From assembly GCF_003207895.1 (NCBI RefSeq), contig NZ_NKUB01000012.1:1-64000 (forward strand): 64,000 bases of DNA, written 5' to 3'. A program made the translations under genes and the position numbers. Numbering within the stretch: position 1 is the stretch's first letter; every line of letters begins with the position of its first letter. Source of the DNA: Komagataeibacter swingsii (GTDB taxonomy: Bacteria; Pseudomonadota; Alphaproteobacteria; Acetobacterales; Acetobacteraceae). Shown piece after piece: positions 1 through 64,000 of the stretch. The notes under the pieces are model-generated. The model searched no databases. It was not told the origin of the DNA and saw nothing but the letters and a program-made list of their open reading frames with translations.

Positions 1-1161
1 CGGATCTTTCCAATTGTTTCCACAACAAGCATCCCAAACCGGGCCTCCATTCAGCATGAAGGCCATCGTGAACCCGTTTCTCAGAAAGGGGTCGTTTTTA
101 GCTGCCTGTCCCCCTTCCGAAGGGGTCACTTTTCCATGCCGCTTAACAGGCAGCGCGAGGGCGCCACGAAATTCTTCTGGCTTGATCATCGCCTCAAGGT
201 TCGCGAGGGCTGGTGCGTCCTGCCGGGCAGCGAGGCGGCAGGTCGCGTGACGCCATCCGCCGTCATTGAAGCCCTGCCAGAAGGGCCGAGGGAACGGCCC
301 GATATTTCGGGGCGCGGTTTTGACATGATCGGCAGTTTCCGCACCCAGGCGCTGCATGCTGCATTGGACGGCATGCGGGGCTCTGCCGATCCATGGATCC
401 TGCTCGGGCTGATGATCGCGGCCCTCAACGCGCAGAATGTCCGGGTGGATGGGGATTCCAACGCACACTACCCGCAGCGCCGTCCGTCACGCCGGCTCGT
501 GGCCGCCGCCGGACTGTTCCAGGATGGCGAGATGGCGCTGGACGAGGCGCTCCTGCGTGGCGCTGCTGTCGACGTGCTCAAAGCCGTTCTGTCCTGCGAG
601 AAGAACGCGACGAATAGCGGCGACTGGGGTGTCCTGGTCGGCCATATCGTGAAAGCGGACGACCATCTGCCCGCCATGGCGGATGAAGACTTCCTGAAAA
701 CGCTCAGCAAGCCCGGCATCACGAAGGCCATAAAGGCGGAAGGCATCCTGCCGCGCAATACCGGCAAGGAAATGCGCCGCGCCCTGATGGACCATGTCGG
801 GCAGGGGATCTGGGTGCATCCTGCCGCGCGTTTCCAGGTCGATGTCGCGGCGCTGAACGCCACCTTCGCGGAAGCGCTCGCCCCGCCATCCGGAGCGGAT
901 GACGATAATGGGGAACTGGCGCATGACGACGATATCGACCCGGAAGACGACGTGGATGCTGGTGCGCTGGCTGGTGGCCCGGTAACCGATGATCCTGCCG
1001 CGACGGGCATTGAACGGGATGAAGTGACTGACACGCCCCCAGACCAGGCGGCAGATCAGGAGGATGACGTGCTGCACGGCAGGGCGGAAAGTCTGGCGCC
1101 GCCATCGCAGACACCTGAAGAATTCCTCAGGGCGCATGTTGAGTTTGTAGGTTTCAGCTGA
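1..1161 (+). CDS. ParB-family plasmid partition protein, C-terminal part (5' truncated by window edge)
   Basis: The frame is open from base 1 to the stop at 1161, so the beginning of the gene lies outside the window; the ATG at 136 is probably internal. The readable part matches the C-terminal region of the large ParB/Srx-type proteins on alphaproteobacterial plasmids. That family has a segment ending in AQNVRVDG, then VLSCEKN..NSG, then the DDHLPAM..EDFL and ILPR..GKEMRRALM.H blocks, all of which are visible here. The tail is acidic and low complexity. The N-terminal ParB nuclease-like domain and helix-turn-helix cannot be seen. By family the role is plasmid partition or regulation. The stretch encoded before base 136 looks less protein-like, so a real start at 136 is not excluded. 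Confidence 0.62.
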   Translation, partial: RIFPIVSTTSIPNRASIQHEGHREPVSQKGVVFSCLSPFRRGHFSMPLNRQREGATKFFWLDHRLKVREGWCVLPGSEAAGRVTPSAVIEALPEGPRERPDISGRGFDMIGSFRTQALHAALDGMRGSADPWILLGLMIAALNAQNVRVDGDSNAHYPQRRPSRRLVAAAGLFQDGEMALDEALLRGAAVDVLKAVLSCEKNATNSGDWGVLVGHIVKADDHLPAMADEDFLKTLSKPGITKAIKAEGILPRNTGKEMRRALMDHVGQGIWVHPAARFQVDVAALNATFAEALAPPSGADDDNGELAHDDDIDPEDDVDAGALAGGPVTDDPAATGIERDEVTDTPPDQAADQEDDVLHGRAESLAPPSQTPEEFLRAHVEFVGFS

Positions 1162-1183
1162 GCGAGGCTGTTGCCGCCGTACT

Positions 1184-1237
1184 GCTCTGGCTCACGGTCC
1201 GTCGCCCCCATGGGGACGTCGGGCGGTGAGCCAGCAA
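1184..1237. repeat. Inverted repeat after the ParB-family gene
   Basis: CTGGCTCAC at 1187-1195 is mirrored exactly by GTGAGCCAG at 1226-1234, flanked by TGC/GCA. The interior contains a second stem around CCCCCATGGGG. The whole forms a stem-loop of about 50 nt between the ParB stop and the next gene. There is no T-tract after it, so it is not a standard terminator. It resembles the longer inverted repeats found elsewhere in the left third of the window. Confidence 0.6.
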
Positions 1238-1343
1238 CGGCCTCTGGCAGGATGTCGACCGGGAAATGCTGCGATGTGCCCCAACCGGGCTTATCCGGAA
1301 CGTCAGGTTACGCGTTCACCTGCGTCGGCGAAGGAGAACCGTG

Positions 1344-1682
1344 ATGACCCATGAATACGTGACGGAAAAGCGTCTGATCGGCAGGTATGTGGTTGAACTG
1401 GGCTTCCACCCGGATGGTGGGGTTCTGATCCGGACGCCTGAAATCTATCCGCCCGCGGCCCGCCGATGGCGGGGACCCTATGAGAGCGTGGAGGCGGCAG
1501 TGGTCGAATTTTCCGCTTTCACGGCGGTTCCAAGAATCACGTCGGACGAACTGGCCCGGCTGAGAGAGCGTGGCTGTGTCGCCGAAATCTGCGGAAAGGA
1601 CGTGATGGTGTGGCACTGCCCATGGCGGGAAGCCAAGACACTGAGCGAATTTGTCCTGGCAAGGGAGGACGGCAATGCCTGA
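1344..1682 (+). CDS. Hypothetical protein, 112 aa
   Basis: I do not recognise a family. The ATG at 1344 is preceded by a good ribosome binding site (AAGGAGAA), and a GTG lies directly upstream in the same frame. The frame stays open to an upstream start at 1266, but that start has no ribosome binding site. The product is soluble and mixed-charge with no signal peptide or membrane segment. Its end overlaps the start of the next gene, which argues for co-transcription. The likely role is an accessory plasmid function, with nothing more specific supported. Confidence 0.6.
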   Translation: MTHEYVTEKRLIGRYVVELGFHPDGGVLIRTPEIYPPAARRWRGPYESVEAAVVEFSAFTAVPRITSDELARLRERGCVAEICGKDVMVWHCPWREAKTLSEFVLAREDGNA

Positions 1683-2088
1683 TTTTCGTATCACGCTGGT
1701 TGAGCGCCTGTTTGAAGCGGATGCCGGCGATTTCAGGGTCACGGCGACGGACGCCGAGGCGGCTGCGCGGATCGTCCTCAATGCGGTCCCCGACAGTGTG
1801 GACTCTGACGGGATCCGGACCACCATTCTGCCTGACGGTCAGGAAGTGGACCTTGAGGTCGAGGAAGTCGTCCATGGCGAGATCGTGGCCATGGTCCACG
1901 ATGCGGGAACTGGCGTGCTGCAGGGACAGTTTGGGTTTTCCCTTGTTTTCAGCCCGGGCCGAGAGGCAGCCTTCGTTCTCGCCAGAGTGATGGATCGTGT
2001 CCTTGCGGATGACGGTGAGCGGGACACTCATGCAGCCTGCGTGCTGCTGCGCCGGTATCTGCACGAATACCTGAACGCGGACGCGTAG
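1675..2088 (+). CDS. Hypothetical protein, 137 aa
   Basis: The ATG at 1675 follows GGAGG with good spacing and overlaps the preceding stop by 8 bases, suggesting translational coupling. The product begins MPDFRITLVERL and has an acidic central part and a helical C-terminus. No catalytic motif, signal peptide or membrane helix is visible. An in-frame ATG at 1651 also exists but has no ribosome binding site. Function unknown. It is probably a small accessory protein expressed with the gene before it. Confidence 0.6.
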   Translation: MPDFRITLVERLFEADAGDFRVTATDAEAAARIVLNAVPDSVDSDGIRTTILPDGQEVDLEVEEVVHGEIVAMVHDAGTGVLQGQFGFSLVFSPGREAAFVLARVMDRVLADDGERDTHAACVLLRRYLHEYLNADA

Positions 2089-2119
2089 GAAAAGCAGGAA
2101 GAAACAGGAAAAAATATGC

Positions 2120-2217
2120 CCGAAGGGCCATCGCGCCTCAAACGGTGGCTCTTGTCCCGCTCCGCGGGCCTGCGATGCCGGTGCACGCGCCGCGTTTGAC
2201 CCGCGATATCCCTTCGG
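2120..2217. repeat. Long inverted repeat upstream of the PP-loop gene
   Basis: The arms at 2120-2144 and 2193-2217 are 25 nt each and match at 21 of 25 positions. The four mismatches fall in two adjacent pairs. The loop carries a smaller hairpin (CCCG/CGGG, about 2156-2168). An A-tract (AGGAAAAAA) lies just before arm 1. The element ends about 35 bases before the PP-loop start codon. The right arm contains TTTGACCCG, which also occurs as CTTGACCCG in the right arm of the repeat at 20071-20236. Confidence 0.75.
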
Positions 2218-2251
2218 ACCGCCAGAAGACATTCAGACAAGGAGAATGTCC

Positions 2252-3277
2252 ATGGTGACCGCAAGCCTGTCATCCCGCCTGGGAACTGTCGTGTCGGGGC
2301 AGGGAGAGATGCCTGATCTGGCGCGTTATGATCACGTCATCGTCGCCTGTTCCTTTGGCAAGGATTCCCTCGCCAGTACGCTGCACCTGCTCGAAAAGGG
2401 CGTGGCGCCGCAGCGCATCGAGTGGTGGCACCATCTTGTGGACGATGACGGGGACGTTTTTGACTGGCCGCATGTGCCCGATTACGGGCGGCATCTGGCT
2501 GCAGCCCTTGGCGTCAGGCTGCATTTCTCCGCGCGCCAGGGTGGGATCGTGCGGGAAATGCTGCGCGATAATGCGCCGACCGCACCGGTCTGGTTCGATA
2601 CCCCGACAGGGCGGGTCACTGTCGGTGGCAAGGGGCCGCCCAATACGCGACGCCGCTTCCCGCAGGTTTCGGCGAACCTGTCGGTCCGCTGGTGTTCCCC
2701 ATACGCCAAGATCATGGTTGCGGATGGCGCCCTGCGGAACCAGGCGCGCTTCAGTCATGCCCGGACCCTGTTTGTAACCGGAGAACGCGCGGCGGAATCC
2801 GCGAACCGTGCCCGTTACGCTGTCTTTGAGCGGCACCGGGCAGACTGTCGTGATGGTCGGATCCGACGGCATATCGATCACTGGCGGCCGGTACATGCCT
2901 GGAGTGAAGCGGCTGTCTGGCAGATCCTGCGTCGGCATGGCGTGATCCCGCCGCTTCCCTATCAGCTCGGGTTTGGCCGTCTGTCCTGCCTGACATGTGT
3001 ATTCATGTCTGCTGATCAGGCTGCAACGCTGCGGCACATGGACCCGGATCGGTTCGCCCGGCTGTGTGAGTGGGAACGCGCATTTGGCTGCACCATCCGA
3101 CGCGACCGGGACCTCGGCACGCTGGCCAATGGCGGCACGGTTTACGGCCCCGTGCGCCGGCACCCGGATCTGGTGCGCCGCGCGCTCTGCCACCGCTGGC
3201 GTGGCCGTGTCCTCACATCCCCCGAACAATGGGTCCTGCCCGCTGGTGCATTCGGCGAGAGCGCCGGGCCGGTCTGA
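2252..3277 (+). CDS. PP-loop ATPase, phosphoadenosine phosphosulfate reductase-like
   Basis: The protein is about 341 aa. It has the PP-loop motif SFGKDS at residues 34-39 after a hydrophobic beta strand (HVIVAC), the signature of the adenine nucleotide alpha hydrolase superfamily that includes PAPS reductase and DndC-like sulfurtransferases. Later conserved-looking blocks are RWCSPYAKI, a TGERAAES segment and a C-terminal RLSCLTCVF with paired cysteines. PAPS reductase-like proteins of this type occur on phages and plasmids, where the substrate is usually unknown. The start at 2252 is chosen because AAGGAG lies 7 bases before it; an ATG at 2246 would sit only 1 base away. It lies alone behind a long inverted repeat, with no dnd genes or sulfate-assimilation genes nearby. 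A nucleotide or base modification role in the recipient is possible but unproven. Confidence 0.75.
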   Translation: MVTASLSSRLGTVVSGQGEMPDLARYDHVIVACSFGKDSLASTLHLLEKGVAPQRIEWWHHLVDDDGDVFDWPHVPDYGRHLAAALGVRLHFSARQGGIVREMLRDNAPTAPVWFDTPTGRVTVGGKGPPNTRRRFPQVSANLSVRWCSPYAKIMVADGALRNQARFSHARTLFVTGERAAESANRARYAVFERHRADCRDGRIRRHIDHWRPVHAWSEAAVWQILRRHGVIPPLPYQLGFGRLSCLTCVFMSADQAATLRHMDPDRFARLCEWERAFGCTIRRDRDLGTLANGGTVYGPVRRHPDLVRRALCHRWRGRVLTSPEQWVLPAGAFGESAGPV

Positions 3278-3308
3278 CCCGCCTCATCCTCCAGCAGGGA
3301 GAAACCCG

Positions 3309-3623
3309 ATGTTAGCGCCGTTCCAGATCCGGAAATTCCTCGACCTGAGCACCGGCCACCTCCCCCTGTCGGACCGTGGACACCTTGAGAGATATGCAAG
3401 GTCAGGTGGCTCCTTTGGGCTGACCTGCCTGTCCGGCCCGCACGGATGGTTTGTCCATGTCCCGCTGGATCCATACTCCCATGATTGGCCGGGGTCGCGG
3501 TCACTGCGGGCCATTCTTGCCCTGGCCCGGAATCACGACTGTGATTACGTCCTGTTTGATGCGGACGGCCCGGTCGATGCCTCGCTTCGTTTCTTTGATG
3601 ACGATGACGATGAAGATGAATGA
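3309..3623 (+). CDS. DUF5983 family protein
   Basis: The product is a small protein of 104 aa. It contains STGHLPLSDR near residues 14-23, a GWFVHV strand, and the ending block CDYVLFDADGPVD followed by an acidic DDDDDEDE tail. This layout matches the DUF5983 family of alphaproteobacterial plasmids and integrative elements. The ATG at 3309 follows AGGGAGAAACC. Function of the family is not known to me. It opens a run of small plasmid genes (DUF5983, DUF3085, DUF6878, DUF6915 and relatives) that commonly travel together. A rho-independent terminator follows at 3677-3708. Confidence 0.72.
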   Translation: MLAPFQIRKFLDLSTGHLPLSDRGHLERYARSGGSFGLTCLSGPHGWFVHVPLDPYSHDWPGSRSLRAILALARNHDCDYVLFDADGPVDASLRFFDDDDDEDE

Positions 3624-3676
3624 CCGGCAACGGCATCGGGCGTCCCTCGGGCCAGAGGCGCCAGTTCTTATTTCTT

Positions 3677-3708
3677 AAGGCGGGATACTTCGGTGTTCCG
3701 CCTTTTTT
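3677..3708 (+). terminator. Rho-independent terminator with TTCG loop
   Basis: GGCGGGATAC at 3679-3688, loop TTCG and GTGTTCCGCC at 3693-3702 form a 10-bp stem with two G-T pairs. Six T residues follow at 3703-3708, and two A residues before the stem could pair with them. It ends the DUF5983 transcript, or acts as an attenuator in the leader of the DUF3085 gene that starts 37 bases later. Confidence 0.85.
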
Positions 3709-3745
3709 GTGTCCTCGCAAGGGGCTCATACAAAGGAATACTGCA

Positions 3746-4216
3746 ATGAAACTTCATTTTGACCACGCCCTGGTGGCGCGTCTTCTTGCTCATGCGCAAG
3801 CCGCGAGCGAACATTCCCCTACCTATGATCAGCTTGTTGACCCGGCCTTTCTCAAGGCTGGCGTGTCGTCGCGCCATCCGACCGGTGCGGATGTCGACCG
3901 TGCGAAGATACCGGCAGGTCTCATGCTGGTTGGCGATCATGGGGTGTACCTGATGTCGAATGGTTATCCGGGCTTCAGTGACGCTGAGGGTCAGGCGAAC
4001 CTTGTCGCCTATGCTGTCGAAGCGGACCCGCGCACATGTCCTGACGACTGGTACGATGTCAAACGCGCGTCGTTTGGCGGTGACGATGGCGCGGAATTTC
4101 TTTCCGCCGATACCATCCGCAAGGCACTGGAGGCGACTGCGGGCAGTCGTTTGTGGATTGATGTCACGCCTGCGCAGATCAGTTGCCCCTATCTGGCATC
4201 CCCGAAAACACCCTGA
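3746..4216 (+). CDS. DUF3085 family protein
   Basis: The product is 156 aa. It has the family hallmarks HPTGADVDRAKIPAGLMLVG, then HGVYLMSNG, then DDWYDVKRASFGGDDGAEFL. The N-terminus is FDHALVARLLAHAQ.AS..SPTYDQL. These match DUF3085, a family found on alphaproteobacterial plasmids and conjugative elements; no biochemical activity is known to me. The ATG at 3746 follows AAGGAATACTGCA. An upstream in-frame start at 3620 would read through the terminator stem and is unlikely. The product is soluble, with no signal peptide. Confidence 0.8.
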   Translation: MKLHFDHALVARLLAHAQAASEHSPTYDQLVDPAFLKAGVSSRHPTGADVDRAKIPAGLMLVGDHGVYLMSNGYPGFSDAEGQANLVAYAVEADPRTCPDDWYDVKRASFGGDDGAEFLSADTIRKALEATAGSRLWIDVTPAQISCPYLASPKTP

Positions 4217-4477
4217 CGCGAACAAGCATATGTCGGATATCGCGAGGACTATTCTTTATTAACGTAAGCAAAAATGTAGGTAACGGGCGAGGTCTGGGCG
4301 TAAAAAATAATAAAAATCATGGTAAATATGATCGGAAACGCTATGCTTAACAATCCTATATTAAGGCATTACCTGTCATTGATCTGCTTACGACATGGTT
4401 TTCAACGTCCGGCCCGCTTCATTTCCGATAACAAGTGCGGGTATGTGCCCGTGCCTGAGCAACCGAGGGAACTCGCC

Positions 4478-4948
4478 ATGACTGAGAACTTCGAACGAAG
4501 CTTTGCGGAGCATGCAGAGCGGTTACTTCGCCATGAAAGAGCATACAATGAAGCTTCAGCGCAAAATCGCAGGATCATCTTTGAAGCGCTTTCGGTATCC
4601 AGGATTACAGCCGTTACAGTGTCGTTTGACGGTGAAGGAGATAGCGGCCAGATCGAGGAGATTGCTGTTGTGCCTGAAGGGGAGGATACACTGCTCGACG
4701 TCCTTGTCGATGCGGTGACGGCGAGGTGGACTGACTGCGAGACTGTCTCGGAACGTACTCCCCTGCGGGATGTCATCGAACAGGTCTGTTACGCCGCACT
4801 GGCCGAGACCAACGGTGGTTGGGAAAACAATGAGGGTGCTTTTGGCGACTTCAGGTTTGACGTGGCCAACAGAACGCTGACGCTCGAATTTAACGGACGA
4901 TATATGTCCACTGAATATTCCGAGCATAGCTGGACAGAGGAGGCCTGA
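4478..4948 (+). CDS. DUF6878 family protein
   Basis: The product is 156 aa and starts MTENFERSF. A helical N-terminus is followed by AVTVSFDGEGDSGQIEEI and a C-terminal block GGWENNEGAFGDFRFDVANR ending in YMSTEYSEH. This is the pattern of DUF6878 proteins, which occur with DUF6915 and antitoxin-like genes on alphaproteobacterial plasmids. The ATG at 4478 was chosen because the family begins here; the frame stays open upstream to 4319, across an AT-rich promoter-like stretch. The next gene starts 1 base after this stop, so the two are probably one transcript. Confidence 0.75.
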   Translation: MTENFERSFAEHAERLLRHERAYNEASAQNRRIIFEALSVSRITAVTVSFDGEGDSGQIEEIAVVPEGEDTLLDVLVDAVTARWTDCETVSERTPLRDVIEQVCYAALAETNGGWENNEGAFGDFRFDVANRTLTLEFNGRYMSTEYSEHSWTEEA

Positions 4949-4949
4949 A

Positions 4950-5318
4950 ATGGCGCATAGTTATTATCATGCTCTCTCGTCGGTGCGGCAGTGGGGAGGT
5001 ACGGCTGATGACTTCCTGCCTATCCATACCTGGTTCGACGAATCAAAATTGATTTCGGCCGATTTTCGGCATCGTGCGCTGAGACATCACGCGGAAGGAA
5101 TCTTCCTCGCTGAGAGACTTTTTGGCGTTGTGCTGACAATTTCCACCGGGCGGGTTGTCCCGGTGCGGTTGATCGCCGAGCAGCATATGCGCGAGGACTT
5201 TGGATTTATTCCGAGTTTCGTTGATTGGCTGAAGGAAATCCGCCCCCAGCCCTGGATGGGACGGGCGCAGCCCATTCATCGAAGCCTTGATCCCGCTTAT
5301 GGCAGACTTTCAGAATAA
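4950..5318 (+). CDS. DUF6915 family protein
   Basis: The product is 122 aa. It begins MAHSYYHALSSVRQWGG and contains HTWFDESK, then HRALRHHAEGIFLAERLFGV, then GRVVPVRLIAEQHMREDFGF, then a proline-rich RPQPWM end. This matches the DUF6915 family. It is rich in histidine and may bind metal, but no catalytic assignment is known to me. The start is 1 base after the preceding stop with GAGGAGGCCTGAA as ribosome binding site, so it is coupled to the DUF6878 gene. Confidence 0.75.
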   Translation: MAHSYYHALSSVRQWGGTADDFLPIHTWFDESKLISADFRHRALRHHAEGIFLAERLFGVVLTISTGRVVPVRLIAEQHMREDFGFIPSFVDWLKEIRPQPWMGRAQPIHRSLDPAYGRLSE

Positions 5319-5558
5319 CAGAAGACTTCTGAAATACTGGCCGTGACGTAGCCCGTATGCGGCGTCGTGGATATGTCGATACGAGGACCATGGAGCTACA
5401 GCTTTTCGTCCTATAAATCAGATAAAATAATGATTGAGGCGAACTTCCGGATGTCACGGGGATAAACGCGTGAAAAAAAAGCTGCGTAGCCCCTTGTCCG
5501 GCAGTCCATCCCATGCCTGCACAAAGCTTCCGACCCCGTCTGTCATTTCTCTCGCGAA

Positions 5559-5586
5559 AGTCCGGACATGCTTCGGGCTTTTGTTT
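5559..5586 (+). terminator. Terminator-like hairpin in a gene leader
   Basis: AGTCCG at 5559-5564 and CGGGCT at 5574-5579 form a 6-bp stem with one G-T pair. It is followed by TTTTGTTTTA. It lies between the DUF6915 gene and the next gene, about 20 bases before that start codon. The arrangement resembles the terminator before the DUF3085 gene, so it may attenuate rather than simply end transcription. Confidence 0.55.
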
Positions 5587-5602
5587 TATGGGGAGTTTCC
5601 CG

Positions 5603-6013
5603 ATGGCCAATTACTTCACTCATTTTTCGTGTGTCCTTGATGTAGGGACGGCTGAAAATGCGGAGAGGGCGCTTGAACTCTATCGGAACGAGCCGGAAGA
5701 TCCTGACGGCTTCTGTGTTTCAAGTGGGTTCTCTCTGAGCGTATCAAGCGAAAACATGTCCAGACTGTGGATCCAAGACGACGGTAGTGGTGACCCTGAG
5801 TGTGTTGTTATTTTCGTTTTGAAGTGTGCCTCCACATTCAGTTTGTCGGGACTGTGGGGGTTTGAGTACGCCAACACCTGCTCGCGCTCACGTCTCGAAG
5901 CCTTTGGTGGAGGCGCACATGTGATCGATCTCGGCGCGCGACGATCTGTCGGCTGGGTTACCACCAATGACTGGCTGGCGGCTGCTCTCGAAGGAGACAC
6001 TTCCGATGCATGA
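5603..6013 (+). CDS. Conserved plasmid protein of unknown function, 136 aa
   Basis: The product begins MANYFTHFSCVLDVGT and contains RLWIQDDGSGDPECVVIFV, then LWGFEYANTCSRSRLEAFGG, then HVIDLGARRSVGW. I recognise this as a type of short protein that accompanies the DUF6878/DUF6915 genes on alphaproteobacterial plasmids, but I cannot name a family. The ATG at 5603 is preceded by GGGGAGTTTCCCG. The end overlaps the next gene by 8 bases, suggesting coupling. The product is soluble with no signal peptide. Confidence 0.65.
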   Translation: MANYFTHFSCVLDVGTAENAERALELYRNEPEDPDGFCVSSGFSLSVSSENMSRLWIQDDGSGDPECVVIFVLKCASTFSLSGLWGFEYANTCSRSRLEAFGGGAHVIDLGARRSVGWVTTNDWLAAALEGDTSDA

Positions 6014-6650
6014 AATTATTGCCGTTCCTGTCTATCAAATTGATGAATTGTCCGGATCAGCTCGTGAAAAGGCTCGCTGCTGGTACCGGGACTTTCTTCA
6101 CCGCTTTTCCTGGTGGGATGCGGTCTATGAGGACTTTCTGCAGATATGCGGCATACTTGGTGTGGACATTGCTACGTTTTTACCCCGGGGTGCAGTAACT
6201 CCAGAGCAAGGCGGTCCGTGCCTCTATTTCCGAGGATTTTCTAATCAGGGGGACGGAGCTTCATTCGAGGGGATCTACCGATATGAACGGCATGCATCCC
6301 ATGAAATCCGCCGTTACGCGCCACGGGATACGCAACTCCACGCGATTGCTGACACCCTGGCGCAGATCCAGAGACGGAATTTCTACCAGCTAATCGCCCG
6401 GATTAGCCAGACCGGGCCCTATTATCACGAATTTACAATGACCGTCACTGTGATACGTGAAAGTCAAACCGGATGCGAAATGACCGAAGACGCCGCGCAG
6501 ATACTCTCTGATGTCATGCGTGATCTTGCACGATGGCTGTATCGCTCTCTCGAAACAGCATGGGATTACGAATCTTCCGATGACGCCGTCGATGAGGCCA
6601 TTCGCATCAATGAATATACGTTTACGACGAACGGTATCCGGTTCGGATAG
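6006..6650 (+). CDS. Antitoxin-of-stability-system-like plasmid protein
   Basis: The product is 214 aa from the ATG at 6006, which follows GAAGGAGACACTTCCG. The protein has YQIDELSGSAREKARCWYRD, then WWDAVYEDF, then YFRGFSNQGDGASFEG, and ends NEYTFTTNGIRFG. Homologues on rhizobial and acetic acid bacterial plasmids are often labelled antitoxin of toxin-antitoxin stability system, but I see no toxin partner here and the label is doubtful. It overlaps the preceding gene by 8 bases. It is the last gene of the small-DUF run, and an AT-rich gap follows. Confidence 0.7.
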   Translation: MHEIIAVPVYQIDELSGSAREKARCWYRDFLHRFSWWDAVYEDFLQICGILGVDIATFLPRGAVTPEQGGPCLYFRGFSNQGDGASFEGIYRYERHASHEIRRYAPRDTQLHAIADTLAQIQRRNFYQLIARISQTGPYYHEFTMTVTVIRESQTGCEMTEDAAQILSDVMRDLARWLYRSLETAWDYESSDDAVDEAIRINEYTFTTNGIRFG

Positions 6651-6908
6651 ATCGTCTGCGCGCAAGGCCGTGGCGGCCTGAAACCGGTCGGCATGGTCAT
6701 CAGAAGCATGAATATACGGCATGGCTTTGAGAGGGCCCATCAGGACATGCGGGTGAACCGTGTTTGCAAGCAGAGAAAAAGACATGTTTACAAATATAAA
6801 ATATAAAAATATTGTTTTAAATGATGTTCCGAGATGTATGTATAAAAATATAATATAAAATAATTATAATCAATAAATAAAAAGAAAATATAGAGAGGAT
6901 CGGCACCA
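6651..6908. promoter_or_regulatory. AT-rich tract before the ardC group
   Basis: There is no convincing gene here. From about 6781 to 6895 the sequence is almost entirely A and T (for example TATAAAAATATAATATAAAA), in sharp contrast to the GC-rich surroundings. It runs straight into the GC-rich inverted repeat at 6909-7021. This is the same order as before ssb. It probably contains the promoter for the 51-aa gene and ardC, but so many TATAAT-like strings occur that no single one can be chosen. Confidence 0.5.
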
Positions 6909-7021
6909 CAGTCCAGCCTGCCGCGCAAGGGGTGGCTCCTCGCCGTGCGCGATGGCTGCGCCATCTGTGCGCGGCTCCGGTGCCGCCGCTGTGCGGCGCC
7001 CTTGCCCGCCAGTCTGGCCTG
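6909..7021. repeat. Long inverted repeat upstream of the ardC group
   Basis: The arms at 6909-6931 and 6999-7021 are 23 nt each and identical at 19 of 23 positions when one is reverse-complemented. The interior carries further hairpins: GATGGC-TGC-GCCATC (about 6951-6965) within GCGC/GCGC, and GCCGCC/GGCGGC-like pairing near 6982-6997. The element can fold into one branched structure of about 113 nt. The 51-aa gene starts 45 bases downstream. Confidence 0.75.
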
Positions 7022-7065
7022 CGGTCGCCGGAAGGGGTCGAAACCCCCGAAAAAAGGATCTGGAA

Positions 7066-7221
7066 ATGGCACAGAACCGCATCGCGCCGCCGTCCCGCCC
7101 TGCCGTCGAAATCGCCAAATTCGTCGCCATCGTGCTCCTCTGGACGGCCTCCATGGTCACTTTCCTCCTGCTGCCCGACGTCTTCCTCGATCCGTGCACG
7201 GGCATCATCGATCTCAGGTGA
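7066..7221 (+). CDS. Small single-span membrane protein, 51 aa
   Basis: The product begins MAQNRIAPPSRPAVEIAK. One hydrophobic segment, FVAIVLLWTASMVTFLLL at about residues 19-36, should span the inner membrane. The ATG at 7066 follows AAAGGATCTGGAA. It lies between the inverted repeat and ardC. No family recognised; it may be the leader gene of the ardC transcript. The frame is open further upstream to 6952, but that part would run through the inverted repeat. Confidence 0.5.
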   Translation: MAQNRIAPPSRPAVEIAKFVAIVLLWTASMVTFLLLPDVFLDPCTGIIDLR

Positions 7222-7293
7222 CACCACTCTCGCCATCCGCTGCCCATCCGCACCGCCCTTCGGGGCGGCGTCTGCATTTTCTGGAGACTGATC

Positions 7294-8193
7294 ATGGCCA
7301 GAACCGAACGTACCGATATTCACCAGTCCGTCACTGACCGCATCATCCGCGAACTTGAAGCGGGAACCGTGCCGTGGGTCTGCCCGTGGAGCCGCGCGAA
7401 ATGCGGCATTGCCCTGCCGCGTAATGCCGCGACCGATCGGGCCTATTCCGGGATCAACATCCTGTTGCTGTGGGGTTCGGTAGAGATGCAGGGGTTTTCT
7501 ACCCAGAAATGGCTGACGTTCCGTCAGGCGCATGCGCAGGGCGGCAATGTCAGGAAAGGCGAGAAGGGAACGACGGTGTTTTATGCTGACCGTTTCACGC
7601 CAAAATCGGAAGCGGGTTCCGACGAGCCACGCCAGATCCCGTTTCTAAAGCGGTTTACGGTGTTCAATCTTGACCAGTGCGAGAACCTGCCGGAGAGCAT
7701 GGTCACGCCGACCGCGCCGCTGCCGGAACGCGAAATCGTGCCGCACGCGGAAGCGCTGATGCGCGAAACCGGGGCGGACATTCGCATCGGTGGCGACAAG
7801 GCATTTTATGCCCCGGATGCGGACTTCATCCGGGTTCCGCCCCAGCAGTCCTATTTCAACCAGATCGATTGGTACAGAACCGTCTTTCACGAGATCGGGC
7901 ACTGGACCGGGTCCGAAAGCCGACTGTCGCGCACCTTTGGCAAGCGGTTTGGTGACCATGCCTACGCGGCCGAGGAACTGGTCGCAGAGATGACATCAGC
8001 TTTCGTGTGCGCGGAACTGCAGATCGAGCCGACGGTCCGCCATGCGGATTACATCGGGAACTGGCTGGCACTGCTGAAGGCTGACAAGCGCGCCATTTTC
8101 ACCGCAGCGAGTGCTGCTTCAGCCGCGGCCCAATACATTTTCAGCTCATCGACACGTCAGCCGTCTCTCGAGGACGTGGCGTCTGCCGCCTGA
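7294..8193 (+). CDS. ardC: ArdC-like antirestriction protein with zincin domain
   Basis: The product is 299 aa. The N-terminal half is the ArdC/DUF1738 single-stranded DNA-binding domain (VTDRIIRELEAGTVPWV.PW, NAATDRAYSGINILLLW, QKWLTFRQA...GGNVRKGEKGT). The C-terminal half has the metallopeptidase motif HEIGH at residues 199-203, followed by YAAEELVAEMTSAF. ArdC of IncW plasmid pSa protects incoming single-stranded DNA from restriction endonucleases in the recipient. The ATG at 7294 follows TGGAGACTGATC. Its place in the block next to ssb and before the candidate oriT fits a gene needed early after conjugative entry. Confidence 0.9.
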   Translation: MARTERTDIHQSVTDRIIRELEAGTVPWVCPWSRAKCGIALPRNAATDRAYSGINILLLWGSVEMQGFSTQKWLTFRQAHAQGGNVRKGEKGTTVFYADRFTPKSEAGSDEPRQIPFLKRFTVFNLDQCENLPESMVTPTAPLPEREIVPHAEALMRETGADIRIGGDKAFYAPDADFIRVPPQQSYFNQIDWYRTVFHEIGHWTGSESRLSRTFGKRFGDHAYAAEELVAEMTSAFVCAELQIEPTVRHADYIGNWLALLKADKRAIFTAASAASAAAQYIFSSSTRQPSLEDVASAA

Positions 8194-8250
8194 AACCCAA
8201 CCCTGAAAACCTGTGCGCCCGCAAGGGCCCACTGGGCGATGGAGTTCATC

Positions 8251-8634
8251 ATGCCTGTCTTTGCCCTGATTGCCACTCCCGCCGTGCGCATCCGTTCCGA
8301 GCGCAGCACCATCCTTCAGGCGCTGCCGATGGAACACCTTGGTGCACGGGGGATGACAGAAGCCCGGACGCTCGCGGAAATCTCGACTGCCGTAACGCTT
8401 TACGGTGAGAGGATCGCCAGCGCACATCCCGGGCGCTCGTTTTCCATCAGTGTGCATATCCGTCGGGGCGATCGTAAGCCACGTGGCTTTGATGCGGCTT
8501 ACCGCGCTGGCGCCCTGGGGACGGACAGATGGGTTCTCATGGTCGATAACGACGCTGATGGCGCGCGGATCCTGCATGGACGATCCGCAGCCGAAACCGG
8601 AAACATGGCGTCCTGCAAAGGAGACGTGGCATGA
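8251..8634 (+). CDS. Hypothetical protein, 127 aa
   Basis: No family recognised. The product starts MPVFALIATPAVRIRSER and is a soluble, arginine-rich alpha/beta protein with a WVLMVDNDADGARI segment near the C-terminus. The ATG at 8251 follows TGGAGTTCATC; an in-frame ATG at 8239 exists but has a weaker ribosome site. It overlaps the next gene by 4 bases (ATGA). It belongs to a three-gene run behind ardC. Confidence 0.6.
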   Translation: MPVFALIATPAVRIRSERSTILQALPMEHLGARGMTEARTLAEISTAVTLYGERIASAHPGRSFSISVHIRRGDRKPRGFDAAYRAGALGTDRWVLMVDNDADGARILHGRSAAETGNMASCKGDVA

Positions 8635-9020
8635 TCCGCCAGTATTATACGTCTCCATTCCAGGGCGGTAATAACCCGCTCCGGGTCGGGACGATTGCCA
8701 GTGGAACCATCTTCCGTCTTCCGGCACCTGTTTCAGGACGTCCCTATCGGACCCGGCCGTGGATCGTGGAATGCTTTCTGAACGGCACGATGGGGGCGGC
8801 TGCGCTGAACCCCGTCACGGGTCTTTGGGAAGACCGTTATATGCGAGGCCGCTCGGATCTGGTCGTATTGCGCAGCCTCGCCAATGTCCGCCGTGTGACC
8901 GTGGCAGTGCGCTATCTGGAAAGGATGAATGAAGAGGGCCTGGGCGAGGGGCATTATCCGGATCTGCCGGATGTGAACCGCTTTCATAACGGCTATCGAT
9001 GCCGGAGCCGGGTGTCATGA
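8631..9020 (+). CDS. Hypothetical protein, 129 aa
   Basis: The start overlaps the preceding stop in ATGA, with AAGGAGACGTGGC as ribosome binding site. The product begins MIRQYYTSPFQGGNNPLR and contains an RPWIVECFLNGTMGAAAL core and a LANVRRVTVAVRYLERM helix. No motif points to a function. It is co-transcribed with both neighbours. Confidence 0.6.
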   Translation: MIRQYYTSPFQGGNNPLRVGTIASGTIFRLPAPVSGRPYRTRPWIVECFLNGTMGAAALNPVTGLWEDRYMRGRSDLVVLRSLANVRRVTVAVRYLERMNEEGLGEGHYPDLPDVNRFHNGYRCRSRVS

Positions 9021-9397
9021 CGGCGGGGCCGATCCTGTGCGAGCGGCTTCGGATCCCGCCTTTCGACCCGGCTGTCCTGAAACCCACCCAATGGGCGACG
9101 GCCCAGCAAAAGGCAAAGCTTGGTAATGCGATCCTGCGGTTCATCGCACTCGGAATGCCTGCAGAAAAATTTACCCCGACCCTGTATAGCCGGCTGAGCA
9201 ATATGTTCGGATTTATCGCGCATTATAATCGGACCGGCTTCGCGCAGACATGGTTCGACAATGCAGCCACACGGCGCGATTTCCTCGATCAGGTTGCGCG
9301 CGAGAAGGCGGAGCTGGCCCGTCTGCAGGCAAAGCATGGCGGAACAGCGACGGCATCGAATTCATCCGTGCCCACCGTGCAACTCGGGCTGCTCTAG
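9017..9397 (+). CDS. Hypothetical protein, 126 aa
   Basis: The ATG at 9017 overlaps the preceding TGA in ATGA; an in-frame ATG at 8999 is the alternative. The product is helical and begins MTAGPILCERLRIPPFDP. A C-terminal helix, FLDQVAREKAELARLQAKHG, could form a short coiled coil. No family recognised. It converges with the minus-strand gene at 9394, with a 4-base overlap of the two ends. Confidence 0.6.
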   Translation: MTAGPILCERLRIPPFDPAVLKPTQWATAQQKAKLGNAILRFIALGMPAEKFTPTLYSRLSNMFGFIAHYNRTGFAQTWFDNAATRRDFLDQVAREKAELARLQAKHGGTATASNSSVPTVQLGLL

Positions 9398-9906
9398 CCC
9401 TGGGCCATGCGCCAGGAGCCATGCCCGTCGAGGCACCGGCCCAGGAACACCAGTGCGGCACGCGGATATTTCCGGATTTCCAGAAGGCTGCCGGTGGGTA
9501 CCTCCATGTGGTAGGCGCTAATCCGGGTAGCGCAATGCGGCTGGCCGCGCAGGAACTTTATGCCCCTGCCGGTTCGAACTGCCTGACGGGGACCAAAAAC
9601 ACCGACAACGTGACGGCCACCGAGGTAAATATCGGCGTTGAACTGGCGCCACAGCGGTGCCCGGATATCCTGCTCGTCGACTTCGACCTGCACGGTGCAG
9701 CAGTCATGCCACGCATCTGGCGTGCCATCCACGCCATACAGGGTCTGGCAGAGCTGGCGGATCGCCTGCTCGTGTTCGGGGAGGAAGGACCAGCCGATTT
9801 CCTTGCCGAGAAAACGTCCCCTGTAACGTCGGGCCTGGATTGCCAGTTCGGGATGAAAGTCGGCCTTCAGGGTGATGCGGCCTTCCGACGCAGTAATCAC
9901 GGCCAT
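9394..9906 (-). CDS. Conserved plasmid protein, 170 aa
   Basis: On the minus strand, the ATG at 9906 follows TTGGGAGTTCATC. The product begins MAVITASEGRITLKADFHPE and contains YRGRFLGKEIGWSFLPEHEQ, IRQLCQTLYGVDGTP, and a GGRHVVGVFG strand. I have seen similar hypothetical proteins on alphaproteobacterial plasmids but know no function. It is the only minus-strand gene between 1 and 14 kb, and it is divergent from ssb across an AT-rich gap. That position could reflect a regulatory role, which is unproven. Confidence 0.6.
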   Translation of the reverse strand: MAVITASEGRITLKADFHPELAIQARRYRGRFLGKEIGWSFLPEHEQAIRQLCQTLYGVDGTPDAWHDCCTVQVEVDEQDIRAPLWRQFNADIYLGGRHVVGVFGPRQAVRTGRGIKFLRGQPHCATRISAYHMEVPTGSLLEIRKYPRAALVFLGRCLDGHGSWRMAQG

Positions 9907-10031
9907 GATGAACTCCCAATGTAGAGACAAGGAAATTCTAGGACGACTATCATAATTGTACAAGAATAAATGACACGATTATGAGCGAAATAGAAAAATA
10001 AAACAGAAATCAAAATCCAAAAGCATGACCT
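9907..10031. promoter_or_regulatory. AT-rich divergent promoter region before ssb
   Basis: A strongly AT-rich stretch (about 9930-10022) separates the minus-strand gene at 9906 from the inverted repeat and ssb. A possible + strand promoter is TTGTAC at 9956-9961 with TATGAG 18 bases downstream. The match is moderate and other pairs could be chosen. The order AT-rich tract, GC-rich inverted repeat, then gene repeats the layout before ardC. Confidence 0.4.
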
Positions 10032-10230
10032 CGGCCCCTGCCGGGTCTCTGACCTGGTTTTTGCGGTCTGAAGCGGTCGTCGTCGGGCGCAACCCCCGGG
10101 CCTGCGGTCGGGACGGCACCGTGAAGCCGCATGCGCGGCTTCCGCACCACTGCCGCCCCGAGAGGTTGCGCCCGCCGCCTGTGGCCCGCTTCCGCGCGAC
10201 CGCACCAGGTCAGAGATCCGGCAGGGGCCG
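10032..10230. repeat. 199-bp near-perfect inverted repeat in the ssb leader
   Basis: The outer arms at 10032-10068 and 10198-10230 match at 32 of 33 paired positions apart from a 4-T insertion in the left arm. A second tier pairs GGGCGCAACC (10085-10094) with GGTTGCGCCC (10164-10173). The apex is a perfect hairpin GAAGCCGC-ATGC-GCGGCTTC at 10123-10142. The entire block can fold as one long, stacked stem-loop on either DNA strand or as RNA. The ssb start codon lies 33 bases downstream. This is the clearest member of the repeated leader elements in the left part of the window. Confidence 0.85.
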
Positions 10231-10263
10231 GAGACGACCAGGAAGGAAAAAAGGAACAAGACC

Positions 10264-10734
10264 ATGAGCCAGTCAGTCAATCGCGCCATCATCATCGGTC
10301 ACCTGGGCAGGGATCCGGATCTTGCCGCACGTAGGGAAGGGGAGGGCAAAATCGCATCCTTCGGCGTGGCGACAAGTGAAACCTGGACCGATCGCGCCAG
10401 CGGTGAGCGCAGGGAAAAAACCCAATGGCACCGTGTCGTCTCTTTCAATGATCACCTTTCGGCCGTGATCGAACGTCGGTGCCAGAAGGGAACATTGGTC
10501 TATGTCGAAGGCCATCTCGAGACACGCAAATGGACCGACCAGCAGGGACAGGACCGTTATGTGACCGAGATCATCATTGATCGGTTTGATGGAAACCTGA
10601 AGGTGCTGGCCAATGGTCGAAGCACGGGCGATGGACGCTTTGATGAAGAGCGTCCCTCGCGGAGCACTGCACAGCGCCCCGCTCCTGCCGCAACTTCCAA
10701 CGCGCAGGACGTGGATGACGAAATCCCGTTTTAG
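10264..10734 (+). CDS. ssb: Single-stranded DNA-binding protein
   Basis: The product is 156 aa with the classical OB-fold order: NRAIIIGHLGRDPDL, then FGVATSETWTD, then EKTQWHRVVSF, then KGTLVYVEGHLETRKW. It ends in the acidic tip DVDDEIPF, which recruits partner proteins in SSB tetramers. A disordered linker rich in proline, alanine and threonine separates the two. The ATG at 10264 follows AAGGAACAAGACC. Plasmid SSBs coat the single strand entering a recipient and can limit the SOS response. The gene follows a 199-bp inverted repeat. Confidence 0.96.
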   Translation: MSQSVNRAIIIGHLGRDPDLAARREGEGKIASFGVATSETWTDRASGERREKTQWHRVVSFNDHLSAVIERRCQKGTLVYVEGHLETRKWTDQQGQDRYVTEIIIDRFDGNLKVLANGRSTGDGRFDEERPSRSTAQRPAPAATSNAQDVDDEIPF

Positions 10735-11314
10735 GCCGCGCGGCGTTCCGGGTCGTCAGCGACCCGGAGCATTGTGCCTGTTCAGGGAGAAGAAAGTGCG
10801 GCTTTTGCCGCGCCAGTTCTCGTCATGAATACTTGTGAGGACTGTCAGACCTGATGGCGCGGGCGATCGGAAACGCCTGTCTGCCGACACCGGAACGCCG
10901 GTCGTCCGTCCACATCGGGGATGAGCTGTGTCTCTCCTGTTTCTCTATCGCCCTTTATACGGGCTCGTGAACCTTATTTTTTCGTCAGTCGCATGATGTG
11001 GGCGCAGACGGGATACTCCACAGGGAGTATCTGGCGCCGTGAATGCCCGCTCGTCCATAGTCCCGGTAATGCGTGTGCAGTGGCGCGGGCACATGCCGTT
11101 TTCTGCCGCGCGTAAACTGCAGCCATTCGTGCGTCCTGTATTCTTTTGCAGGTTACGCAGAATAAAAACTCTCAACGCGGAATATCAGGACGCAATATCT
11201 CGACGAACCATACAGAGGTTGTCGGATGTTTCCGCACGATCATCTCAAATACTCACCGTAAATACCGGAGCGGTCTGAAACACAACCCATGCTGTTCGTG
11301 AAGGAGTGTCTTTC
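10735..11314. other. 580-bp gap with hairpins before the TOPRIM gene
   Basis: Short open frames here lack ribosome sites and family features, so I treat the gap as non-coding. Directly after ssb, CCGGGTCG-TCAG-CGACCCGG (10748-10767) forms a perfect 8-bp stem but has no T-tract. At 11001-11038 an outer GGCGC/GCGCC pair encloses GATACTCC-ACAG-GGAGTATC, another perfect 8-bp stem. TGCCCGC/GCGGGCA pair at about 11044-11101. The gap may be a long leader or a regulatory region for the TOPRIM gene. Confidence 0.5.
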
Positions 11315-12514
11315 ATGGCTTACACGTCTTCCCCAGAAGCACAGCAAAGAGAACTTGATGAGCTTCGCAATGCTGTAAACTGCGCCGTTGTGCTGGAGAA
11401 AGCCGGGTTCCGGCTGGATCGGCAGGCCACCGCGCAGCGTTCCGCACGTAACCTGAAATTTCGCCGTGATAGTGAGGCCATTATTGTCAATCACGATGGC
11501 AAGGGCTGGTGGGACCCCAAGGGCGACGGCAAAGGTGATGTCTTCAAGCTTGTCCAGTATCTCGATCCCTCGAAGAACCTCGGTCATGTCAGGCAGGAAC
11601 TTCGCGCCCTGATCGGCAGGAGCCCGACGCTCGAAGTTGCCGAGCGTACGAAGGGAGCCGATGACAGACCGCGGCGCGATCCCGCTGAACTGTGGAACCG
11701 TCGCGCCGCACCCGGGCAGGGGACGGCTGCATGGCGCTATCTGACGGAGATCCGTGGTTTGCCCGACCATATTGTCGCGATTGCCGGACAGCAGGGGGCG
11801 CTGAAGGAAGGCCCGCACGGAACCGCCTGGTTCGGCCACCGGGATGCGGACGGGCAGTTCACCGGCATGGAAATGCGGGGGCCGGATTACAAGGGGTTCT
11901 CGACAGGCGGCATTGGCAAGCGTCTCTTCGGTTTCCGGGCCGACGGGGGAGAAGCGCCCGTGACGCGCCTTGTCGTCACCGAGGCGGCCATTGATGCATT
12001 GTCCTTTGCTGCACTCGATCGCTTCCACAAAGGAACGCTCTATACCTCGACGGGTGGCGGCATGAGCCCAGAGAGCGAAGCTAACCTGAAGCGGGTCATG
12101 ACGCAGGTCGCCGCCCAGCCTGAAGCGCGACTGGTTGTTGCCGTTGATAACGACCTGCAGGGGGATCGTTATGCCGGGAAATTCGCTGCGATGGCGCAGG
12201 ACGTCGGTCTCTGGTCGGGACGGATATCTCCGAAGGGGCCGGGAGAGGACTGGAATGCGGTACTGAGGACCCGCAGGGAAGGAATGCAGGCAGGTTCTGT
12301 TCCCGTTGCGCCCTTGTGCCGCCTGTCCGAAGTCCTGGGTTCAGGGTCGAAAGCACAGCCGGAGACGGTGTCTCCGTCATGGCTGGGTCAGGTCGAGGCG
12401 CACGGCACGCAGCGGCCGCCGCGGGTTTCGGACGCCTCATTGCCTGCTTCGTCTGAACCTGTGGGCAAGCCCGCCGGGCCACGTTCAGGTTCATCACCGG
12501 GGCTGTCCTTGTGA
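11315..12514 (+). CDS. DUF3991/TOPRIM primase-like protein
   Basis: The product is 399 aa. The N-terminal part resembles the DUF3991 region of plasmid primase-like proteins (VLEKAGFRLDRQ, IVNHDGKGWWDPKGDGKGDVF). The middle has the RGLPDHI, GTAWFGHRDADG blocks, and the TOPRIM core is visible as LVVTEAAIDALSF and VVAVDNDLQGD. TOPRIM domains bind Mg2+ and catalyse phosphoryl transfer, and such plasmid proteins are thought to prime synthesis of the complementary strand after transfer. The C-terminal 80 residues are proline- and serine-rich. The ATG at 11315 follows GAAGGAGTGTCTTTC. Confidence 0.82.
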   Translation: MAYTSSPEAQQRELDELRNAVNCAVVLEKAGFRLDRQATAQRSARNLKFRRDSEAIIVNHDGKGWWDPKGDGKGDVFKLVQYLDPSKNLGHVRQELRALIGRSPTLEVAERTKGADDRPRRDPAELWNRRAAPGQGTAAWRYLTEIRGLPDHIVAIAGQQGALKEGPHGTAWFGHRDADGQFTGMEMRGPDYKGFSTGGIGKRLFGFRADGGEAPVTRLVVTEAAIDALSFAALDRFHKGTLYTSTGGGMSPESEANLKRVMTQVAAQPEARLVVAVDNDLQGDRYAGKFAAMAQDVGLWSGRISPKGPGEDWNAVLRTRREGMQAGSVPVAPLCRLSEVLGSGSKAQPETVSPSWLGQVEAHGTQRPPRVSDASLPASSEPVGKPAGPRSGSSPGLSL

Positions 12515-12819
12515 ACCAGCGTGAATCCTTTGGGCTCACCCGGGCAGACGGCATCACGGGCTGCAGGCTTTGTCCAGATATATGCAGGCCTGCGCGCATG
12601 CCCGAACGGCTCTGCCAGGGTGGCGACGGGTATGCGGGAATACGTGGCGCGTCGATTGCGGGGCAACGCGCGGCCTCGATGGCTCGAGGCCGGGATTTGG
12701 CGGGCCGCATCGCCTCCTTCGCCGGCGATCACGGGATGATCGTCATTTACGGCTGGCGTGCCACAGAGGTGGGCGCCGAACGGTCCTGCGCGCAGGATCA
12801 TCTCACACAGGAGAGGGTC
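12515..12819. other. 305-bp gap with a perfect hairpin
   Basis: A frame open from a GTG at 12511 runs through here into the next gene, with a coding-like third-position GC bias. The ATG at 12820 has a far better ribosome site, so the status is ambiguous. At 12671-12692 CGGCCTCGA-TGGC-TCGAGGCCG forms a perfect 9-bp stem. No T-tract follows it. No promoter stands out. Confidence 0.4.
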
Positions 12820-13155
12820 ATGGGATCTGTTTCAGACTATGCGGATCGGGGGATCGCGCGTCTGGCGATGAAGGCAGACCTTTCACGGACGTTTGCCCGG
12901 TCGCCCCTGGCCCAGACCATCTGGAACCGCCACCTGCGCCAGCGTTTGGCGCGGGCAGAAGATGATCCCCCGATACCGCAAAGTGCAGTCCGCCTCTACG
13001 AGCGGCCGGGCTGTCCTGTCGGCCTGGTTATCGATGGACGCTGGGAACGCGGGCTGGGGAACTGGGATCTTTCCTGTCCGGCGACAATCCTGCTCTCGAC
13101 CGGTAAGATCACCACGACCCCGGGTTGCATGGCGGAAGGCATGGAAGAATTATGA
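12820..13155 (+). CDS. Hypothetical protein, 111 aa
   Basis: The ATG at 12820 is preceded by CACAGGAGAGGGTC, a strong ribosome site. The product begins MGSVSDYADRGIARLAMKAD. It is basic and helical, and its C-terminal half looks beta-rich (YERPGCPVGLVIDG). No family recognised. A GTG start at 12511, overlapping the TOPRIM stop, would add 103 N-terminal residues. It marks the right end of the GC-rich early block, because base composition drops sharply after it. Confidence 0.55.
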   Translation: MGSVSDYADRGIARLAMKADLSRTFARSPLAQTIWNRHLRQRLARAEDDPPIPQSAVRLYERPGCPVGLVIDGRWERGLGNWDLSCPATILLSTGKITTTPGCMAEGMEEL

Positions 13156-13450
13156 CCGGCGATAAGCCAGTTTCCTGACTGCGTGTGCGGGTCTTCGTCG
13201 AATTGACGGTGCGTAGTGGTGTCATGCGCATGTCAGTATAAGGTATCGCTTATGCTTTTTTAATCGTATCTTACACTGACACTAACTTTCAGAACTCAGC
13301 CTTCTGTCTGTGCAAAGATAAATTTCATTATTGTTTCATCGAGATGAGAGCACTCAGGCCCTAGACTTCCATTTCTCGAACTTCTGTAACCTTGCCAAGG
13401 TCGTATGTTGTCTGCTCCTATGGGCAGCGCGCATTAAGGATGGTTCGAAT

Positions 13451-14179
13451 ATGGTAAGTGAACAGGAGTTATCAAAATTAACTCCACGGTGGTCGCCTGG
13501 TACATTTCGCAAAATGGTGATCGCTGCTGCTACTAAGCTTGCGGACCATGGTGTTCGCAGTCCTTCAATGAAATTCTTCGAAAATTTTGGTTCAGAATGC
13601 GAGGATTGGGCAAATGAAAAAATTGACCAAGCAATAACAGCAGGATCGGACGAGGAAGCTGTCTCTTGTATTCACGACGTTCGGCGCTGCCTTCGTAGTG
13701 TCGAGCATGATGTATTCCTTCTCGTTGAAGAAGCAATTGACCCAATAATTTCTCGCCTTGCGTTGAACCTGTTCCTGTACGGAAATGATGGCTACAACGA
13801 TTTACAGCATTGCCATGCTTGGGGGGCTTCGAGTGACGAGCCCGAGTGGGGCACTATCTGGTCGATGCATCAGACGATACGCGACTTCACTCCCGCTTTC
13901 CTTTTCAAAATTTGTATGAGAGGGGATAGTCGCTTTCTCGCAGTAGAATGCCATGCGCCAACCCGTATCTTACCGGAGGATGAACGCGATCGTCTTCGGG
14001 CTAGAACACTAATGATCTCAGGTGTTCCAGTTATTGCGTTTTCTCCGAGTGAGATAGAAGCTGATGCTTGCGCATGTACAAATGAAATTTGTGATGCTCT
14101 GGCAATATTGGCAACAGAATTAATTGATCTTAATAATATTGATTCCGTAATGCGAATTGACTTCCGCCCGAGGTCGTAA
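13451..14179 (+). CDS. Low-GC protein with a nuclease-like C-terminal region
   Basis: The product is 242 aa from the ATG at 13451 (TAAGGATGG upstream). Codon use is clearly more AT-rich than the neighbours, which suggests recent transfer. The C-terminal part, RFLAVECHAPT ... DERDRLRARTLMISGVPVIAF ... SEIEADACACTNEICDAL, resembles the layout of DUF559/Vsr-like PD-(D/E)xK nucleases (acidic-x-E strand, an RD.L helix, a G..VI.F strand and a trailing helix). The usual upstream Asp and the lysine of the motif are not clear. I infer a nuclease fold only tentatively; an unrelated helical protein is possible. It stands alone in an AT-rich patch. Confidence 0.5.
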   Translation: MVSEQELSKLTPRWSPGTFRKMVIAAATKLADHGVRSPSMKFFENFGSECEDWANEKIDQAITAGSDEEAVSCIHDVRRCLRSVEHDVFLLVEEAIDPIISRLALNLFLYGNDGYNDLQHCHAWGASSDEPEWGTIWSMHQTIRDFTPAFLFKICMRGDSRFLAVECHAPTRILPEDERDRLRARTLMISGVPVIAFSPSEIEADACACTNEICDALAILATELIDLNNIDSVMRIDFRPRS

Positions 14180-14358
14180 CCAGTCTGAAATATACCTGTC
14201 TATTGAACGGGTAGGTGGCATTCTCCTCTACTCATATTTCCCTGATCATGTCCTTTATGAGAAGGGATTAAGATCTGGAGATGACGGGCTGTCTTGACTA
14301 GATACGAGAGACAGCAACTCCTTTCCAAGCTATCAATACGCCGCTGTCGAAATTAGAA

Positions 14359-14904
14359 CTACCGTGTGAAGCTTGTACGAGACCAATAACCGTGCCTCAC
14401 CTGCTGTTGCAAGCTAAACCCTCGTCTCCGCAGTTCTTTGCCGATTATCCTGTTCATCCATCCATGCCCGACGAGAACAGTATTGGCCACGGCTGCTGAC
14501 GCCATCAGTGCGTCAGTCGCGGCCTGGGCACGAAATCGGAAATCGATAAAATTTTCACCTGTCGTTCTCCCCAGTAGCCAAAGTATTCGACCGACTGAAG
14601 TCCAGGCGGTTGAATGCATACGGAAGGGCACTGAAGGAATGGCAATGGCAGCCTCATTAAATAAGGGGTCGCTCTTTGCTCTGCCCGGTGCCACGGCGTC
14701 AGCTGACTGAATGGCTCTGGGTAGAGAGCTTGAAATCAGGTTTCCTATTTTTGCGGTCCGCAGCCAGTCTAGGAGTGAAGCCGGTGGCTGGTCCATGATG
14801 CCCATCGCGTCATAGGAAATAAGCCAACGTGCGTATTCGTTGCGGGATAATGCTGGTTGCGGAAGGCAGGCGGGACGACCATGACGGATCAGGTGAATAT
14901 GCAT
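14359..14904 (-). CDS. Histidine phosphatase superfamily protein
   Basis: The product is 181 aa on the minus strand. It starts MHIHLIRHGRP, containing the catalytic RHG motif at residues 7-9. The second conserved arginine is in SSSLPRAIQSA and the second catalytic histidine in LVGHGWMNR near residue 147. These are the signatures of the phosphoglycerate mutase-like (SixA/CobC-type) phosphatase clan. The substrate cannot be told from sequence. It lies in the AT-richer patch with the nuclease-like gene at 13451, and both may have arrived together. Confidence 0.82.
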   Translation of the reverse strand: MHIHLIRHGRPACLPQPALSRNEYARWLISYDAMGIMDQPPASLLDWLRTAKIGNLISSSLPRAIQSADAVAPGRAKSDPLFNEAAIAIPSVPFRMHSTAWTSVGRILWLLGRTTGENFIDFRFRAQAATDALMASAAVANTVLVGHGWMNRIIGKELRRRGFSLQQQVRHGYWSRTSFTR

Positions 14905-15176
14905 ATGATGTCATAGACCTCTATTCCCGCCCATGACAGGATCGGGCGCCAGATCATGTTCAACGATTATCTTTACGATAGCGCTTGAATTCAAACATAT
15001 TTTTGCAGCCTTATACACGAGTGGACAAGGTGATGTTTCGGGACGATATGCGGCCAGTTAACCGGTTGGCATGAGGTTGGCTTCATCTGTGCGTCGGGCG
15101 TTGAGCCAAACAGGCTAGTGCCGTCCGACGCTTTGGTCTTAAATTGCTTTTCTTTTGGTCGAAGGACGTCTGCTTT

Positions 15177-15611
15177 ATGGCGAAAAAGCCGGTGCCGCCG
15201 ATTGAGCCCGATGACTGGGGTGATGACGAGGCGGATTTTCTGCAGCCTCTGGAGCCACCGCCGCCCGTCCGGGACCCGACGGATCTCAGGCTGCATACGC
15301 GCCAGCTCACCGAACTTCTCCGGGCCAGATTTCCCGACAGATGGGTCGGTGTGGAAATCGGCACGCTTCCGCTGCGGTGTGAGGACGACCTGTTCTCTGA
15401 TTTCATCGACCTTGGAGATGGCCTCGGGGTTCGCCTTGATTATGATCCCGAGGAGCCGGAGCGGGTACTCTGGATCAGTGCCGGCAACCGTGATCATGGC
15501 GGCGAGCCGCTCGACTTTCCCCGCGACGGTGAGGCCTGTCGTGGGCGCATGCTTTCAACCGGGGAAATCGCGGAACTGCTCGATTTTCTTGACAGGGAGG
15601 CCGCTTACTGA
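15177..15611 (+). CDS. Hypothetical acidic protein, 144 aa
   Basis: The ATG at 15177 follows GAAGGACGTCTGCTTT. The product begins MAKKPVPPIEPDDWGDDEAD, is strongly acidic and has a helical C-terminus. No family recognised. Its end overlaps by 7 bases the 3' end of the convergent NERD gene on the other strand. GC content returns to the plasmid norm here. Confidence 0.6.
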   Translation: MAKKPVPPIEPDDWGDDEADFLQPLEPPPPVRDPTDLRLHTRQLTELLRARFPDRWVGVEIGTLPLRCEDDLFSDFIDLGDGLGVRLDYDPEEPERVLWISAGNRDHGGEPLDFPRDGEACRGRMLSTGEIAELLDFLDREAAY

Positions 15612-16210
15612 TGCCCGCTGGCATGGCAGGCAAGCCCGATGCGCCGCCATGCGTCAGTCAGTGTGCCCCGCGGCACGTTGCGCTCAAGACCATGTAGCAG
15701 GGCTTCCAACCCGGAAAGGGAAAGGGTGCAGGCGACAAGCGCCGGTGACAGGACCGCAGTTCCCGTCATCACGACGTGGCTGAAGACCTGGATGGTCGGG
15801 TCCACGAGGCGGGCCAGCGCGTAGACGGCCCGGCAATGGGCGGCATTCTGCATCACCGGGCTGTAAATCAGCCGGGGCGGGGCATCGGGCGCCTCGCCCG
15901 CAAAACGCTGTCGCCACCGTTCATCTTCCGGGTGTCCGGTCAGTTCGCCGCCATACCGCTTGGTCTCCACGACATGGATGCCCCTCGGGCTGAGGAACAG
16001 GTGGTCAATCTGGGTGGTCCTGCTGTCACCTGCCGGCAGCATGGCGTTGTGCAGCACGGCCAGGCCGCTCCGGTCGAGCACGTGGGCTACGGCGCTCTCT
16101 CCTTTCTCGCCCTGGATGGCGGCGCGAAAGGACCGCCAGACCTGCACCTCATGGGCCGTCAGGCGGCAGCTGCCGGGAGGCTTCACGCGATGACGTCGAA
16201 GTCTTACCAC
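15605..16210 (-). CDS. NERD-domain (nuclease-related) protein
   Basis: The product is 201 aa on the minus strand, beginning at a GTG at 16210 with GGGGGAG 5 bases before it. The NERD signature is visible: GEKGE near residue 34, TQIDHLFLSPRGIHVVETKR at 66-85 with Asp69, Glu82 and Lys84 as the D...ExK triad of the endonuclease-like fold. NERD proteins are thought to act in DNA processing; many are standalone plasmid proteins. No DNA-repair or defence partner is next to it. Confidence 0.8.
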   Translation of the reverse strand: MVRLRRHRVKPPGSCRLTAHEVQVWRSFRAAIQGEKGESAVAHVLDRSGLAVLHNAMLPAGDSRTTQIDHLFLSPRGIHVVETKRYGGELTGHPEDERWRQRFAGEAPDAPPRLIYSPVMQNAAHCRAVYALARLVDPTIQVFSHVVMTGTAVLSPALVACTLSLSGLEALLHGLERNVPRGTLTDAWRRIGLACHASGHQ

Positions 16211-16364
16211 GCAGTCTCCCCCTGTAGTTCCATGGCCCGATAACGTGTCCCATATATCTGTCCGTCATGCGACTGGGGCGGGAAATGCCGGGAACCATGC
16301 GTGCTCGGGGTGAGCGTCCGGGTGCATGTCCGCAACGCGGATCCGGATCACCAATACTGCCCGC

Positions 16365-16778
16365 TCACCCGCCAGCCTGAACGCAGGAGATCGGACAATC
16401 GGCGGCAGGCTCGTCCAGGTCCGCAGGGGATTCGGGATCCCGCCTGAACCCGGTATTCTCGTCCCCCCATTTCTTGAGGGCCATGATGACCGGCTCCAGG
16501 GTCCGTCCCCGCGGCGTCAGGCTGTATTCCACCTTCGGGGGCACCTCGGCGTAGACTGTCCGCAGGACAAACCCGTCCTGTTCCAGTTCGCGGAGCTGCG
16601 CCGTCAGCATGCGCTGGGTGATGTTGGGCAGGCGCCTGCGGATTTCGTTAAAGCGCAGGGTTCCCTCAAGCAGGTGGTAGAGGATCACCCCTTTCCATTT
16701 CCCGTCGATGAGCTGAAGCGTCGCTTCAACGGCACAGCCGGGACTGCAATCAAGTGATTTATGCCGGATACGGGCCAT
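16365..16778 (-). CDS. HxlR-family transcriptional regulator
   Basis: The product is 137 aa on the minus strand from the ATG at 16778. The winged-helix pattern is clear: CSPGCAVEATLQLIDGKWKG, then LHYHLLEGTLRFNEIRRRLP-like sequence, ITQRMLTAQLRELEQDGFV and YSLTPRGRTLEPV. The two N-terminal cysteines (CSPGC) may sense oxidants or electrophiles, as in other HxlR/YodB-type regulators. It is divergent from the oxidoreductase gene at 16879, and the shared gap holds a palindrome, so it probably controls that gene and itself. Confidence 0.88.
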   Translation of the reverse strand: MARIRHKSLDCSPGCAVEATLQLIDGKWKGVILYHLLEGTLRFNEIRRRLPNITQRMLTAQLRELEQDGFVLRTVYAEVPPKVEYSLTPRGRTLEPVIMALKKWGDENTGFRRDPESPADLDEPAADCPISCVQAGG

Positions 16779-16781
16779 GAC

Positions 16782-16799
16782 GGTATCATTTCCGATACT
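16782..16799. promoter_or_regulatory. Candidate HxlR operator
   Basis: GTATC at 16783-16787 and GATAC at 16794-16798 form an inverted repeat with a 6-base spacer, GTATC-ATTTCC-GATAC. It lies just upstream of the HxlR start codon, in the gap shared with the divergent oxidoreductase gene. HxlR/YodB regulators bind short dyads in such positions. Assignment as the operator is an inference from location. Confidence 0.45.
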
Positions 16800-16878
16800 A
16801 TGGGCGTTAAAAGTGCGTTCTTGTCCGAACCCAGCATAATGCTCACTGTTCTCCTTCATCAACACAGGAGCAGACATC

Positions 16879-17898
16879 ATGCGCGCCGTCGGTTACCAGA
16901 CGCCTCTCCCGATCGACAATCCCGCGTCCCTTCAGGACATCGATCTGCCGAAGCCTGTTCCTTCAGGGCGGGATCTCCTGGTGGAAATCAGGGCTGTGTC
17001 GGTCAATCCGGTCGATACAAAAGTCCGTCGCAGCGCCGCGCCGGACGCGGGTCAATGGCGGGTCCTGGGCTGGGACGCCGCCGGGATCGTTGTCGGCACC
17101 GGACCTGAAGTCACGGATTTTGCCATCGGGGATGAGGTTTTCTACGCAGGCGCACTCGATCGTCCGGGAACCGATGCCGAATTCCACCTGGTCGATGAGC
17201 GGATTGTCGGCCGTAAGCCCCGTTCCCTGAACTGGGCTGAAGCCGCGGCCCTGCCGCTGACAGCGATCACCGCCTGGGAGATGCTGTTCGATCGCCTGGA
17301 TATCCGTCGGTCCGTCCCCGGCGTGAGGCCAGCCGTGCTGATTATCGGCGGCGCTGGCGGCGTCAGCTCCATCGCCATCCAGCTGGCCCGGGTCCTGACC
17401 GATGTCACGGTCATCGCCACCGCCTCCCGGCCAGAAACGCGCGACTGGGTGACATCCCTCGGGGCACATCATGTGGTGGACCACAGCAGGCCTCTTGCCG
17501 CGCAGGTCGCCGCCCTTCCGACCGGTGCGCCCGGCTTCGTCTTTTCCACGACGCAGACGGATCGGCATATGCCAGAGATTGTCGCGCTGATCGCGCCCCA
17601 GGGGCATTTCGGCCTGATTGATGACCCGGCCGCGCTCGACGCCCTGCCGCTGAAGAAGAAAAGCCTGTCGCTGCACTGGGAGCTGATGTTCACCCGCCCG
17701 CTGTTCGGCACAGCCGATATGGGCAGGCAGGGCGAGATTCTCAACGACGTCTCACGCCTCGTGGATGACGGGCGTATCCGAACCACGCTTGGCAGGCACC
17801 TCGGCCTGATCACGGCGGCGAACCTGCGGCAGGCCCATGCCCTGATCGAGAGCGGTCAGGCAAAGGGCAAGATCGTGCTCGAAGGTTTTCCTGGCTGA
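16879..17898 (+). CDS. Zinc-type alcohol dehydrogenase-like quinone oxidoreductase
   Basis: The product is 339 aa of the medium-chain dehydrogenase/reductase superfamily, quinone oxidoreductase (ZADH/YhdH-like) branch. The GroES-like N-terminal domain has SVNPVDTKVR and LGWDAAGIV. The Rossmann nucleotide-binding motif is VLIIGGAGGVSS at residues 153-164, typical of NADPH-using enzymes. No structural zinc cysteines are seen. Such enzymes reduce quinones or alpha,beta-unsaturated carbonyls. The ATG at 16879 follows ACACAGGAGCAGACATC. It is divergent from an HxlR regulator, and a cupin gene follows, a combination suggesting a redox or electrophile response cassette. Confidence 0.88.
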   Translation: MRAVGYQTPLPIDNPASLQDIDLPKPVPSGRDLLVEIRAVSVNPVDTKVRRSAAPDAGQWRVLGWDAAGIVVGTGPEVTDFAIGDEVFYAGALDRPGTDAEFHLVDERIVGRKPRSLNWAEAAALPLTAITAWEMLFDRLDIRRSVPGVRPAVLIIGGAGGVSSIAIQLARVLTDVTVIATASRPETRDWVTSLGAHHVVDHSRPLAAQVAALPTGAPGFVFSTTQTDRHMPEIVALIAPQGHFGLIDDPAALDALPLKKKSLSLHWELMFTRPLFGTADMGRQGEILNDVSRLVDDGRIRTTLGRHLGLITAANLRQAHALIESGQAKGKIVLEGFPG

Positions 17899-17963
17899 AA
17901 TGGAGAAGACCATGAAAGCGCTCGTCGAGACATGGTGTGGAACATGGGCGGAGAACAGGCCTC

Positions 17964-18398
17964 ATGACTGATGAAGAGCACCTGATGACCCTGAACCGTA
18001 CCGGTGGGCGGTTCGATCTCAACAGGATTGCCGCCGCGTTCCCGCAGACCGCGGATACGATGCTGCTGGATACCTATCTGACCGACAGGCCGGAAGCCAG
18101 CATCAGGGTGTTCCGGATCTATCGGGACGTGCCGCCGCATTATCATACCCAGTGTGATGAAGTCCTCCATGTCCTTTCGGGAGAAGGGACATTCTGGATT
18201 GATGATCCGGCTGAGGAAGCGCCGTTTGTCCCCGGGCACCTGCTGGTCTTTCCGCGGCGTGCGGTGCATGCGGTGCCGCGTATCCTGTGTGATCCTGTCA
18301 TTTTTCTTGCCATCGACACACCGCGCCGGGCACCGGATGATGTGGTGTTCGTCAATCCTGCCGAAGGCACGCCTTCCGGCTTCATCAAGAGTATCTGA
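17964..18398 (+). CDS. Cupin-domain protein
   Basis: The product is 144 aa from the ATG at 17964 (GGAGAACAGGCCTC upstream). It has one cupin barrel: the first motif PPHYHTQCDEVLHVLSGEGT carries two His and a Glu, and the second motif is LVFPRRAVHAV. The family binds a metal ion and includes dioxygenases, isomerases and sugar-binding regulators; the exact activity cannot be assigned. It lies 66 bases after the oxidoreductase and is probably in the same HxlR-controlled transcript. Confidence 0.8.
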   Translation: MTDEEHLMTLNRTGGRFDLNRIAAAFPQTADTMLLDTYLTDRPEASIRVFRIYRDVPPHYHTQCDEVLHVLSGEGTFWIDDPAEEAPFVPGHLLVFPRRAVHAVPRILCDPVIFLAIDTPRRAPDDVVFVNPAEGTPSGFIKSI

Positions 18399-18550
18399 AG
18401 GAATGTCGCGGGTCACAGACGAACGGGAGCTGTGGCCCTGCAGCGCATGCCCGCAAAACGCGGCGCAGGTACAGGGCGTCTGGATACGGTTTCCTCTCCC
18501 GAAAGGGCCGGTCCGGGAAACATCTCTGTTCAACAGGAAAAAAAGAAAAT

Positions 18551-18669
18551 CAGGGCGGCCCCTTCGGGGTTCTCTCACTCTGGTTCGCTAAGCGGCTGCG
18601 CCGCTAACCTCACTGGAGCCCCCTGCGGGGTCTCCACGCTTTCGCGCAACGGTTCGACCGCTCGCCCTG
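18551..18669. repeat. Cluster of hairpins enclosed by a short inverted repeat
   Basis: CAGGGCG at 18551-18557 pairs with CGCCCTG at 18663-18669. Inside are three hairpins: CCCC-TTC-GGGG (18559-18569), AGCGGC-TGC-GCCGCT (18591-18605) and GGAG-CCCCCTGCGGGGT-CTCC (18615-18635). An A-tract (AACAGGAAAAAAA) lies directly before, as with the repeat at 2120. An unusually AT-rich tract follows. It could be a structured leader, a terminator region for the cupin transcript, or a replication signal. Confidence 0.65.
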
Positions 18670-18860
18670 GGGTTCTACAGGATGAATACTTATGAAATAC
18701 ATGATAATACTGTGATTAATAAAATGGGCATAAGGAAATAAAGGGAATAAAAACAATAGTAAACTAATATTTACTCATAATATATTGTCTTTTTTATTGT
18801 ATTTATATTCTGTCTGTACTATTCTTTATTTGTGGAGAGGGAAATGGTTCCCGCCACAGA
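18670..18860. promoter_or_regulatory. AT-rich tract before the 226-aa gene
   Basis: From about 18685 to 18832 the sequence is very AT-rich with repeated AATAAA/ATAGTAA-type words. It contrasts with the GC-rich hairpin cluster immediately upstream. Two hairpins follow it: TGTGG...CCACA enclosing GGGAA/TTCCC (18831-18858), and CCGGTG-CTCCAA-CACCGG (18869-18886). It probably contains the promoter of the gene at 18921, and DNA unwinding or protein binding is possible. Confidence 0.45.
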
Positions 18861-18920
18861 CGCCCCGCCCGGTGCTCCAACACCGGACAGGGCTGACGCC
18901 AGACAGAAAGGTCAAGTTTC

Positions 18921-19601
18921 ATGTCCAACGCTACCAACACAATGACCGCCGCCCTTGCTTCCGCGCAAGAGAAGAAAGCCGCCAGCAAGGCAAAATCGGG
19001 CCAGAAGGCCCCCGCCGCCCGCCGTTTCGAGGAAGCGGCCCGGCGCGTGCCTGTCATCACCATCGAGGCCGCCGAAGCCCTGATCCCCGTTCCCGACCAG
19101 ATCACCAAGATCGTTTCCCATTTCGGTCTTGAGGACTTCGACGCCGACGCCCTCGCGGAAACGGCCCGGCAGGCTTTCACCGTCATCGCCCGCAGCCTCT
19201 CGCCCGTGCTGGTCGTGACCACATGGAACGGGGAGCAGAACGACAAGGGGCTGGAAATGCACCTCCAGCGCATGGCTGGTGCCGCTGTCGCGTCCGCCTT
19301 CGGGGCCGCCCAGTTCTACGACGCCAAGCGCGCGCAGGCCCGCGAACTGTCCTCACAGTTCAACGAATATCGCGAAGAGGACCGGATGGGCGTCGACGGG
19401 CTGGAAAACAGGGCGGCCAACGCCCGCCGCTTTGCAGCCGAGCAGGGGATCAAGGCCGCCGCTCTGGTTGCGTCCGCCCGCGGGGCCCTTGCGGCCTACG
19501 AGGACATGATCGGCACCCCGTGGAAGCCCTACACGGCCAGCAACGCCCGCACCATCGACCAGCGGGCCGCAGCTGCCGAGATGGACGCCCTCGGCTTCTG
19601 A
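18921..19601 (+). CDS. Conserved plasmid protein of unknown function, 226 aa
   Basis: The ATG at 18921 follows AAAGGTCAAGTTTC. The N-terminus is Ala/Lys-rich (SAQEKKAASKAKSGQKAPAA), followed by an alpha-helical body with LVVTTWNGEQNDKGLEMHLQ and AAQFYDAKRAQARELSSQFN. No membrane segment or signal peptide. I recall similar proteins on acetic acid bacterial plasmids but with no assigned role. Codon use is strongly GC-biased, suggesting high expression or long residence. A perfect 10-bp hairpin follows the stop codon. Confidence 0.65.
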   Translation: MSNATNTMTAALASAQEKKAASKAKSGQKAPAARRFEEAARRVPVITIEAAEALIPVPDQITKIVSHFGLEDFDADALAETARQAFTVIARSLSPVLVVTTWNGEQNDKGLEMHLQRMAGAAVASAFGAAQFYDAKRAQARELSSQFNEYREEDRMGVDGLENRAANARRFAAEQGIKAAALVASARGALAAYEDMIGTPWKPYTASNARTIDQRAAAAEMDALGF

Positions 19602-19608
19602 CCGACCC

Positions 19609-19633
19609 GGCCGGACCCAAGGCGGGTCCGGCC
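19609..19633 (+). terminator. Hairpin right after the 226-aa gene
   Basis: GGCCGGACCC at 19609-19618, loop AAGGC and GGGTCCGGCC at 19624-19633 make a perfect 10-bp GC-rich stem starting 8 bases after the stop codon. No T-tract follows, so it may be an mRNA-stabilising 3' structure or a weak terminator in front of the gene at 19672. Confidence 0.5.
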
Positions 19634-19671
19634 ACCCACGGCAAGGTACCTTTCCGCAAGGATCGACCCGC

Positions 19672-19974
19672 ATGAGCGAATATGAATCCATGGCAGACCG
19701 CGACGAGGCCCTTGAGCTTTCGCGTGCTGCGCCCCACCACGCATGGGTCCTGACGGACCGGGACGTCTGGCATCGCAATCCTTTTTATCACGGCCCGGAA
19801 ATGCCGCACCCCGAAGATGACGGCGCCCATGACTTTATTGCCGACCACGGCATCGACGCATGGCGGGAGGCGACCGAGGCCGTAAGGGCCGCAGTCATCG
19901 CCGCAGCCGAAGCGAAAGCGCGCGAGATTGCGGACGCTCCCGACCCCTGGTGGCCTGACGATCCGACGCCTTGA
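19672..19974 (+). CDS. Hypothetical protein, 100 aa
   Basis: The ATG at 19672 follows AAGGATCGACCCGC. The product begins MSEYESMADRDEALELSRAA, is acidic and contains a helix rich in Ala and Glu. No family recognised. It is probably on the same transcript as the 226-aa gene. A hairpin with 11-bp arms follows the stop at 19987-20011. Confidence 0.6.
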   Translation: MSEYESMADRDEALELSRAAPHHAWVLTDRDVWHRNPFYHGPEMPHPEDDGAHDFIADHGIDAWREATEAVRAAVIAAAEAKAREIADAPDPWWPDDPTP

Positions 19975-19986
19975 GAGACCACGCCG

Positions 19987-20011
19987 CAGGAGCCCGGAAA
20001 CCGGGTTCCTG
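19987..20011. terminator. Hairpin after the 100-aa gene
   Basis: CAGGAGCCCGG, loop AAA and CCGGGTTCCTG form 11-bp arms with one mismatch, beginning 13 bases after the stop. There is no T-tract. It marks the end of the + strand block before the structured gap and the minus-strand genes. Confidence 0.5.
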
Positions 20012-20070
20012 CTTCTGGTGTCCGGGGCCGCCATCGTGCGGGAAAAAAATGCCCTGATACCAGCATGCCG

Positions 20071-20236
20071 CCGCGAGGCGCCCGCCTCAAGCCCGCTGCG
20101 CGCCGCGCTTCGCGCGGTGAGGACACGCCCCTTTCAGTGAACAGGGCCGCCCGGATCGCAGGGCGGTGCCCCGCGCTCCGGGCAACCCGGTTCACCTCAG
20201 GGGCATGCCCTCAGGCTTGACCCGGGCGCCTCGCGG
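20071..20236. repeat. 166-bp inverted repeat between convergent transcription units
   Basis: The arms at 20071-20092 and 20215-20236 match at 20 of 22 positions. The interior holds CCGCGC-TTC-GCGCGG (about 20103-20117), CCGCCC/GGGCGG (about 20147-20166) and CCGGG-CAA-CCCGG (about 20178-20190). An A-tract (GGGAAAAAAA) lies about 20 bases before arm 1. The two mismatches (CC against GG before TCAA) fall in the same relative place as in the repeat at 2120, and both right arms contain TTGACCCG. The gap 20012-20325 otherwise shows nothing coding. Confidence 0.75.
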
Positions 20237-20325
20237 CCCTCCCGGCGGGCAGCGGCCTTCCCTGTTCCGCTCCCGGGGAAAACAATGTCGGTCATGCAGC
20301 ATGCCGGACTGTGGAGATGACAAAC

Positions 20326-20733
20326 CTATTGTGTCGTCCTGCCGAACACGAAGCCCAGCTTGCCGTCATTCATGATGTAGGGCGTGCAGGTCATGCCGGG
20401 ATGGACCACGTCGTAGGGTTTCAGCCACCTTGTCGAGACCCAGCCGGGACGCAATGCGAGGGTCATGCTCCGGACGTAGCCGTTCGTAGGCGGTGCGTCC
20501 GTGGCGACCGGAAGTACCGCCAGCGCGGGAGCAATGCTCGGGGCATCGTCCCGTGGTTCGCTCTGCAGTGGAACCGGATGCCGGAAATCCATCATGACCC
20601 GCTCCGGCGCATCAAGGGCCATGCATCTGTACCCGTCGAGCGCACGCATCGGGGTTCTGTGCAGCGCGAAGGCCGGATGGCTGATGCTGCAGGTGATGAC
20701 CGCAAGGATCGCGGCCCGGTGGGAAAACTTCAT
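20326..20733 (-). CDS. Exported protein of unknown function, 135 aa
   Basis: Minus strand, ATG at 20733 with GAGGAGTCCAGC before it. The N-terminus MKFSHRAAILAVITCSISHPAFA is a typical signal peptide with an alanine cleavage site near residue 23. The mature part has two or three cysteines and no recognised domain. It is the last gene of a minus-strand group (23573 to 20326) next to the candidate oriT, and it follows the lytic transglycosylase gene by 13 bases. Confidence 0.62.
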   Translation of the reverse strand: MKFSHRAAILAVITCSISHPAFALHRTPMRALDGYRCMALDAPERVMMDFRHPVPLQSEPRDDAPSIAPALAVLPVATDAPPTNGYVRSMTLALRPGWVSTRWLKPYDVVHPGMTCTPYIMNDGKLGFVFGRTTQ

Positions 20734-20746
20734 GCTGGACTCCTCG

Positions 20747-21559
20747 TCAGCCGGTCAGGATCGAACTGGACGCGGCACTGCCCATTTTTGCTGCGACTGC
20801 CGCGCGCCATTGGCCGACCGTGGTGGTTGAACTGATATTGTTCCCCGACATTGCCGTGCCCGATATGTAGGACGACATGAGACTGCTGTCGTCGGCCGTC
20901 GCGATTTCAGCACCCGCGCTCGGGCCAAAGTTATAATAGGCCCGGGCATCAAGGGCCGTCGGGTTACTGATGCCGCTGTGCTGCAGACTGGTCGCGGCAT
21001 CCTTGAGATACTGCGCCGCAGCCACCGCCTGCGTCGCCGGGTCCTGCTGGCCTGCCGTGCCGCTGGTGATGGATGAGGCCAGCGAGGGGTCTGCGGCCAG
21101 TGCCTCTCCAAGGGTCTGGCTGTAGGTCCCGTTGCTCATCTGGAACGCGCCGGTGATCGTACTGCCGTTTCCGGCCGTGTAGAGGTTCTGGCAGCCGGAC
21201 TCGACCACGCAGGTCGCGGCCAGTGCTGACGGATTGACGCCCAGCGCCTCGGCGTTCTGGGCTGCCGCATAGCCCCATGACTGCTGGTATAGGATCCCGA
21301 GCGCATCGCTGTCGGACGTGCCTGCTGTCGTTGTCTGGGTGACGGCGCCGCTTCCGCTGGTGGCCTGGGCTGTGCCTGTCGTGTCCGGGGTCCAGCCACC
21401 GAGCCCCGGTTCCTGATAGGTTGCGTTGACATGTATCGGGAGTCCGCCGGGCACGTTTACTGTCTGTGCGTGCCCGATGGGGGGCATGACGAAGCCGCAC
21501 GTCACAAGGACCACGGTCGCTTGCGCCGTGCGGCGGCATGGAAAGGGGAACCGGATCAC
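20747..21559 (-). CDS. Exported lytic transglycosylase-like protein
   Basis: The product is 270 aa on the minus strand, starting at a GTG at 21559 with GGAGGCCAAG before it. A signal peptide covers about residues 1-31 (ending IGHAQT). The SLT-like domain is seen in AATCVVESGCQNLYT, with the likely catalytic Glu in VESG, then ITGAFQMSNGTYSQ and a C-terminal YYNFGPSAGAE. Such enzymes cut peptidoglycan to let a transfer machine pass. The group of genes it belongs to faces the candidate oriT rather than the Dot/Icm operons, which have their own transglycosylase at 38537. Confidence 0.72.
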   Translation of the reverse strand: MIRFPFPCRRTAQATVVLVTCGFVMPPIGHAQTVNVPGGLPIHVNATYQEPGLGGWTPDTTGTAQATSGSGAVTQTTTAGTSDSDALGILYQQSWGYAAAQNAEALGVNPSALAATCVVESGCQNLYTAGNGSTITGAFQMSNGTYSQTLGEALAADPSLASSITSGTAGQQDPATQAVAAAQYLKDAATSLQHSGISNPTALDARAYYNFGPSAGAEIATADDSSLMSSYISGTAMSGNNISSTTTVGQWRAAVAAKMGSAASSSILTG

Positions 21560-21669
21560 CTTGGCCTCCTGTTGCGAGGCGGACAGGATCGGCCAGCATC
21601 ATGCGACCTGTGTCAGTACTTCGTACGGCGTTTCCGTTCCGGCCCTGAGCGTGACCGTTGCAGACATGC

Positions 21670-22164
21670 TCATGGCATCCGTCCGAGTGCAAATCCCGCT
21701 ATCAGGACGATGGAGCTGTAGCCCAGGATGCGAAAGGCCGTCTCCAGGTTGTACCGTCTGGTCATGGCCGTGGCCTGGCTCTCGATGGCGCCCCTTAATC
21801 CTTTCGTCATATCCGCGGTGATCGCGAGGAGTTTCTTCTCGACCAGTTTTTCGTTGATGGTGCGCAGCGTGTGCACCGCTTCAATTCCGTCCCTGAGGTG
21901 GCTGCGGATGGCGATCGTGTCCTGCGCCAGGGTTTCGCGCTGCTGTTCGGCCACCAGCCTGCTCTCGGCAACGGAGCGGATGGAGGCGCGCCTGGCTTCA
22001 ATGCAGAGGGTGCCGATCTGGTCTATCGCTGCGACCAGTGCCGAAAGCACTTCGACTTCGGGCGCGATCGGACGCTCGACCCATTGGGCGGCGACCCTGC
22101 GCAGGTTCTCCATTCGGACCGCGAATTCACGGTCTGCCGCCTCGATGTCGCCCTGGGCTGCCAT
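21670..22164 (-). CDS. Coiled-coil protein with C-terminal membrane anchor
   Basis: The product is 164 aa on the minus strand. Its start overlaps the ParA-like stop in TGATG. Almost the entire protein is predicted helical, with heptad-like repeats (VAESRLVAEQQRETLAQ). It ends in a hydrophobic segment, ILGYSSIVLIAGFALG, at about residues 146-161, giving a tail anchor in the inner membrane. The order basic protein, ParA-like ATPase, tail-anchored protein is reminiscent of the TraK-TraL-TraM group of IncP plasmids. That comparison is by layout only. Confidence 0.6.
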   Translation of the reverse strand: MAAQGDIEAADREFAVRMENLRRVAAQWVERPIAPEVEVLSALVAAIDQIGTLCIEARRASIRSVAESRLVAEQQRETLAQDTIAIRSHLRDGIEAVHTLRTINEKLVEKKLLAITADMTKGLRGAIESQATAMTRRYNLETAFRILGYSSIVLIAGFALGRMP

Positions 22165-22994
22165 CAGACATTCTCCATAACCACGTCGGGCAGCCCCTTT
22201 GGCATCCGGGGCAGATAGTCCGCTCCGAGGTCGCGCAGGAAGAGGGGCACGTCCCGCTTGAGCCAGCGATTGACCCGTAGTCTGTCGAAGACCGAGCTTT
22301 TCGGCTGTCCGGGAACCGGCTTGTTCGCAGCAAAATCCATGAACGACTGCCCACGATCCGCGATTTTCTTCAGCCCGTTGATCGCGGGGAACACACCGTG
22401 CGCGGCGCCTCGGTCCAGAGCGTTGAGCACCGCTTCGTTTTCGAGGATCTGGCTTACCGCCTGAGGTGTGTCGATACCGACGGGAAGCAGGCCTTCATTT
22501 ATGACAATCGCCGTGCGGCGTGGCAGGAAGCCATGCTGCTCCTGAAGGTCCTGCAGATAGTCGATGTCCGCATTCTCCATACCGATCATGAAGATCGTCA
22601 CAAGCGAGACCCCAAGCTCGTCCAGCGCCGCGACAAGGGGAGATGAGCGGATCAGTTCGTGCATCGCAGTCCATCCTCCCCCGATGTCGAGAATCGCATC
22701 ATGGCGGGATTCAACCAGCTTCTCGATCTGCCCTTCGAGCCAGGCAGCCTGCCCGGTCGGGGACATGCTGTCCGCTTCCAGAACCTGCGGACCAAGCGAT
22801 GAAAGCGTATGCGAGCGGTTCATGGAATCCGTGTTCCAGATCTCCGGTCTGCCTCCCTGCTGGGCCGTGATCTCGGCCAGTGATTTGAGGAATGTCGTCT
22901 TTCCCACCCGCTGGCGCCCGATGGCTACGAGCAGGGTTGGGCGTGTCACCAGCTCCGTTGGGTCTGCGGCGTCTGTGATCGTGGCGGATGCCAT
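22164..22994 (-). CDS. ParA/MinD-like ATPase next to the candidate oriT
   Basis: The product is 276 aa on the minus strand. The P-loop GRQRVGKTT at residues 26-34 follows a hydrophobic strand (LLVAI). HDAILDIGGGW near residue 100 corresponds to the Walker A' or B strand. The deviant-Walker signature lysine of classical ParA (KGG) is replaced by RQR, so it belongs to the looser TraL/MobD-like group. These ATPases are linked to conjugation or mobilisation, possibly positioning the relaxosome. It overlaps its downstream partner and follows the basic protein gene by 3 bases. Confidence 0.75.
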   Translation of the reverse strand: MASATITDAADPTELVTRPTLLVAIGRQRVGKTTFLKSLAEITAQQGGRPEIWNTDSMNRSHTLSSLGPQVLEADSMSPTGQAAWLEGQIEKLVESRHDAILDIGGGWTAMHELIRSSPLVAALDELGVSLVTIFMIGMENADIDYLQDLQEQHGFLPRRTAIVINEGLLPVGIDTPQAVSQILENEAVLNALDRGAAHGVFPAINGLKKIADRGQSFMDFAANKPVPGQPKSSVFDRLRVNRWLKRDVPLFLRDLGADYLPRMPKGLPDVVMENV

Positions 22995-22997
22995 GCC

Positions 22998-23573
22998 TTA
23001 CTCCCGATGAAAACCGGGCTCCTTTCGCTTCAGCCGCGCAAGAAGATCCCGCTTGATGGCCTCGGCCCGGGCGCGACCAATGGGGAAGTTCTTCTCCCCG
23101 GTTGTCTCGCTGTCCGAGCACACTGGCACTGTCGCAGGCAATGATGCGACCTGTGCGTTTTCTTCGGCGGGCACTATTTGTGCGGGAACGCCAGTTCCAT
23201 CGGGCGCGCAGCTTACGCGACCGTCATCGACAACAGCGGGCCTCCAGCCGCGAGGGAAGCGGCTGGGTTGCATGGCGCTTTCGGTGTCAGGAGATTGTGG
23301 AACCTGTTCAGCTTCCGGATGCATGCGGCGGGTGCCGGCCATACGGCGCCAATAGCGCTCCATACGCCTCATCGCTTCCTTTTCGTCCGGAAGGTCAAGG
23401 CCATCTTCTCGGGCTGCCGCAACATAGGGAGCCCAGGAATCCCCTTTTGATCGCAGTGCGCTTATGTCCTCGCAATTGGTGAGCAGCCACCGATAGAGAG
23501 GTGTCGCACTGTCTCGGGCCCTGTGGTTCTCGATGAGCGATTTCAGCCGTTCCTTGCCGAACCTGCCTGTCAT
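22998..23573 (-). CDS. Basic protein next to the candidate oriT, TraK-like by position
   Basis: The product is 191 aa on the minus strand, first gene of the group that runs away from the gap at 23574. The N-terminus (MTGRFGKERLKSLIENHRAR) and the EAMRRMERYWRRM segment are strongly basic and helical, fitting DNA binding. The middle is disordered. The C-terminal PIGRARAEAIKRDLLARLKR is again basic. I infer an oriT accessory role from charge and location; there is no clear family match. Confidence 0.5.
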   Translation of the reverse strand: MTGRFGKERLKSLIENHRARDSATPLYRWLLTNCEDISALRSKGDSWAPYVAAAREDGLDLPDEKEAMRRMERYWRRMAGTRRMHPEAEQVPQSPDTESAMQPSRFPRGWRPAVVDDGRVSCAPDGTGVPAQIVPAEENAQVASLPATVPVCSDSETTGEKNFPIGRARAEAIKRDLLARLKRKEPGFHRE

Positions 23574-23966
23574 GATTCATCCCCTCCTGCATCCTCGATC
23601 GAATGCAATACGGCCAGATCATACCTGGGTCGCAGCCTCGTCAGCATGCAGATTCTCACATGTAATCTGCGTGCGCATACTCATGAGCGACCCATATATC
23701 TACCCTTGACGCACGGACGGAACGACTGTTTCACGACCCTACGACGACCCATCGACATATCCGAGGCTGACATTGCGCCTACCCATAAATAGCGGGTTCT
23801 CATACACCATTGCACCGTTGGTGCGGGCGGCTTCGCCGCCAGGAGCGGGGAAGTTGGAAAAGGGTATAAGCAATGCTTAGACCCTTCCGGATGCCGCTGA
23901 GCTCATCTTAACAAGAGGTCGCATGTTCCCCGCGCACAATCTCCTTAGGAAAAGGGGAGACATGAG
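23574..23966. other. Candidate origin of transfer (oriT) region
   Basis: This 393-bp gap divides minus-strand accessory genes from the + strand genes leading to the relaxase. It holds GCACC-GTT-GGTGC (23812-23824), GGCGG-CTTCG-CCGCC (23826-23840) and a 27-bp palindrome built on AGGGT-AT-AAGC-AAT-GCTT-AG-ACCCT (23860-23886). CGACCC repeats at about 23688, 23734 and 23745, with ATATC or CATATCC nearby, resemble protein-binding iterons. The gap has no coding features. Its place between leading-region genes and a MobF relaxase, with an HU-family gene nearby, is the main argument. The nic site was not identified. Confidence 0.55.
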
Positions 23967-24719
23967 ATGCGAGATACCATCCCTAACAGGCCACGAGTCA
24001 GGAAGCCGGTCAGTGATCCGGTTCAACCTATTCTGCATAAAAGCGAACGAGACTATCTGACATTCGAAGACACCCGCATCTCAGTTCAGGAAGTCACCGG
24101 AAGGCGATGGATCTCGGCCCGGGAGATTTGCTCCATATTGGGCCTCAGCAATCCTTCTGCGACGGTCAAACGGCTTGATGATGATGAATATTGCCGTATT
24201 GGCGTGGTGACGGCAGGCGGGATGCAGGACCAACTCTTCGTTAGTGAAAGCGGAGCCAATCACCTGACGTTCATTTCTCGAAAGCCTGTTGCCAAACGGG
24301 TTCGGCGCTGGATTACTGGAGAGGTGATGCCACAGATCAGTCGAACCGGTGCCTATATCCCCGGTGGATGCCCCGGAAGTGGCGTGCAACTTACAGTCAC
24401 CAGCAGCCAGATGGATCTTCTCAGGCGCCTTTCTCGGCCCGGTCCTCACATGGTTTTTGTGATGCCGGGACAGGAGCCATACATTGAGGAGGTTGATCCT
24501 CACCAGTTCATTCACGATCTGGATCGTCACGACGTGGAGGGGCTGGTTCATGCCATGAACCTGATCGGGTCGGTCTGGAGCGTATGCCGCAAAATCGACG
24601 GGGTGATGTATTGTTCCGCCGTTCTGCAGAGTGGTATTGGTCGCCAGCTTGATGACGCCATTCGCATCGGGGTAGACCTGTCCCGCAGCATCATCGTGCC
24701 CACCCGAGAGAAATCATAA
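23967..24719 (+). CDS. BRO-N domain protein
   Basis: The product is 250 aa. The region TRISVQEVTGRRWISAREICSILGL..PSATVKRLDDDEY ... FVSESGANHLTFISRKPVAKRVRRWITGEVMPQISRTGAY is a textbook BRO-N (ANT/KilA-related) DNA-binding domain, about residues 30-135. The C-terminal half is novel to me. BRO-N proteins are common in phages and plasmids as regulators. Start: the ATG at 23967 follows GGGGAGACATGAG. It is the first gene to the right of the oriT candidate and may regulate the mob genes through the palindrome at 23860. Confidence 0.85.
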   Translation: MRDTIPNRPRVRKPVSDPVQPILHKSERDYLTFEDTRISVQEVTGRRWISAREICSILGLSNPSATVKRLDDDEYCRIGVVTAGGMQDQLFVSESGANHLTFISRKPVAKRVRRWITGEVMPQISRTGAYIPGGCPGSGVQLTVTSSQMDLLRRLSRPGPHMVFVMPGQEPYIEEVDPHQFIHDLDRHDVEGLVHAMNLIGSVWSVCRKIDGVMYCSAVLQSGIGRQLDDAIRIGVDLSRSIIVPTREKS

Positions 24720-24778
24720 AGCCGCCACGGTTGTGATTCGATCTTTCCATGTCACCTTAATTGAAAGAGACAGCGTTG

Positions 24779-25072
24779 ATGAAAAGTACCGATCTGATTG
24801 ACCGTATCGCCGAAGCCACGGGCGGCACGAAGGCCGATGCGAAGACCGCTCTTGAGACCGTCCTGACCTCTATCGTTCAGGCTGCAGAGGTCGGCGACGA
24901 GGTATCGCTGCCCGGCTTTGGCAAGTTTACTGTCCGGCACACCGCTGCCCGCATGGGTCGCAATCCGGCGACCGGTGCTGAGATGCAGATTCCGGCCTCG
25001 CGCAAACTGGTTTTTGCGCCGGCCAAGGCCGTCAAGGACCAACTCACCGGGGTCAACCAGAAGAAGGCCTGA
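24779..25072 (+). CDS. HU-family DNA-binding protein
   Basis: The product is 97 aa, the typical HU/IHF length. It has the N-terminal DLIDRIAEATGGTKADAKTAL helix pair, then VSLPGFGKFTVRHTAARMGR and the DNA-wrapping arm motif GRNPATGAEMQIPA. It ends in a basic tail. HU/IHF-type proteins bend DNA; IHF is an established part of relaxosomes. The ATG at 24779 is chosen because the family starts MKSTDLID; an ATG at 24761 would add six residues. Position between the oriT candidate and the relaxase suggests a relaxosome role. Confidence 0.93.
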   Translation: MKSTDLIDRIAEATGGTKADAKTALETVLTSIVQAAEVGDEVSLPGFGKFTVRHTAARMGRNPATGAEMQIPASRKLVFAPAKAVKDQLTGVNQKKA

Positions 25073-25129
25073 ACGGTCGCATGATTCCGCGTCACGCTTC
25101 CCGTGATTCTGACACGGGGGGTGACGATA

Positions 25130-25420
25130 ATGAGCGAGTCAGTCGGAAAACCTAACACGACCGCAAGTTGGGACGACGATATCCGGGAACGGCTTCGAAT
25201 GATCGAAGACAAGCTGTCCCTGATCATTGAAATTCTCGCCCCGAAGGAATCTGATGGTCCGACACTTGATGAGATCCTCGGCCGACTGGTGACACTTGTC
25301 GCCGCGCAGTGCCCTGTTCTCAGGCATATTGACGCCACAACCGGCAGAACCCTCGATATTCAGGAGGGCCGGGTGCCCCTCACCTCTCGACCCGAGGAAA
25401 AGGACGGAACGGGTGTCTGA
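25130..25420 (+). CDS. Small relaxase-accessory candidate, 96 aa
   Basis: The ATG at 25130 follows GGGGGGTGACGATA, and the stop overlaps the relaxase start (TGATG), so the two are translationally coupled. The product is acidic and helical: SWDDDIRERLRMIEDKLSLIIEILAP is a likely coiled coil at about residues 13-38. This coupling suggests a subunit or chaperone of the relaxase. No family recognised. An in-frame start at 25103 is the alternative. Confidence 0.6.
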   Translation: MSESVGKPNTTASWDDDIRERLRMIEDKLSLIIEILAPKESDGPTLDEILGRLVTLVAAQCPVLRHIDATTGRTLDIQEGRVPLTSRPEEKDGTGV

Positions 25421-28400
25421 TGATGACGTTCCGGAAAATCTCGGCTGAGAGTAGTGGTCGCCTGATCACTGCCTATTTCACGCAGGAGCTGCCAGAGCCA
25501 GAGCACGATTTCCGTACCCAGCCCGGAAAAGTGCCTGACGCAGATGGTGGCCGACTGACCAGCTATTACACTGGTCGCGATGGGCGGGCCTCGTGGCGAC
25601 CGGGCATGCGACCCGAGATTGCAGCGGCTCTTGGCATTGATCCGAAGACACCACCGAAGAACGCGCAACTCAATCGCCTGTTTGAAGCAAAGAGGGCCGA
25701 TAATGGCGATGACTGGTCAAGGAATGCCCGCAAGATCAGTGCCTATGATCTGACCCTTGCGCCACACAAATCAGTTACGCTTGCGGCCGAGTTTGCGCCG
25801 ACCGAGGCCGAGAGGGCAGTCATCTGGCACGCCATTGATCGGGCAAACGACGCCACCATGCTCTATGTCGCGCGGGAAATCGGTTTCGCGCGGCGCGGTC
25901 ATGGGGGCGAAGACGGTGCCAACCCGGGCGAGGTCGCCTGGGTGTCATTCCGGCATGATACCGCGCGCCCGACGGTCGAGGCGCGTGACGCGGGGACAGG
26001 CCAGACCTATCTGATCGATACGCCAACAGGCGGTGATCCCCATGCCCATATCCATAATGCCCTGTTCAATGTCGTAGTCACGGAAAAGGGACATGTGGGT
26101 TCACTCGACACGAAGCGGCTGCGATCGCGCGTTCACGAATTTGGAGCATATTTCCAGGCACAGCTCGCTGATGAACTGCGCCGGATCGGCATCGCCCAGC
26201 AATACGATGCGAATGAACAGGCGACGGTCATTTCGGCCGTGCCGCAGGATATATCGGATTTCTTCAGCAAGGGACGACGCAACGTCATCAGGGCGGCCAA
26301 GGAGTACGCCGCGGCGGAAGGAGCGGACTGGGCGCATATGCCGATCGACCGCAAGCGCCGCATCCTGTCCATGGCCGGCCTGGCAGCCCGGCTCGACAAG
26401 GACAAAGGTACGAGTGACCATGAGATATGGCGCGAGCAGGCCAGGCGTCTTGGCTGGGAGGAAAAAAGCCTGCTTGGCACGCCAGTAGCGCCCGTGGGTA
26501 CCAGGGAACAACGATACGATATTGCCTACCGTTTCGCTGCGCGCCATCTCGCAGGGGAGTTTGAAACAGCCGCCGTGATCGATCACGACAAGCTTCGAAC
26601 ATATGCGGCCCGGGGCCTGATCGGCACCGGCATCGAGGGTGGGGTGAAGGACATTGATCATGTCGTGGCCCTTATTGAACAGCGTGGTCTTGAACTCGGC
26701 GGGGAACGGGTCTCGCTGATTCAGGAGATGCGTGGCGACAGGCTGAGGGTGACAAATTCCGCGCAGATCGCCATCGAGGAGGACCTCGCGATTCAGGCGG
26801 CTCGTGCGTCAGGAAACCGAAGCGGGGCGCTGTCGGACCGCCAGATCACGGAAGCGATCGGACGATCATCCCTCGACTTCGCAAGCGATCATGGAAAGAC
26901 GCAGAAGGCCGCGATCTACGCTCTTGGCCGGGGCGGCGCGCTCTCCATGCTCACCGGTGTCGCAGGCTCCGGAAAGACGGCGCTGCTGTCTCCGCTGGTT
27001 GATGCGTGGAAACATGATACGCGTTATGACACGAATGGTCGCAGGGTTATCGGGATTGCCAATGCCTGGCGTCAGGCGGACGCATTACGCGAGGCCGGCA
27101 TCTTTGACACAAGCGCGATGCTGCCCTTTCTGGCGCGGCTGGAGCGGGGTGACGTCGATGTGGATCGAAACACGGTACTGGTGATTGACGAGGTCGGTCA
27201 GGTCGGCCCACGCCAGATGCTTCGCCTGTTACAGGTGCAGCGTGATACCGGTTGCACGATCAAGGCGCTGGGTGACCACGAGCAGGCGCAGAATATCGAG
27301 GCAGGGGACGCCATCGAGATGCTGCGTCGGGTCCTGGATCCGGAAGATATGCCTGAGCTTCTGTCCAGTGTCCGGCAGGTATCTGCAAGAAATCGCCAGA
27401 TTGCTGATCTGTTTCGTGGCGCAGAGCCGGAAGAGAGCGATCTGGAATCCCACGAGTTCAGGGGGGCTGCGGCCAACGCGCATACAGACGAGGAAAATGA
27501 TGACGACGTCCGTAACAGGTTCCATCTGAAGGAAGTCCGGGACGCGATTGATATGAAACGGGCGAACGGAACGATCCGTCTGGTCGGTGGCGACCATGAG
27601 GAAGTCCTGCAGGATATTGCCCGGCTGTATGTGACGCGTCGCGATGCCCTGGTCGCCGAGGGTGCCTGTCCGCGGCGTGGCCGGACCAAGACGATCAGCA
27701 TGTCAGCGCTGACCAATCAGGATGCTGCCGACCTGAGTCGTGCAGTCCGTAAAATCCTGCAGGAGCGCGGCGAGATCTCGACGTATGAAATCACCGTGCA
27801 GGCTATTGATCAGCGTGGCGAAACCTATGATCTCGCGATCGCTACGGGCGACCGGCTTCGGCTGTATCGTCGGACATGGGGCAGCGTGGATGGAAAGGGC
27901 GCCACGGTTGGAAATAACGGTGATGTGGTGGAGGTTCTGGCTCATGGCGATGCGGGGCTTCGCGTCCGCACGAAGGAGGGGCTTGTTGCCGATGTTGAAT
28001 GGCGGCGGTTTCGTGACGCGAAGACTGGTCGGGTGTTGCTGGGGTTCGGACATGCCATGACGATTGATGCGGCACAGGGGCTTACTTCAGACGAGCACAT
28101 CAACGCCCTGCCGCGAGGCGTTGAACTGGCGACGGGATTTACCTCATACGTCGCGGAAAGCCGGGCGCGTGGAACCACATGGACCATGATCTCCGATGGC
28201 GCGACGTTTGAGGCGGTCCGGAACCAGAGGCCGCTCGGGGACACGACGCCCATCACCAGTGACGACCTGTGGAATCATGTGGCAAAGAAAATGGCGCATA
28301 AACCCTATAAATCATTGGGCACGGATCTGGTTGCCCGAACCCGCAAGGCCCGGGATGCGAGGATCCGGGAACTGATCGCGCTTGGGCGCACGCATGAGAC

Positions 28401-28638
28401 ACTGACGAAGTCAGGTCGCCCATATGGGAGGGAGATTATTCTGGAAACCCAGGCGCGGCAGGCCGAGCGCCTGCATAAAGCGCGTCTGGTCGAGATCGAC
28501 GCCAGGCTGCAGGTCATGATCAGGAACGCACCAGCGGTCATGACGGGTGCAGAGCAGGCGCTTCGGAGCCAACGGGCCGCCCAGGTGCTGGGCGGGCGTC
28601 ACCATGTGCCGTCTGCGTCGCCAGGCGCCGCCAGCTAG
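25420..28638 (+). CDS. MobF (TrwC/TraI-type) relaxase-helicase
   Basis: The product is 1072 aa. The N-terminal TrwC domain has the family start KISAESSGRLITAYF, SYYTGRDGRASWRPG at about 48-62, FEAKRADNG and YDLTLAPHKSVTLAAEF, and the metal-binding histidines H208, H210 and H212 in DPHAHIHNALFN. The helicase half has Walker A (LTGVAGSGKT, about residues 510-519) and Walker B-like VLVIDEVGQVG near 588. In this family a catalytic tyrosine cuts one strand at oriT and the helicase unwinds it. Y49/Y50 in the SYYTG segment and Y19 near the N-terminus are the visible tyrosine candidates; which is catalytic is not settled from sequence. It pairs here with a Dot/Icm-type secretion system, which is unusual. 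Confidence 0.93.
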   Translation: MMTFRKISAESSGRLITAYFTQELPEPEHDFRTQPGKVPDADGGRLTSYYTGRDGRASWRPGMRPEIAAALGIDPKTPPKNAQLNRLFEAKRADNGDDWSRNARKISAYDLTLAPHKSVTLAAEFAPTEAERAVIWHAIDRANDATMLYVAREIGFARRGHGGEDGANPGEVAWVSFRHDTARPTVEARDAGTGQTYLIDTPTGGDPHAHIHNALFNVVVTEKGHVGSLDTKRLRSRVHEFGAYFQAQLADELRRIGIAQQYDANEQATVISAVPQDISDFFSKGRRNVIRAAKEYAAAEGADWAHMPIDRKRRILSMAGLAARLDKDKGTSDHEIWREQARRLGWEEKSLLGTPVAPVGTREQRYDIAYRFAARHLAGEFETAAVIDHDKLRTYAARGLIGTGIEGGVKDIDHVVALIEQRGLELGGERVSLIQEMRGDRLRVTNSAQIAIEEDLAIQAARASGNRSGALSDRQITEAIGRSSLDFASDHGKTQKAAIYALGRGGALSMLTGVAGSGKTALLSPLVDAWKHDTRYDTNGRRVIGIANAWRQADALREAGIFDTSAMLPFLARLERGDVDVDRNTVLVIDEVGQVGPRQMLRLLQVQRDTGCTIKALGDHEQAQNIEAGDAIEMLRRVLDPEDMPELLSSVRQVSARNRQIADLFRGAEPEESDLESHEFRGAAANAHTDEENDDDVRNRFHLKEVRDAIDMKRANGTIRLVGGDHEEVLQDIARLYVTRRDALVAEGACPRRGRTKTISMSALTNQDAADLSRAVRKILQERGEISTYEITVQAIDQRGETYDLAIATGDRLRLYRRTWGSVDGKGATVGNNGDVVEVLAHGDAGLRVRTKEGLVADVEWRRFRDAKTGRVLLGFGHAMTIDAAQGLTSDEHINALPRGVELATGFTSYVAESRARGTTWTMISDGATFEAVRNQRPLGDTTPITSDDLWNHVAKKMAHKPYKSLGTDLVARTRKARDARIRELIALGRTHETLTKSGRPYGREIILETQARQAERLHKARLVEIDARLQVMIRNAPAVMTGAEQALRSQRAAQVLGGRHHVPSASPGAAS

Positions 28639-28795
28639 AGCGTCCGGTTTTCTGCTGTTCTCACCCGGATTTGAATCCTGCCGACAGTGTGCCATACCGC
28701 GACAACATCTCAGATCTGACGCATGCTTTGGTCATTTGCGCAACGAAGTCGGCTGCGTATCGTTAGGGAGGCGGGGAGCAGCAGATAGCAGGTCA

Positions 28796-29020
28796 ATGAT
28801 GGATGATGTGTCTTTCCGGGGAGATCCTGATCCGTTCGACTGTTGGTTGAAGAAGGAGTTGCGTACTCGGTTCAATGATGTTGTACGCGAACCGATCCCT
28901 GAAAGCCTGCTATGCGTTATTGGTCCAACTGAAACTTCCGGGCATATTCACGCCTCAAGACCTTTCTGGACCGAAGAGGAAGCTGTGTCTGAGTGTTCTG
29001 CTGACACCGGATCCAGATGA
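28796..29020 (+). CDS. NepR-like anti-sigma factor, possibly with a shifted end
   Basis: The product is 74 aa and starts MMDDVSFRGDPDPFDCWLKK. The segment DCWLKKELRTRFNDVVREPI followed by PESLL matches the core of NepR, the anti-sigma factor of the alphaproteobacterial general stress response (typical: WLR.ELR.LYD.V..EP.P..LL.L). NepR usually ends soon after; here the C-terminus is GPTETSGHIHASRPF-like and unrelated. The frame one step over reads ALLVQL right after the core, closer to NepR, hinting at a frameshift. No PhyR or EcfG gene is near. It follows the relaxase by about 160 bases. If functional it could titrate host EcfG or be titrated by host PhyR. Confidence 0.55.
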   Translation: MMDDVSFRGDPDPFDCWLKKELRTRFNDVVREPIPESLLCVIGPTETSGHIHASRPFWTEEEAVSECSADTGSR

Positions 29021-29264
29021 TCTCTTATCGCAGATATGGCGTCTTGATGCTGGGCGGGAAACGGGTAACAGGATTGCCGTAGAAAGCAAGAAGTGTTGAC
29101 GGTCAGATGAAATACAGATGAGCAGGCGCAGGATCCTATTGGATATCTGCTCAAGAGCATACCTGTTCTGCAATCTGCCAAATCTTCGAAAACGTCGAGG
29201 ACTATTCCCGATAGCGGTGTTATATACAGGGCCACAGTTTTTTCGTCTGTTAAGGTGATGGACA

Positions 29265-29750
29265 ATGCCCGAAGAACGACAAAGACAGCTGGCGCTGACC
29301 GTGGAAATCATAACTGCTTATGTATCGGAAAATAAAATATCGCCAGATGAACTTATCAGGCTGATTGGGACTGTTTACAATTCATTGTCCTTCCCGACTA
29401 CTTCGAGCGTGAAAGAACAGATACCTGCCGTTCCCATCAAGCGGTCCGTATTTCCGGATTATATCATATGTCTTGAAGACGGGAAAAAGCTGAAAATGCT
29501 CAAACGGCATCTGCAGGCGTCCTATGGCATGACGCCTGAAGAATATCGGCGGAAATGGGGACTTCCAGCTCATTACCCTATGGTCGCTCCCAATTACACA
29601 GTACGCCGATCGGAACTTGCAAGAGAGATTGGGCTGGGGCGGGATATAATGTCCACTGCCACCAAATCTGGTGATGAGGGCGTGACGGATCCTGCATTGC
29701 CTGACAAGCCACAAGAAAGGCGCCGGGGTAGAAAGAAGGCCGTCCACTAA
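29265..29750 (+). CDS. MucR/Ros-family transcriptional regulator
   Basis: The product is 161 aa. The C-terminal Ros/MucR zinc-finger region is clear: YIICLEDGKKLKMLKRHLQA, SYGMTPEEYRRKWGLPAHYP and MVAPNYTVRRSELAREIGLG. As in many MucR relatives the first finger position reads CLEDG, lacking the second cysteine of Ros. MucR proteins bind AT-rich DNA and silence or regulate surface, virulence and transfer genes. The ATG at 29265 follows AAGGTGATGGACA. A damaged second copy lies at 31992-32216, and a hairpin follows the stop. Confidence 0.92.
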   Translation: MPEERQRQLALTVEIITAYVSENKISPDELIRLIGTVYNSLSFPTTSSVKEQIPAVPIKRSVFPDYIICLEDGKKLKMLKRHLQASYGMTPEEYRRKWGLPAHYPMVAPNYTVRRSELAREIGLGRDIMSTATKSGDEGVTDPALPDKPQERRRGRKKAVH

Positions 29751-29758
29751 AAGGGGAA

Positions 29759-29782
29759 CGCGCCGCCGGACCGGGCGGCGCG
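29759..29782 (+). terminator. Hairpin after mucR
   Basis: CGCGCCGCC at 29759-29767 pairs perfectly with GGCGGCGCG at 29774-29782 around a 6-base loop, 9 bases after the mucR stop. There is no T-tract. A degenerate version follows the truncated mucR copy at about 32229-32252, which shows that the duplication included this structure. Confidence 0.6.
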
Positions 29783-29914
29783 GCGATCTCCTGGCTCAGG
29801 AACGCAGCAATATGCGAAGGCAGAACTTCTTCGCTACGCTGTAGGGTGTCGACAGTGGATGTTCCTGTTTGACCGGACCATGATCCAGTTCGGGGCGTGA
29901 CGTCGATAAATCCC

Positions 29915-29958
29915 GACGAAAGATGCCTTTTATACAATCCAGGTTGCGGATCGCGATC
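29915..29958 (-). pseudogene. Remnant of the 3' end of an ART-like toxin gene
   Basis: Forty-one of 44 bases match 32325-32368, the part of the intact minus-strand toxin gene that encodes its C-terminal end. Here no frame continues, so only the tail of a second toxin copy survives. It lies downstream of the intact mucR, just as the intact toxin lies downstream of the truncated mucR. The gap 29783-30139 holds nothing else recognisable apart from the 15-mer at 29993. Confidence 0.7.
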
Positions 29959-29992
29959 CTAAGCCCTTGCGTTATGCACCTTGTGAAAGAAT

Positions 29993-30007
29993 TCAGTTCT
30001 CAGTGAA
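29993..30007. repeat. 15-mer repeat, copy 1
   Basis: TCAGTTCTCAGTGAA is the exact reverse complement of the 15-mer at 31862-31876, and matches 14 of 15 bases of the copy at 31968-31982. It lies between the toxin remnant and the 3' end of the Fic gene. The three copies coincide with breakpoints of the rearranged mucR/toxin region. Confidence 0.65.
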
Positions 30008-30139
30008 AATCCATAAGCGATGTCTACAAAGTTGTGTTCTCACGAGGGCAGCCTGCCTTTTCCACTCGGACAATCCTTTTTCAGATCCCATGTCTGGTGA
30101 CGAACAGCTTTCTACTTATCATGGTCGGTTCATGTGTAA

Positions 30140-31684
30140 TCATTCAGAGAAGGAACGTCTCAGCGCCTCAGAGATGGCGTTCCAAAGCCTGAATTTTCCG
30201 ATCATGGGATATTCTTTCTGAATCTTGCCGCTGGGTATGAAACGAGTATCCCGTAATGACCTGATGATGCGGTCGGCATCCATATCCGGCATTTCAACAA
30301 GCTCCTTGAGTGCCTGCCGGGCATTATGGTGCGACCGGAGATATATGGCTTCCTCTTTCATGTTGTGCTTGATGGTCATCTCCAGTGCTGCGCTGAGATA
30401 GATAACGTGGGGGGCGAAATTGATATAGCGCCAGGCCGGTCTCGCCAGATCAGGGTTCGAGAAGTCGAGATTGGATTTTATCCCATCAGGATAGGTCTGC
30501 ATGTCACGATCGAAAGAGACATGATCCGTGATCTGTCGCATCAGGGGTTTTGAAACCCTGTCCAGAATCTGGTCGTAGTTTCGCCTGCTCGTCGGGTCTC
30601 CAATGATCGTAGCTGAGATGGGAAGGATGATCTGGTCGGGGATGGCGCCGTCCCGCCTGAGAACGTCATTTATCAGGAACCGGTGGACACGGCCGTTCCC
30701 GTCAGAAAGAGGATGGATGTAGACAAACCCGAAGGCTGCCACGGCGCTACGCATGACAGGAGACTGTCCTTCCGTCCTGTCGAGGAAAATTTTTAATCCC
30801 TCAAGCATATCCGCTACGTCTTGTGCGGGAGGCGCGAGGTAATGAACAACATTCTCGTACCTCATCGTGTATTCTCCAACGAATACCGGAGACAGTCGCA
30901 AGCCAAAATGCTCGGTTATTGTGACGTCACCGAGGATGTTGCGTTGCAATTCGGCAAGGTCAGTATCTGTCAGGGGGACTGTCCCTTGCCCGGTTCTCGT
31001 GGCGAGTACGTGGCTGAAGCGCTGGATCCGGTCAAGTTGATGCTCCTCGCCTTCAATGGTGAAACTTGCCTTGCTTTCACGATTTGTCAGCCACACTGCG
31101 GCCCGGGCAAGCATGCTCTCGCCGAACTCCTGCACCAGTTCACCGTAACCGGCAGATACGTCCATCTCCGCAGCCGTCTTGAGTTGACTGGAAAGCGGGA
31201 TAAAGGGGCAAAAAAAGCGGTTCCCAGGCATGTTGTCACGGACGCGCCATCTGCTGACGTTGCTCGTTTTGTCCGGAGAAGCTGTTACCTGAAAAGATGC
31301 GTCCAGTGCGAAGACGTAGTTGCCGCCGAGGTCGACTGGCGGCACGAGCGTTTGTCCGGTGACGAACTCAAAGAGAAATGACGCCCGTCTGGCATATTGT
31401 CCGGTCGGTGCACTGTTTATCCACTCCTGGACAAAACCTGGTCCGGTCTTCGCAAAGACGCGCGCCAGCAACTCAAGGCAGGTGGGTTCGTGTCGCAGAT
31501 GAAACTGCAGATGCGCGGCTGCGGTGTCGGCCGGACGCATGTTTTCGGGATACGTCTCGATGCTGTATAAATTATGATGACTGCTCGACCGGCGACTTCC
31601 AAGCTGGCTTTTGACAGCCAGTCCGCCGAATGGCTCTGCATCATATTTCAGTGCGAGCCACATGCCGCCAATCGGGTCCGCCAT
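30140..31684 (-). CDS. Fic-domain protein (probable AMP-transferase), self-inhibited type
   Basis: The product is 514 aa on the minus strand. The Fic active-site motif HPLSDGNGRVHR is at residues 324-335, with the catalytic His324. Upstream, S207-FTI-E211-G matches the inhibitory [S/T]xxxE[G/N] motif, placing the helix N-terminal to the Fic core (class II). Fic enzymes transfer AMP or other nucleotide parts onto target proteins; the target is unknown. The long N-terminal region (about 170 aa) is not recognised. The ATG at 31684 follows AGGAATCTAACTCCA. A relic of a small antitoxin-like gene lies upstream. The Fic gene replaces the position held by the ART-like toxin in the neighbouring module. 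Confidence 0.88.
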   Translation of the reverse strand: MADPIGGMWLALKYDAEPFGGLAVKSQLGSRRSSSHHNLYSIETYPENMRPADTAAAHLQFHLRHEPTCLELLARVFAKTGPGFVQEWINSAPTGQYARRASFLFEFVTGQTLVPPVDLGGNYVFALDASFQVTASPDKTSNVSRWRVRDNMPGNRFFCPFIPLSSQLKTAAEMDVSAGYGELVQEFGESMLARAAVWLTNRESKASFTIEGEEHQLDRIQRFSHVLATRTGQGTVPLTDTDLAELQRNILGDVTITEHFGLRLSPVFVGEYTMRYENVVHYLAPPAQDVADMLEGLKIFLDRTEGQSPVMRSAVAAFGFVYIHPLSDGNGRVHRFLINDVLRRDGAIPDQIILPISATIIGDPTSRRNYDQILDRVSKPLMRQITDHVSFDRDMQTYPDGIKSNLDFSNPDLARPAWRYINFAPHVIYLSAALEMTIKHNMKEEAIYLRSHHNARQALKELVEMPDMDADRIIRSLRDTRFIPSGKIQKEYPMIGKFRLWNAISEALRRSFSE

Positions 31685-31719
31685 TGGAGTTAGATTCCTG
31701 CCGAATTGTCCAAAACCGT

Positions 31720-31866
31720 TTATTGATGCTTAAAATCGCATATAAACGGTGCCTTGTGTAAAAAAATATATATGGACAGCCGTGGCCACGCGTATGCTTC
31801 CGTCACTTCGTCTTTGTGATCAATAATTCCCACTCGCTGAAGCGCCCTCACGGCGTTGATCTTCAC
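31720..31866 (-). pseudogene. Relic of a small antitoxin-like gene upstream of Fic
   Basis: From a GTG at 31866 the minus strand encodes KINAVRALQRVGIIDHKDEV followed by TEAYAWPRL and about 17 unrelated residues to a stop at 31720. This aligns with KRTAHAALLRMGIIDSKGAV plus TKEYTRDPRI in the intact small gene at 32910. About 25 N-terminal residues are missing, and the break coincides exactly with a copy of the 15-mer repeat. It is probably not functional, though a short product from the GTG is possible. Confidence 0.6.
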
Positions 31867-31982
31867 TGAGAACTGATGGTACGGATCAACTGCGGCGTGA
31901 TGGTTTCCTCCACTGGACAGTCAACTCTTCAGCATCCTCTCAGGACCACTGCGAGCCGTCCACACCGTCAGTTCTTAGTGAA
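31862..31982. mobile_element. 121-bp unit bounded by 15-bp inverted repeats
   Basis: TTCACTGAGAACTGA at 31862-31876 and TCAGTTCTTAGTGAA at 31968-31982 are inverted repeats with one mismatch. They enclose about 91 bases with no coding potential. The left end interrupts the antitoxin relic and the right end abuts the truncated mucR. This could be a MITE, a remnant of an insertion sequence or a recombination site. No transposase is present and I cannot name a family. Confidence 0.5.
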
Positions 31983-31991
31983 AATCAACAT

Positions 31992-32216
31992 CCTATGGCG
32001 TGACGCTTGAAGAATATCGGCGGAAGTGGGGACTTCCGTCTCATTATCCTATGGTCGCTCCCAATTACACAGTGCGCAGATCGGAACTTGCACGAGAAAT
32101 CGAATTGGGGCGAGACATAACGTCTGCTGCGACAGATTTTGATGATATGGGCAACGGAACCGGCATTGCCAGAGAGGTCGCAGGAGAAGCGTCGGGGCAG
32201 AAAGAAGGCTATCCAC
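31992..32216 (+). pseudogene. Truncated second copy of mucR
   Basis: From CCTATGGCGTGACGC the sequence follows the intact mucR closely (29520 onward), encoding TLEEYRRKWGLPSHYP, MVAPNYTVRRSELAREIELG and beyond. The N-terminal 86 codons are missing. Near the 3' end the frame shifts: the original ending RRGRKKA is present in another frame, so the stop is displaced to about 32275. It could be expressed as a short fragment only if a start is provided upstream. Confidence 0.8.
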
Positions 32217-32298
32217 CAAAAGCGGAGCGCGCCGTCAGACGAGGCGGCGTGGCTGTTCTTTTGATTCAGTCATGATGATGAACAGACGGCTGTCTACC

Positions 32299-32904
32299 TT
32301 ATATCCCGACGCTAGAGTCCGGCAGACGAAAGATTCCTTTTATACAATCCAGATTGCGGATTGCGATCTGCGTGTGTGTCTTTTCCCGGAAGGCGCTACC
32401 GGGATAGAGTTCGCCGCCTTCCTGGAAAAGGCCGCGCACCGTATCATAAGGTGCGAGATGAGACTCTGGGGCTTCAATAGAATCGTGAAGATACCTGATA
32501 ACAGCGCAGTCGAGGTTACGAAAAAGTTTATCACTATTTACGTCGTGCCGGGAATCACGGTTCACCGGCATCGGTATATCATCCGTGCTTAATGTCTCTC
32601 GCAGGCCTTCATAGGCGGTCTTGAGCATCTCTAGGTCTTCGCGTGTCGTTAAATCAAGACAGTTGCCCAGATCTACGACCAGACCAATAACGAACGGTTT
32701 GAAACCGGAATCCCTGCGCTGTTTCTGATATGCCCATTCTTGCGCACGTAACGGGTCGGACTCCCAGACATAGAAACCCGGTCCAAGCCAATCGTAGTCG
32801 GTCTCCGACGGAGTTGGTGCGCTTTCTCCGTTAATCAGTTTCCGGCCGACCTCTTCAGAACAACCATGATAACCGAGTACAAAAGATGTATGAAGAGCTG
32901 TCAA
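32299..32904 (-). CDS. ADP-ribosyltransferase-like (DUF3990-type) toxin candidate
   Basis: The product is 201 aa on the minus strand. It opens with FVLGYHGCSEEVGRKLI, followed by SETDYDWLGPGFYVWESDP and LRAQEWAYQKQRR. The YHG strand, the GxGFYVW strand and an acidic residue are arranged as in the ART fold of DUF3990-like toxins, which use NAD. The only start in frame is TTG at 32904, 5 bases after the upstream small gene, so translation is probably coupled to it. The target is unknown. It is convergent with the truncated mucR. Confidence 0.65.
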   Translation of the reverse strand: MTALHTSFVLGYHGCSEEVGRKLINGESAPTPSETDYDWLGPGFYVWESDPLRAQEWAYQKQRRDSGFKPFVIGLVVDLGNCLDLTTREDLEMLKTAYEGLRETLSTDDIPMPVNRDSRHDVNSDKLFRNLDCAVIRYLHDSIEAPESHLAPYDTVRGLFQEGGELYPGSAFREKTHTQIAIRNLDCIKGIFRLPDSSVGI

Positions 32905-32909
32905 CGCAG

Positions 32910-33089
32910 TTACGCTTTAAGCATGCCCTCAATGCGTGGGTCACGCGTGTACTCTTTGGTAACCGCGCCTTTGCTATCGATAATCCCCATTCGCAGCAAA
33001 GCCGCATGGGCTGTCCGCTTGCTCTTCGTGTTCGCAAGGGTCTGCTTTCTTATTGCTGCCAGAGCAACCTGATGGGAGTTCAGCTTCAT
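32910..33089 (-). CDS. Small antitoxin-like partner of the ART-like toxin
   Basis: The product is 59 aa: MKLNSHQVALAAIRKQTLAN, then TKSKRTAHAALLRMGIIDSK and GAVTKEYTRDPRIEGMLKA. It is basic at the start and helical. Its stop is 5 bases before the toxin start, the usual antitoxin-first order. A related relic precedes the Fic gene. The product could neutralise the toxin or bind its promoter; neither is shown. A start further upstream at 33125 is possible but has no ribosome site. Confidence 0.6.
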   Translation of the reverse strand: MKLNSHQVALAAIRKQTLANTKSKRTAHAALLRMGIIDSKGAVTKEYTRDPRIEGMLKA

Positions 33090-33131
33090 GGTGCTACATA
33101 TAAGGCAGCCAAGTGAAGAAGTCACCCTGTT

Positions 33132-34436
33132 TTATCTCAGCCTGCCTGATGGAAAAGGCGGCATCCGGCTCCCTGTTGTCGCATCCCATGACCACCATCC
33201 ACCCGCTCCGAAGGTCGCGTCGTAGTAATTTTCCTTTTCGGCTCGTCTGGTAGTGTAGGCCTCGTCCGTGCGACCGAAAACTTCCATTGGATATCCGTCA
33301 TTCCGCGCCGTGTCCTGCAGGATGAAATCCGGGAAAACGAGATCCCGTTCCGCGTCGAAACGCAGTGGTTTTTCGAATGCGCGTCCCGCTGCCACGAGGG
33401 CATCGGCTACCGCCAGTTCATGGCCGCTTTCGAAAGGAAGCATGCTGCGAGAGACGGTCATCAGGGCACCGGTCCTGACTTCCGCCTGGATCCAGCCCTT
33501 CCATCGGCTATTGGGCGTTCCGATGTTTCGTGCCGTCACATAGAGCAACGCCACAACATGTGCCTGCCGCGCCGCTTCGGGCAGGGCGAGTGTGGCTGCC
33601 GCCAGTTGGTGCGACCGGACAAGACGGTTCCTCTCGGCAGCAGGCACTGTCAGAAAGCAGCGGTAACCGTTGCGCTGACCGCTCAGGGCCATCGTGAAAT
33701 TGCCCCTGGGATCTGGTTCCAGAGCCTCCACGAACCCGATCAGGAACAGATGGTTTTCCTGTCCTTCTGTCCTGACAACGGTATGGAGACGCCGTCCGAA
33801 CTTTTCATGCCCTGGGGCAACAGGACAGAGAAGATCGGAGATCAGTCTGCCCTGCGCCCGGATCCGGGTTCCGGCAGAGGCGATCCGGCCCAGGGCGACC
33901 GTCGGTGTGCGGTGTCCGGCGAATTGTGGCCGCCATTCGGTCAGCCCCGCCCGCTCCCACAGGAGATGGAGCAGCCCGAGAGGCGTCATCCGGCGCTGTC
34001 GCGCCTGTCCGGGCCGATCTGAAGCAGGCAGCGGCGTGTCATCGACTGGCCGGGGTGGTCCCTTGCGGCGCAGGCCGATCGACAGGGTCACAGCGACATC
34101 CCCATCCTCACACTCGCGAATTACGCTATTTACATAGCTGGCGCGCCCACTTTTCTCCGGATCAGGCTTGTAGAACGGGCATGTCTTTTCATGCAGCGGC
34201 CCTTCATTTGGCCAGACGGCGAGGTGATAACTGTGACTGTCCGCCCGGTAACGGATCTGTAGAGGTAGTACGGCGCCGCGATGCTGGCATAGGCATCGCG
34301 CCTTGTCAGAACGCTCCGCGCTCCGGCTCTCATCATATTTTGCCTTCAGGCGGCGTTCCCACCGCGCCGGGTCGGTCCGGCGCCATTCGAGCTGGAACCT
34401 TTCCCCGCCGGGAAGGATGATGATCGTGCCCGTCAT
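33132..34436 (-). CDS. DUF1173 family protein
   Basis: The product is 434 aa on the minus strand. Features are RCLCQHRGAVLPLQIRYRAD and HEKTCPFYKPDPEKSGRASY, giving paired Cys motifs (C.C..., and TC) near residues 48-90. A C-terminal segment FPDFILQDTARND..PMEVFG looks like a nuclease- or transglutaminase-type strand pair. DUF1173 genes are regularly found beside type IV secretion genes on alphaproteobacterial plasmids. The start overlaps the dotL stop in ATGA, so it is the last gene of the minus-strand tra operon. Function unknown. Confidence 0.78.
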   Translation of the reverse strand: MTGTIIILPGGERFQLEWRRTDPARWERRLKAKYDESRSAERSDKARCLCQHRGAVLPLQIRYRADSHSYHLAVWPNEGPLHEKTCPFYKPDPEKSGRASYVNSVIRECEDGDVAVTLSIGLRRKGPPRPVDDTPLPASDRPGQARQRRMTPLGLLHLLWERAGLTEWRPQFAGHRTPTVALGRIASAGTRIRAQGRLISDLLCPVAPGHEKFGRRLHTVVRTEGQENHLFLIGFVEALEPDPRGNFTMALSGQRNGYRCFLTVPAAERNRLVRSHQLAAATLALPEAARQAHVVALLYVTARNIGTPNSRWKGWIQAEVRTGALMTVSRSMLPFESGHELAVADALVAAGRAFEKPLRFDAERDLVFPDFILQDTARNDGYPMEVFGRTDEAYTTRRAEKENYYDATFGAGGWWSWDATTGSRMPPFPSGRLR

Positions 34437-36775
34437 GCCGAGGTTTTTTCTCGCAATATCCTGATCTGGGCGAGGATTTCCTTTTCGGTCATCCCGGTGC
34501 TGGCCGCGCCCTCCTTCGGTGCGCCTTTTGTCATCGCGTCCCTGACACCCAATATAAGCAGTGCCCGACGCCGGGCTATACCAGGCTGCCGGTCCACGCG
34601 GCGTTCAATGGCTTCAAGGCGTCCAAGCAGGTGACCGTCGATGGGAGGTATGGTGCGGGGCGGTGTCTGAAAACCGGGTTTCGGGGTGGAGGCAGCATCA
34701 CGCAGCATATAGGAAAACGGTGTCAGCATGTCTGTGCCGGCTGTGTGTTCATTCCCTTCATCGTCACTGGCGGTCGCAACCCGGCGTGGTGTGGCCGCGA
34801 CCGCTGCACCGATCTGTGCAAAATTGCGCAGGATGTCTTGAGAACCTGGACCGAGGCGGTCGACTGCTTCCTGGAGTGCGCGAACATCCGGCTCGTCGTG
34901 TACCGTGGTCAGTTCAGACTGAAACAGGCCGCCTTCGATCGTCGCGAGGAGGGCGAGTAACTGCTGGTCCGGGGGCACCCGATTCAGGTCCAGCGGCGCT
35001 GCAAGCATGACCGGCTGGGCCATGCGGATCGCGCCTGACCGCCCATTGACGGCGGCAAAGAACGTCTTCGAATGGACGATGCGACCGGCATACATCGTTA
35101 TGGCCTCGCCTTCGATGAGTGACTGAAGGTCTGCCCAGGGAATACGGGCGACTTCCCGGACTTCGGCACCCCGTCCTTCCCGGTAACTGCCAGCCGAGTT
35201 GCCTTCAAAATGCGTGGCCTGACTGACCTCGATCCGATCGGACTGCTTTTCGATCCACTCGCGCGTGCGCATGGCATCCTGCAGGCGCATGGCGTGGGTG
35301 AGGTTGGCGTTGCCGAGCAGGGTAAAGGCTTTGTCGCCGATGCGTGTCGTAAGACCCGGAAGATCCTGAAACCCCAGCCAGAACATGCAGTTCAGGCCGC
35401 GTCCCATGGCCAGCTGCCGGTCCATGCCGTCCGTGACGTAGGCGGAGAGTTCGTCGTAGAAAAAATGGAACGGCGCGTCGCCGCTGCCTGCCTTGAGCTT
35501 GAAGACCTGCTCGGCGGGGCCGTCGAGGCGGGCGCCAAGAAGCTGGGCCATGACGCCGCGACCGGCAGCAACCACGATCTTGCCCAGTCCGGCCAGCGTA
35601 TCCGATGAATTCTCCAACGCGGGCAGCGTGACGACGAGAATGCGGCGGTTCAGCACCACATCGCGCATGTCGATATCAGGGATCTGGGCACGGAATATGT
35701 GCCCGAGACTGACGCCAAGCTGTGTGAAGACCCGGGTGAAATACATCTTGGCGTAGCCATGCTGCTCGCTCGGTTTGTTTTCCTTCTGCTCATTCCAGGC
35801 CAGAGAGGAATCATATCCTGGCAGTTCGCCCAGATAGGCCTGGGCCGGATAGAGGATATCATCGGGAATTTCGGGAACGCTGATCTCGATGGGGTGATCG
35901 GAGCCGGGGTTGCGGATCAGGAACACACGATGGCGGGCCAGCGTGCCGATCCAGCGCAGTTCCATGGCGTAGCGCATGGTCTCGATGTTGATCGGCACGC
36001 CGTGCGTGTCGCGCATCCAGGTCAGCACCGGCGCGATCGTGCCGGCAAGGCCGACGGCACGGTCCCGAAAGACGCCGTTGGCGTCGTTGCTCGACGGCTC
36101 ACCGAGCTGGCTGACCAGCATTTCACGGATGGCGTCGGCATTGCCGGTCGCAAACGGATTGAACGTATTGGACTGGCGGATGCCGCTTGCGGTCAGAAAA
36201 TTGAGATTGAGCACCTGGTCGTCCAGCCCGAAGCGGCGGGCAAGCGCCAGCACATCCCCGTGGACCGTGTTGTCGCCCTTGCCGTCGATCAGGATGAACC
36301 CGGATCCATGCGCGAGAGGATTGGCCAGCAGGGAGATGGCGGATGTCGTTTTGCCTGCACCCGTTGTGCCGGGCACGGCGGCGTGTTGGCGCCCCGCGTC
36401 GGATGAAAGCCAGAGTTGCTGGCCGGTCAGTCCGTCCGTTCCAAGATATATGATGCCTGCCGCCGCTCGCGGCCGACGGGTTTTGGGATCAAGATCGTGT
36501 TTGTCCTTCAGGCCGGAATACCTGGGCAGATGAAAAGGCAGCACGGGCTGGCGGGTCATGACCCAGAGCGTCAGGCAGAGGGCGAGGGGAAAGGTGATCC
36601 CGACGATCGCGGGAGCCAGCACGCTGAGCCCTGCCAGAATCATGAGGGCGAACCCGGAACTGCTGGATTGCAGCTCTTCGGCGATCCGGACCGTGAAGGG
36701 ACGCGTGTCGCGATAGGTAGAGCCGTGTTTCAGTTGCTGGTGGACCTGCGGCCCGCCGATTTCGCGCTTCACCAT
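34433..36775 (-). CDS. dotL: Type IV coupling protein, DotL/IcmO/TrbC family
   Basis: The product is 780 aa. Two hydrophobic segments lie at about residues 42-73, followed by the Walker A motif VPGTTGAGKTT (134-144), FILIDGKGDN (Walker B-like strand) and a long ATPase domain with LNARTH-type and AMGRGLNCMFWLGFQDLPGL sequences. It is the hexameric inner-membrane ATPase that hands the relaxase-DNA complex to the secretion channel. The length matches DotL/TrbC of IncI plasmids. The C-terminal tail after about 690 is disordered. It is coupled by overlap to DUF1173. Confidence 0.93.
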   Translation of the reverse strand: MVKREIGGPQVHQQLKHGSTYRDTRPFTVRIAEELQSSSSGFALMILAGLSVLAPAIVGITFPLALCLTLWVMTRQPVLPFHLPRYSGLKDKHDLDPKTRRPRAAAGIIYLGTDGLTGQQLWLSSDAGRQHAAVPGTTGAGKTTSAISLLANPLAHGSGFILIDGKGDNTVHGDVLALARRFGLDDQVLNLNFLTASGIRQSNTFNPFATGNADAIREMLVSQLGEPSSNDANGVFRDRAVGLAGTIAPVLTWMRDTHGVPINIETMRYAMELRWIGTLARHRVFLIRNPGSDHPIEISVPEIPDDILYPAQAYLGELPGYDSSLAWNEQKENKPSEQHGYAKMYFTRVFTQLGVSLGHIFRAQIPDIDMRDVVLNRRILVVTLPALENSSDTLAGLGKIVVAAGRGVMAQLLGARLDGPAEQVFKLKAGSGDAPFHFFYDELSAYVTDGMDRQLAMGRGLNCMFWLGFQDLPGLTTRIGDKAFTLLGNANLTHAMRLQDAMRTREWIEKQSDRIEVSQATHFEGNSAGSYREGRGAEVREVARIPWADLQSLIEGEAITMYAGRIVHSKTFFAAVNGRSGAIRMAQPVMLAAPLDLNRVPPDQQLLALLATIEGGLFQSELTTVHDEPDVRALQEAVDRLGPGSQDILRNFAQIGAAVAATPRRVATASDDEGNEHTAGTDMLTPFSYMLRDAASTPKPGFQTPPRTIPPIDGHLLGRLEAIERRVDRQPGIARRRALLILGVRDAMTKGAPKEGAASTGMTEKEILAQIRILREKTSA

Positions 36776-36778
36776 GCG

Positions 36779-37384
36779 TCAGTCTTCCAGCCCGAAAGGA
36801 GATTTTCCCGTGTCGATCGTGGGCGCCACGGGAGCGGTTGGTGCCGTGGGGGAAACCGGCGCCGTCGGCGCTGTCTGCGCGCTACCTGGGGGTTGCGGAT
36901 AAGTGATGACAGGCCGCTGCGTCATGATGCGTCGTGCGGCATCGATTTCCGCGCTCGCCGGGTGACCGTCGGGATTGCCGACCACATTTCCATCGACCGG
37001 CATGCGCGCGCCCGGCACATAGGTTGAGCGGACCCCTGGCGCGCCTTCGTCCGTCATGGGCGCGCCGGAGAGTGGGGGTAGAATTGCAGGCGGCCGTAGC
37101 ATGCCAGTGGGCCCCGTGTCGGGAACGGCGCGGTCGGAAACCATGGCCTGACGTGTGCCGATGATCAGGATGGCGGCCAGCCCCCCGGCGATGAGCGCGG
37201 GCAATGCTTTTTTCAGGCGCCCGCGCCGTGCTGCTGCCGCTTCTGGTAAAGTCGGTGCCGCATCGCTCGTCTCCGTCTGCCCGAAATCAGATTCGATATG
37301 AAGATGGAGGGGCTGTAAGCCTGTCCCGTCGAGTTCAATGGTGATGGGCGCCCGGCCATCAGCGTGGAGGATGATACGGGTCAT
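36779..37384 (-). CDS. Single-span membrane protein between dotM and dotL, 201 aa
   Basis: The ATG at 37384 starts MTRIILHADGRAPITIELDG; it overlaps the end of dotM by 26 bases. One membrane segment is ALPALIAGGLAAILIIGT at about residues 63-80. The rest is proline- and alanine-rich and likely periplasmic (TAPTAPVSPTAPTAPVAPT), a linker type seen in pilus and secretion proteins. No family recognised. Its place between dotM and dotL suggests it joins or regulates the coupling complex. Confidence 0.62.
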   Translation of the reverse strand: MTRIILHADGRAPITIELDGTGLQPLHLHIESDFGQTETSDAAPTLPEAAAARRGRLKKALPALIAGGLAAILIIGTRQAMVSDRAVPDTGPTGMLRPPAILPPLSGAPMTDEGAPGVRSTYVPGARMPVDGNVVGNPDGHPASAEIDAARRIMTQRPVITYPQPPGSAQTAPTAPVSPTAPTAPVAPTIDTGKSPFGLED

Positions 37385-38540
37385 GGGAAGATCCTTGTGC
37401 TTCGGGCATCGGGCGCAGGATGGCGAGTGCGTTTTCAACCGCAGGGATGTAGATCGGACGCTGGTAGCGCCGCTCTTCGCTCCAGTGCGCACGCGCGCCA
37501 GCGGCCTCGATGCGGGGATTGGGATGAAGGTCTTCGGCCGGGATTTCAGCAGGAAAGCCGAGTGAGTGCAGCGCGTACCACAATGATCGGTCGATAAGCT
37601 TCACGATGGCGAATGAGGAGGGTGCCAGTACGCCCGCCTGACGCCGGGCTTCGTGCAGCAGGGTCATGAGCGCGGTCACGCTCCATCCGCTGCGCTCGCA
37701 GACCGTATCGATACAGTTTGTGATTTCCTTGTCCTGCAGGGCAGAGCGGGCGCTTCGCACAACGGACTCTGGCACCGTAAGCGGCGCCAGCGGACCATGG
37801 GGACCATCAAGGCCAGCGTCGGCCAGGCCGGCAGAGAGTTCACCAAGCAGGGCGAGGGCTTCCCGGCGCCTCTGGAGGTAGTGCATCGCAAAGGCAACGA
37901 GAAGCACCTGTTCAACAGGGGATGCGGCGTTGATGCTGGACCAGTGGCGGCCCAACTGGCGCGTGAACGCCTCGAGCGCGCCGGTTTCACTGTAGCGGTC
38001 CTGTGCATCGACAGCGAAGCGCGCGCCCCATTCGGCACGTGTCAGGGCCGGGTCCGCGGGCAGGGGAATACCATCCGTAGGCGTTACAAGCCTGTCCAGT
38101 CGACGTCGGACGAAGCCTTTCAGCGTCGGAAACATTTCTGCCTGGACCGCGATCAGACCTTCCAGATCGAGCGCTTTTGCAAATCGGCCGGGGGCAGCAC
38201 GCCACATGCATAACCCGCCCAGGAGGGCAATCACGATGGCCAGCGGCCATTTCAGGGCATTGCCCAGGATTGCAAGGCCATAATAAAGCTGGATTGCCCG
38301 CACCAGATCCGGTCGATATTGCGCGGCCTGCAACTGGAAACGCAGGCGCATCAGGTCAGGATTAGACGTATGCAGCAGGTTGATCTGCCCCAGCATGGCC
38401 CGCAGATAGAAGGCTGTGATCTGCGTATGCCACAGGCTCCAGGCCATGTAGCTGAACAGCAGGACCCCGACGATGATGATGATCGAGGAAAAGAGCAGAT
38501 AGTCATCGCTGGATGACCATGGGACGCGGCTCGTGCTCAT
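37359..38540 (-). CDS. dotM: DotM/IcmP/TrbA family coupling-complex protein
   Basis: The product is 393 aa. Membrane segments lie at about residues 12-34 and 92-112. The soluble part contains LTRAEWGARFAVDAQDRYSE and a C-terminal LIDRSLWYALHSLGFPAEIP plus EAAGARAHWSEERRYQRPIY, the IcmP/TrbA hallmarks. DotM partners DotL in the type IVB coupling complex. The start overlaps the transglycosylase stop in ATGA. Confidence 0.9.
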   Translation of the reverse strand: MSTSRVPWSSSDDYLLFSSIIIIVGVLLFSYMAWSLWHTQITAFYLRAMLGQINLLHTSNPDLMRLRFQLQAAQYRPDLVRAIQLYYGLAILGNALKWPLAIVIALLGGLCMWRAAPGRFAKALDLEGLIAVQAEMFPTLKGFVRRRLDRLVTPTDGIPLPADPALTRAEWGARFAVDAQDRYSETGALEAFTRQLGRHWSSINAASPVEQVLLVAFAMHYLQRRREALALLGELSAGLADAGLDGPHGPLAPLTVPESVVRSARSALQDKEITNCIDTVCERSGWSVTALMTLLHEARRQAGVLAPSSFAIVKLIDRSLWYALHSLGFPAEIPAEDLHPNPRIEAAGARAHWSEERRYQRPIYIPAVENALAILRPMPEAQGSSHDPYHPPR

Positions 38541-39046
38541 GAGCGATCGTCCCTGTGGTTTCTGGCCATCATCGTGAGGGCGATGTCGTAGAAACGCCGG
38601 AGATAGGCATTGCCGTGGCGTGGGGTATGAGAGTGATAGAATGCCACGGCCTGCCAGAGGTCGCCGTGTGCTTCGTGCATCGCCTGACCAAGGATCCAGG
38701 CGCCTGCCTCAATATTGGCGCACGAACTGTCGCGCAGGGCTGCATATGTTTGCGCGGGCGTGCTGTGCCATCGCCTCGCGATGCGATCGACCCATGTCGT
38801 ATTGACCTGCATCGGCCCGAGATCCGCCGTGCCGTTACCGTTCGGGCTGACCATTCCGGGGCGGCCGGCCTCGACATAGAGGAGGACAAGCAGCACGCCA
38901 CGGGGCACACTAGAGATTTTTGCCGAAGCCTCCAGACAGGCTGCAATCTGGCGGCCATTTTCTTCGATGCTTGCGGCACTGGCGGTCGTGCTGGCGGCAA
39001 AAAGGGGAAACGCCCCGAGTGCCGCCAGAGCGAGGCGGGGGATCAT
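38537..39046 (-). CDS. VirB1-type lytic transglycosylase
   Basis: The product is 169 aa with an N-terminal signal peptide (MIPRLALAALGAFPLFAAST.ASA). The SLT fold is seen as GVLLVLLYVEAGRPGMVSPN, with the likely catalytic Glu in VEAG, then GTADLGPMQVNTTWVDRI, SSCANIEAGAWILGQAMHEA and WQAVAFYHSHTP. It opens the peptidoglycan for assembly of the transfer channel. It overlaps both neighbours by 4 bases. A second, different transglycosylase lies at 20747. Confidence 0.88.
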   Translation of the reverse strand: MIPRLALAALGAFPLFAASTTASAASIEENGRQIAACLEASAKISSVPRGVLLVLLYVEAGRPGMVSPNGNGTADLGPMQVNTTWVDRIARRWHSTPAQTYAALRDSSCANIEAGAWILGQAMHEAHGDLWQAVAFYHSHTPRHGNAYLRRFYDIALTMMARNHRDDRS

Positions 39047-39465
39047 GTCGCCCCCTGCAAGGTCGGCGCAACATCAGCGATCCGGCCATGGGCTTCGCCC
39101 CAAAAGTCGATCAGATGATTGAGGACCAGCGCGTCGTCCATCTCCGCAAGCCTCATCGTGACATCGATCAGACATAACATCACGACCGTAAATGAACCGG
39201 CGCGCACCTTGCGGACGGCATAGCCGAGCGCGCTGTCGGGCGTCCTGCTGACATCAAGGGCAAAGCCCGTTCCCGTCAGTTCCAGCCACAGGGTTTCGGC
39301 ACTGATCAGGAAAACGGGCAGATAGGCTTCAGGGTGTGCCGCGTCAGCCGGTGATACGACCACCCGTTTTCCGGTGCCACGGTCCAGCAGTTCAATCGGC
39401 TTGCCGATTTCGGCCAGAAGCCGTGTCTGCGCCGCACTGATCGCCGCCAGGTCGATCGCGCTCAT
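39043..39465 (-). CDS. Hypothetical tra-operon protein, 140 aa
   Basis: The start at 39465 (MSAIDLAAISAAQTRLLAEI) overlaps the icmT stop in ATGA. The product is mixed alpha/beta with FLISAETLWLELTGTGFALD and AGSFTVVMLCLIDVTMRLAE; it has no signal peptide. It may correspond by position to small TraL-like proteins in IncI operons, but sequence does not settle that. Confidence 0.6.
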   Translation of the reverse strand: MSAIDLAAISAAQTRLLAEIGKPIELLDRGTGKRVVVSPADAAHPEAYLPVFLISAETLWLELTGTGFALDVSRTPDSALGYAVRKVRAGSFTVVMLCLIDVTMRLAEMDDALVLNHLIDFWGEAHGRIADVAPTLQGAT

Positions 39466-39710
39466 GAGAACCGCCTCCTTTGCCATGTCGGCAGGGCGGT
39501 GCGGACCGGCCCGATGAGGAAGCGTCGTATGGAGCGTATCGCGGCCGGCAGCGTCAGCCCGAAAAACGAGATCGTCCCGAAAAACACCACGCCGAAGACC
39601 CCGATCAGCAGGGTGGTGAGGCTCCAGTGTGTCACGGAGATGAGAATGGGAAAGCAGCTGCGGGCATCGAGAATGAAAACCCGGACAGGATAGGCCGTTG
39701 CACGCCACAT
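39462..39710 (-). CDS. icmT: IcmT/TraK family protein
   Basis: The product is 82 aa with the IcmT layout: MWRATAYPVRVFILDARSCF, then PILISVTHWSLTTLLIGVFG, then a second hydrophobic stretch and a basic C-terminus (RRFLIGPVRTALPTWQRRRF). In IncI plasmids this is TraK, in Legionella IcmT; both are small membrane proteins needed for transfer. The start overlaps the dotB stop in TGATG. Confidence 0.88.
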   Translation of the reverse strand: MWRATAYPVRVFILDARSCFPILISVTHWSLTTLLIGVFGVVFFGTISFFGLTLPAAIRSIRRFLIGPVRTALPTWQRRRFS

Positions 39711-40873
39711 CACGCGTCTCTCCTTTCTTCCGCCAGAGCGGTGTCTTCGGTGATCAGATCGGCATCGAGCAGTTTGCGGATGGCCTTTCCGAAAGACTGG
39801 CCCTGCGCCTCGACCGCGTCGGCCACGACGTCGGGCCAGTCCGTTGGCTCGGTCCGGGTCAGCTTGCGGCGCAGATCACGATCGAAGGTGAGGAATTCGC
39901 GGATCGCAACACGCCCGCCGTCCTTTCGGGGCACAAGGCGCTGGTTGATGCAGAACCGGAGCGCCTGAGCGAGGGCCGAGACCAGGTTGTCACGTTCCAA
40001 GGGGGGACAGAGCGCGATCGCGCGCTGGATCATGAGGGAGACGCTGTCTGCATGCAGCGTCGTGCCCAGAATACCGCCCATCATGGCGATATTGATGGCT
40101 GCATTCATGGTCTCGCCGTCCCGACATTCCGTGATGATGCCATCGCTCATCTCGCGGCGTGTCAGGCTGCGGGTGAACGTGGGAAAAGTCAGGGTGGGGG
40201 GGCGGATCTCCGTCTGGCTGATCCGCGAGCCTGAAGGCGGACGCAGGTCGTCCAGCAGGAACTCGATGGGCTCCTCGCCGGTTGCCATGTCGCAATACAC
40301 GGTCGGGTCCATGAGTTTTTCGATGGCGAGCCCGAATTGCAACGTGGTCTTTCCGGAACCGGTTGCCCCACCAAACAGGATCATGCCGCTTTTGAGCCTG
40401 TTCGTGTCCCGGATTTCCTGCTCGACCATCTGCTGGTCAAGGCTTGCGGGGCGGGCGGGGATCGGACGCATGACGATGTGGACGCCACTGCCCCGCTTGA
40501 CCGAAATGGGTGAAAGATTGATCCGGAAACGCAGATTGACCTTGCGGTCCAGTGCCACGCTGTAGGCTGTATCGAGGATATGGCCGACACCAAGCATGGC
40601 CATCCCGTCAGAGGCATAGACATGGCCGACGATATCCGCCAGCGCAAGGGAGTCCGTCGCTTTACATGTGGCGTAGCGGATCACGCCGTGCACTTTGATC
40701 GTGACCGGATGGCCGGTCTTGATGTCGATGCGCGAGGCGCCGAGGCCATGCGCCCAGCGAAGGAGGGAGTCTAGCCCTGGCGCGTTACGCCGTCGCTCCT
40801 CGACCCAGGCAAACGCTTTCCTGCCTTCATCTGGCCAGCGTTCGTCGGTCGTGACGGGGATGGTGATATTCAT
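39710..40873 (-). CDS. dotB: DotB/TraJ secretion ATPase
   Basis: The product is 387 aa from the ATG at 40873, which overlaps the dotC stop in ATGA. It is a VirB11/PilT-like ATPase: Walker A FGGATGSGKTT at about 167-177, an Asp box (YCDMATGEEPIEF), and GGILGTTLHADSVSLMIQRA as the His box. In type IVB systems DotB is a cytoplasmic hexamer that docks on the channel base. Length fits DotB/TraJ. Confidence 0.95.
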   Translation of the reverse strand: MNITIPVTTDERWPDEGRKAFAWVEERRRNAPGLDSLLRWAHGLGASRIDIKTGHPVTIKVHGVIRYATCKATDSLALADIVGHVYASDGMAMLGVGHILDTAYSVALDRKVNLRFRINLSPISVKRGSGVHIVMRPIPARPASLDQQMVEQEIRDTNRLKSGMILFGGATGSGKTTLQFGLAIEKLMDPTVYCDMATGEEPIEFLLDDLRPPSGSRISQTEIRPPTLTFPTFTRSLTRREMSDGIITECRDGETMNAAINIAMMGGILGTTLHADSVSLMIQRAIALCPPLERDNLVSALAQALRFCINQRLVPRKDGGRVAIREFLTFDRDLRRKLTRTEPTDWPDVVADAVEAQGQSFGKAIRKLLDADLITEDTALAEERRDA

Positions 40874-41910
40874 CGGCAATGCTCCGGATAACCGTAATCG
40901 CTTCCGCGCCGGACGTGGCCTTGAAGCCCCGGCTGGCTCGCGATCCGGATCGTGCGGTCATTGAGGTGGAGGGTGTCTCCTCCTCCCACGGCATCTTGGT
41001 GCTCGAACACGACGCGCGGTTCTTCGACGCGCCCAGCGTTCAGCAGCACCCGGTAGCGGGCCATGCCGGTAATGTCGCGCTGCAGGCGCGACAGGTCGGA
41101 GAGGAAGATCTCGGTCGCCTGCTTTTCCCCGTCTGCCCAGCCTTCGGCCACCCACTGGTTCCAGTGTGACACTTCCGCCTTTGTGCGGGGCAGGGCCGCG
41201 GCTACCGGGTGATGCGGTTTGCCCCATGTCCGGACGAGATACGTGCGCCAGTCCGGGGGCGCGGATGTCAGTTGTGCCTCCCGGGTGATCTCGAAAACAC
41301 ATTCTGTCTCGTGCGCCACCTGGCCGGTGTCATTGAGCGCAAAGGCCATCTGTGCCTCGGTGACGATGGGGGGCTGCATGAGGGTCTGGCCGCTCCCGAT
41401 CGGAAGCACGATCGACCGGAAATCATAAGTGGCGTCGAGTGTCTCCTCATGGCGCCGCAGCATCTCGTTGATGGCGAATGCCCGGGCGGCCAGACCACCC
41501 TGCGCGCCGTAAATATGCGCGGCTTCCCGAAGCTGGGCGCTTCGACCGGGTTTCAGGTCATCGCCTGGCTCGTCATTGGGGCGGGTGTTCTCAAGGGCCT
41601 CAAGAGAGGGTGGTGCTTCGCCGCCCACCACCTCGTCGAGCGTTGAGGCCCCTGTCACCGGTTTATTGATGGGATTGGCAAGGGCGGTATCAGCCCCGTC
41701 CACCTGATCCGCACCCGGCTGGGGCGGCTGTGGCTCCGGGACCAACGTGCCGCTGCGGGCGGGTGGCGGGGATGGAGACGATGTCGGTAGCCGGACGTGC
41801 TGCCCCTCCTCAATGACAACCTTCCCCGTGGAGACAGACGCCGCATGGGTCGGGCTGCCTGCGGCCGTCACGACGATGGCCGAAGATAGAAAGAGCGCCA
41901 TCTTACGCAT
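40870..41910 (-). CDS. dotC: DotC/TraI family outer-membrane complex protein
   Basis: The product is 346 aa with an export signal (MRKMALFLSSAIVVTAAGSP) and a proline-rich linker. The DotC domain begins near LREAAHIYGAQGGLAARAFA and continues through DFRSIVLPIGSGQTLMQPPI, TYLVRTWGKPHHPVAAALP and RDITGMARYRVLLNAGRVEE. DotC and DotD form the outer-membrane core with DotH. Classic DotC is a lipoprotein, and no clear lipobox cysteine is seen here. The start overlaps the dotD end by 8 bases. Confidence 0.93.
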   Translation of the reverse strand: MRKMALFLSSAIVVTAAGSPTHAASVSTGKVVIEEGQHVRLPTSSPSPPPARSGTLVPEPQPPQPGADQVDGADTALANPINKPVTGASTLDEVVGGEAPPSLEALENTRPNDEPGDDLKPGRSAQLREAAHIYGAQGGLAARAFAINEMLRRHEETLDATYDFRSIVLPIGSGQTLMQPPIVTEAQMAFALNDTGQVAHETECVFEITREAQLTSAPPDWRTYLVRTWGKPHHPVAAALPRTKAEVSHWNQWVAEGWADGEKQATEIFLSDLSRLQRDITGMARYRVLLNAGRVEEPRVVFEHQDAVGGGDTLHLNDRTIRIASQPGLQGHVRRGSDYGYPEHCR

Positions 41911-42361
41911 GCCACGCCACCGTTATCGCGTGGTGAAGCGGGTCTACCGAGACCATGGCCTGATCTCCGGCCTGATCGCCCAATGTCCGAAGGATATCCA
42001 CCACGGCGGCAACGCTGTTGGTCGCGACGCGCATTGCTCGGGGATGGCCGGTGACAGTCACACTATAGCCGATTTCCTGGCCGAGTTTTGCGACGGCCTT
42101 CCCCAGGGGGCCGTCCCACACGAACCAGATCCGGCGGGTCAGGTCATCGGGGAGCGGGGGTTGGTTGGTAGATGCCACGACCGGAGACGGGCGGATGCTG
42201 CCAAGTTCCCGAAGATCAGTCGTGGTCTCTGCTATTGACCGCTGCAAGGCCAGTTCAGGATTGGCCATGCCGGTCGTCGCAATGGGAGAAGGTGACGACA
42301 GGCTCTGCGCGCAGGCGTTGAGCGCCATGGGCAAAAGAAAAATGAGCAGAGAATGTTTCAT
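41903..42361 (-). CDS. dotD: DotD/TraH family lipoprotein
   Basis: The product is 152 aa from the ATG at 42361 (CCGGAGAAGCTT upstream). The lipoprotein signal MKHSLLIFLLPMALNAC has the lipobox cysteine at residue 17. The C-terminal domain RRIWFVWDGPLGKAVAKLGQ, EIGYSVTVTGHP and VVDILRTLGDQA is the DotD/secretin-N0-like fold. DotD is an outer-membrane lipoprotein that helps place DotH. First gene of this minus-strand operon, so the gap at 42362-42687 should contain the promoter. Confidence 0.9.
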   Translation of the reverse strand: MKHSLLIFLLPMALNACAQSLSSPSPIATTGMANPELALQRSIAETTTDLRELGSIRPSPVVASTNQPPLPDDLTRRIWFVWDGPLGKAVAKLGQEIGYSVTVTGHPRAMRVATNSVAAVVDILRTLGDQAGDQAMVSVDPLHHAITVAWHA

Positions 42362-42687
42362 AAGCTTCTCCGGATAATGGGAGCAGCTTCGAAGATCATC
42401 TTGCGACTGCTGCAGCAAAAATTGGCTGCGTTGCTTTTTATTTCATGCAGGCCCCGAGAGCAGATTCGTGTCCTCTTTTGGGGTATGCTGTCGCTGGATT
42501 GACGCGCAGAATTGCGTGGGACAAGAGCAACCCTTTTCTGTTTTCGGCTCCGAACGTGAGGGGATCACCGGCAGCCATCCATGTTGCTGACAGTCCTACC
42601 AAGCATCTGATGTGCGCTGAACAATCTGTATCGATGGGACACAATGAGGTATGTCGATGATATGTAGCCGAGAGGGTAGAGTGCAGG
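42362..42687. promoter_or_regulatory. Divergent promoter region, dotD operon and lipoprotein gene
   Basis: This 326-bp gap has no supported gene; short frames here lack ribosome sites. It must hold the promoter of the dotD-to-DUF1173 operon to the left and probably that of the lipoprotein gene to the right. A short CTGCAGCAG palindrome-like stretch lies at about 42407-42416. No clear -35/-10 pair stands out on either strand. Confidence 0.4.
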
Positions 42688-43077
42688 ATGAAGATCATCA
42701 GAACGGCCATCGTGATGGCGATCATTGCAGGCACGAGTGCCTGTTCGTCCACGGGTGATGCTTCCATAAAAAAAACAACCATCGCGGAAGTTGATCAGAA
42801 TATTCATGATGGTGTGACAACTTCATCCCAGGTGCGTCAGATTTACGGTGAACCGGGGCAGAAAACCTATGAAGATGGTTATGAGGTCTGGATTTATAGT
42901 TTTACGTCCGGCAGGGAGGATGGTCTTTCAATAGCGCAGGACGTAGTCGGGCTTGGCATGCTTGGAGAAAGATCAAATAACAAAAGCAAGATGCTGACTG
43001 TTGTGTTGAGTAACGGGATCGTGCTGAAGCATAGTTTTGCCACCTCGCATTTCAGTTCCAGCAGTGGCTTGAGGTAG
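42688..43077 (+). CDS. BamE/SmpA-like outer membrane lipoprotein
   Basis: The product is 129 aa. The lipoprotein signal MKIIRTAIVMAIIAGTSAC ends at a lipobox cysteine at residue 19. The body resembles the SmpA/OmlA (BamE) fold: IHDGVTTSSQVRQIYGEPGQ, TYEDGYEVWIYSF and a terminal KMLTVVLSNGIVLKHSF. Plasmid-borne proteins of this type occur near tra genes and could act in surface or entry exclusion, but that is not shown. It is more AT-rich than the tra genes. ATG at 42688 follows a weak GTGCAGG. Confidence 0.7.
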   Translation: MKIIRTAIVMAIIAGTSACSSTGDASIKKTTIAEVDQNIHDGVTTSSQVRQIYGEPGQKTYEDGYEVWIYSFTSGREDGLSIAQDVVGLGMLGERSNNKSKMLTVVLSNGIVLKHSFATSHFSSSSGLR

Positions 43078-43287
43078 TAATATCGCAGGCAGTTAATGGT
43101 TTGGTATGAATGTATTGATCTGGGTAAGGCATGCAGCCGGGGCTGACTATAATCAAGACGTGTGTCGCAGAACTTAAGTTGGAAGAAACCACCTGCATGG
43201 TCCGTAGTAGTGGGTCGCGGTAAGTGCGTATTCGCATGTCTCCTGATCAGAAACACAGCTATACGCGCTCCAGACGTATATCCCCCT

Positions 43288-44451
43288 TTAAGTCACTGCA
43301 TTGACGGGTAAGCGGTCCTTTTGGTGACGAAACCATGGGACCATGCGGCGGATGGCTTCTTCAATCTGTTCCGTTGCGACCGCAAAGCTGAAACGGATGA
43401 AGTATTTCCCGTCTATGGGGTCGAAATCAATGCCCGGTGCTGTCGTAACACCCGTATCCAGCAACAGGCGCTTGCAAAACGCCATGCTGTCATCCGTCAG
43501 ATGCCGGATATCGGCATAGATATAGAACGCTCCATCTGGTGGCGCGATATGGCGCAGCCCCATTTCGGGCAGGGCACGCAACAGCAGGTCACGATTGCGC
43601 CGGTAGGTTTCCATATGCCCTTCAAGCTCATCGCGGCAGTCGAAGGCGGCAAGGGCCGCGTGCTGGCTGAGGGCGGCGGGCGGCAGGAACAGATTACCCA
43701 TCCGCGCGCGGGCGGCTTCCACCTTGGCTGGCGGGACAACCAGCCACCCCAGCCGCCACGGCGCCATGCTGAAGTATTTGGAAAAACTGTTTACCACCAG
43801 CGCATCGGGATCATATTCCAGAATACTGTGCGCGCGTTCGCCAAAACTCAGGCCGTGATAGATTTCATCCGATATGATGCAGATCCCGTGCGCGCGACAG
43901 ACGTCAACAATGCGCCGTATTTCATCTGCAGACAGGATGGTACCGGTGGGGTTGGCCGGACTGGCCAGGATCAGCCCGTCGGGAGCGGGATCAAGCTCTG
44001 CAATGGCATGGGGGGTCAACTGGAAGCGTTCTTTTTCCCCACATGGGATTTCGACCGGTTCCATATGGAGTGAGCGTACCACATTGCGGTAGGCCACATA
44101 GCTCGGTCGCGCCATGGCCACACGCGCGCCGGGCACAAAACTGGTCATGAGCGCCAGAACCAGCGCGGGTGATGCGCCACAGGTCAGGATAATCTGTTCA
44201 GGCTGGAGCGAAACGCCATATGTTTCGTCATAGTGAAGGGCGATCCGTTCCTTCAGGGGCTGGCTTTCCCAATAGCCCATGGGGTCGGTCGCCAGTACGT
44301 GCTGGGCGCGTTCGATCGCCGCGCTTGGCGCGCCGGTGGAAGGCTGGCCAAATTCCATATGAATGATGCTGCGCCCCTGCGCGGCCAGTTCATGCGCCAG
44401 TGCGCTGATGGACAGCGCGTGGAAGGGATCGATTGGCGGAACAGGCATCAT
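43288..44451 (-). CDS. PLP-dependent aminotransferase, class I/II
   Basis: The product is 387 aa. Class I aminotransferase landmarks are SPANPTG (164-170), DEIY (195-198), the PLP-binding Lys225 in NSFSKYFSM, and the Arg-containing PWRLGWLV after it. The C-terminal KYFIRFSFAV holds the carboxylate-binding Arg. Substrate not determined; aspartate or aromatic amino acids are typical. The ATG at 44451 follows TTGAGGTC. It is a metabolic gene sitting between transfer genes, with no pathway partner nearby, so it is best seen as cargo. Confidence 0.9.
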   Translation of the reverse strand: MMPVPPIDPFHALSISALAHELAAQGRSIIHMEFGQPSTGAPSAAIERAQHVLATDPMGYWESQPLKERIALHYDETYGVSLQPEQIILTCGASPALVLALMTSFVPGARVAMARPSYVAYRNVVRSLHMEPVEIPCGEKERFQLTPHAIAELDPAPDGLILASPANPTGTILSADEIRRIVDVCRAHGICIISDEIYHGLSFGERAHSILEYDPDALVVNSFSKYFSMAPWRLGWLVVPPAKVEAARARMGNLFLPPAALSQHAALAAFDCRDELEGHMETYRRNRDLLLRALPEMGLRHIAPPDGAFYIYADIRHLTDDSMAFCKRLLLDTGVTTAPGIDFDPIDGKYFIRFSFAVATEQIEEAIRRMVPWFRHQKDRLPVNAVT

Positions 44452-44598
44452 GACCTCAAGGTGAAAAATAGACTTATAGGGTGATGATCGCCCTGCGACC
44501 AGAAACCGCCCTTGGAAATCAGGCGGCCTGCCCACCGTTTTCTACGCGACGTGCCAGTTCCTGCCAGGAACGTGTTGTGAAGGGCAGAGGCTGTGGAG

Positions 44599-44642
44599 TT
44601 TACAGAATTCCATATATGATGCTATAAGGCATTTTATATGCC
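44599..44642 (+). promoter_or_regulatory. hipBA promoter with overlapping palindromic operator
   Basis: TTTACA at 44599-44604, a 17-base spacer and CTATAA at 44622-44627 make a good sigma-70 promoter. Directly after it GGCAT-TTTAT-ATGCC (44628-44642) is a perfect inverted repeat over the expected transcription start. The antitoxin HipB is a helix-turn-helix repressor, so this is the likely site of autorepression. The hipB start lies 18 bases downstream. Confidence 0.6.
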
Positions 44643-44659
44643 AAATATGAGTGATAGTA

Positions 44660-45037
44660 ATGGGCTCACCAAAATCCCGCGCGGCTCTTGAGCGACTGGG
44701 GCGTGACCTTCGTGGCGCGCGCCTGCGGCGCGGCATAGCGATAGCCGACCTGGCCGCTCGTGCCGGCACGTCAGCAAGTTCCATCGCGCGCCTGGAAAAG
44801 GGAGACCCGGGTGTGGGGATCGGCACTCTGGCCGACGTGCTGGTCGTGCTTGGTCTTCTGGACCGGTTGGCCGACCTGATTGATATCCGCAAGGATGATC
44901 TGGGACTGGCGTTGGCTGCTGAACGTCAGCCTCGTCGAGGCCGGTCTTCTGCGACCACGTTACGCAGGCAGCAGGATAAGGATAAGGCCACGCATGGGGG
45001 AGCGGATGTTATTGATATGGACGGTGCTTCGTTCTGA
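44660..45037 (+). CDS. hipB: HipB-like antitoxin (XRE helix-turn-helix)
   Basis: The product is 125 aa. The N-terminal HTH is clear: LERLGRDLRGARLRRGIAIA, DLAARAGTSASSIARLEKGD and a third helix up to VLVVLGLLDRL. The C-terminal part is basic and disordered. The ATG at 44660 is the likely start; GTG at 44651 is an alternative. The stop overlaps the hipA start (TGATG), as usual in hipBA. By family it binds HipA and represses the operon. Confidence 0.85.
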   Translation: MGSPKSRAALERLGRDLRGARLRRGIAIADLAARAGTSASSIARLEKGDPGVGIGTLADVLVVLGLLDRLADLIDIRKDDLGLALAAERQPRRGRSSATTLRRQQDKDKATHGGADVIDMDGASF

Positions 45038-46269
45038 TGCCTGATTTCAGCGCCCATGTCGTTCTTGGCAACAGCCTGACTCCCGTGGGTCAACTGCGTT
45101 TTACGCAGGCAGGTCCACGGCAGTTTTCGACCTTCACTTATGATCCGGCCTGGGTCGAGAATTCTCGGGCCTTTGCCATCCAGCCAACCTTTCCCCTTGG
45201 CTCTGGGCCGTTTCATGCGGCTGGCCAGCCAGGGAACGTGCGCGATGCCCTTGCGGGTGTCTTTGCTGATGCTGCGCCCGACAGTTGGGGGCGCAGGCTT
45301 CTCGAGCGTGCCTACGGTAATGGGCTTTCCGAGTTTGAATATCTCACACTGTCGGATGACGTATGTCGGCAGGGTGCGCTTCGTTTCGCCGATGATAACG
45401 GAGAAATCATTCGTGGCGGCGCCGATGACATCATACCGCGTCTGGTCGATCTTGCCGCTATTACGGCTATCGCGCGGGCATATGAACAGGGCAAGGACAT
45501 ATCCGAAAGGGATATGCAGGCGCTCGCTGGTGCAGGTGGTTCGGGTGGGGCGCGACCGAAGGCCAATGTTCGGGACGGCGATGTGCTCTGGCTTGCAAAA
45601 TTTACCTCGGTTCACGACCAGTGGCCAATAGAACGTATTGAAGTTGCCACGCTTCGTCTGGCAAGAGCATGCGGAATCCGGACGCCAGAGGTCAGGCTGG
45701 AACTGGCTGAAACGCCGTTTCCTGTGGCTCTGATCCAGCGGTTTGATCGGCGTGGGGCTGGCCGGATTCCTTATATTTCGGCGAGGACTGCTCTGGGGAA
45801 AACCGGAACGGAACTGGGTTCCTATACGGAGATTGTCGATTTTATCCGGACCTATGCCGCCGATCCCCAGGCAGAGTTCCGCGAACTCTTCCTGCGTCTG
45901 GTTTATACTATTCTCGTGTCAAATAAGGACGATCATCTGAAAAATCACGGATTTCTCTATGTGGGCGCTGGACACTGGCGGTTATCCCCCGTTTTCGATG
46001 TGAATCCAGCACCCGACCGTAACCCGCATCTGGAAACGGCGATACTGGAGGGCGGTCCGCATGATCGGTCCATCCGTCTGGCACTGGAGGCGTGTGAATT
46101 CTTCGAAATTACCCCTGCTGAGGCCCGGCAGATGATCCGCGTGACAGCGCGGCGAATTTCGGATGAGTGGAGGCCTGTTCTGCGAGAGGTTGGTGTTTCC
46201 GGGGCGATGGCGCGTCATTATGAAGCCGCCTTCATAAACGATCAGATCGGGATCGCGCTAACGATCTGA
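45037..46269 (+). CDS. hipA: HipA-like kinase toxin
   Basis: The product is 410 aa. Domains: N-terminal HipA_N (VVLGNSLTPVGQLRF ... YDPAWVENSRAFAIQPTFPL), then the kinase part with GGSGGARPKANV (about 168-178, nucleotide loop) and LAKFTS (kinase lysine strand). The catalytic loop is SNKDDHLKNHGF at about 297-308, and LSPVFDVNPAP holds the DFD/DVN-type metal motif. E. coli HipA phosphorylates glutamyl-tRNA synthetase; the target here is unknown. It converges with dotO. It probably stabilises the plasmid. Confidence 0.93.
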   Translation: MPDFSAHVVLGNSLTPVGQLRFTQAGPRQFSTFTYDPAWVENSRAFAIQPTFPLGSGPFHAAGQPGNVRDALAGVFADAAPDSWGRRLLERAYGNGLSEFEYLTLSDDVCRQGALRFADDNGEIIRGGADDIIPRLVDLAAITAIARAYEQGKDISERDMQALAGAGGSGGARPKANVRDGDVLWLAKFTSVHDQWPIERIEVATLRLARACGIRTPEVRLELAETPFPVALIQRFDRRGAGRIPYISARTALGKTGTELGSYTEIVDFIRTYAADPQAEFRELFLRLVYTILVSNKDDHLKNHGFLYVGAGHWRLSPVFDVNPAPDRNPHLETAILEGGPHDRSIRLALEACEFFEITPAEARQMIRVTARRISDEWRPVLREVGVSGAMARHYEAAFINDQIGIALTI

Positions 46270-46437
46270 TAGTCACATATGACTGATAATATCGTATAAT
46301 ATACCAGATACGACACATAAATTTGTCGAATCTATCCCTGCCAGACGTCGCCGCGCTATTGATCGAACAGCATGGTCAACATCATTGTGTCCGCAATGAT
46401 CGGGATGTGAGGCCGTCAGGAAAATATCGGTCACCTT

Positions 46438-49400
46438 CTACCCAATGGTAAATTCGAGTTCCGATTGTTCATCAATGGCGCGCAGGGTTTCATACAATCC
46501 TGCGGCCACGCCTCTACCTTCCACGATCTCATCCGCCAGTTCATCCAGAACGCCGGCAAACGCTTCATCGGTCGCGAGACCGAAAACATTCATGCGCTCG
46601 CTTTTTCTGCGTTCGATCTCGCTGTTTGCTGTTCCCGAGGGAAATACGGTGGCGAGCATCCGCAGGGCTCGAGCAAAGTGGATCCGTTTGTAAAGGCGCG
46701 AACGGAGCGCCGTGTCGCCAGGCGTCGTCGAGAAAGACCAGAGTTCGATTGGCCCCAGGACGTTCACCAGAAGCTGTTCATACTTTGCTTCTCCGGCCGA
46801 CATGTCCACGAAGAATGGCGCACCATTCTTTCCCGGTCCCGGCAGTGCGTTGCGGATCACATAGGCGCTGGCATCGGACAGCTTAAAGCGTCGGATAAGG
46901 CTGTCTGCCGTCTCCTGATCACCGCATTTGAGGACCCATCGGGCGGTTGATATCTTGTAAAGGTCCTCGCTGAAATCGGTATGGTTCTGTGAAATGAAGG
47001 CGAGTTGGACGTTGTGCTTGCGCCCCTCGCGGCCGTCGCGGACAGCCTGCTTGTCTACCTGGGGCGCTGGTTCGGTACGGTGCCACTCATCGAAGTCGAC
47101 ACGCTTCGTCGTTTCATACATCTCAGTGAAGCGGGCGAGATGATAGTCCCGCATGGACGGGGGCATATGCGGGTCGTCGGCATAATCGGGATGGAGAAAG
47201 AAATTCCGGGCCAGGATATGGCGGCCAAGCATATACATGAGCGCTGTCTGGCGGTTGGCCGCGGGAGAGCCGGATGGTGCCACCTCGGCAAGATCGAGAA
47301 CGATCACGCGCGCGTCCCCCATATCCAGCCTTGTCGGGGACGCCAGCATGGGAAAATTCTTGATCACGTTCATGATGTAGCGATCAAACGTGTCGATCAG
47401 GCTTTCTCCAGTTTCCAGGGTGATCTTGGAATAGCGTTTTTCGATTTCCGGGCTGCGGGCCGCAATCAGCAGATCCTGCAGGACCGGTACTGCATGGCGC
47501 TGGGCAAAACCTGCAAGGCGGTATTCCCTGAGATTGACAAGGGCATCGACGACATCCCGCCACCATGTCGGATCGTCCTCTCCCGCATGGTGGGGCAGGC
47601 TGATGCCCAGCGATGTTATTGCGGCATCGACGTCGGGCTCGATCCCCGGAGTGTAGATTTTGGGCGTGCCCCCCTGCACCCCGGTACAGAGGCGGTAGGC
47701 TTCATCAATCACGTCCTCTACCAGATGGTCCATGCCCTCCCACGGCCTGCCATCCAGCGGCGTAGCAAGGAGCGAGATGAAATTCTGCAGGAAAACGCGC
47801 TCGAGTGGCAGAGGATATTCCAGTCCGACCTGGGTATCGAAGACATTGACCTCGAAGCCCGGGATTGCCTGCATCTTGACGTAAACCGCCTCGTGCTGGC
47901 GTTCGGGGCCAAGCGCGTTGCGCAGCATCTCGATCAGTCCGCGCGAGGACGGCCCGATATCGAGCTTGCCGATATAGGGGAGCTTCGTGCCGTGGCTGCT
48001 GATCGCGGCGCTGCTGAGGATCAAGCCCAGCAGAATGGTATTGGCCAGAACGGATTTTCCGCCGCCAGGCGGGGCGATGATAATGTCTACGACGGATGGG
48101 CGTAGCCCGCCCCCGGTCGGATCATAGGGCCAGATTGAACCATCGGGTTTGCGGAAGAGAATGGATCCCCTCTGCCACGGTGACGCACTGCGTGCCCACG
48201 GCATCATGGAGAACGCGTCACCGACAAGAGCGAGCGATGAGGTCGCAGTCGAACCGAGCGCCAGGGCAGGGACAGAACCCATGGCCGCCTCCAGCGGATC
48301 GCCAGAGATCCGCGTTGTCTTGCTGTTGCCCCACGCATCAATTGCCTGGGAGAGGTCCGACGCCTGCCGTCGCAGCTTCGCCTCTGCTCCAACCGGAGCC
48401 CAGGTTGTGGCGGTCATGCGCATCCGCACGGAATTATGGTTGTTTTTCTGGCGCTCCAGCTTGAGTGCGGCAAACGCCCGTCGAATGTCGCTATTTCCGG
48501 GAAACATCGCCAGAAACCCGGCTCCGGCTTCCTTGAAGCCGAAGGCGGCGCGGCCACCACCCTCCAGGATCATGGCGCTGCGCCACGGCAGTCTCTTGCG
48601 GCCAAGCACGCTGGAGAGTTCGGAAAACGGGCGCGGATCCTCTGGGCCAATCGTCATGTCGACCGGGGCGTATGTATAATCCCCCACGGTCACGAGCTGT
48701 CCGCCTTTCGTTTCGGCGTCGGCATTGAAGATCTGGTCCCGGATCGCTGGCCAGAGCAGGCCCTGCGGATGTGGCTGCGGGTCATCCAGATCGTCCGGAA
48801 GCCGTGGCATTACCCGGTCACCCAACAAGGTCGGTTTCCAGGCGGAGCCCGCCGTTTCACGATAGGTCGCTTCGCGCGCGACCTGCAATGCCTGATGTGG
48901 ACCGAGGAATTCGCAGGAAATGTCGAACCCCTGCAAGGCGGCCTGGACGCGTGAAATGAACGATTCATGGCGGGCCGCCATGATATCGGAGCGCAGGGCA
49001 AAACGTTGGGTATTGCCCACGCGAGGAAATTGGGAGGCAAGGGTCCGGCGCTCCTCTGCCACCTGTTTGCGGTCCTCACGTGTCAGCACGCTGGGCCGGG
49101 TCCACAGGACATAGCAAGTGGTCTCCCAGCGCATGACGTTTGGCCAGCGTCGGCGCCTCTCTTCGATGACGTCCGAAAGGTCCGCTCCGATCTGTCTGGC
49201 TATGGACCGGCAACCATTGAGACTCAGGCGGTCAATCTCGATACCTGAGCGCTCGGGATCGGAAATATACCATCCCACAATGGCATGGCCACGTTCTTCA
49301 AGGAGACCCTGCAATTCTATACGCTGCTGCTCGGCGAGCGCTTCCACTTCCTGCCGCGTGCACATGCGACGCAGGCCATTGATGCGCAGTACGGAGACAT

Positions 49401-49521
49401 ATTCACCGCGTTTGGTGATGAGATGGTCCCCGTGCGTACTTTCCACATCGCAGAATGAGGCAAGGGGCTGGCGCAGCCCGAGGCTGATGCCGGCCAGCAG
49501 ACTGGAAAGAATACCGCCCAT
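46438..49521 (-). CDS. dotO: DotO/IcmB/TraU secretion ATPase
   Basis: The product is 1027 aa, normal for the family. The N-terminal part (FCDVESTHGDHLITKRGEYV) is the DotO/TraU start. Walker A is IIAPPGGGKSVLA at about 481-493, and the Walker B strand is RVIVLDLAEVA. HFAR and ESELEFTIG end the protein. DotO is the VirB4-like inner-membrane-associated ATPase of type IVB systems. The last gene of its minus-strand operon; hipA converges on it across a 168-bp gap that shows no gene. Confidence 0.95.
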   Translation of the reverse strand: MGGILSSLLAGISLGLRQPLASFCDVESTHGDHLITKRGEYVSVLRINGLRRMCTRQEVEALAEQQRIELQGLLEERGHAIVGWYISDPERSGIEIDRLSLNGCRSIARQIGADLSDVIEERRRRWPNVMRWETTCYVLWTRPSVLTREDRKQVAEERRTLASQFPRVGNTQRFALRSDIMAARHESFISRVQAALQGFDISCEFLGPHQALQVAREATYRETAGSAWKPTLLGDRVMPRLPDDLDDPQPHPQGLLWPAIRDQIFNADAETKGGQLVTVGDYTYAPVDMTIGPEDPRPFSELSSVLGRKRLPWRSAMILEGGGRAAFGFKEAGAGFLAMFPGNSDIRRAFAALKLERQKNNHNSVRMRMTATTWAPVGAEAKLRRQASDLSQAIDAWGNSKTTRISGDPLEAAMGSVPALALGSTATSSLALVGDAFSMMPWARSASPWQRGSILFRKPDGSIWPYDPTGGGLRPSVVDIIIAPPGGGKSVLANTILLGLILSSAAISSHGTKLPYIGKLDIGPSSRGLIEMLRNALGPERQHEAVYVKMQAIPGFEVNVFDTQVGLEYPLPLERVFLQNFISLLATPLDGRPWEGMDHLVEDVIDEAYRLCTGVQGGTPKIYTPGIEPDVDAAITSLGISLPHHAGEDDPTWWRDVVDALVNLREYRLAGFAQRHAVPVLQDLLIAARSPEIEKRYSKITLETGESLIDTFDRYIMNVIKNFPMLASPTRLDMGDARVIVLDLAEVAPSGSPAANRQTALMYMLGRHILARNFFLHPDYADDPHMPPSMRDYHLARFTEMYETTKRVDFDEWHRTEPAPQVDKQAVRDGREGRKHNVQLAFISQNHTDFSEDLYKISTARWVLKCGDQETADSLIRRFKLSDASAYVIRNALPGPGKNGAPFFVDMSAGEAKYEQLLVNVLGPIELWSFSTTPGDTALRSRLYKRIHFARALRMLATVFPSGTANSEIERRKSERMNVFGLATDEAFAGVLDELADEIVEGRGVAAGLYETLRAIDEQSELEFTIG

Positions 49522-49534
49522 TGATATGATCCTG

Positions 49535-50197
49535 TCACGTCATGACCGGTTGGGGATCGGCATCAAGCCATCCCCTGACAAGCGCCGGGTAGATGTCGGT
49601 GGGGCCGTTATGGAGACGGCCCAGGGGGAAGAGCCGGATGCCGTCCATCAGGGCGGTCGCGCTTTCATTGATCTGCGGGTCAGCCCGGTTCGCCATCAGC
49701 AGGGCAGTCGCCAGCAGTCGGGGAAAGGTTGTCTCCAGCCGCCGCCGGGCTTCGGTCGTTCGCGCGTGCAGAGCGCGGAGCACAGCGAGAGCGCTTTTGC
49801 ATTGCGCAGGCATCATCGCGGTGTCCGACCCTGACGCGATCGCGTCCATTGCACGATGCCAGACGACATCCTGTCCGTTTGGCCCATTGCCGAGCGTCTG
49901 CATGAGGGCTTGATGCGCGCAGCGGGTCAAGGTCATGATGCGGGCCTGCGGCAGTTTCGGCCACCATATCAGGACGGCTTCGCGTTCAATGGCCGGACGG
50001 GTCGGATCCTGCAGGATGTTGCATAAGGCGCAGACAGGCCCGGGTCCGTCACCATGCCATGGAAACCTGCGACCAGGCGTTATCAGGCCGCAGCACGCAC
50101 ATGTGAAAAGGCCCGGCTCACCCATCTCCCCGGCGTCTGGCGCTGACGGATCCCATGGGCGCGGCAGCAGCCGGAAAGACTGTGTGAGACGGGCCAT
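49535..50197 (-). CDS. icmJ: DotN/IcmJ-like zinc-ribbon protein
   Basis: The product is 220 aa from the ATG at 50197. The zinc-binding Cys pairs are FTCACCGLITPGRRFPWHGD (about 32-51) and PVCALCNILQDPTRPAIE. Then VLIWWPKLPQARIMTLTRCA follows, the IcmJ pattern of Met/Leu-Pro-x-hydrophobic followed by an N-terminal helix. IcmJ/DotN binds the coupling complex in Legionella. Identity is by domain order and operon place, next to dotO. The upstream frame is open further but has no start with a ribosome site. Confidence 0.72.
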   Translation of the reverse strand: MARLTQSFRLLPRPWDPSAPDAGEMGEPGLFTCACCGLITPGRRFPWHGDGPGPVCALCNILQDPTRPAIEREAVLIWWPKLPQARIMTLTRCAHQALMQTLGNGPNGQDVVWHRAMDAIASGSDTAMMPAQCKSALAVLRALHARTTEARRRLETTFPRLLATALLMANRADPQINESATALMDGIRLFPLGRLHNGPTDIYPALVRGWLDADPQPVMT

Positions 50198-50210
50198 TGC
50201 GATCGGGTTC

Positions 50211-50681
50211 CTAGCCGCCGCTCGTGAATTGATAGGCCTGAGCCTGCGTACCAACGGTTGCCGAGCCACCGGACGCGGTGTTGGCAGCCTTGTTGATCCA
50301 CTGCGGACCCGTTGCGAAAAGACCGCACAGCACGATGCCGGCGATTGCCATACCGACCTTTCCGGGCGAACGGTTCTGTTCGTTGCGGCTCTGCCAGGCC
50401 GCCCATACGCCGCCGATGAAGCAGATGAAGGCAGCGACATACATGCATGCAGCAGCGACAAAGCCGCCCGCTGTCAGTCCCTCCTGGGCGGTGGCCTGCA
50501 TCTGGGCCCCGATACCGTTTGCGCTGCCGGTTGCGGATTGGGCCAGCGCATGGCTGGCAATGAGGATCGGGACGGCCAATGTGCCAAGTGCCGTGACGGC
50601 ACGCTGTCTGTATCCGGCCCGTTGTGTCACCAGACGCGTCAGTCGCGCCGCGCTGGTGGTGCCTGTGCGAGAGAGGTTCAT
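50211..50681 (-). CDS. icmD: DotP/IcmD-like membrane protein
   Basis: The product is 156 aa from the ATG at 50681 (CGGAGCCCTCGACC upstream). A signal-like hydrophobic segment (VTALGTLAVPILIASHALAQ) is followed by two membrane helices: TAGGFVAAACMYVAAFICFI (about 70-90) and GKVGMAIAGIVLCGLFATGP (about 106-125). This is the IcmD/TraR layout: small, two-span, glycine-rich. The next gene downstream is icmJ, 13 bases away. Upstream in-frame starts at 50711 and 50720 exist. Confidence 0.72.
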   Translation of the reverse strand: MNLSRTGTTSAARLTRLVTQRAGYRQRAVTALGTLAVPILIASHALAQSATGSANGIGAQMQATAQEGLTAGGFVAAACMYVAAFICFIGGVWAAWQSRNEQNRSPGKVGMAIAGIVLCGLFATGPQWINKAANTASGGSATVGTQAQAYQFTSGG

Positions 50682-50774
50682 GGTCGAGGGCTCCGTTGAA
50701 AGAGGGATCATGTCCCCCAAATCATTGTTCTGTCGGCAACATGCGACTTCGAACGCTTTCTTTGCGGACAGGAC

Positions 50775-51320
50775 CTAGCCGGACGTTGTCCAGTGGCTCA
50801 GGATCCAGGTTGCTTCCTTGACGGGATTGAGGAGGATCACGCCGAAAACGAACTGGATGAGGCAACTGAGTTTTGAGCGGTTTGTTTTTCCGGTCGCTGA
50901 CGCGTTCCACGCAACGACCGCCATGAACGCCGCCCAGGCGCCGAACATTTCGAAGAACAGGGCGAAATTACTGACGATTGACAGGATGGCATCCTCTGGG
51001 CCTGTCCCGGAAATGACGCTTCCGGTCGCGGCATCCGTATAGCCGGTGACAGAGGCTCCCAGCGCAACCTGTGTATCGAGACCGGCAGAGGTGGTGGATT
51101 TTGTGAGTATCCTGTCAAAAGTGGCGAAGACGCCGGAGAGGACAATCCCGATCCAGGGCACCCAGGGACGGCCGACGAACGGGTTCTGGGGCTGGCGCTG
51201 CTGCCATAATCCCCATGTCCCGGTCAGGAAGGCAATCCATGCCGCAATATAGCAGGCCATTGGCAGCAGCCAGGCCATGGCGAGAGCGAGATCGTTGACG
51301 AGGTTGACCAGACCTTGCAC
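50775..51320 (-). CDS. icmC: DotE/IcmC-like membrane protein
   Basis: The product is 181 aa from a GTG at 51320 with AAGGACACATCGAC before it. Membrane helices: LALAMAWLLPMACYIAAWIA (about 11-32), WVPWIGIVLSGVFATFDRIL (about 53-68) and FALFFEMFGAWAAFMAVVAW (about 118-137). The arrangement fits the IcmC/DotE/TraQ family. Sits between the dotF-like gene and icmD, as in type IVB operons. Confidence 0.75.
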   Translation of the reverse strand: MQGLVNLVNDLALAMAWLLPMACYIAAWIAFLTGTWGLWQQRQPQNPFVGRPWVPWIGIVLSGVFATFDRILTKSTTSAGLDTQVALGASVTGYTDAATGSVISGTGPEDAILSIVSNFALFFEMFGAWAAFMAVVAWNASATGKTNRSKLSCLIQFVFGVILLNPVKEATWILSHWTTSG

Positions 51321-51337
51321 GTCGATGTGTCCTTGCC

Positions 51338-52504
51338 TTACTGGATGATGCCGCGTTCAGCCTGGATCACCCACATCGTGCCGCGTTGAGAGATGGCGCG
51401 CACACGACCATATCCGCGGAGATCGGTGCCGATTTCGATTTCGGACTGTGGCGGTTGCCCGGCTGGCGCCGCATCGTCCTGCACCATGGCAAGCTGGGGA
51501 GATGCAGCAAGTATCCGGTAGTGCGGCGTCCATGTTGGGGGCGAAGCAGGAGGCGTCTGGTGCATTTTCGCTGTCCGGGACGCTGGAGATTGCGGCGGCG
51601 TTGGTGCTGGCTGTGGCTCGGCCGCCGCGGCTTCCAGAGTTGCCCGTGCCTTGTCGGCCGCGGCGCGTGTGGCGGCCGGTCCATTTGACGGGGGCGCTTC
51701 GGCGTCGGCCACGGCTCGTTTGGCTTCGAGGAGCGACATCCGGCGGTTGAGATCCGAAGCCTTTGCCGTATCTGCGATACGCAGCCGGTCAAGATCCTGC
51801 CGGAGTGCTGCGATGTCGCTGCGGGTCCGCTGCACCAGTGCTGCTTCTTCCGTTACAAGCTGCAGCACCTGCAACTGGTCGTCCGATGTCATGGGAGCCG
51901 CTTGCAGGCGGGTTGCTTTCTGGACCGCATCGTCCGTCGTAACAGCCTTTTCGATGCCAGTGTCGTGTTTCTGCGCGGGTGTTGTCTCGGCCGACGGAGT
52001 TTCCGGTAGTAGGCCGGCGGGATGGGGCGGCTTTTTTATCGCAAGAAGTGCCTTGAGATCCTCATTTGTAGCCGAGACCTGAGGTGCCGGGGATGATGGC
52101 GATGATGTAGGTGAGTGCCTCGACGCGGGAGACGCTTTGGGGCCTGATGGTAGCGGGGCGGAAATCATTCCGACTTCCTGGCCCACGGGAGACGCCTGCC
52201 TCTTTGCTATGCCCATCACGAGGAAGAGGGAGAGCAGACTGCCGACGGCAGTACCCGCTATCATGACCTGCCTGCGACGCGGAAGCGCCCTGAAAAGGGC
52301 TATTGCATGTGGAACGGGTCGGTTTTTGTCAGGTGCTGCTGTCACAGGTTGCGGGTGAGGAGAGAGAGGCTCGGCAATTGTGTCCGGTTCAGGCGAAGGG
52401 TCAGGCTCGGGCGTCGTGCCCAGCTTGCGAAACGGAACAGGTTCAATGCCGCGATCCGCGCTGAACGGATCCCGGGACGTCGTTGCGGTTGCGGCTGAGG
52501 TCAT
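51338..52504 (-). CDS. DotF/IcmG/TraP-like membrane protein
   Basis: The product is 388 aa. A disordered N-terminal cytoplasmic part (about 75 aa, proline-rich) precedes one membrane helix, VMIAGTAVGSLLSLFLVMGI (about 79-98). A periplasmic linker and a coiled coil (VQRTRSDIAALRQDLDRLRI, about 232-251) follow. The C-terminal domain is small and beta-rich (YRILAASPQLAMVQDD ... EIGTDLRGYGRVRAIS). The layout and position just after dotG match DotF/IcmG (TraP). The family is poorly conserved, so identity rests on topology. Confidence 0.65.
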   Translation of the reverse strand: MTSAATATTSRDPFSADRGIEPVPFRKLGTTPEPDPSPEPDTIAEPLSPHPQPVTAAPDKNRPVPHAIALFRALPRRRQVMIAGTAVGSLLSLFLVMGIAKRQASPVGQEVGMISAPLPSGPKASPASRHSPTSSPSSPAPQVSATNEDLKALLAIKKPPHPAGLLPETPSAETTPAQKHDTGIEKAVTTDDAVQKATRLQAAPMTSDDQLQVLQLVTEEAALVQRTRSDIAALRQDLDRLRIADTAKASDLNRRMSLLEAKRAVADAEAPPSNGPAATRAAADKARATLEAAAAEPQPAPTPPQSPASRTAKMHQTPPASPPTWTPHYRILAASPQLAMVQDDAAPAGQPPQSEIEIGTDLRGYGRVRAISQRGTMWVIQAERGIIQ

Positions 52505-52570
52505 GGTGAATGCTGCCTTCTGGTAGAGAGTGCAGAATTCGCCGATATCATGCGACCGGTGCCCGAAAAC

Positions 52571-53809
52571 TTACTTCTTCATGACGACGTCCGACATGAA
52601 GATCACGCCAACACTGACCTGAGCGGCAAGATTTACGCGCGGCTGGGTCGGCATCTGCTGCATGAGCGCGCTGTTGACCTGCGAGGCCGCTGCACCGGCC
52701 GCCACGCCCAGTTGTTGCGGGAAATTCAGTGACTGGACGTAGTTGACGTTGCCGAGGGCTCCGATCGAACCGGTCGTGTTCGACGTCATCTCGATCGCCT
52801 GCCCGAGCCCTTGGACAAAGGCGGCTGCGGCGGGAAGAACAAAGCGCTCAACGTATAGCTGGTCAACGCTTGAGGCCACCGCAGCTTCCATGGTGTCCGG
52901 CGCAACCACCATACCTTCGACCTGGATCGGGGTCGGATCATTCTTATGGAAGACCTGATCAACGCGGACAACCAGCCTGTTCAGATGTCCCCCGGCCCTT
53001 CTGACGGATGCTTTCATCCTGTCGCCAGCGAGTGGACCTGAATCAGCTTCCAGGATGATTTCTCCCCCGAGATCGCTGTTGGTTGCTGAAACCGTATGGG
53101 CGTAAATCCCCCGCCCGGCAGGAACAAGGACGCGGGAGAGGGCCGTCTGGGAATTTGCAGTTGCCGCTGAAGTCATGGAAGGAGGGACCGCTGGGTTTTT
53201 TTGCTGTTCCCTTCCGGTTTCCGTCTTTTCATACAGGACATTTGTGACAGGAAAGCGTCCATCAAGACGGCCTGCAAGATCCATGATCGCATGTCTGTAT
53301 ACGGCGATTGCGTCCTTCTGGAGCTGCGGGTCACGTGGCATGGCAGCACGGAAGGCTGCATCCGTCTGCACTGGTACGACGGGAACGCTTGGCACGACCT
53401 CAGGTGCGTGTGGGGCTGGCGCTGCGGCGGCCTTGGCCATCGCCGGGTTGACGTCCACCCCGACCTCCTGGGCGACCGGGGGCGGGGGAGGCTTGTCGTC
53501 GGGATGGGTGGGCGTGCCCGGCGCAATATCAGGTGAATACGACTGTCCCGCAGTCTGTGCCCGGTCTGCCTCGTCGCGGATCTGATCTTCGCGGAGTTCC
53601 TGCTGGCGTGGATTGGAATTCAGGCCGCCGGGCAGGGGGTTGGCAGCGGGCGGCCTGCCGGGGTCCGAGCGTGGAAGCTCCTTACGGTGGATGGTGGAGA
53701 TGAGCAGCGTGACGCCAAGAACGGTGCCGATACTCCCAAGGATTGCGAGCAGACGCCGGTTTCCGCCCCGCGACGCATCACTGAGCAGCTGGTTGAACCT
53801 GGGTTTCAT
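52571..53809 (-). CDS. dotG: DotG/IcmE/TraO channel protein
   Basis: The product is 412 aa from the ATG at 53809, overlapping the dotH stop (TGATG). A short cytoplasmic N-terminus, one membrane helix (RRLLAILGSIGTVLGVTLLI, about 19-39) and a long proline-rich linker precede the VirB10-like C-terminal domain: VLVPAGRGIYAHTVSATNSD, then GGEIILEADSGPLAGDRMKA, then LVVRVDQVF and ERFVLPAAAAFVQGLGQAIE. It ends SVGVIFMSDVVMKK. DotG spans both membranes in the channel. Much shorter than Legionella DotG, in line with IncI-type TraO. Confidence 0.92.
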   Translation of the reverse strand: MKPRFNQLLSDASRGGNRRLLAILGSIGTVLGVTLLISTIHRKELPRSDPGRPPAANPLPGGLNSNPRQQELREDQIRDEADRAQTAGQSYSPDIAPGTPTHPDDKPPPPPVAQEVGVDVNPAMAKAAAAPAPHAPEVVPSVPVVPVQTDAAFRAAMPRDPQLQKDAIAVYRHAIMDLAGRLDGRFPVTNVLYEKTETGREQQKNPAVPPSMTSAATANSQTALSRVLVPAGRGIYAHTVSATNSDLGGEIILEADSGPLAGDRMKASVRRAGGHLNRLVVRVDQVFHKNDPTPIQVEGMVVAPDTMEAAVASSVDQLYVERFVLPAAAAFVQGLGQAIEMTSNTTGSIGALGNVNYVQSLNFPQQLGVAAGAAASQVNSALMQQMPTQPRVNLAAQVSVGVIFMSDVVMKK

Positions 53810-54789
53810 CACTGTGCGTCCCTGATATGGGCCGAGACCGTCCGTCCCGCATCGGAGAGAAGGACAACGGGGGACTCATGGAAGGCATAGAGCGTGTATC
53901 CCCCTTCACCCTGCTCCATGCTGTCCGAGGAGGGCGTCATGAGATGAAGGCGCGTGCGAAGATAGACCTCGTTTCCAATCCGCCAGGCGTGCACGTCATC
54001 GGGTGAAATACCCTCGACGGCCAGCGGAACGGCTGACGCTGGTGGAATGCCGCTTAGCATGGCGTTCATGTAAGGCTCGCCTGTCGCGGGTACTCCGGGG
54101 CGGCTGTCGACCGGCTCCCGGGCATTGGGGCCTCCCTCGGACATGCGAACGGTCAGGTTGTCATCATAGGATCCACGTCCCGCGATCAACAGGAAGGAGA
54201 CCGGCTTTGGCGCGTTCTGAAGCGTTACGAGCAGTCCACCTCTGGGCTGGAGCGACATCGGTTCGATATTGATGGTATTGGAGCCCTTGAACGGGACGCA
54301 GGTATAGAAACCTGTTGTCTCAACCGCAGGATTCCCGGCCGACGCGCCGCTTTTGCCGGAAGCACAGTTCGTGCTGCCGTCCGGGTTGGCGGAATTGCCA
54401 GACGTATTCCATGCGATCGGCCAGGGTTGTCCCGTGCTGTCCACGAAGGACAATGCGGTCGGATAGCCTTTTGTCGTAAAGATCAGGCTTGTCTGCTGAC
54501 CAGGCGCAAAGGAGACACGGATCGCCGGGCGCGCATTAGGGGTCGCGAATTCTGTGCCGACCTGCTCCGTGGCACGACGCACGTCCTTCAGGCGTTCCCC
54601 CAGCCGAAGGATTTCTTCGGGGGTGAAAGGAATGGCCTCATGCTCGGCCTCACCTTCGGCTGCTGTATCAGGATCGTCTGCGGGTGTCGTTGCCGCCGGC
54701 CCGGGCTGTGATGGCTGCTGCGCGAGTGCCGCAAGTGGCAGGACGGACAGGGTCAGCGGAAAGAGAGAAAGAATTCGCACGGTTGTCAC
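53809..54789 (-). CDS. dotH: DotH/IcmK/TraN outer-membrane channel protein
   Basis: The product is 326 aa from a GTG at 54789, overlapping the dotI stop (GTGA). Signal peptide (MTTVRILSLFPLTLSVLPLA ALAQ). DotH features: FTPEEILRLGERLKDVRRAT, RPAIRVSFAPGQQTSLIFTT, GYPTALSFVDSTGQPWPI and INIEPMSLQPRGGLLVTLQN. It is the secretin-like subunit of the outer-membrane core together with DotC and DotD. Confidence 0.93.
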   Translation of the reverse strand: MTTVRILSLFPLTLSVLPLAALAQQPSQPGPAATTPADDPDTAAEGEAEHEAIPFTPEEILRLGERLKDVRRATEQVGTEFATPNARPAIRVSFAPGQQTSLIFTTKGYPTALSFVDSTGQPWPIAWNTSGNSANPDGSTNCASGKSGASAGNPAVETTGFYTCVPFKGSNTINIEPMSLQPRGGLLVTLQNAPKPVSFLLIAGRGSYDDNLTVRMSEGGPNAREPVDSRPGVPATGEPYMNAMLSGIPPASAVPLAVEGISPDDVHAWRIGNEVYLRTRLHLMTPSSDSMEQGEGGYTLYAFHESPVVLLSDAGRTVSAHIRDAQ

Positions 54790-55421
54790 TCCCTCCCCGA
54801 CGAGACGACAAGCTGTTCGATGGCCAGTCCATCCGGGTGATCCAGGTCCTCCACGCGATCAATCGTCACGGTTGCCATCAGCATTTGCGTATTCTGCTGG
54901 TTCACGTTTTCGCAGGTCTGGATGAAAGGAAACTGTATTACGTAGCGCGCGTGTCCCTGCACGACTGTCTCGGCGCGTACGGTCGCGGCCCGTGTCGGCT
55001 GCGCATAACAGAGCAGTTTTGCATCCCTGAGTTTCGCCAGATTCCCCTGCGTAATGAAAGACTTTGCAAAGGTGTTCCATCCGTTGAGCGTGTAGTGAGC
55101 GCCCGCGGTGTTCATCTGGGTTGGAAAATCACGATAGTTGATGTTGTAGGGTGCGATCGCCCATTTGACGGCCCAGCCGAGAAGCTGGTCCTGGCCAAGT
55201 ACCGGACTGGTGAGGGCCACGGCCGGTCGGGGAGCATTCTGGCCGTCAACGTAGAAATAGAGGGGTGTGGGCGGGTGTGCACGGACATAGGCGTCGTGCG
55301 CCGCGAATACGATGACCACGCCCGCCAGTGCGATGTTGAGCAGCAGTGATCTGTCTACAACAATCCCCTGAAAGTCGGGGTCGGTAAGGCGCCTGGTTAC
55401 TGCGGAATTAAACAGCCGCAT
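54786..55421 (-). CDS. dotI: DotI/IcmL/TraM inner-membrane protein
   Basis: The product is 211 aa. One membrane helix (LLLNIALAGVVIVFAAHD, about 26-43) is followed by a periplasmic NTF2/VirB8-like domain with DQLLGWAVKWAIAPYNINYR and YVIQFPFIQTCENVNQQNTQ. DotI is the VirB8-like part of the inner-membrane complex. First gene of the dotI-to-dotO operon; the gap before it (55422-55553) has CTCTCAT/ATGAGAG arms at about 55466-55492. Confidence 0.93.
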   Translation of the reverse strand: MRLFNSAVTRRLTDPDFQGIVVDRSLLLNIALAGVVIVFAAHDAYVRAHPPTPLYFYVDGQNAPRPAVALTSPVLGQDQLLGWAVKWAIAPYNINYRDFPTQMNTAGAHYTLNGWNTFAKSFITQGNLAKLRDAKLLCYAQPTRAATVRAETVVQGHARYVIQFPFIQTCENVNQQNTQMLMATVTIDRVEDLDHPDGLAIEQLVVSSGRE

Positions 55422-55553
55422 GGCGCGCCTCCCTTACGGGGGCATGAAAAAAGATGGTCATCACTCTACTCTCATTTCCCGACGGTGATGAGAGCAGGCT
55501 GGAAGTCTATCTTGCGACCGGCACGTTTTTTCTTTGACGGTTCCCGCTACTAC

Positions 55554-56432
55554 TCAGGCGGCAATGCCATGCGTGGCGGCAATGCTGCGGCGGTATCGTC
55601 TGCTGACCCGGTCACCACCCTTGCGGGTGGTCCAGAAAAAGCATCCGCTCTTGCAGAGGCATTCCCGCCGGATGTAGTGGTGTTCGCCGATATAATATTC
55701 GGCCCTCGCGTGAATGAACCAGGGCACTTTGGCGCCGCGTCGTGGCGGAAGCTGTTCCCAGCAGCTTTGGGATTTCAGCGCGCTTTCCGAAATAAGGAAG
55801 TCCCGCGCAATTTCACGCGGGTTCTGAAATGCAAAATGGCGGTATGCGATTTCAATGTTGGCGGCCTCGTGCCACCGTACCTTGTCTCCTCCCGTATGTC
55901 CTGTGAGGGTCAGCTTGTTGAGGCTGTTCCTGACAAGCCATGTCCGTCCCCGCCGGGCTTCATGAGGAAGCAGGGAGGCCTGTTCCCATGTCAGGACAGC
56001 TTCGGGATCTGCGGGAATGGCGCTCCGCTTTTCGGCAAGTATGGTCTCCGCCTGTATTTTTGAGAGCCTGATGCGCGGTGGCAGGCCAAGCTGCTTTCTT
56101 TTTGCACGCACGCTCCCGGCCGAGCGGCCAAGCATCTCGGCTATGTCGGCGGTTTTATCACCACAGAGCCAGCGTTGGCCAAGGATGAGCAACTGGGTCC
56201 TTGTCCATGCTCCCCTGCGTGCAGGCGCTTCATAAAAAACATTCTGGGGTCGGTCGGCCCATTGCGCGACTGACTCCTTTACCTCCTGCACTGTCAGGGT
56301 AAGCATTGTCGCTACAAGGACCTCGTCGCACAGCCTGGCATAGAGGGCGCGCGTCATTTCTGGCGTGGGATAGGTCTGAAGCCATGTAAACAGACCGTGT
56401 TTTATAACCTGGCCGAACGATGCTGACTTCAT
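55554..56432 (-). CDS. GcrA-like DNA-binding regulator
   Basis: The product is 292 aa. Residues 76-120, WTRTQLLILGQRWLCGDKTA then DIAEMLGRSAGSVRAKRKQL and GLPPR, match the N-terminal helix-turn-helix of GcrA, the alphaproteobacterial cell-cycle regulator that acts at methylated GANTC promoters. The rest differs from GcrA: it is longer, with a second helical region and a C-terminal HYIRRECLCKSGCFF segment with paired cysteines. I infer a transfer-operon regulator from its position just upstream of dotI. The ATG at 56432 is preceded by GAGGGCATACCGCC. Confidence 0.7.
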   Translation of the reverse strand: MKSASFGQVIKHGLFTWLQTYPTPEMTRALYARLCDEVLVATMLTLTVQEVKESVAQWADRPQNVFYEAPARRGAWTRTQLLILGQRWLCGDKTADIAEMLGRSAGSVRAKRKQLGLPPRIRLSKIQAETILAEKRSAIPADPEAVLTWEQASLLPHEARRGRTWLVRNSLNKLTLTGHTGGDKVRWHEAANIEIAYRHFAFQNPREIARDFLISESALKSQSCWEQLPPRRGAKVPWFIHARAEYYIGEHHYIRRECLCKSGCFFWTTRKGGDRVSRRYRRSIAATHGIAA

Positions 56433-56493
56433 GGCGGTATGCCCTCGTCATCGCGTTTTCGGGATAGGCTGCGTGTTTTGGGAATAATATCTC

Positions 56494-56517
56494 TTAAGCG
56501 TTATATAACCGTCAAGA
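56494..56517 (-). promoter_or_regulatory. Promoter with palindromic operator before the GcrA-like gene
   Basis: On the minus strand TTGACG (56515-56510) is a good -35 box, with an AT-rich GATATT/TATTAT-type -10 about 17-20 bases on. The spacer contains the perfect palindrome GTTATATAAC (56500-56509), lying inside a 24-bp imperfect dyad (56494-56517). A site inside the spacer suits a repressor, possibly the GcrA-like or the XRE protein. GACTC, a GANTC methylation site, is 25 bases upstream at about 56549. Confidence 0.5.
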
Positions 56518-56680
56518 AATAAATAGCGCAGAACGCGCTAATATGACTCCGGACGCGGTTTCCGGTCCGCGTTGGTGATCAGCCGGGGCACATCACCTGG
56601 AATGGACAGTCCAAGGCATAGTGCCTGCCATAAGAAAGGAGACCCCTTTCCTGGCAGCCTCCATACCTTCATGCACCCGG

Positions 56681-57484
56681 TCAGTGGTTTGCGATATCGT
56701 CGAGGTGACCAATAATGGACTCGAGATCAGCGAGGGCTTCGAGTTGTGATTGCGCGGACATTGCCCACGCGGTCATGTCCAGGGAACGCAAAAGGTCTGC
56801 GTCGTCATGTATTCCCGGGATCAGGTAATAAACGGAGACAGACAGTCCTTCGGCAATGCGATAAACCGTTTCAAGGCTTGGATTTCTGAGTCCTGCTTCG
56901 ATCAGGCTCAGGCTGGTCAGGGAAACGTGTGATTTATGGGCGATCTGGCTCGCTGTTGCCCCCTGAAGCGTCCTGAAGATCTGAATCCTGCGCCCAAATA
57001 TCTCGAGGAGGTCCTGCCGTTCCCCCGAGGTGAAGGCGACACTGTGTGAATAATGATCGATCGGCAATCTGGCCGGTATTTCCGGCAGGTTAAACGTCTT
57101 TGAAATATTGCCAATAATGTCGCGTAATTTCTGGATTGCCAGATTGTAGTCCGAACACTGCTTCATGGTTTTTTTCAGCTGCGTGGCGGATGCCGCCAGA
57201 TCCAGATGGGCAAACCATGTACCTTCTGGTGCACCTTGCGGAAGAATATCGCGCGGATCTATTTCAAATACCCGTAGCAGCGCCGATAATGTTTCCAGGG
57301 AAACCGGACGACCTGCTTCGATGCTCCGTATGACCGATACATTCAACCGTGCCAGTTTGGCGAGGTGCACCTGCGTCCAGTCAAGCGCCGTCCGCCTGTC
57401 ATAAATGATTTCCCCGATGTCTTTATATAATTGGCCGGATGCAAATAAAGCCTCGGCTTGCATCTTGCCATTGTCATGGGACAT
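56681..57484 (-). CDS. XRE regulator with two helix-turn-helix domains
   Basis: The product is 267 aa with two Cro/C1-type domains. The first is RRTALDWTQVHLAKLARLNV then SVIRSIEAGRPVSLETLSAL at about residues 28-70. The second is FRTLQGATASQIAHKSHVSL then TSLSLIEAGLRNPSLETVYR at about 175-225. Each ends in a IEAG...SLET motif. Double-HTH proteins can bridge two operators. It lies between the divergent transfer operons and probably controls them. ATG at 57484 follows GAGAGTAAACGAAA. Confidence 0.88.
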   Translation of the reverse strand: MSHDNGKMQAEALFASGQLYKDIGEIIYDRRTALDWTQVHLAKLARLNVSVIRSIEAGRPVSLETLSALLRVFEIDPRDILPQGAPEGTWFAHLDLAASATQLKKTMKQCSDYNLAIQKLRDIIGNISKTFNLPEIPARLPIDHYSHSVAFTSGERQDLLEIFGRRIQIFRTLQGATASQIAHKSHVSLTSLSLIEAGLRNPSLETVYRIAEGLSVSVYYLIPGIHDDADLLRSLDMTAWAMSAQSQLEALADLESIIGHLDDIANH

Positions 57485-57680
57485 TTTCGTTTACTCTCAC
57501 GGCAGGCATTTTCCTCAGCAAAAGAAACTTCCAACATCCAGAAGATATCGACTGGCCGCGTCCTGACAGCGGATCAGCCGTGACGGAACGTCATGATAGT
57601 CGAGTTGGAGCCCGTAAAAAAGGTGTCTGAGGTCGCAAAGGCCGCTGCTCTGGTCAGGAGAGCTTGATGGAGACACTCAT

Positions 57681-58163
57681 ATGCCTGTTATGCCTGCCGT
57701 GGTTATGGCGCTGGCCTCTGGCCCCATATCTGCCACATCTGCCGCGTTTCATCTGGTCCAGACAACCTCTCCGGACACTCCGCCCCGGCCGGCATTGACG
57801 TTGCCCTCAACGGGGACGACCGGCGGGGAGACCTTACCCTCACCGGGAGATGCTGGTCAGGAAGGGCCGGGCGTATTGCCGGGTACTGGTACGGATCCTC
57901 GAACATCCGGCAATGTTCCAGCCCGTCGATATTTCCATATCGCCAGTGGATACGGAAAGCAGGTTCCACTTGGCTTCGCCGTACGCCAGATCGTTCCGCA
58001 TGGGGTGCGCGTCGTGTTCGCGGCGGACGTGGACACCAGCGTTCCTGTTGACTGGCAGGGCGGCCGGGAATGGAACAAGGTTCTGGCGACCACGGTAGCC
58101 CAGGCGGGCGACGTCATTGATGTCGGCCATAATAAGGTCGCGGTCCGACATCGAATTCGCTGA
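57681..58163 (+). CDS. TcpQ/PilL C-terminal domain-like exported protein
   Basis: The product is 160 aa. A weak N-terminal hydrophobic stretch (MPVMPAVVMALASGPISAT) may be a signal peptide. A proline/glycine-rich linker leads to the domain FHIASGYGKQVPLGFAVRQI, VPHGVRVVFAADVDTSVPVD, WQGGREWNKVLATTVAQAGD, which matches the TcpQ/PilL C-terminal (toxin co-regulated pilus Q) pattern. In IncI plasmids PilL-like proteins are linked to the thin pilus or the secretion core. First gene of the + strand operon; GGAGACACTCAT precedes the start. Confidence 0.68.
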   Translation: MPVMPAVVMALASGPISATSAAFHLVQTTSPDTPPRPALTLPSTGTTGGETLPSPGDAGQEGPGVLPGTGTDPRTSGNVPARRYFHIASGYGKQVPLGFAVRQIVPHGVRVVFAADVDTSVPVDWQGGREWNKVLATTVAQAGDVIDVGHNKVAVRHRIR

Positions 58164-58215
58164 CCGGTCGCATGATGGCCCGACACCTTCGTCGTAACCA
58201 CCCGAGGAAGGTTCC

Positions 58216-58605
58216 ATGAACAAGCCCTCATCCGTCCGGAAATCCGGACCTCCTTCCCCGATGCCCAATGTCGCCCTTGCGCTGGATGCGCTCGGCGAGA
58301 TCTGGCGCATCAGGGGCGGAAAGGACGTCATTGCGATGTTGGACAATGATATGACAGCGAGGACGGCCTGGTACGCCATCCTCGCTGGTGTTGCGCCGCA
58401 TGAATGGCCTGATCTGGTCAGCTCCCTTGACGCGCTGATCCCCTATCTGCGCGGCCGCAGGGACCTGTTGTCGCCGGACAGCCCTTTTGGACGTGGCGTG
58501 ATCTCGGAAAGCAGGCGCCAGGCGCTTCATCGCCTTCTTGCTCCGCAAAGGATTGCCCTGCTGGAGGCTGTGACGCGTCCGGCTACACGTCAGGAGGCCG
58601 CATGA
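58216..58605 (+). CDS. Hypothetical tra-operon protein, 129 aa
   Basis: The ATG at 58216 follows CGAGGAAGGTTCC. A soluble helical protein (MPNVALALDALGEIWRIRGG, TARTAWYAILAGVAPHEWP). No signal peptide or motif. The stop overlaps the next start in ATGA. Conserved-looking operon place, function unknown. Confidence 0.6.
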   Translation: MNKPSSVRKSGPPSPMPNVALALDALGEIWRIRGGKDVIAMLDNDMTARTAWYAILAGVAPHEWPDLVSSLDALIPYLRGRRDLLSPDSPFGRGVISESRRQALHRLLAPQRIALLEAVTRPATRQEAA

Positions 58606-59189
58606 TCCGTCTGCGCTTCCGTGTCCTGTTGTCAGTGGCTGCCGCTCTTGTATCGATACAGGGGCATGCGCAGACCACGTCATCAGGCGCCTCTGGTGCC
58701 ACGACATCTACGGGAAGCGTCGGCTGCGCCGCCCTGACCCAGGCGGCGGCAACAGCCGTAAACGAACGCGTCCAGGCCAACGACGCCTATGAAAAGCAGC
58801 CGGATAGCGTCAACGGCCTGTCCTGCCTGAGCAATTTTTTCAACGGCACCGGACTGAATCTCATCACGAACGGCCTTGACCCCGCAGCCCTCCTGCAGGC
58901 CGTCGAGGGCCAGATAGGCGGCCAGGTCTGTCAGGCCGTACAGGCGGCATGGGGGAACGCCATGGGGTCGACCCAATGTGGACTCAGTCTGTCGGGCGTT
59001 AATCTGGGGCTCGGTTTTGGCTCGAGTAGCGGACTCATGTGCCCGAGCCTGAGTTTCGGTGGTGGTGGTCCGCCAATTGCGACTGCCATTGCGGGGACGT
59101 CGAGCGGTACGACTGACCTGTATATCAACGGATCTCCCCAGCTTCCGACCGGATACAGCCTGAGCAATCTCGTGGACGGAGTATTCTGA
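58602..59189 (+). CDS. Exported Gly/Ser-rich tra-operon protein, 195 aa
   Basis: The product has a signal peptide MIRLRFRVLLSVAAALVSIQGHAQ (cleavage near 24), then a Ser/Thr/Gly-rich mature part with several cysteines (VGCAALTQAAATAVN, LSCLSNF, QVCQAVQAAW, TQCGLSL, LMCPSLSF). The cysteine count suggests disulfides in the periplasm. Overlaps both neighbours. Not recognised; probably part of the type IVB envelope complex or a pilin-like accessory. Confidence 0.62.
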   Translation: MIRLRFRVLLSVAAALVSIQGHAQTTSSGASGATTSTGSVGCAALTQAAATAVNERVQANDAYEKQPDSVNGLSCLSNFFNGTGLNLITNGLDPAALLQAVEGQIGGQVCQAVQAAWGNAMGSTQCGLSLSGVNLGLGFGSSSGLMCPSLSFGGGGPPIATAIAGTSSGTTDLYINGSPQLPTGYSLSNLVDGVF

Positions 59190-60373
59190 TGCGCAGGCTG
59201 CAGATGGTTGCCATTGGTGCCGCTTCGTGCGTCTGCGTGCTGGCAGTCACGCCGCGTCCGGCATACGCGCTTTTCAGTGATGCCGCTGTCGTTGCAGCGA
59301 TCAAGCTTCTCCAGGCGTTCACGGGCAACGCCCTCAATACGATGACGAAAAACCTGACGGACAGCATCGATTCAAATCTCAGTAGTCTTACAAACCCGAA
59401 TTCCGTTGCGTCTCTCCTGACGAAGGGTTTCACGCAGGTTGCCAATTACGCGAAAGCCCAGGTTGGTGCCCAGTCGCAACTCATGGATGCCCAGGACGCG
59501 GCGATGGCCGGATTTCTACGGCGTCAGCAGGAAACCGGAATCCGGGACGAGCATATGATGAATCCGGAATTCTGCGCGGGCCTTGATGCCCAGCAGTCCA
59601 CCGTGGCCGCGTCCAAGGCGGCTCGATCCGCGGTGTATGCCATTGCGACCGTGAGCGATCCCCGTGGTGAGGCAGGTCAGGGGACTCCCTCCTATTACGG
59701 CAAGTCACAGGGCACGGATGCGAACATGTCCCTGCACCTCAAGCGCTACTGTTCATCCGACGACGTGGCGCAGGGGCTCTGCTCTTCCGTGTCCCGGCTG
59801 CCGAACGCCGACCAGCGTGCCGCCAGCCTGTTCGGCGCCGATACCCTGTCCGCGGATGGCGCAGTGGATGCAGCCAATGATTATGCGACCACGCTCATCC
59901 AGCCGGTAGCGCCGGCGGCCCTGCGTGGCGAGCAGCTGTCCAGCCTTCGGGGACGTGAAGCCGCAACCCGGCGCCGGTCGTACAACAGTCGTATGTCTCT
60001 TGCCCGCTGGGTCACGGGCTACGTCACATCTCTTGGTGTTCCGTCTGTCGCGCTCACGCGGGACCAGAAGGCTGAAATGACGGCCGAGGGGCTCACGCCG
60101 CTCGACAAGGCGTCGTGGCTGCAGGCTATGGCGCTGGAAGTCAATCGCAGGGTCTCCAGCGTAAGCTGGAACGCCTCGCTCCAGGCAATGCCTCCCGCGT
60201 CGGTCATGCGCGAGGTTGCCACCGAGATGGCGCAGTCCAATTACCTTGCGCTGCAGAACTACCGTCTCGGGCTCTACCTCGCGACCATGGGAGCTGCCCG
60301 GGTCGCGCAGGAAGAAGAGGTCGCCTTCAGGGACGGCCTGACACCGATGCCTTCCCCCACGATCAATCCCTAG
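59189..60373 (+). CDS. Exported TraW/IcmX-like protein
   Basis: The product is 394 aa with signal peptide (MRRLQMVAIGAASCVCVLAV ... AYA). Mature part is helical (ALNTMTKNLTDSIDSNLSSL, VASLLTKGFTQVANYAKAQV) with a few cysteines (NPEFCAGL, YCSSDDVAQGLCSS). Position two genes before dotA/traY and size resemble TraW (IcmX in Legionella), a periplasmic protein required for transfer. The match is by position and topology only. The start shares one base with the preceding stop (TGATG). Confidence 0.5.
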   Translation: MRRLQMVAIGAASCVCVLAVTPRPAYALFSDAAVVAAIKLLQAFTGNALNTMTKNLTDSIDSNLSSLTNPNSVASLLTKGFTQVANYAKAQVGAQSQLMDAQDAAMAGFLRRQQETGIRDEHMMNPEFCAGLDAQQSTVAASKAARSAVYAIATVSDPRGEAGQGTPSYYGKSQGTDANMSLHLKRYCSSDDVAQGLCSSVSRLPNADQRAASLFGADTLSADGAVDAANDYATTLIQPVAPAALRGEQLSSLRGREAATRRRSYNSRMSLARWVTGYVTSLGVPSVALTRDQKAEMTAEGLTPLDKASWLQAMALEVNRRVSSVSWNASLQAMPPASVMREVATEMAQSNYLALQNYRLGLYLATMGAARVAQEEEVAFRDGLTPMPSPTINP

Positions 60374-60382
60374 AGGTTTGCC

Positions 60383-61795
60383 ATGTCTGAGGCCCAGCAG
60401 AAAACCGGCGATATCGAGGATGTGCTGAAAACCCTTGATCGCGTGCAGTCCGAATACAGGAAGCAGGCACCCGGGCAGGCCGCCGCATATGATCGGCTGC
60501 GGCAGGAATCCCGCGAGCCTGACGTCCATAATGATCCCGGCTTCCGTACGCGCGTCGCATACGCCGTGCAGGATGTAGAGCGCCTTTTGGGACCGACGCT
60601 TGAAAAGGAGCATCCTCTCCGCACCGAGATGACAGAGCGCGCGGCGCATTACCCAGGTCTGAACGAACCTGTGGTCGCTGCGATGATGCGTGAAACGCAT
60701 CGCCTTCAGCAGCCAGAAGTAAACGCGATCCGGACACTTGCCAGCGAACTGGTTGAAGGACGTCAGGATCCGGACCACCCGGACATCGCGCACACCATCG
60801 AGAACCTGAGGGCGACCGTCTTTCCCGAACCAGGGCATCAGCCAGCGCCAGGGCATGACCATGCTGCCGGGTCTGCGCACGATGAGAAAGGTCAGCCGGA
60901 CAAAACCCGTGGAATGGCGTCGCCGGGGGAGGGCGCTCCGCCTGGACCGGAGCAGTCGGCCAGCAGTCAACCCGGACAGACCCATACGACGGATCCTCAG
61001 AAGGACTTTCGAGAGAAACAGACAGGTCCCGCAAAAGACGCGCCGGAAAGCCGATCGACGATGGATGGCAACGGCACAAAGGAAAAGGCGGCAGCGAACA
61101 CACGGGAAACGAACGGGGCGGCCAGGGATCAGGAGGACGTCAAGGTTATTCGCGGTGGCGGCTTTGCCCGCCTAGCAGAAGCGATTGCCTCGCGCATTGA
61201 TAGCCAGCCTGCGAGCCCGGCATCATCGTGGATGGAAAAGGCCGCCGATTTCAGCACCCGGCTGCACAACGCGCGTGACGAAAAGAGCCTGGAGGCGACC
61301 GAACGTCTGGGAAAGCAGGCGGTGGAGGCCCTGCGTGACCTCAGGGAGCGGCCAGCTTCCTCCATCATGGCGGCGATTTCAGATGCAGGAAAGGGCGACC
61401 CTGACGGTGTTGCCGGTGTGTTGTCGGAGATGAAGGCCGGTGGCCGGTATGCGGATCTGCATAGCCAGTTTGTGACGGAGAAACAGAATAACCAGGCATT
61501 TGCGGCGCAACTGGAGAATGTCACCAGCAAGCTCGAAGCCTACGGAAAGGGAAGGGACGCCGCCGAGGCAACAGGCCAGCGCATGGGAATGCCCGGCAGT
61601 GTGACGCAGCGCTTCACCCAGATCGATGCCGAGATCGGCAGGACTGCTGCCGAAGTGCCCGGAAAAAAAGAGGGGGCCAGTGCGCTGGAAGACATGAGCG
61701 AGAAGGTCCGCGAGATGATGCACAAGGCTGTGACTGCAGTCACGGATTTCATGACGCGGATGAAGCCCGGTCCCACCGCCAGTCCTGCGCCGTGA
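60383..61795 (+). CDS. Large hydrophilic tra-operon protein, 470 aa
   Basis: The ATG at 60383 follows TAGAGGTTTGCC. There is no signal peptide or membrane segment. The N-terminal third is helical (IEDVLKTLDRVQSEYRKQAP), the middle (about 160-250) is disordered and rich in Glu, Pro, Gly and Lys. The C-terminal third is helical with coiled-coil-like repeats (KQAVEALRDLRERPASSIMA, EMHKAVT-type end). No family recognised. Lying directly before dotA, it may be a cytoplasmic component of the transfer machine or a secreted effector or partner. Function is open. Confidence 0.6.
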   Translation: MSEAQQKTGDIEDVLKTLDRVQSEYRKQAPGQAAAYDRLRQESREPDVHNDPGFRTRVAYAVQDVERLLGPTLEKEHPLRTEMTERAAHYPGLNEPVVAAMMRETHRLQQPEVNAIRTLASELVEGRQDPDHPDIAHTIENLRATVFPEPGHQPAPGHDHAAGSAHDEKGQPDKTRGMASPGEGAPPGPEQSASSQPGQTHTTDPQKDFREKQTGPAKDAPESRSTMDGNGTKEKAAANTRETNGAARDQEDVKVIRGGGFARLAEAIASRIDSQPASPASSWMEKAADFSTRLHNARDEKSLEATERLGKQAVEALRDLRERPASSIMAAISDAGKGDPDGVAGVLSEMKAGGRYADLHSQFVTEKQNNQAFAAQLENVTSKLEAYGKGRDAAEATGQRMGMPGSVTQRFTQIDAEIGRTAAEVPGKKEGASALEDMSEKVREMMHKAVTAVTDFMTRMKPGPTASPAP

Positions 61796-61817
61796 CTTCG
61801 CCGCTGGAGGACAAACC

Positions 61818-64000
61818 ATGACGCCCTTTCGTCGCCCTGTATTCGCCATCCTGCCGCTTCTGTTTCTGTCGGCTCTTACCGTGTCCGCGGCAGCGCAGAC
61901 GGTTGTCGCGACCGGTTCGGGAGATGCAGCCAGCAGCACGGGCTATAACGTGACATGGGACCTGCTTGATCCGGGCAGTGACTGGGCGGCGCAGGTCATC
62001 CGGTCTGTATTCCCGGTTTTCGGCCAGGATACGGGCGCGCCCAGCATCGGCAACGAGGCGACCGTCATAGGAACCATGATCGGGTGGTTCTCCGGGTTTG
62101 TCATGGCATTTGCGATGGCGGTCGTAAGCTATATCTACTTCATGAACATCCACCGGGGTGCAGAAACAGCGCAACTCCTTGGTAACAACCAGACCAGCAT
62201 GTCGATCGTGCGGATCGGGATTGCGGCCATCCTGATGTGGCCGCTGCCGACAACCGGCTTCAATGCAGCGCAGGCCGTTGTCGTGCAGGGCTCGCTCTGG
62301 GGCATCGGTATGGCGAAGGTCGTTTACGACAAGGCGAAGCAGGCGATCGGACCAGACGGCAAGGTCATTGCACAGCCCCTTATCCCCGGCACAAAGGGGA
62401 TTGTGACCGGCCTTGTAAAAAATGAGTTCTGCCGGGCCATTATTAACATTGCTGCGAATAACACGAGCCTGATTGCAGCCCCGACCGGGCAGACCGTCCT
62501 GTCCGTGACCGGCGGAAAGATGGGGATCATCAACTATTCTTACAATATGGCAGCCGGCGCAGGAGACGGGACACCAGTTTGCGGGGCCGTAAGTCTGCAG
62601 GCGCCCAATACTGACGCAGTGAATCTGGCCGGTTTCCAGGTCGACCAGGCGGGTATGCAAAAGCAGGTCCTTGATTCCGTGATCCTTGGCGACATTCGCA
62701 GCCAGGTTGAACAGGTGGCGCAGAAGTACTGGCAGACCAAAACGACAACGTCCTTGGCCCCACTCATGACCATCATCGTCAATGCCACCAACGATTATGC
62801 GTCGCGTCTCACGACGCAGGCGGCACAACTGCGTTCGAAGCTTCAGGACACGGTCAATAATCAGACGCTCGCGCTTCACCAATGGGGAATTTCGACGAAC
62901 GGAGATGCGGTCAACACCAGCAGCCAGATGGATACTCTCGGGTGGACTGGCGCAGGAGCCTACTATCTCGAATTCGCGCGCCTCAATGGCCAGACCCTGT
63001 CTCTCATGACCGCAACGCCAACCATCACCACGCCATCCTATTCCGGTCTCGGAAACTATCTTGCCTCGGACATTGCGCCCCTGGTGCAGTCTGCGGACAC
63101 CTTTATGGAGAACATTGACAGCATGGTTGCAACGCAGGATGGCGTGACCGCGCCAGGCGGGAATGCTGACCTGTACACAGGAGCGATACCGGGCGGAGAC
63201 GGTGCGGGTGTGCTCGACCAGCTGTTCCGCGCCCTGCACCTGAATGATTACGCCCTGCAGATCGTGACCGGATTTATCGAGCCGTCCGGTACGAACGGCT
63301 ACTGGACGGATCCGTTTGGCAATCTCATGTCACTTGGCAACTGGATGATCACGACCGCCCTTCTCACCATGGGCACTGCGTCGGTTCTTTCTTCTACGGC
63401 CGGCACCGTCGGTATTGGCGTGCTGTCGCTTCTGAGCGGAAATCCTGAAGGTGCCGTTGCGGCAGGGGCCGGGCACGCACTGATGCACTTTTTTGGCGCG
63501 CCGATTATCGGCGGCTGTTTCGCCATGCTTATGCCAGGCCTCACCATCGCCTATGTCATCCCGATGATCCCGTTTGTCATGTGGATGTTTGCCGTGGCTG
63601 GATGGTTCATCATGGTCTGTGAGTCCGTGATTGCAGCGCCTCTGTGGATGCTCGCGCATATGACCATGAACGGGGAGGGGCTGCACGGTCATGCAAAACA
63701 GGGTTATGCCCTTCTGTTCAATGTCATCTTCCGGCCGGTGCTGATGCTGTTCGGACTTTTCCTTGGATATTTTATATTTGATTCAGTGTCGTGGCTGATC
63801 CACATGTGTTTCGGCATTGCGGCCGGACTGGTGCTGTCAAACGGCTGGATTGTGAGCAACTTCCTCGGCATGATTGTTCTGGTCAGCCTGTTTGTCATGA
63901 TTCATGTCACTTTGGCGTTCATTTCATTCAGGATGATCTCGATCCTACCCCAGCGGGTTCCCGCCATGATCGGATTTGGTGACGTGGACCGGGTCGACAT
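61818..64000 (+). CDS. dotA: DotA/TraY inner-membrane protein (3' truncated by window edge)
   Basis: An open frame from the ATG at 61818 (TGGAGGACAAACC upstream) runs to the window end with no stop, about 727 codons. It starts with a signal peptide (MTPFRRPVFAILPLLFLSAL TVSAAA). DotA marks: WDLLDPGSDWAAQVIRSVFP near residue 47, TVIGTMIGWFSGFVMAFAMA with the first helices, and a later cluster of helices (GGCFAMLMPGLTIAYVIPMI, PFVMWMFAVAGWFIMVCESV, LIHMCFGIAAGLVLSNGWIV). DotA/TraY is a polytopic inner-membrane protein needed for transfer. The C-terminus lies outside the window. Confidence 0.92.
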   Translation, partial: MTPFRRPVFAILPLLFLSALTVSAAAQTVVATGSGDAASSTGYNVTWDLLDPGSDWAAQVIRSVFPVFGQDTGAPSIGNEATVIGTMIGWFSGFVMAFAMAVVSYIYFMNIHRGAETAQLLGNNQTSMSIVRIGIAAILMWPLPTTGFNAAQAVVVQGSLWGIGMAKVVYDKAKQAIGPDGKVIAQPLIPGTKGIVTGLVKNEFCRAIINIAANNTSLIAAPTGQTVLSVTGGKMGIINYSYNMAAGAGDGTPVCGAVSLQAPNTDAVNLAGFQVDQAGMQKQVLDSVILGDIRSQVEQVAQKYWQTKTTTSLAPLMTIIVNATNDYASRLTTQAAQLRSKLQDTVNNQTLALHQWGISTNGDAVNTSSQMDTLGWTGAGAYYLEFARLNGQTLSLMTATPTITTPSYSGLGNYLASDIAPLVQSADTFMENIDSMVATQDGVTAPGGNADLYTGAIPGGDGAGVLDQLFRALHLNDYALQIVTGFIEPSGTNGYWTDPFGNLMSLGNWMITTALLTMGTASVLSSTAGTVGIGVLSLLSGNPEGAVAAGAGHALMHFFGAPIIGGCFAMLMPGLTIAYVIPMIPFVMWMFAVAGWFIMVCESVIAAPLWMLAHMTMNGEGLHGHAKQGYALLFNVIFRPVLMLFGLFLGYFIFDSVSWLIHMCFGIAAGLVLSNGWIVSNFLGMIVLVSLFVMIHVTLAFISFRMISILPQRVPAMIGFGDVDRVD

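Follow-up and report, generated by a model that had tools for sequence, protein, structure and literature searches.

At least three of the six hairpin blocks in the window, i.e., the entire 64,000-nt stretch of DNA under analysis, belong to families of elements that covary and act, by prediction, as single-strand DNA on the transferred (minus) strand. Probably, these elements are single-strand DNA promoters in which the hairpin carries a built-in fork junction. Judged by comparative sequence analysis, we read them as Frpo-like in role and as not detectably Frpo by sequence. The sequence-only reading had described the six blocks as one family of possible single-strand promoters. A single-strand role is borne out by covariation, mismatch asymmetry, and orientation relative to TrwC relaxase genes, and the promoter reading gains support from gene-start spacing and the distance between a TTG and the fork. 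The idea of a single family had to be given up: the blocks at 2120 and 6909 belong to type I and that at 10032 to type II, the block at 20071 has another head, and that at 18551 represents a third kind of structure.

Minus-strand single-strand DNA folds were scored against dinucleotide shuffles. None of the shuffles was as good as the native fold for 2105-2235 (z −4.3), 6895-7030 (z −5.4), 10020-10240 (z −9.0), 18540-18680 (z −3.7), and 20040-20250 (z −10.2); for 1180-1240 (z −3.3), 2 of 200 shuffles were equally good. An unbiased fold scan, which covered all of the window in 1596 overlapping pieces of 200 nt, yielded 15 clusters with z < −4. The three lowest were found at 20041 (−11.1), 6881 (−7.7), and 10041 (−6.4), and the fourth, at 8521 (−5.9), lies outside the six blocks. 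Clusters also overlapped the blocks at 2120 and 18551, the best window for the latter (18601-18800) falling for the greater part into AT-rich sequence past the hairpin, and none of the 15 overlapped the block at 1184. The hairpins are real; family membership is supported for the blocks at 2120, 6909, and 10032 and is less certain for those at 18551 and 20071. The block at 1184 was rejected as a member, as it showed no mismatch asymmetry (1 mismatch of the transferred-strand type vs 2 others) and no match to the covariance models of type I (R1) or type II (R2); a 138-aa frame starts at 1266, 29 nt behind it. AT-rich tracts had been pointed out before two of the blocks, and inspection of the sequence revealed an A-rich tract to the left of five.

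The type I hairpin at 2120..2219 (minus strand), delimited by its DNA fold and its arms, precedes a gene for a PAPS-reductase-like protein (2246..3277, plus strand; Pfam PF01507) with in-frame ATGs at 2246 and 2252. Its right-arm TTG is located at 2196, pairing of the arms reaches 2219, and R1 matches positions 2125-2212 on the minus strand (E 2.3e-12); the loop of a small hairpin at 2228-2250 contains an RBS-like tract rich in purines. The second type I hairpin (6901..7030, minus strand; fold and arms) has its TTG at 7002, with in-register arms stopping at 7025, and is matched by R1 at 6912-7018 on the minus strand (E 8.9e-21). It is directly followed by an open reading frame of 51 aa (7066..7221, plus strand), for which the Pfam search gave no match, and then by an ardC-type antirestriction gene (7294..8193, plus strand) with ArdcN and MPTase-PolyVal domains. 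The type II hairpin (10032..10230, minus strand; fold) lies before ssb (10264..10734, plus strand; Pfam SSB). Its right-arm TTG is at 10166, an internal opening follows behind 10192, the distance from TTG to the fork A is 23 nt, and R2 matches 10080-10181 on the minus strand (E 6.6e-24). For these three blocks, the distance from block end to ATG is 33 to 35 nt, the start behind the 2120 block having been taken as 2253, one position past the actual ATG at 2252. The block at 18551..18669 (minus strand) consists of several short hairpins closed by CAGGGCG/CGCCCTG and ends about 250 nt before a 226-aa gene at 18921; its membership is less certain than that of the former three. The assignment is also less certain for the long hairpin at 20070..20237 (minus strand; fold and arms), which has TTGAGG/TTGACC arms and a different head. 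It shows 12 mismatches of the transferred-strand type vs 1 other and is present in 9 plasmid records. As had been remarked before, no long rightward gene was seen behind it. A Toprim/DUF3991 gene is found in the same region.

In a search of acetic acid bacterial sequences, type I elements were detected in at least 65 and type II elements in at least 19 of 299 Acetobacteraceae genomes; both counts are lower bounds, as the best 10 to 13 candidates per genome were scored under strict filters. A single genome contained at least 13 type I copies. Among 385 genomes sampled from the class, one match (a lower bound) fell outside the family, so type I looks largely confined to Acetobacteraceae. The type I alignment comprised the best 150 of 155 matches; some loci represent one plasmid twice (L004 and L065/L066), i.e., not all matches are independent. 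A first MAFFT alignment that included short-headed Roseomonas elements was misaligned, and an alignment without them (A3) was used instead. After removal of 9 identical rows, the 141 distinct type I sequences had 93.3% of cells paired, compared with 66.7% in shuffled and 38 to 42% with slid partners; two-sided compensatory change occurred in 30 of 31 modelled pairs, and the covariation score was 0.568 vs 0.141. For the 27 distinct type II sequences, pairing was 84.8% vs 70.2% and the score 0.309 vs 0.116. Among the matches listed, types I and II agreed in strand on all 14 common contigs, as judged by eye. Rfam 15 gave no match in the window at the gathering score; at E up to 1 in the relatives L003 and L010, four matches were obtained, none of which coincided with an R1 or R2 element. 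In L003, the DUF3085 gene is preceded by a strong fold that resembles an ordinary terminator and was excluded from the count.

Earlier, the transferred strand had been named as the template of these genes on the condition that oriT lies at 23.6-23.9 kb and that the left block enters first. This logic is supported by a minus-strand motif, GCACC-AACG-GTGC-AATGGTGT, at 23804-23824, which recurs in two other plasmids. It places a candidate oriT nic region (GCACCAACGGTGCAATGGTGT/ATGAG; 23799..23824, minus strand) with a predicted MOBF-type nic site at about 23803/23804, from which the transferred 5′ end would run leftward. With its inverted repeat, the GTGT that comes next at nic, and a neighbouring gene for a TrwC/MOBF relaxase (25420..28638, plus strand; PF08751, E 6.3e-41), the arrangement resembles the nic region of F and has the GTGT that is conserved in most MOBF plasmids (PMC4176350). 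Given the minus-strand motif, the left block would enter the recipient first and the minus strand would be the template of the rightward genes; the 20071 block, closest to oriT, would lead. The orientation of the elements in other genomes agrees with this placement in the leading region. It was uniform in 30 of 31 multi-hit loci, and a TrwC search of G114 and of 40 among the 65 genomes with type I matches (41 in total) showed the predicted strand for 35 of the 39 listed matches, counted by eye on 18 contigs also carrying TrwC. The remaining four (two in G135 and one each in G022:C2 and G249) were oriented wrongly relative to the TrwC gene of their contig. The chromosomal contig G153:C18 was left out of this comparison, and some distances assume circular contigs.

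The type I elements share a conserved head, often a three-way junction, beside which a conserved TTG(A/C) starts the duplex; the TTG conservation arises partly by construction, because the model itself was used to retrieve the elements. The flanks are unpaired and, on the transferred strand, pyrimidine-rich, and in many cases a gene begins no more than about 60 nt further on. Since the covariance model reaches only to about index 16, the lower stem was analyzed in those clusters that had at least five of seven bases paired at positions 13 to 19. This in-register test was passed by 36 of 89 clusters; the other 53 contained indels or paired poorly. In the 36 clusters, pairing dropped from 81% at index 23 (the 24th base) to 11% at index 24 (the 25th), which, numbered from the −35 element, corresponds to the −12/−11 bubble edge, and it ended exactly at index 23 in 21 of them. 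Across all 89 clusters, the values were 54% and 20%, and an alternative scoring placed the exact end at 23 in 23 of 89. The opening of type II has almost the same position: of 27 rows, 18 have exactly 23 nt between TTG or TTA and the fork A, with the fork box defined after inspection of the sequences and six of the 18 rows near-identical. Two rows have 25 nt, and seven do not match the 23-nt pattern, two of these having 23 nt by eye. We agree with the previous observation that an F-style −35/−10 pair is absent from the stems: a pair of boxes reconstituted by the stem as in Frpo (TTGACA, TATAAT) was not found, and the signal instead consists of the TTG(A/C) near the head, conserved where a −35 would be, and the opening 23 to 24 nt further on. 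A TATAAT-like −10 consensus was likewise not found in type I, in which index 24 is A in 31% and index 28 is T in 17%. Two other interpretations of the fork were dropped, namely as TATAAT, since among the window elements only that at 2120 has something similar (CATATT), and as a sigma-54 site (TGG and TTGC), as order and spacing, compared by eye, are reversed with respect to the consensus.

Gene starts were evaluated for 143 of the 150 type I matches, the other 7 lacking 400 nt on both sides. Of these, 81 had an RBS-like tract, an ATG, and an open reading frame of at least 50 aa no more than 140 nt away, vs 20 of 143 on the mirror side, and 52 of the 81 starts lie 35 to 60 nt past the modelled stretch. 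A clear RBS with an open reading frame was missing behind the other 62 matches; with the RBS requirement removed, the counts were 107 vs 61. A small hairpin behind the fork occurred in 32 of 136 elements, as compared with 6.3 in shuffles and 15 on the mirror side. The strand and the fork geometry would equally suit single-strand initiation sites, at which RNA polymerase or primase makes RNA primers for the second strand and proximity to genes is secondary. In vitro, Frpo reportedly serves both functions (PMC7690428), the 20071 element lacks a clear gene behind it and may indeed provide such a primer instead, and the Toprim/DUF3991 gene would be in keeping with this role. For the elements as a whole, we nevertheless consider this explanation improbable, as at least 13 copies in one genome, the frequent position right before a gene start, and the small hairpin behind the fork exceed the needs of priming.

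The mismatches in the arms distinguish between the strands. From 136 elements, obtained after removal of 14 near-duplicates, the arms of 125 were scored symmetrically; the other 11 had local alignments not starting at the TTG. On the transferred strand, G.T, G.G, and G.A numbered 208, 178, and 175, and A.C, C.C, and C.T 48, 27, and 33, i.e., 561 mismatches of the transferred-strand type vs 108 complements. The model alignment showed the same lean (347 vs 59), as did fourteen hairpins of the window and plasmids pooled (88 vs 29) and Frpo1 and Frpo2 of F (18:9 and 13:7); it was absent from a further F hairpin (L014:3860-4140; 8:9). These mismatches, stable on the minus and disruptive on the plus strand, argue against hairpins acting as leaders in a sense mRNA whose double-strand promoters would lie in the AT-rich tracts on the left side. 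A consensus promoter and terminator scan of 1900-20400 did reveal promoter-like double-strand sites in such tracts upstream of the 6909 hairpin (6787-6815) and the 10032 hairpin (9924-9953 and 9970-9999), so that double-strand transcription through the hairpins is possible, and stable folds were obtained for plus-strand RNA as well (z −2.5 to −8.6). In addition to the mismatches, the lack of an Rfam match in the window and the diversity of the genes behind the same element speak against sense leaders: the 86 downstream genes formed 50 clusters by shared 4-mers (some, e.g., ArdC, being split), which indicates that the element is not tied to a single gene. We therefore regard sense leaders as very unlikely. 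The same wobble pattern would be expected for a leftward small RNA or terminator on the minus strand, with the pyrimidine-rich tract after the hairpin as its 3′ end. Gene starts, however, are rare on that side, the fixed spacing from TTG to fork and the preferred distance to a rightward gene start would be unexpected, and the terminator scan was negative at the hairpins, which leaves this possibility highly doubtful. Double-strand protein sites or cruciforms for partition or replication control, as ParB-domain genes among the neighbours might suggest, can be practically discounted, since a one-strand mismatch preference is not expected of them and compensatory change preserves pairing rather than sequence.

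According to the preferred reading as single-strand promoters, RNA polymerase holoenzyme would bind the duplex with the TTG as −35 contact and find in the strand opening the upstream edge of a bubble (−12/−11) already in place; the 5′ flank, which is single-stranded and is the leading gene's template, would be fed into the active site. Transcription would start near the purine stretch, 30 to 36 nt from the TTG, so that the big hairpin would be left out of the mRNA; in part of the cases, the 5′ end of the mRNA would form the small stem-loop displaying the ribosome site in its loop. ArdC, SSB, methyltransferases, and similar proteins would thereby be made ahead of the second strand, whose completion would destroy the hairpin and turn the promoter off. 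The balance is even for the wider proposal that at least two structurally unrelated DNA heads converged across Acetobacteraceae on one fork-junction promoter, with the stem as −35 region and the −10 region permanently open, which would start without −10 consensus or melting and act as a switch only while the plasmid is single-stranded.

Folded origins of the M13 and sso types, which serve priming, present promoter elements on a folded single strand that is read by host RNA polymerase; the elements described here would be like them in that presentation and unlike them in purpose. The closest counterparts are the Frpo/ssi single-strand promoters known from the F plasmid and its enterobacterial relatives (PMC9849209 and PMC11541004). 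Common features are a long non-coding hairpin on the transferred strand of the leading region, the position directly before ssb, antirestriction, and similar genes pointing to oriT, several copies per plasmid, and the mismatch lean of Frpo1 and Frpo2. The heads differ, as do the TTG near the head with the opening 23 to 24 nt below and the absence of a canonical −10. In the F leading region (L014), R1 gave no match at E up to 1 and R2 none at E up to 0.1, and in our own reading of Frpo1 and Frpo2 of F the TTG-to-fork spacing was not found. An opening of a similar kind is seen in the F hairpin that precedes klcA. The elements also resemble upstream fork-junction complexes of sigma-A, which holds a double-strand/single-strand junction at −12/−11, with duplex upstream of −12 and strands open from −11 (PMC4593229). 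There, the fork is a laboratory substrate or an opening step, whereas here it would be a lasting feature of a strand that folds naturally. In the literature consulted, single-strand promoters are characterized in enterobacterial plasmids and sought elsewhere mainly via Frpo similarity, and we found no report of such elements for Acetobacteraceae. If the promoter reading is true, the same strategy would operate in another bacterial class with unrelated sequences, the 23 to 24 nt from TTG to strand opening would provide a precise rule by which RNA polymerase might work on a folded strand, and the elements would show which plasmid genes are expressed earliest after entry into a new host, and so help to locate anti-defence genes in these plasmids. 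With regard to promoter-like details, type I has T in 36% and G in 64% at the places of an extended −10, and the base of the 6909 hairpin is spanned by a minus-strand site at 6915-6887 (TGGACT/TATATT); it could be an alternative −35/−10 pair of which the second hexamer would lie in the unpaired tail.

Most of the left 25 kb of the window is present in Komagataeibacter and Novacetimonas plasmids. To the left of a TrwC-type (MOBF) relaxase gene (25420-28638, plus strand), genes on the plus strand encode PAPS-reductase-like, DUF5983, DUF3085, DUF6878, DUF6915, ArdC, SSB, and Toprim/DUF3991 proteins, a set that is typical of a leading region. A candidate nic motif, consisting of the inverted repeat GCACC/GGTGC followed by AATGGTGT, is located on the minus strand at 23804-23824, and the motif also occurs in the leading-side gap of the relative loci L009 and L004. 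The F plasmid features GTTTTTGCGTGGGGTGT with the same geometry and strand, and GTGT at nic has been reported for most MOBF plasmids (PMC4176350). Given the minus-strand motif and these parallels, the entering strand would be the minus strand, with the left block first, in agreement with the sequence-only reading that the leading genes would be templated by the transferred strand. The minus strand serves as template for the rightward genes, and nicking at this site is predicted from the motif.

All six inverted repeats described previously as structured (blocks 1184, 2120, 6909, 10032, 18551, and 20071, named by their start) folded better than shuffled sequences when treated as single-stranded minus-strand DNA, and three of these blocks account for the top three clusters of 200-nt windows across the 64 kb. 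An ATG follows 33 to 35 nt beyond the end of blocks 2120, 6909, and 10032 (34 nt for block 2120 if its ATG is at 2252). Block 1184 passed the fold test, with 2 of 200 shuffles equally good, but failed every other test. As had been noted for block 20071, no clear long rightward gene is found behind its hairpin, and this element may be a priming site and not a promoter; downstream lies an 11-codon frame (20285-20320, ATG at 20285) with a purine-rich tract ahead of the ATG. The base of block 6909 is spanned by a minus-strand promoter-like pair (6887-6915; TGGACT, 17 nt, TATATT), whose TATATT hexamer is situated in the unpaired tail of the hairpin.

The suggested search against other acetic acid bacterial plasmids yielded relatives of both the ssb-type and the 6909 hairpin. 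By Blast, the ssb-type hairpin matched six Acetobacter records with 79 to 81% identity, the match being limited to the hairpin, and it was also found in Lichenicola, with another gene behind it and 7.9 kb ahead of a mobF gene. Relatives of the 6909 hairpin are present in Gluconobacter and Acetobacter and, as 34- to 41-nt matches, in Roseomonas; genes behind similar hairpins in those plasmids encode ParB-like, DUF6876, LPD29, ArdC, and other proteins. Model R1, built from 12 elements of type I (the family of blocks 2120 and 6909), matched 65 of 299 Acetobacteraceae genomes (32 of 102 genera) and, in a class sample of 385 genomes, a single one outside the family; one genome has 13 copies or more (13 candidates scored). 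Model R2, built from four elements of type II (the ssb type of block 10032), matched 19 of the 299 genomes in 11 of the 102 genera. In 17 of 29 aligned type II rows, a start codon with an RBS-like tract opens a frame of 60 codons or more, and 13 of these 17 genes were SSB-like by eye (six near-identical, one repeated); annotated ssb genes lie behind type II elements in loci L003 and L013, both outside the 17.

For type I and type II alike, covariation was far above both controls. The mismatches that remain in the type I arms, scored symmetrically for both arms in 125 of 136 elements, are G.T (208), G.G (178), and G.A (175) if the transferred strand is read, whereas the complementary kinds A.C, C.C, and C.T, corresponding to G.U, G.G, and G.A on the plus strand, amount to 48, 27, and 33. 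The model alignment gave 149, 85, and 113 versus 33, 10, and 16, where the fitting may favour G.T, but hardly G.G or G.A. The same lean was observed for 14 hairpins from the window and plasmids, most of them outside type I (88 versus 29), and for the Frpo hairpins of F (18:9 and 13:7), which are reported to be single-strand promoters in vivo (PMC9849209); among other F hairpins, one showed no lean (8:9) and that before klcA had too few mismatches (1:0). The apical part (head) of type I hairpins contains conserved purine-rich internal loops on the transferred strand, e.g., CGGAGCC opposite GGCGAGG. These patterns suggest that the structure is under selection as a single strand and that the remaining mismatches reveal which one.

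In 30 of 31 loci carrying multiple type I hits (90 hits), all were on one strand; in the exception, L092 (contig C38 of genome G063), two type I elements approximately 8 kb apart face opposite ways. On 18 contigs with both type I hits and a TrwC gene, 35 of the 39 listed hits were on the predicted leading-region strand, the four others belonging to G135 (two), contig C2 of G022 (one), and G249 (one). On the predicted side, 81 of 143 elements have an ATG within 140 nt that is accompanied by an RBS-like tract and opens a frame of 50 codons or more, versus 20 of 143 on the mirror side (107 versus 61 without the RBS condition). Similarly picked, 86 downstream genes formed 50 clusters by shared 4-mers, with some families, e.g., ArdC and LPD29, spread over several clusters. 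Pfam domains were detected in nine of ten downstream genes scanned, including ParB_N, C5 and N6 DNA methylases, ArdC, AAA, Toprim, SSB, and LPD29/30. Small first genes of 51 to 58 codons with one hydrophobic stretch recur behind type I elements (7066-7221 in the window; L013:16039-16200; L076, L120, and L100), followed by ardC or other genes.

All 23 type I-like elements compared have a TTG beside the head in the 3' arm, and nearly all have it in both arms; in 136 model-found elements the 3'-arm TTG is conserved to 98, 92, and 91%, partly by construction. Counting its first T as 0, the type I arms pair to position 23 and then stop. Pairing at positions 21 to 23 was 70, 67, and 54% in all 89 clusters, dropping to 20% at 24, and 89, 81, and 81%, dropping to 11%, in the 36 in-register clusters, 21 of which end pairing exactly at 23. 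As the model reaches only to about position 16, it did not impose this edge. If the TTG starts a −35 element, positions 23 and 24 become −12 and −11, described as the double-strand/single-strand junction held by sigma-A in the open complex (PMC4593229). Type I also shows raised bases at the extended −10 places (T 36% at 20, G 64% at 21). The type II head is unrelated. With a fork box defined after inspection of the sequences, 18 of 27 type II rows (six of them near-identical) have their first unpaired base, an A, exactly 23 nt behind TTG or TTA; the distance is 25 nt in two rows, and seven did not match the pattern, two of which, L013 and L128, show the 23-nt distance when inspected by eye. 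The stretch between TTG/TTA and fork varies widely. Past the fork, the 3' side is rich in pyrimidines and the sense side in purines, so that pairing between the two flanks is not readily possible. In 32 of 136 elements (6.3 in mononucleotide shuffles, 15 on the mirror side), a perfect 6-bp hairpin starts 26 to 45 nt from the TTG, and its loop often contains the RBS. By eye, a long, nearly perfect transferred-strand hairpin of F (L014:6480-6740, before a klcA-type antirestriction gene at 6756) has CCCTTGC beside the head and, about 22 nt on, a 3-nt opening (AAG opposite TTT, sense letters) similar to the type I and type II fork, with TAAGAT across it.

The simplest device using all of these observations would be a promoter present only while the DNA is single-stranded, in which head and stem would provide the −35 duplex for RNA polymerase, the fork the open bubble, and the 5' flank the template. 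The sequences show the structure, its strand, its place, and its spacing; the polymerase, start point, and timing are those this model would predict. The main weakness of the promoter reading is the lack of a −10 consensus; a permanently open fork may need none, another sigma factor may be involved, or the promoter reading may be wrong. Frpo-like promoters were identified by Samuel et al. using Blast with five known sequences and, in four islands, TTGACA/TATAAT plus structure (PMC11541004), and a 2026 paper searched PLSDB with 18 Frpo-type sequences (PMC12826799). The word Acetobacter occurs in neither main text, and in the open-licence PMC literature we found no report on Frpo in alphaproteobacteria or on Acetobacteraceae plasmid leading regions.

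The window belongs to contig C17 of its genome, and another contig of this genome carries a third strong type I element (G000:C59:4922-5028; L123); the cell therefore has either another leading region or an additional piece of the window's plasmid. On the side of the relaxase where the transfer genes lie, a weak R1 match at 38696-38804 (E 0.026 for 452.6 kb searched) is probably due to chance. Genome G013, with a single 2.7-Mb contig (C1), has four type II-like elements (L139, L148, L151, and L152), of which two precede an SSB-like gene and two stand in tandem about 1 kb apart; none has the A(GACC) fork box at 23 nt, and they are perhaps part of an integrated conjugative element. A third element type, common to Komagataeibacter and Acetobacter plasmids, comprises several short hairpins in a cloverleaf-like order (18551-18669 in the window; L009:23260-23480 and 25120-25400; L008:14990-15130). 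A gene follows these elements at a distance of approximately 250 nt or more, in the window with an AT-rich tract in between.
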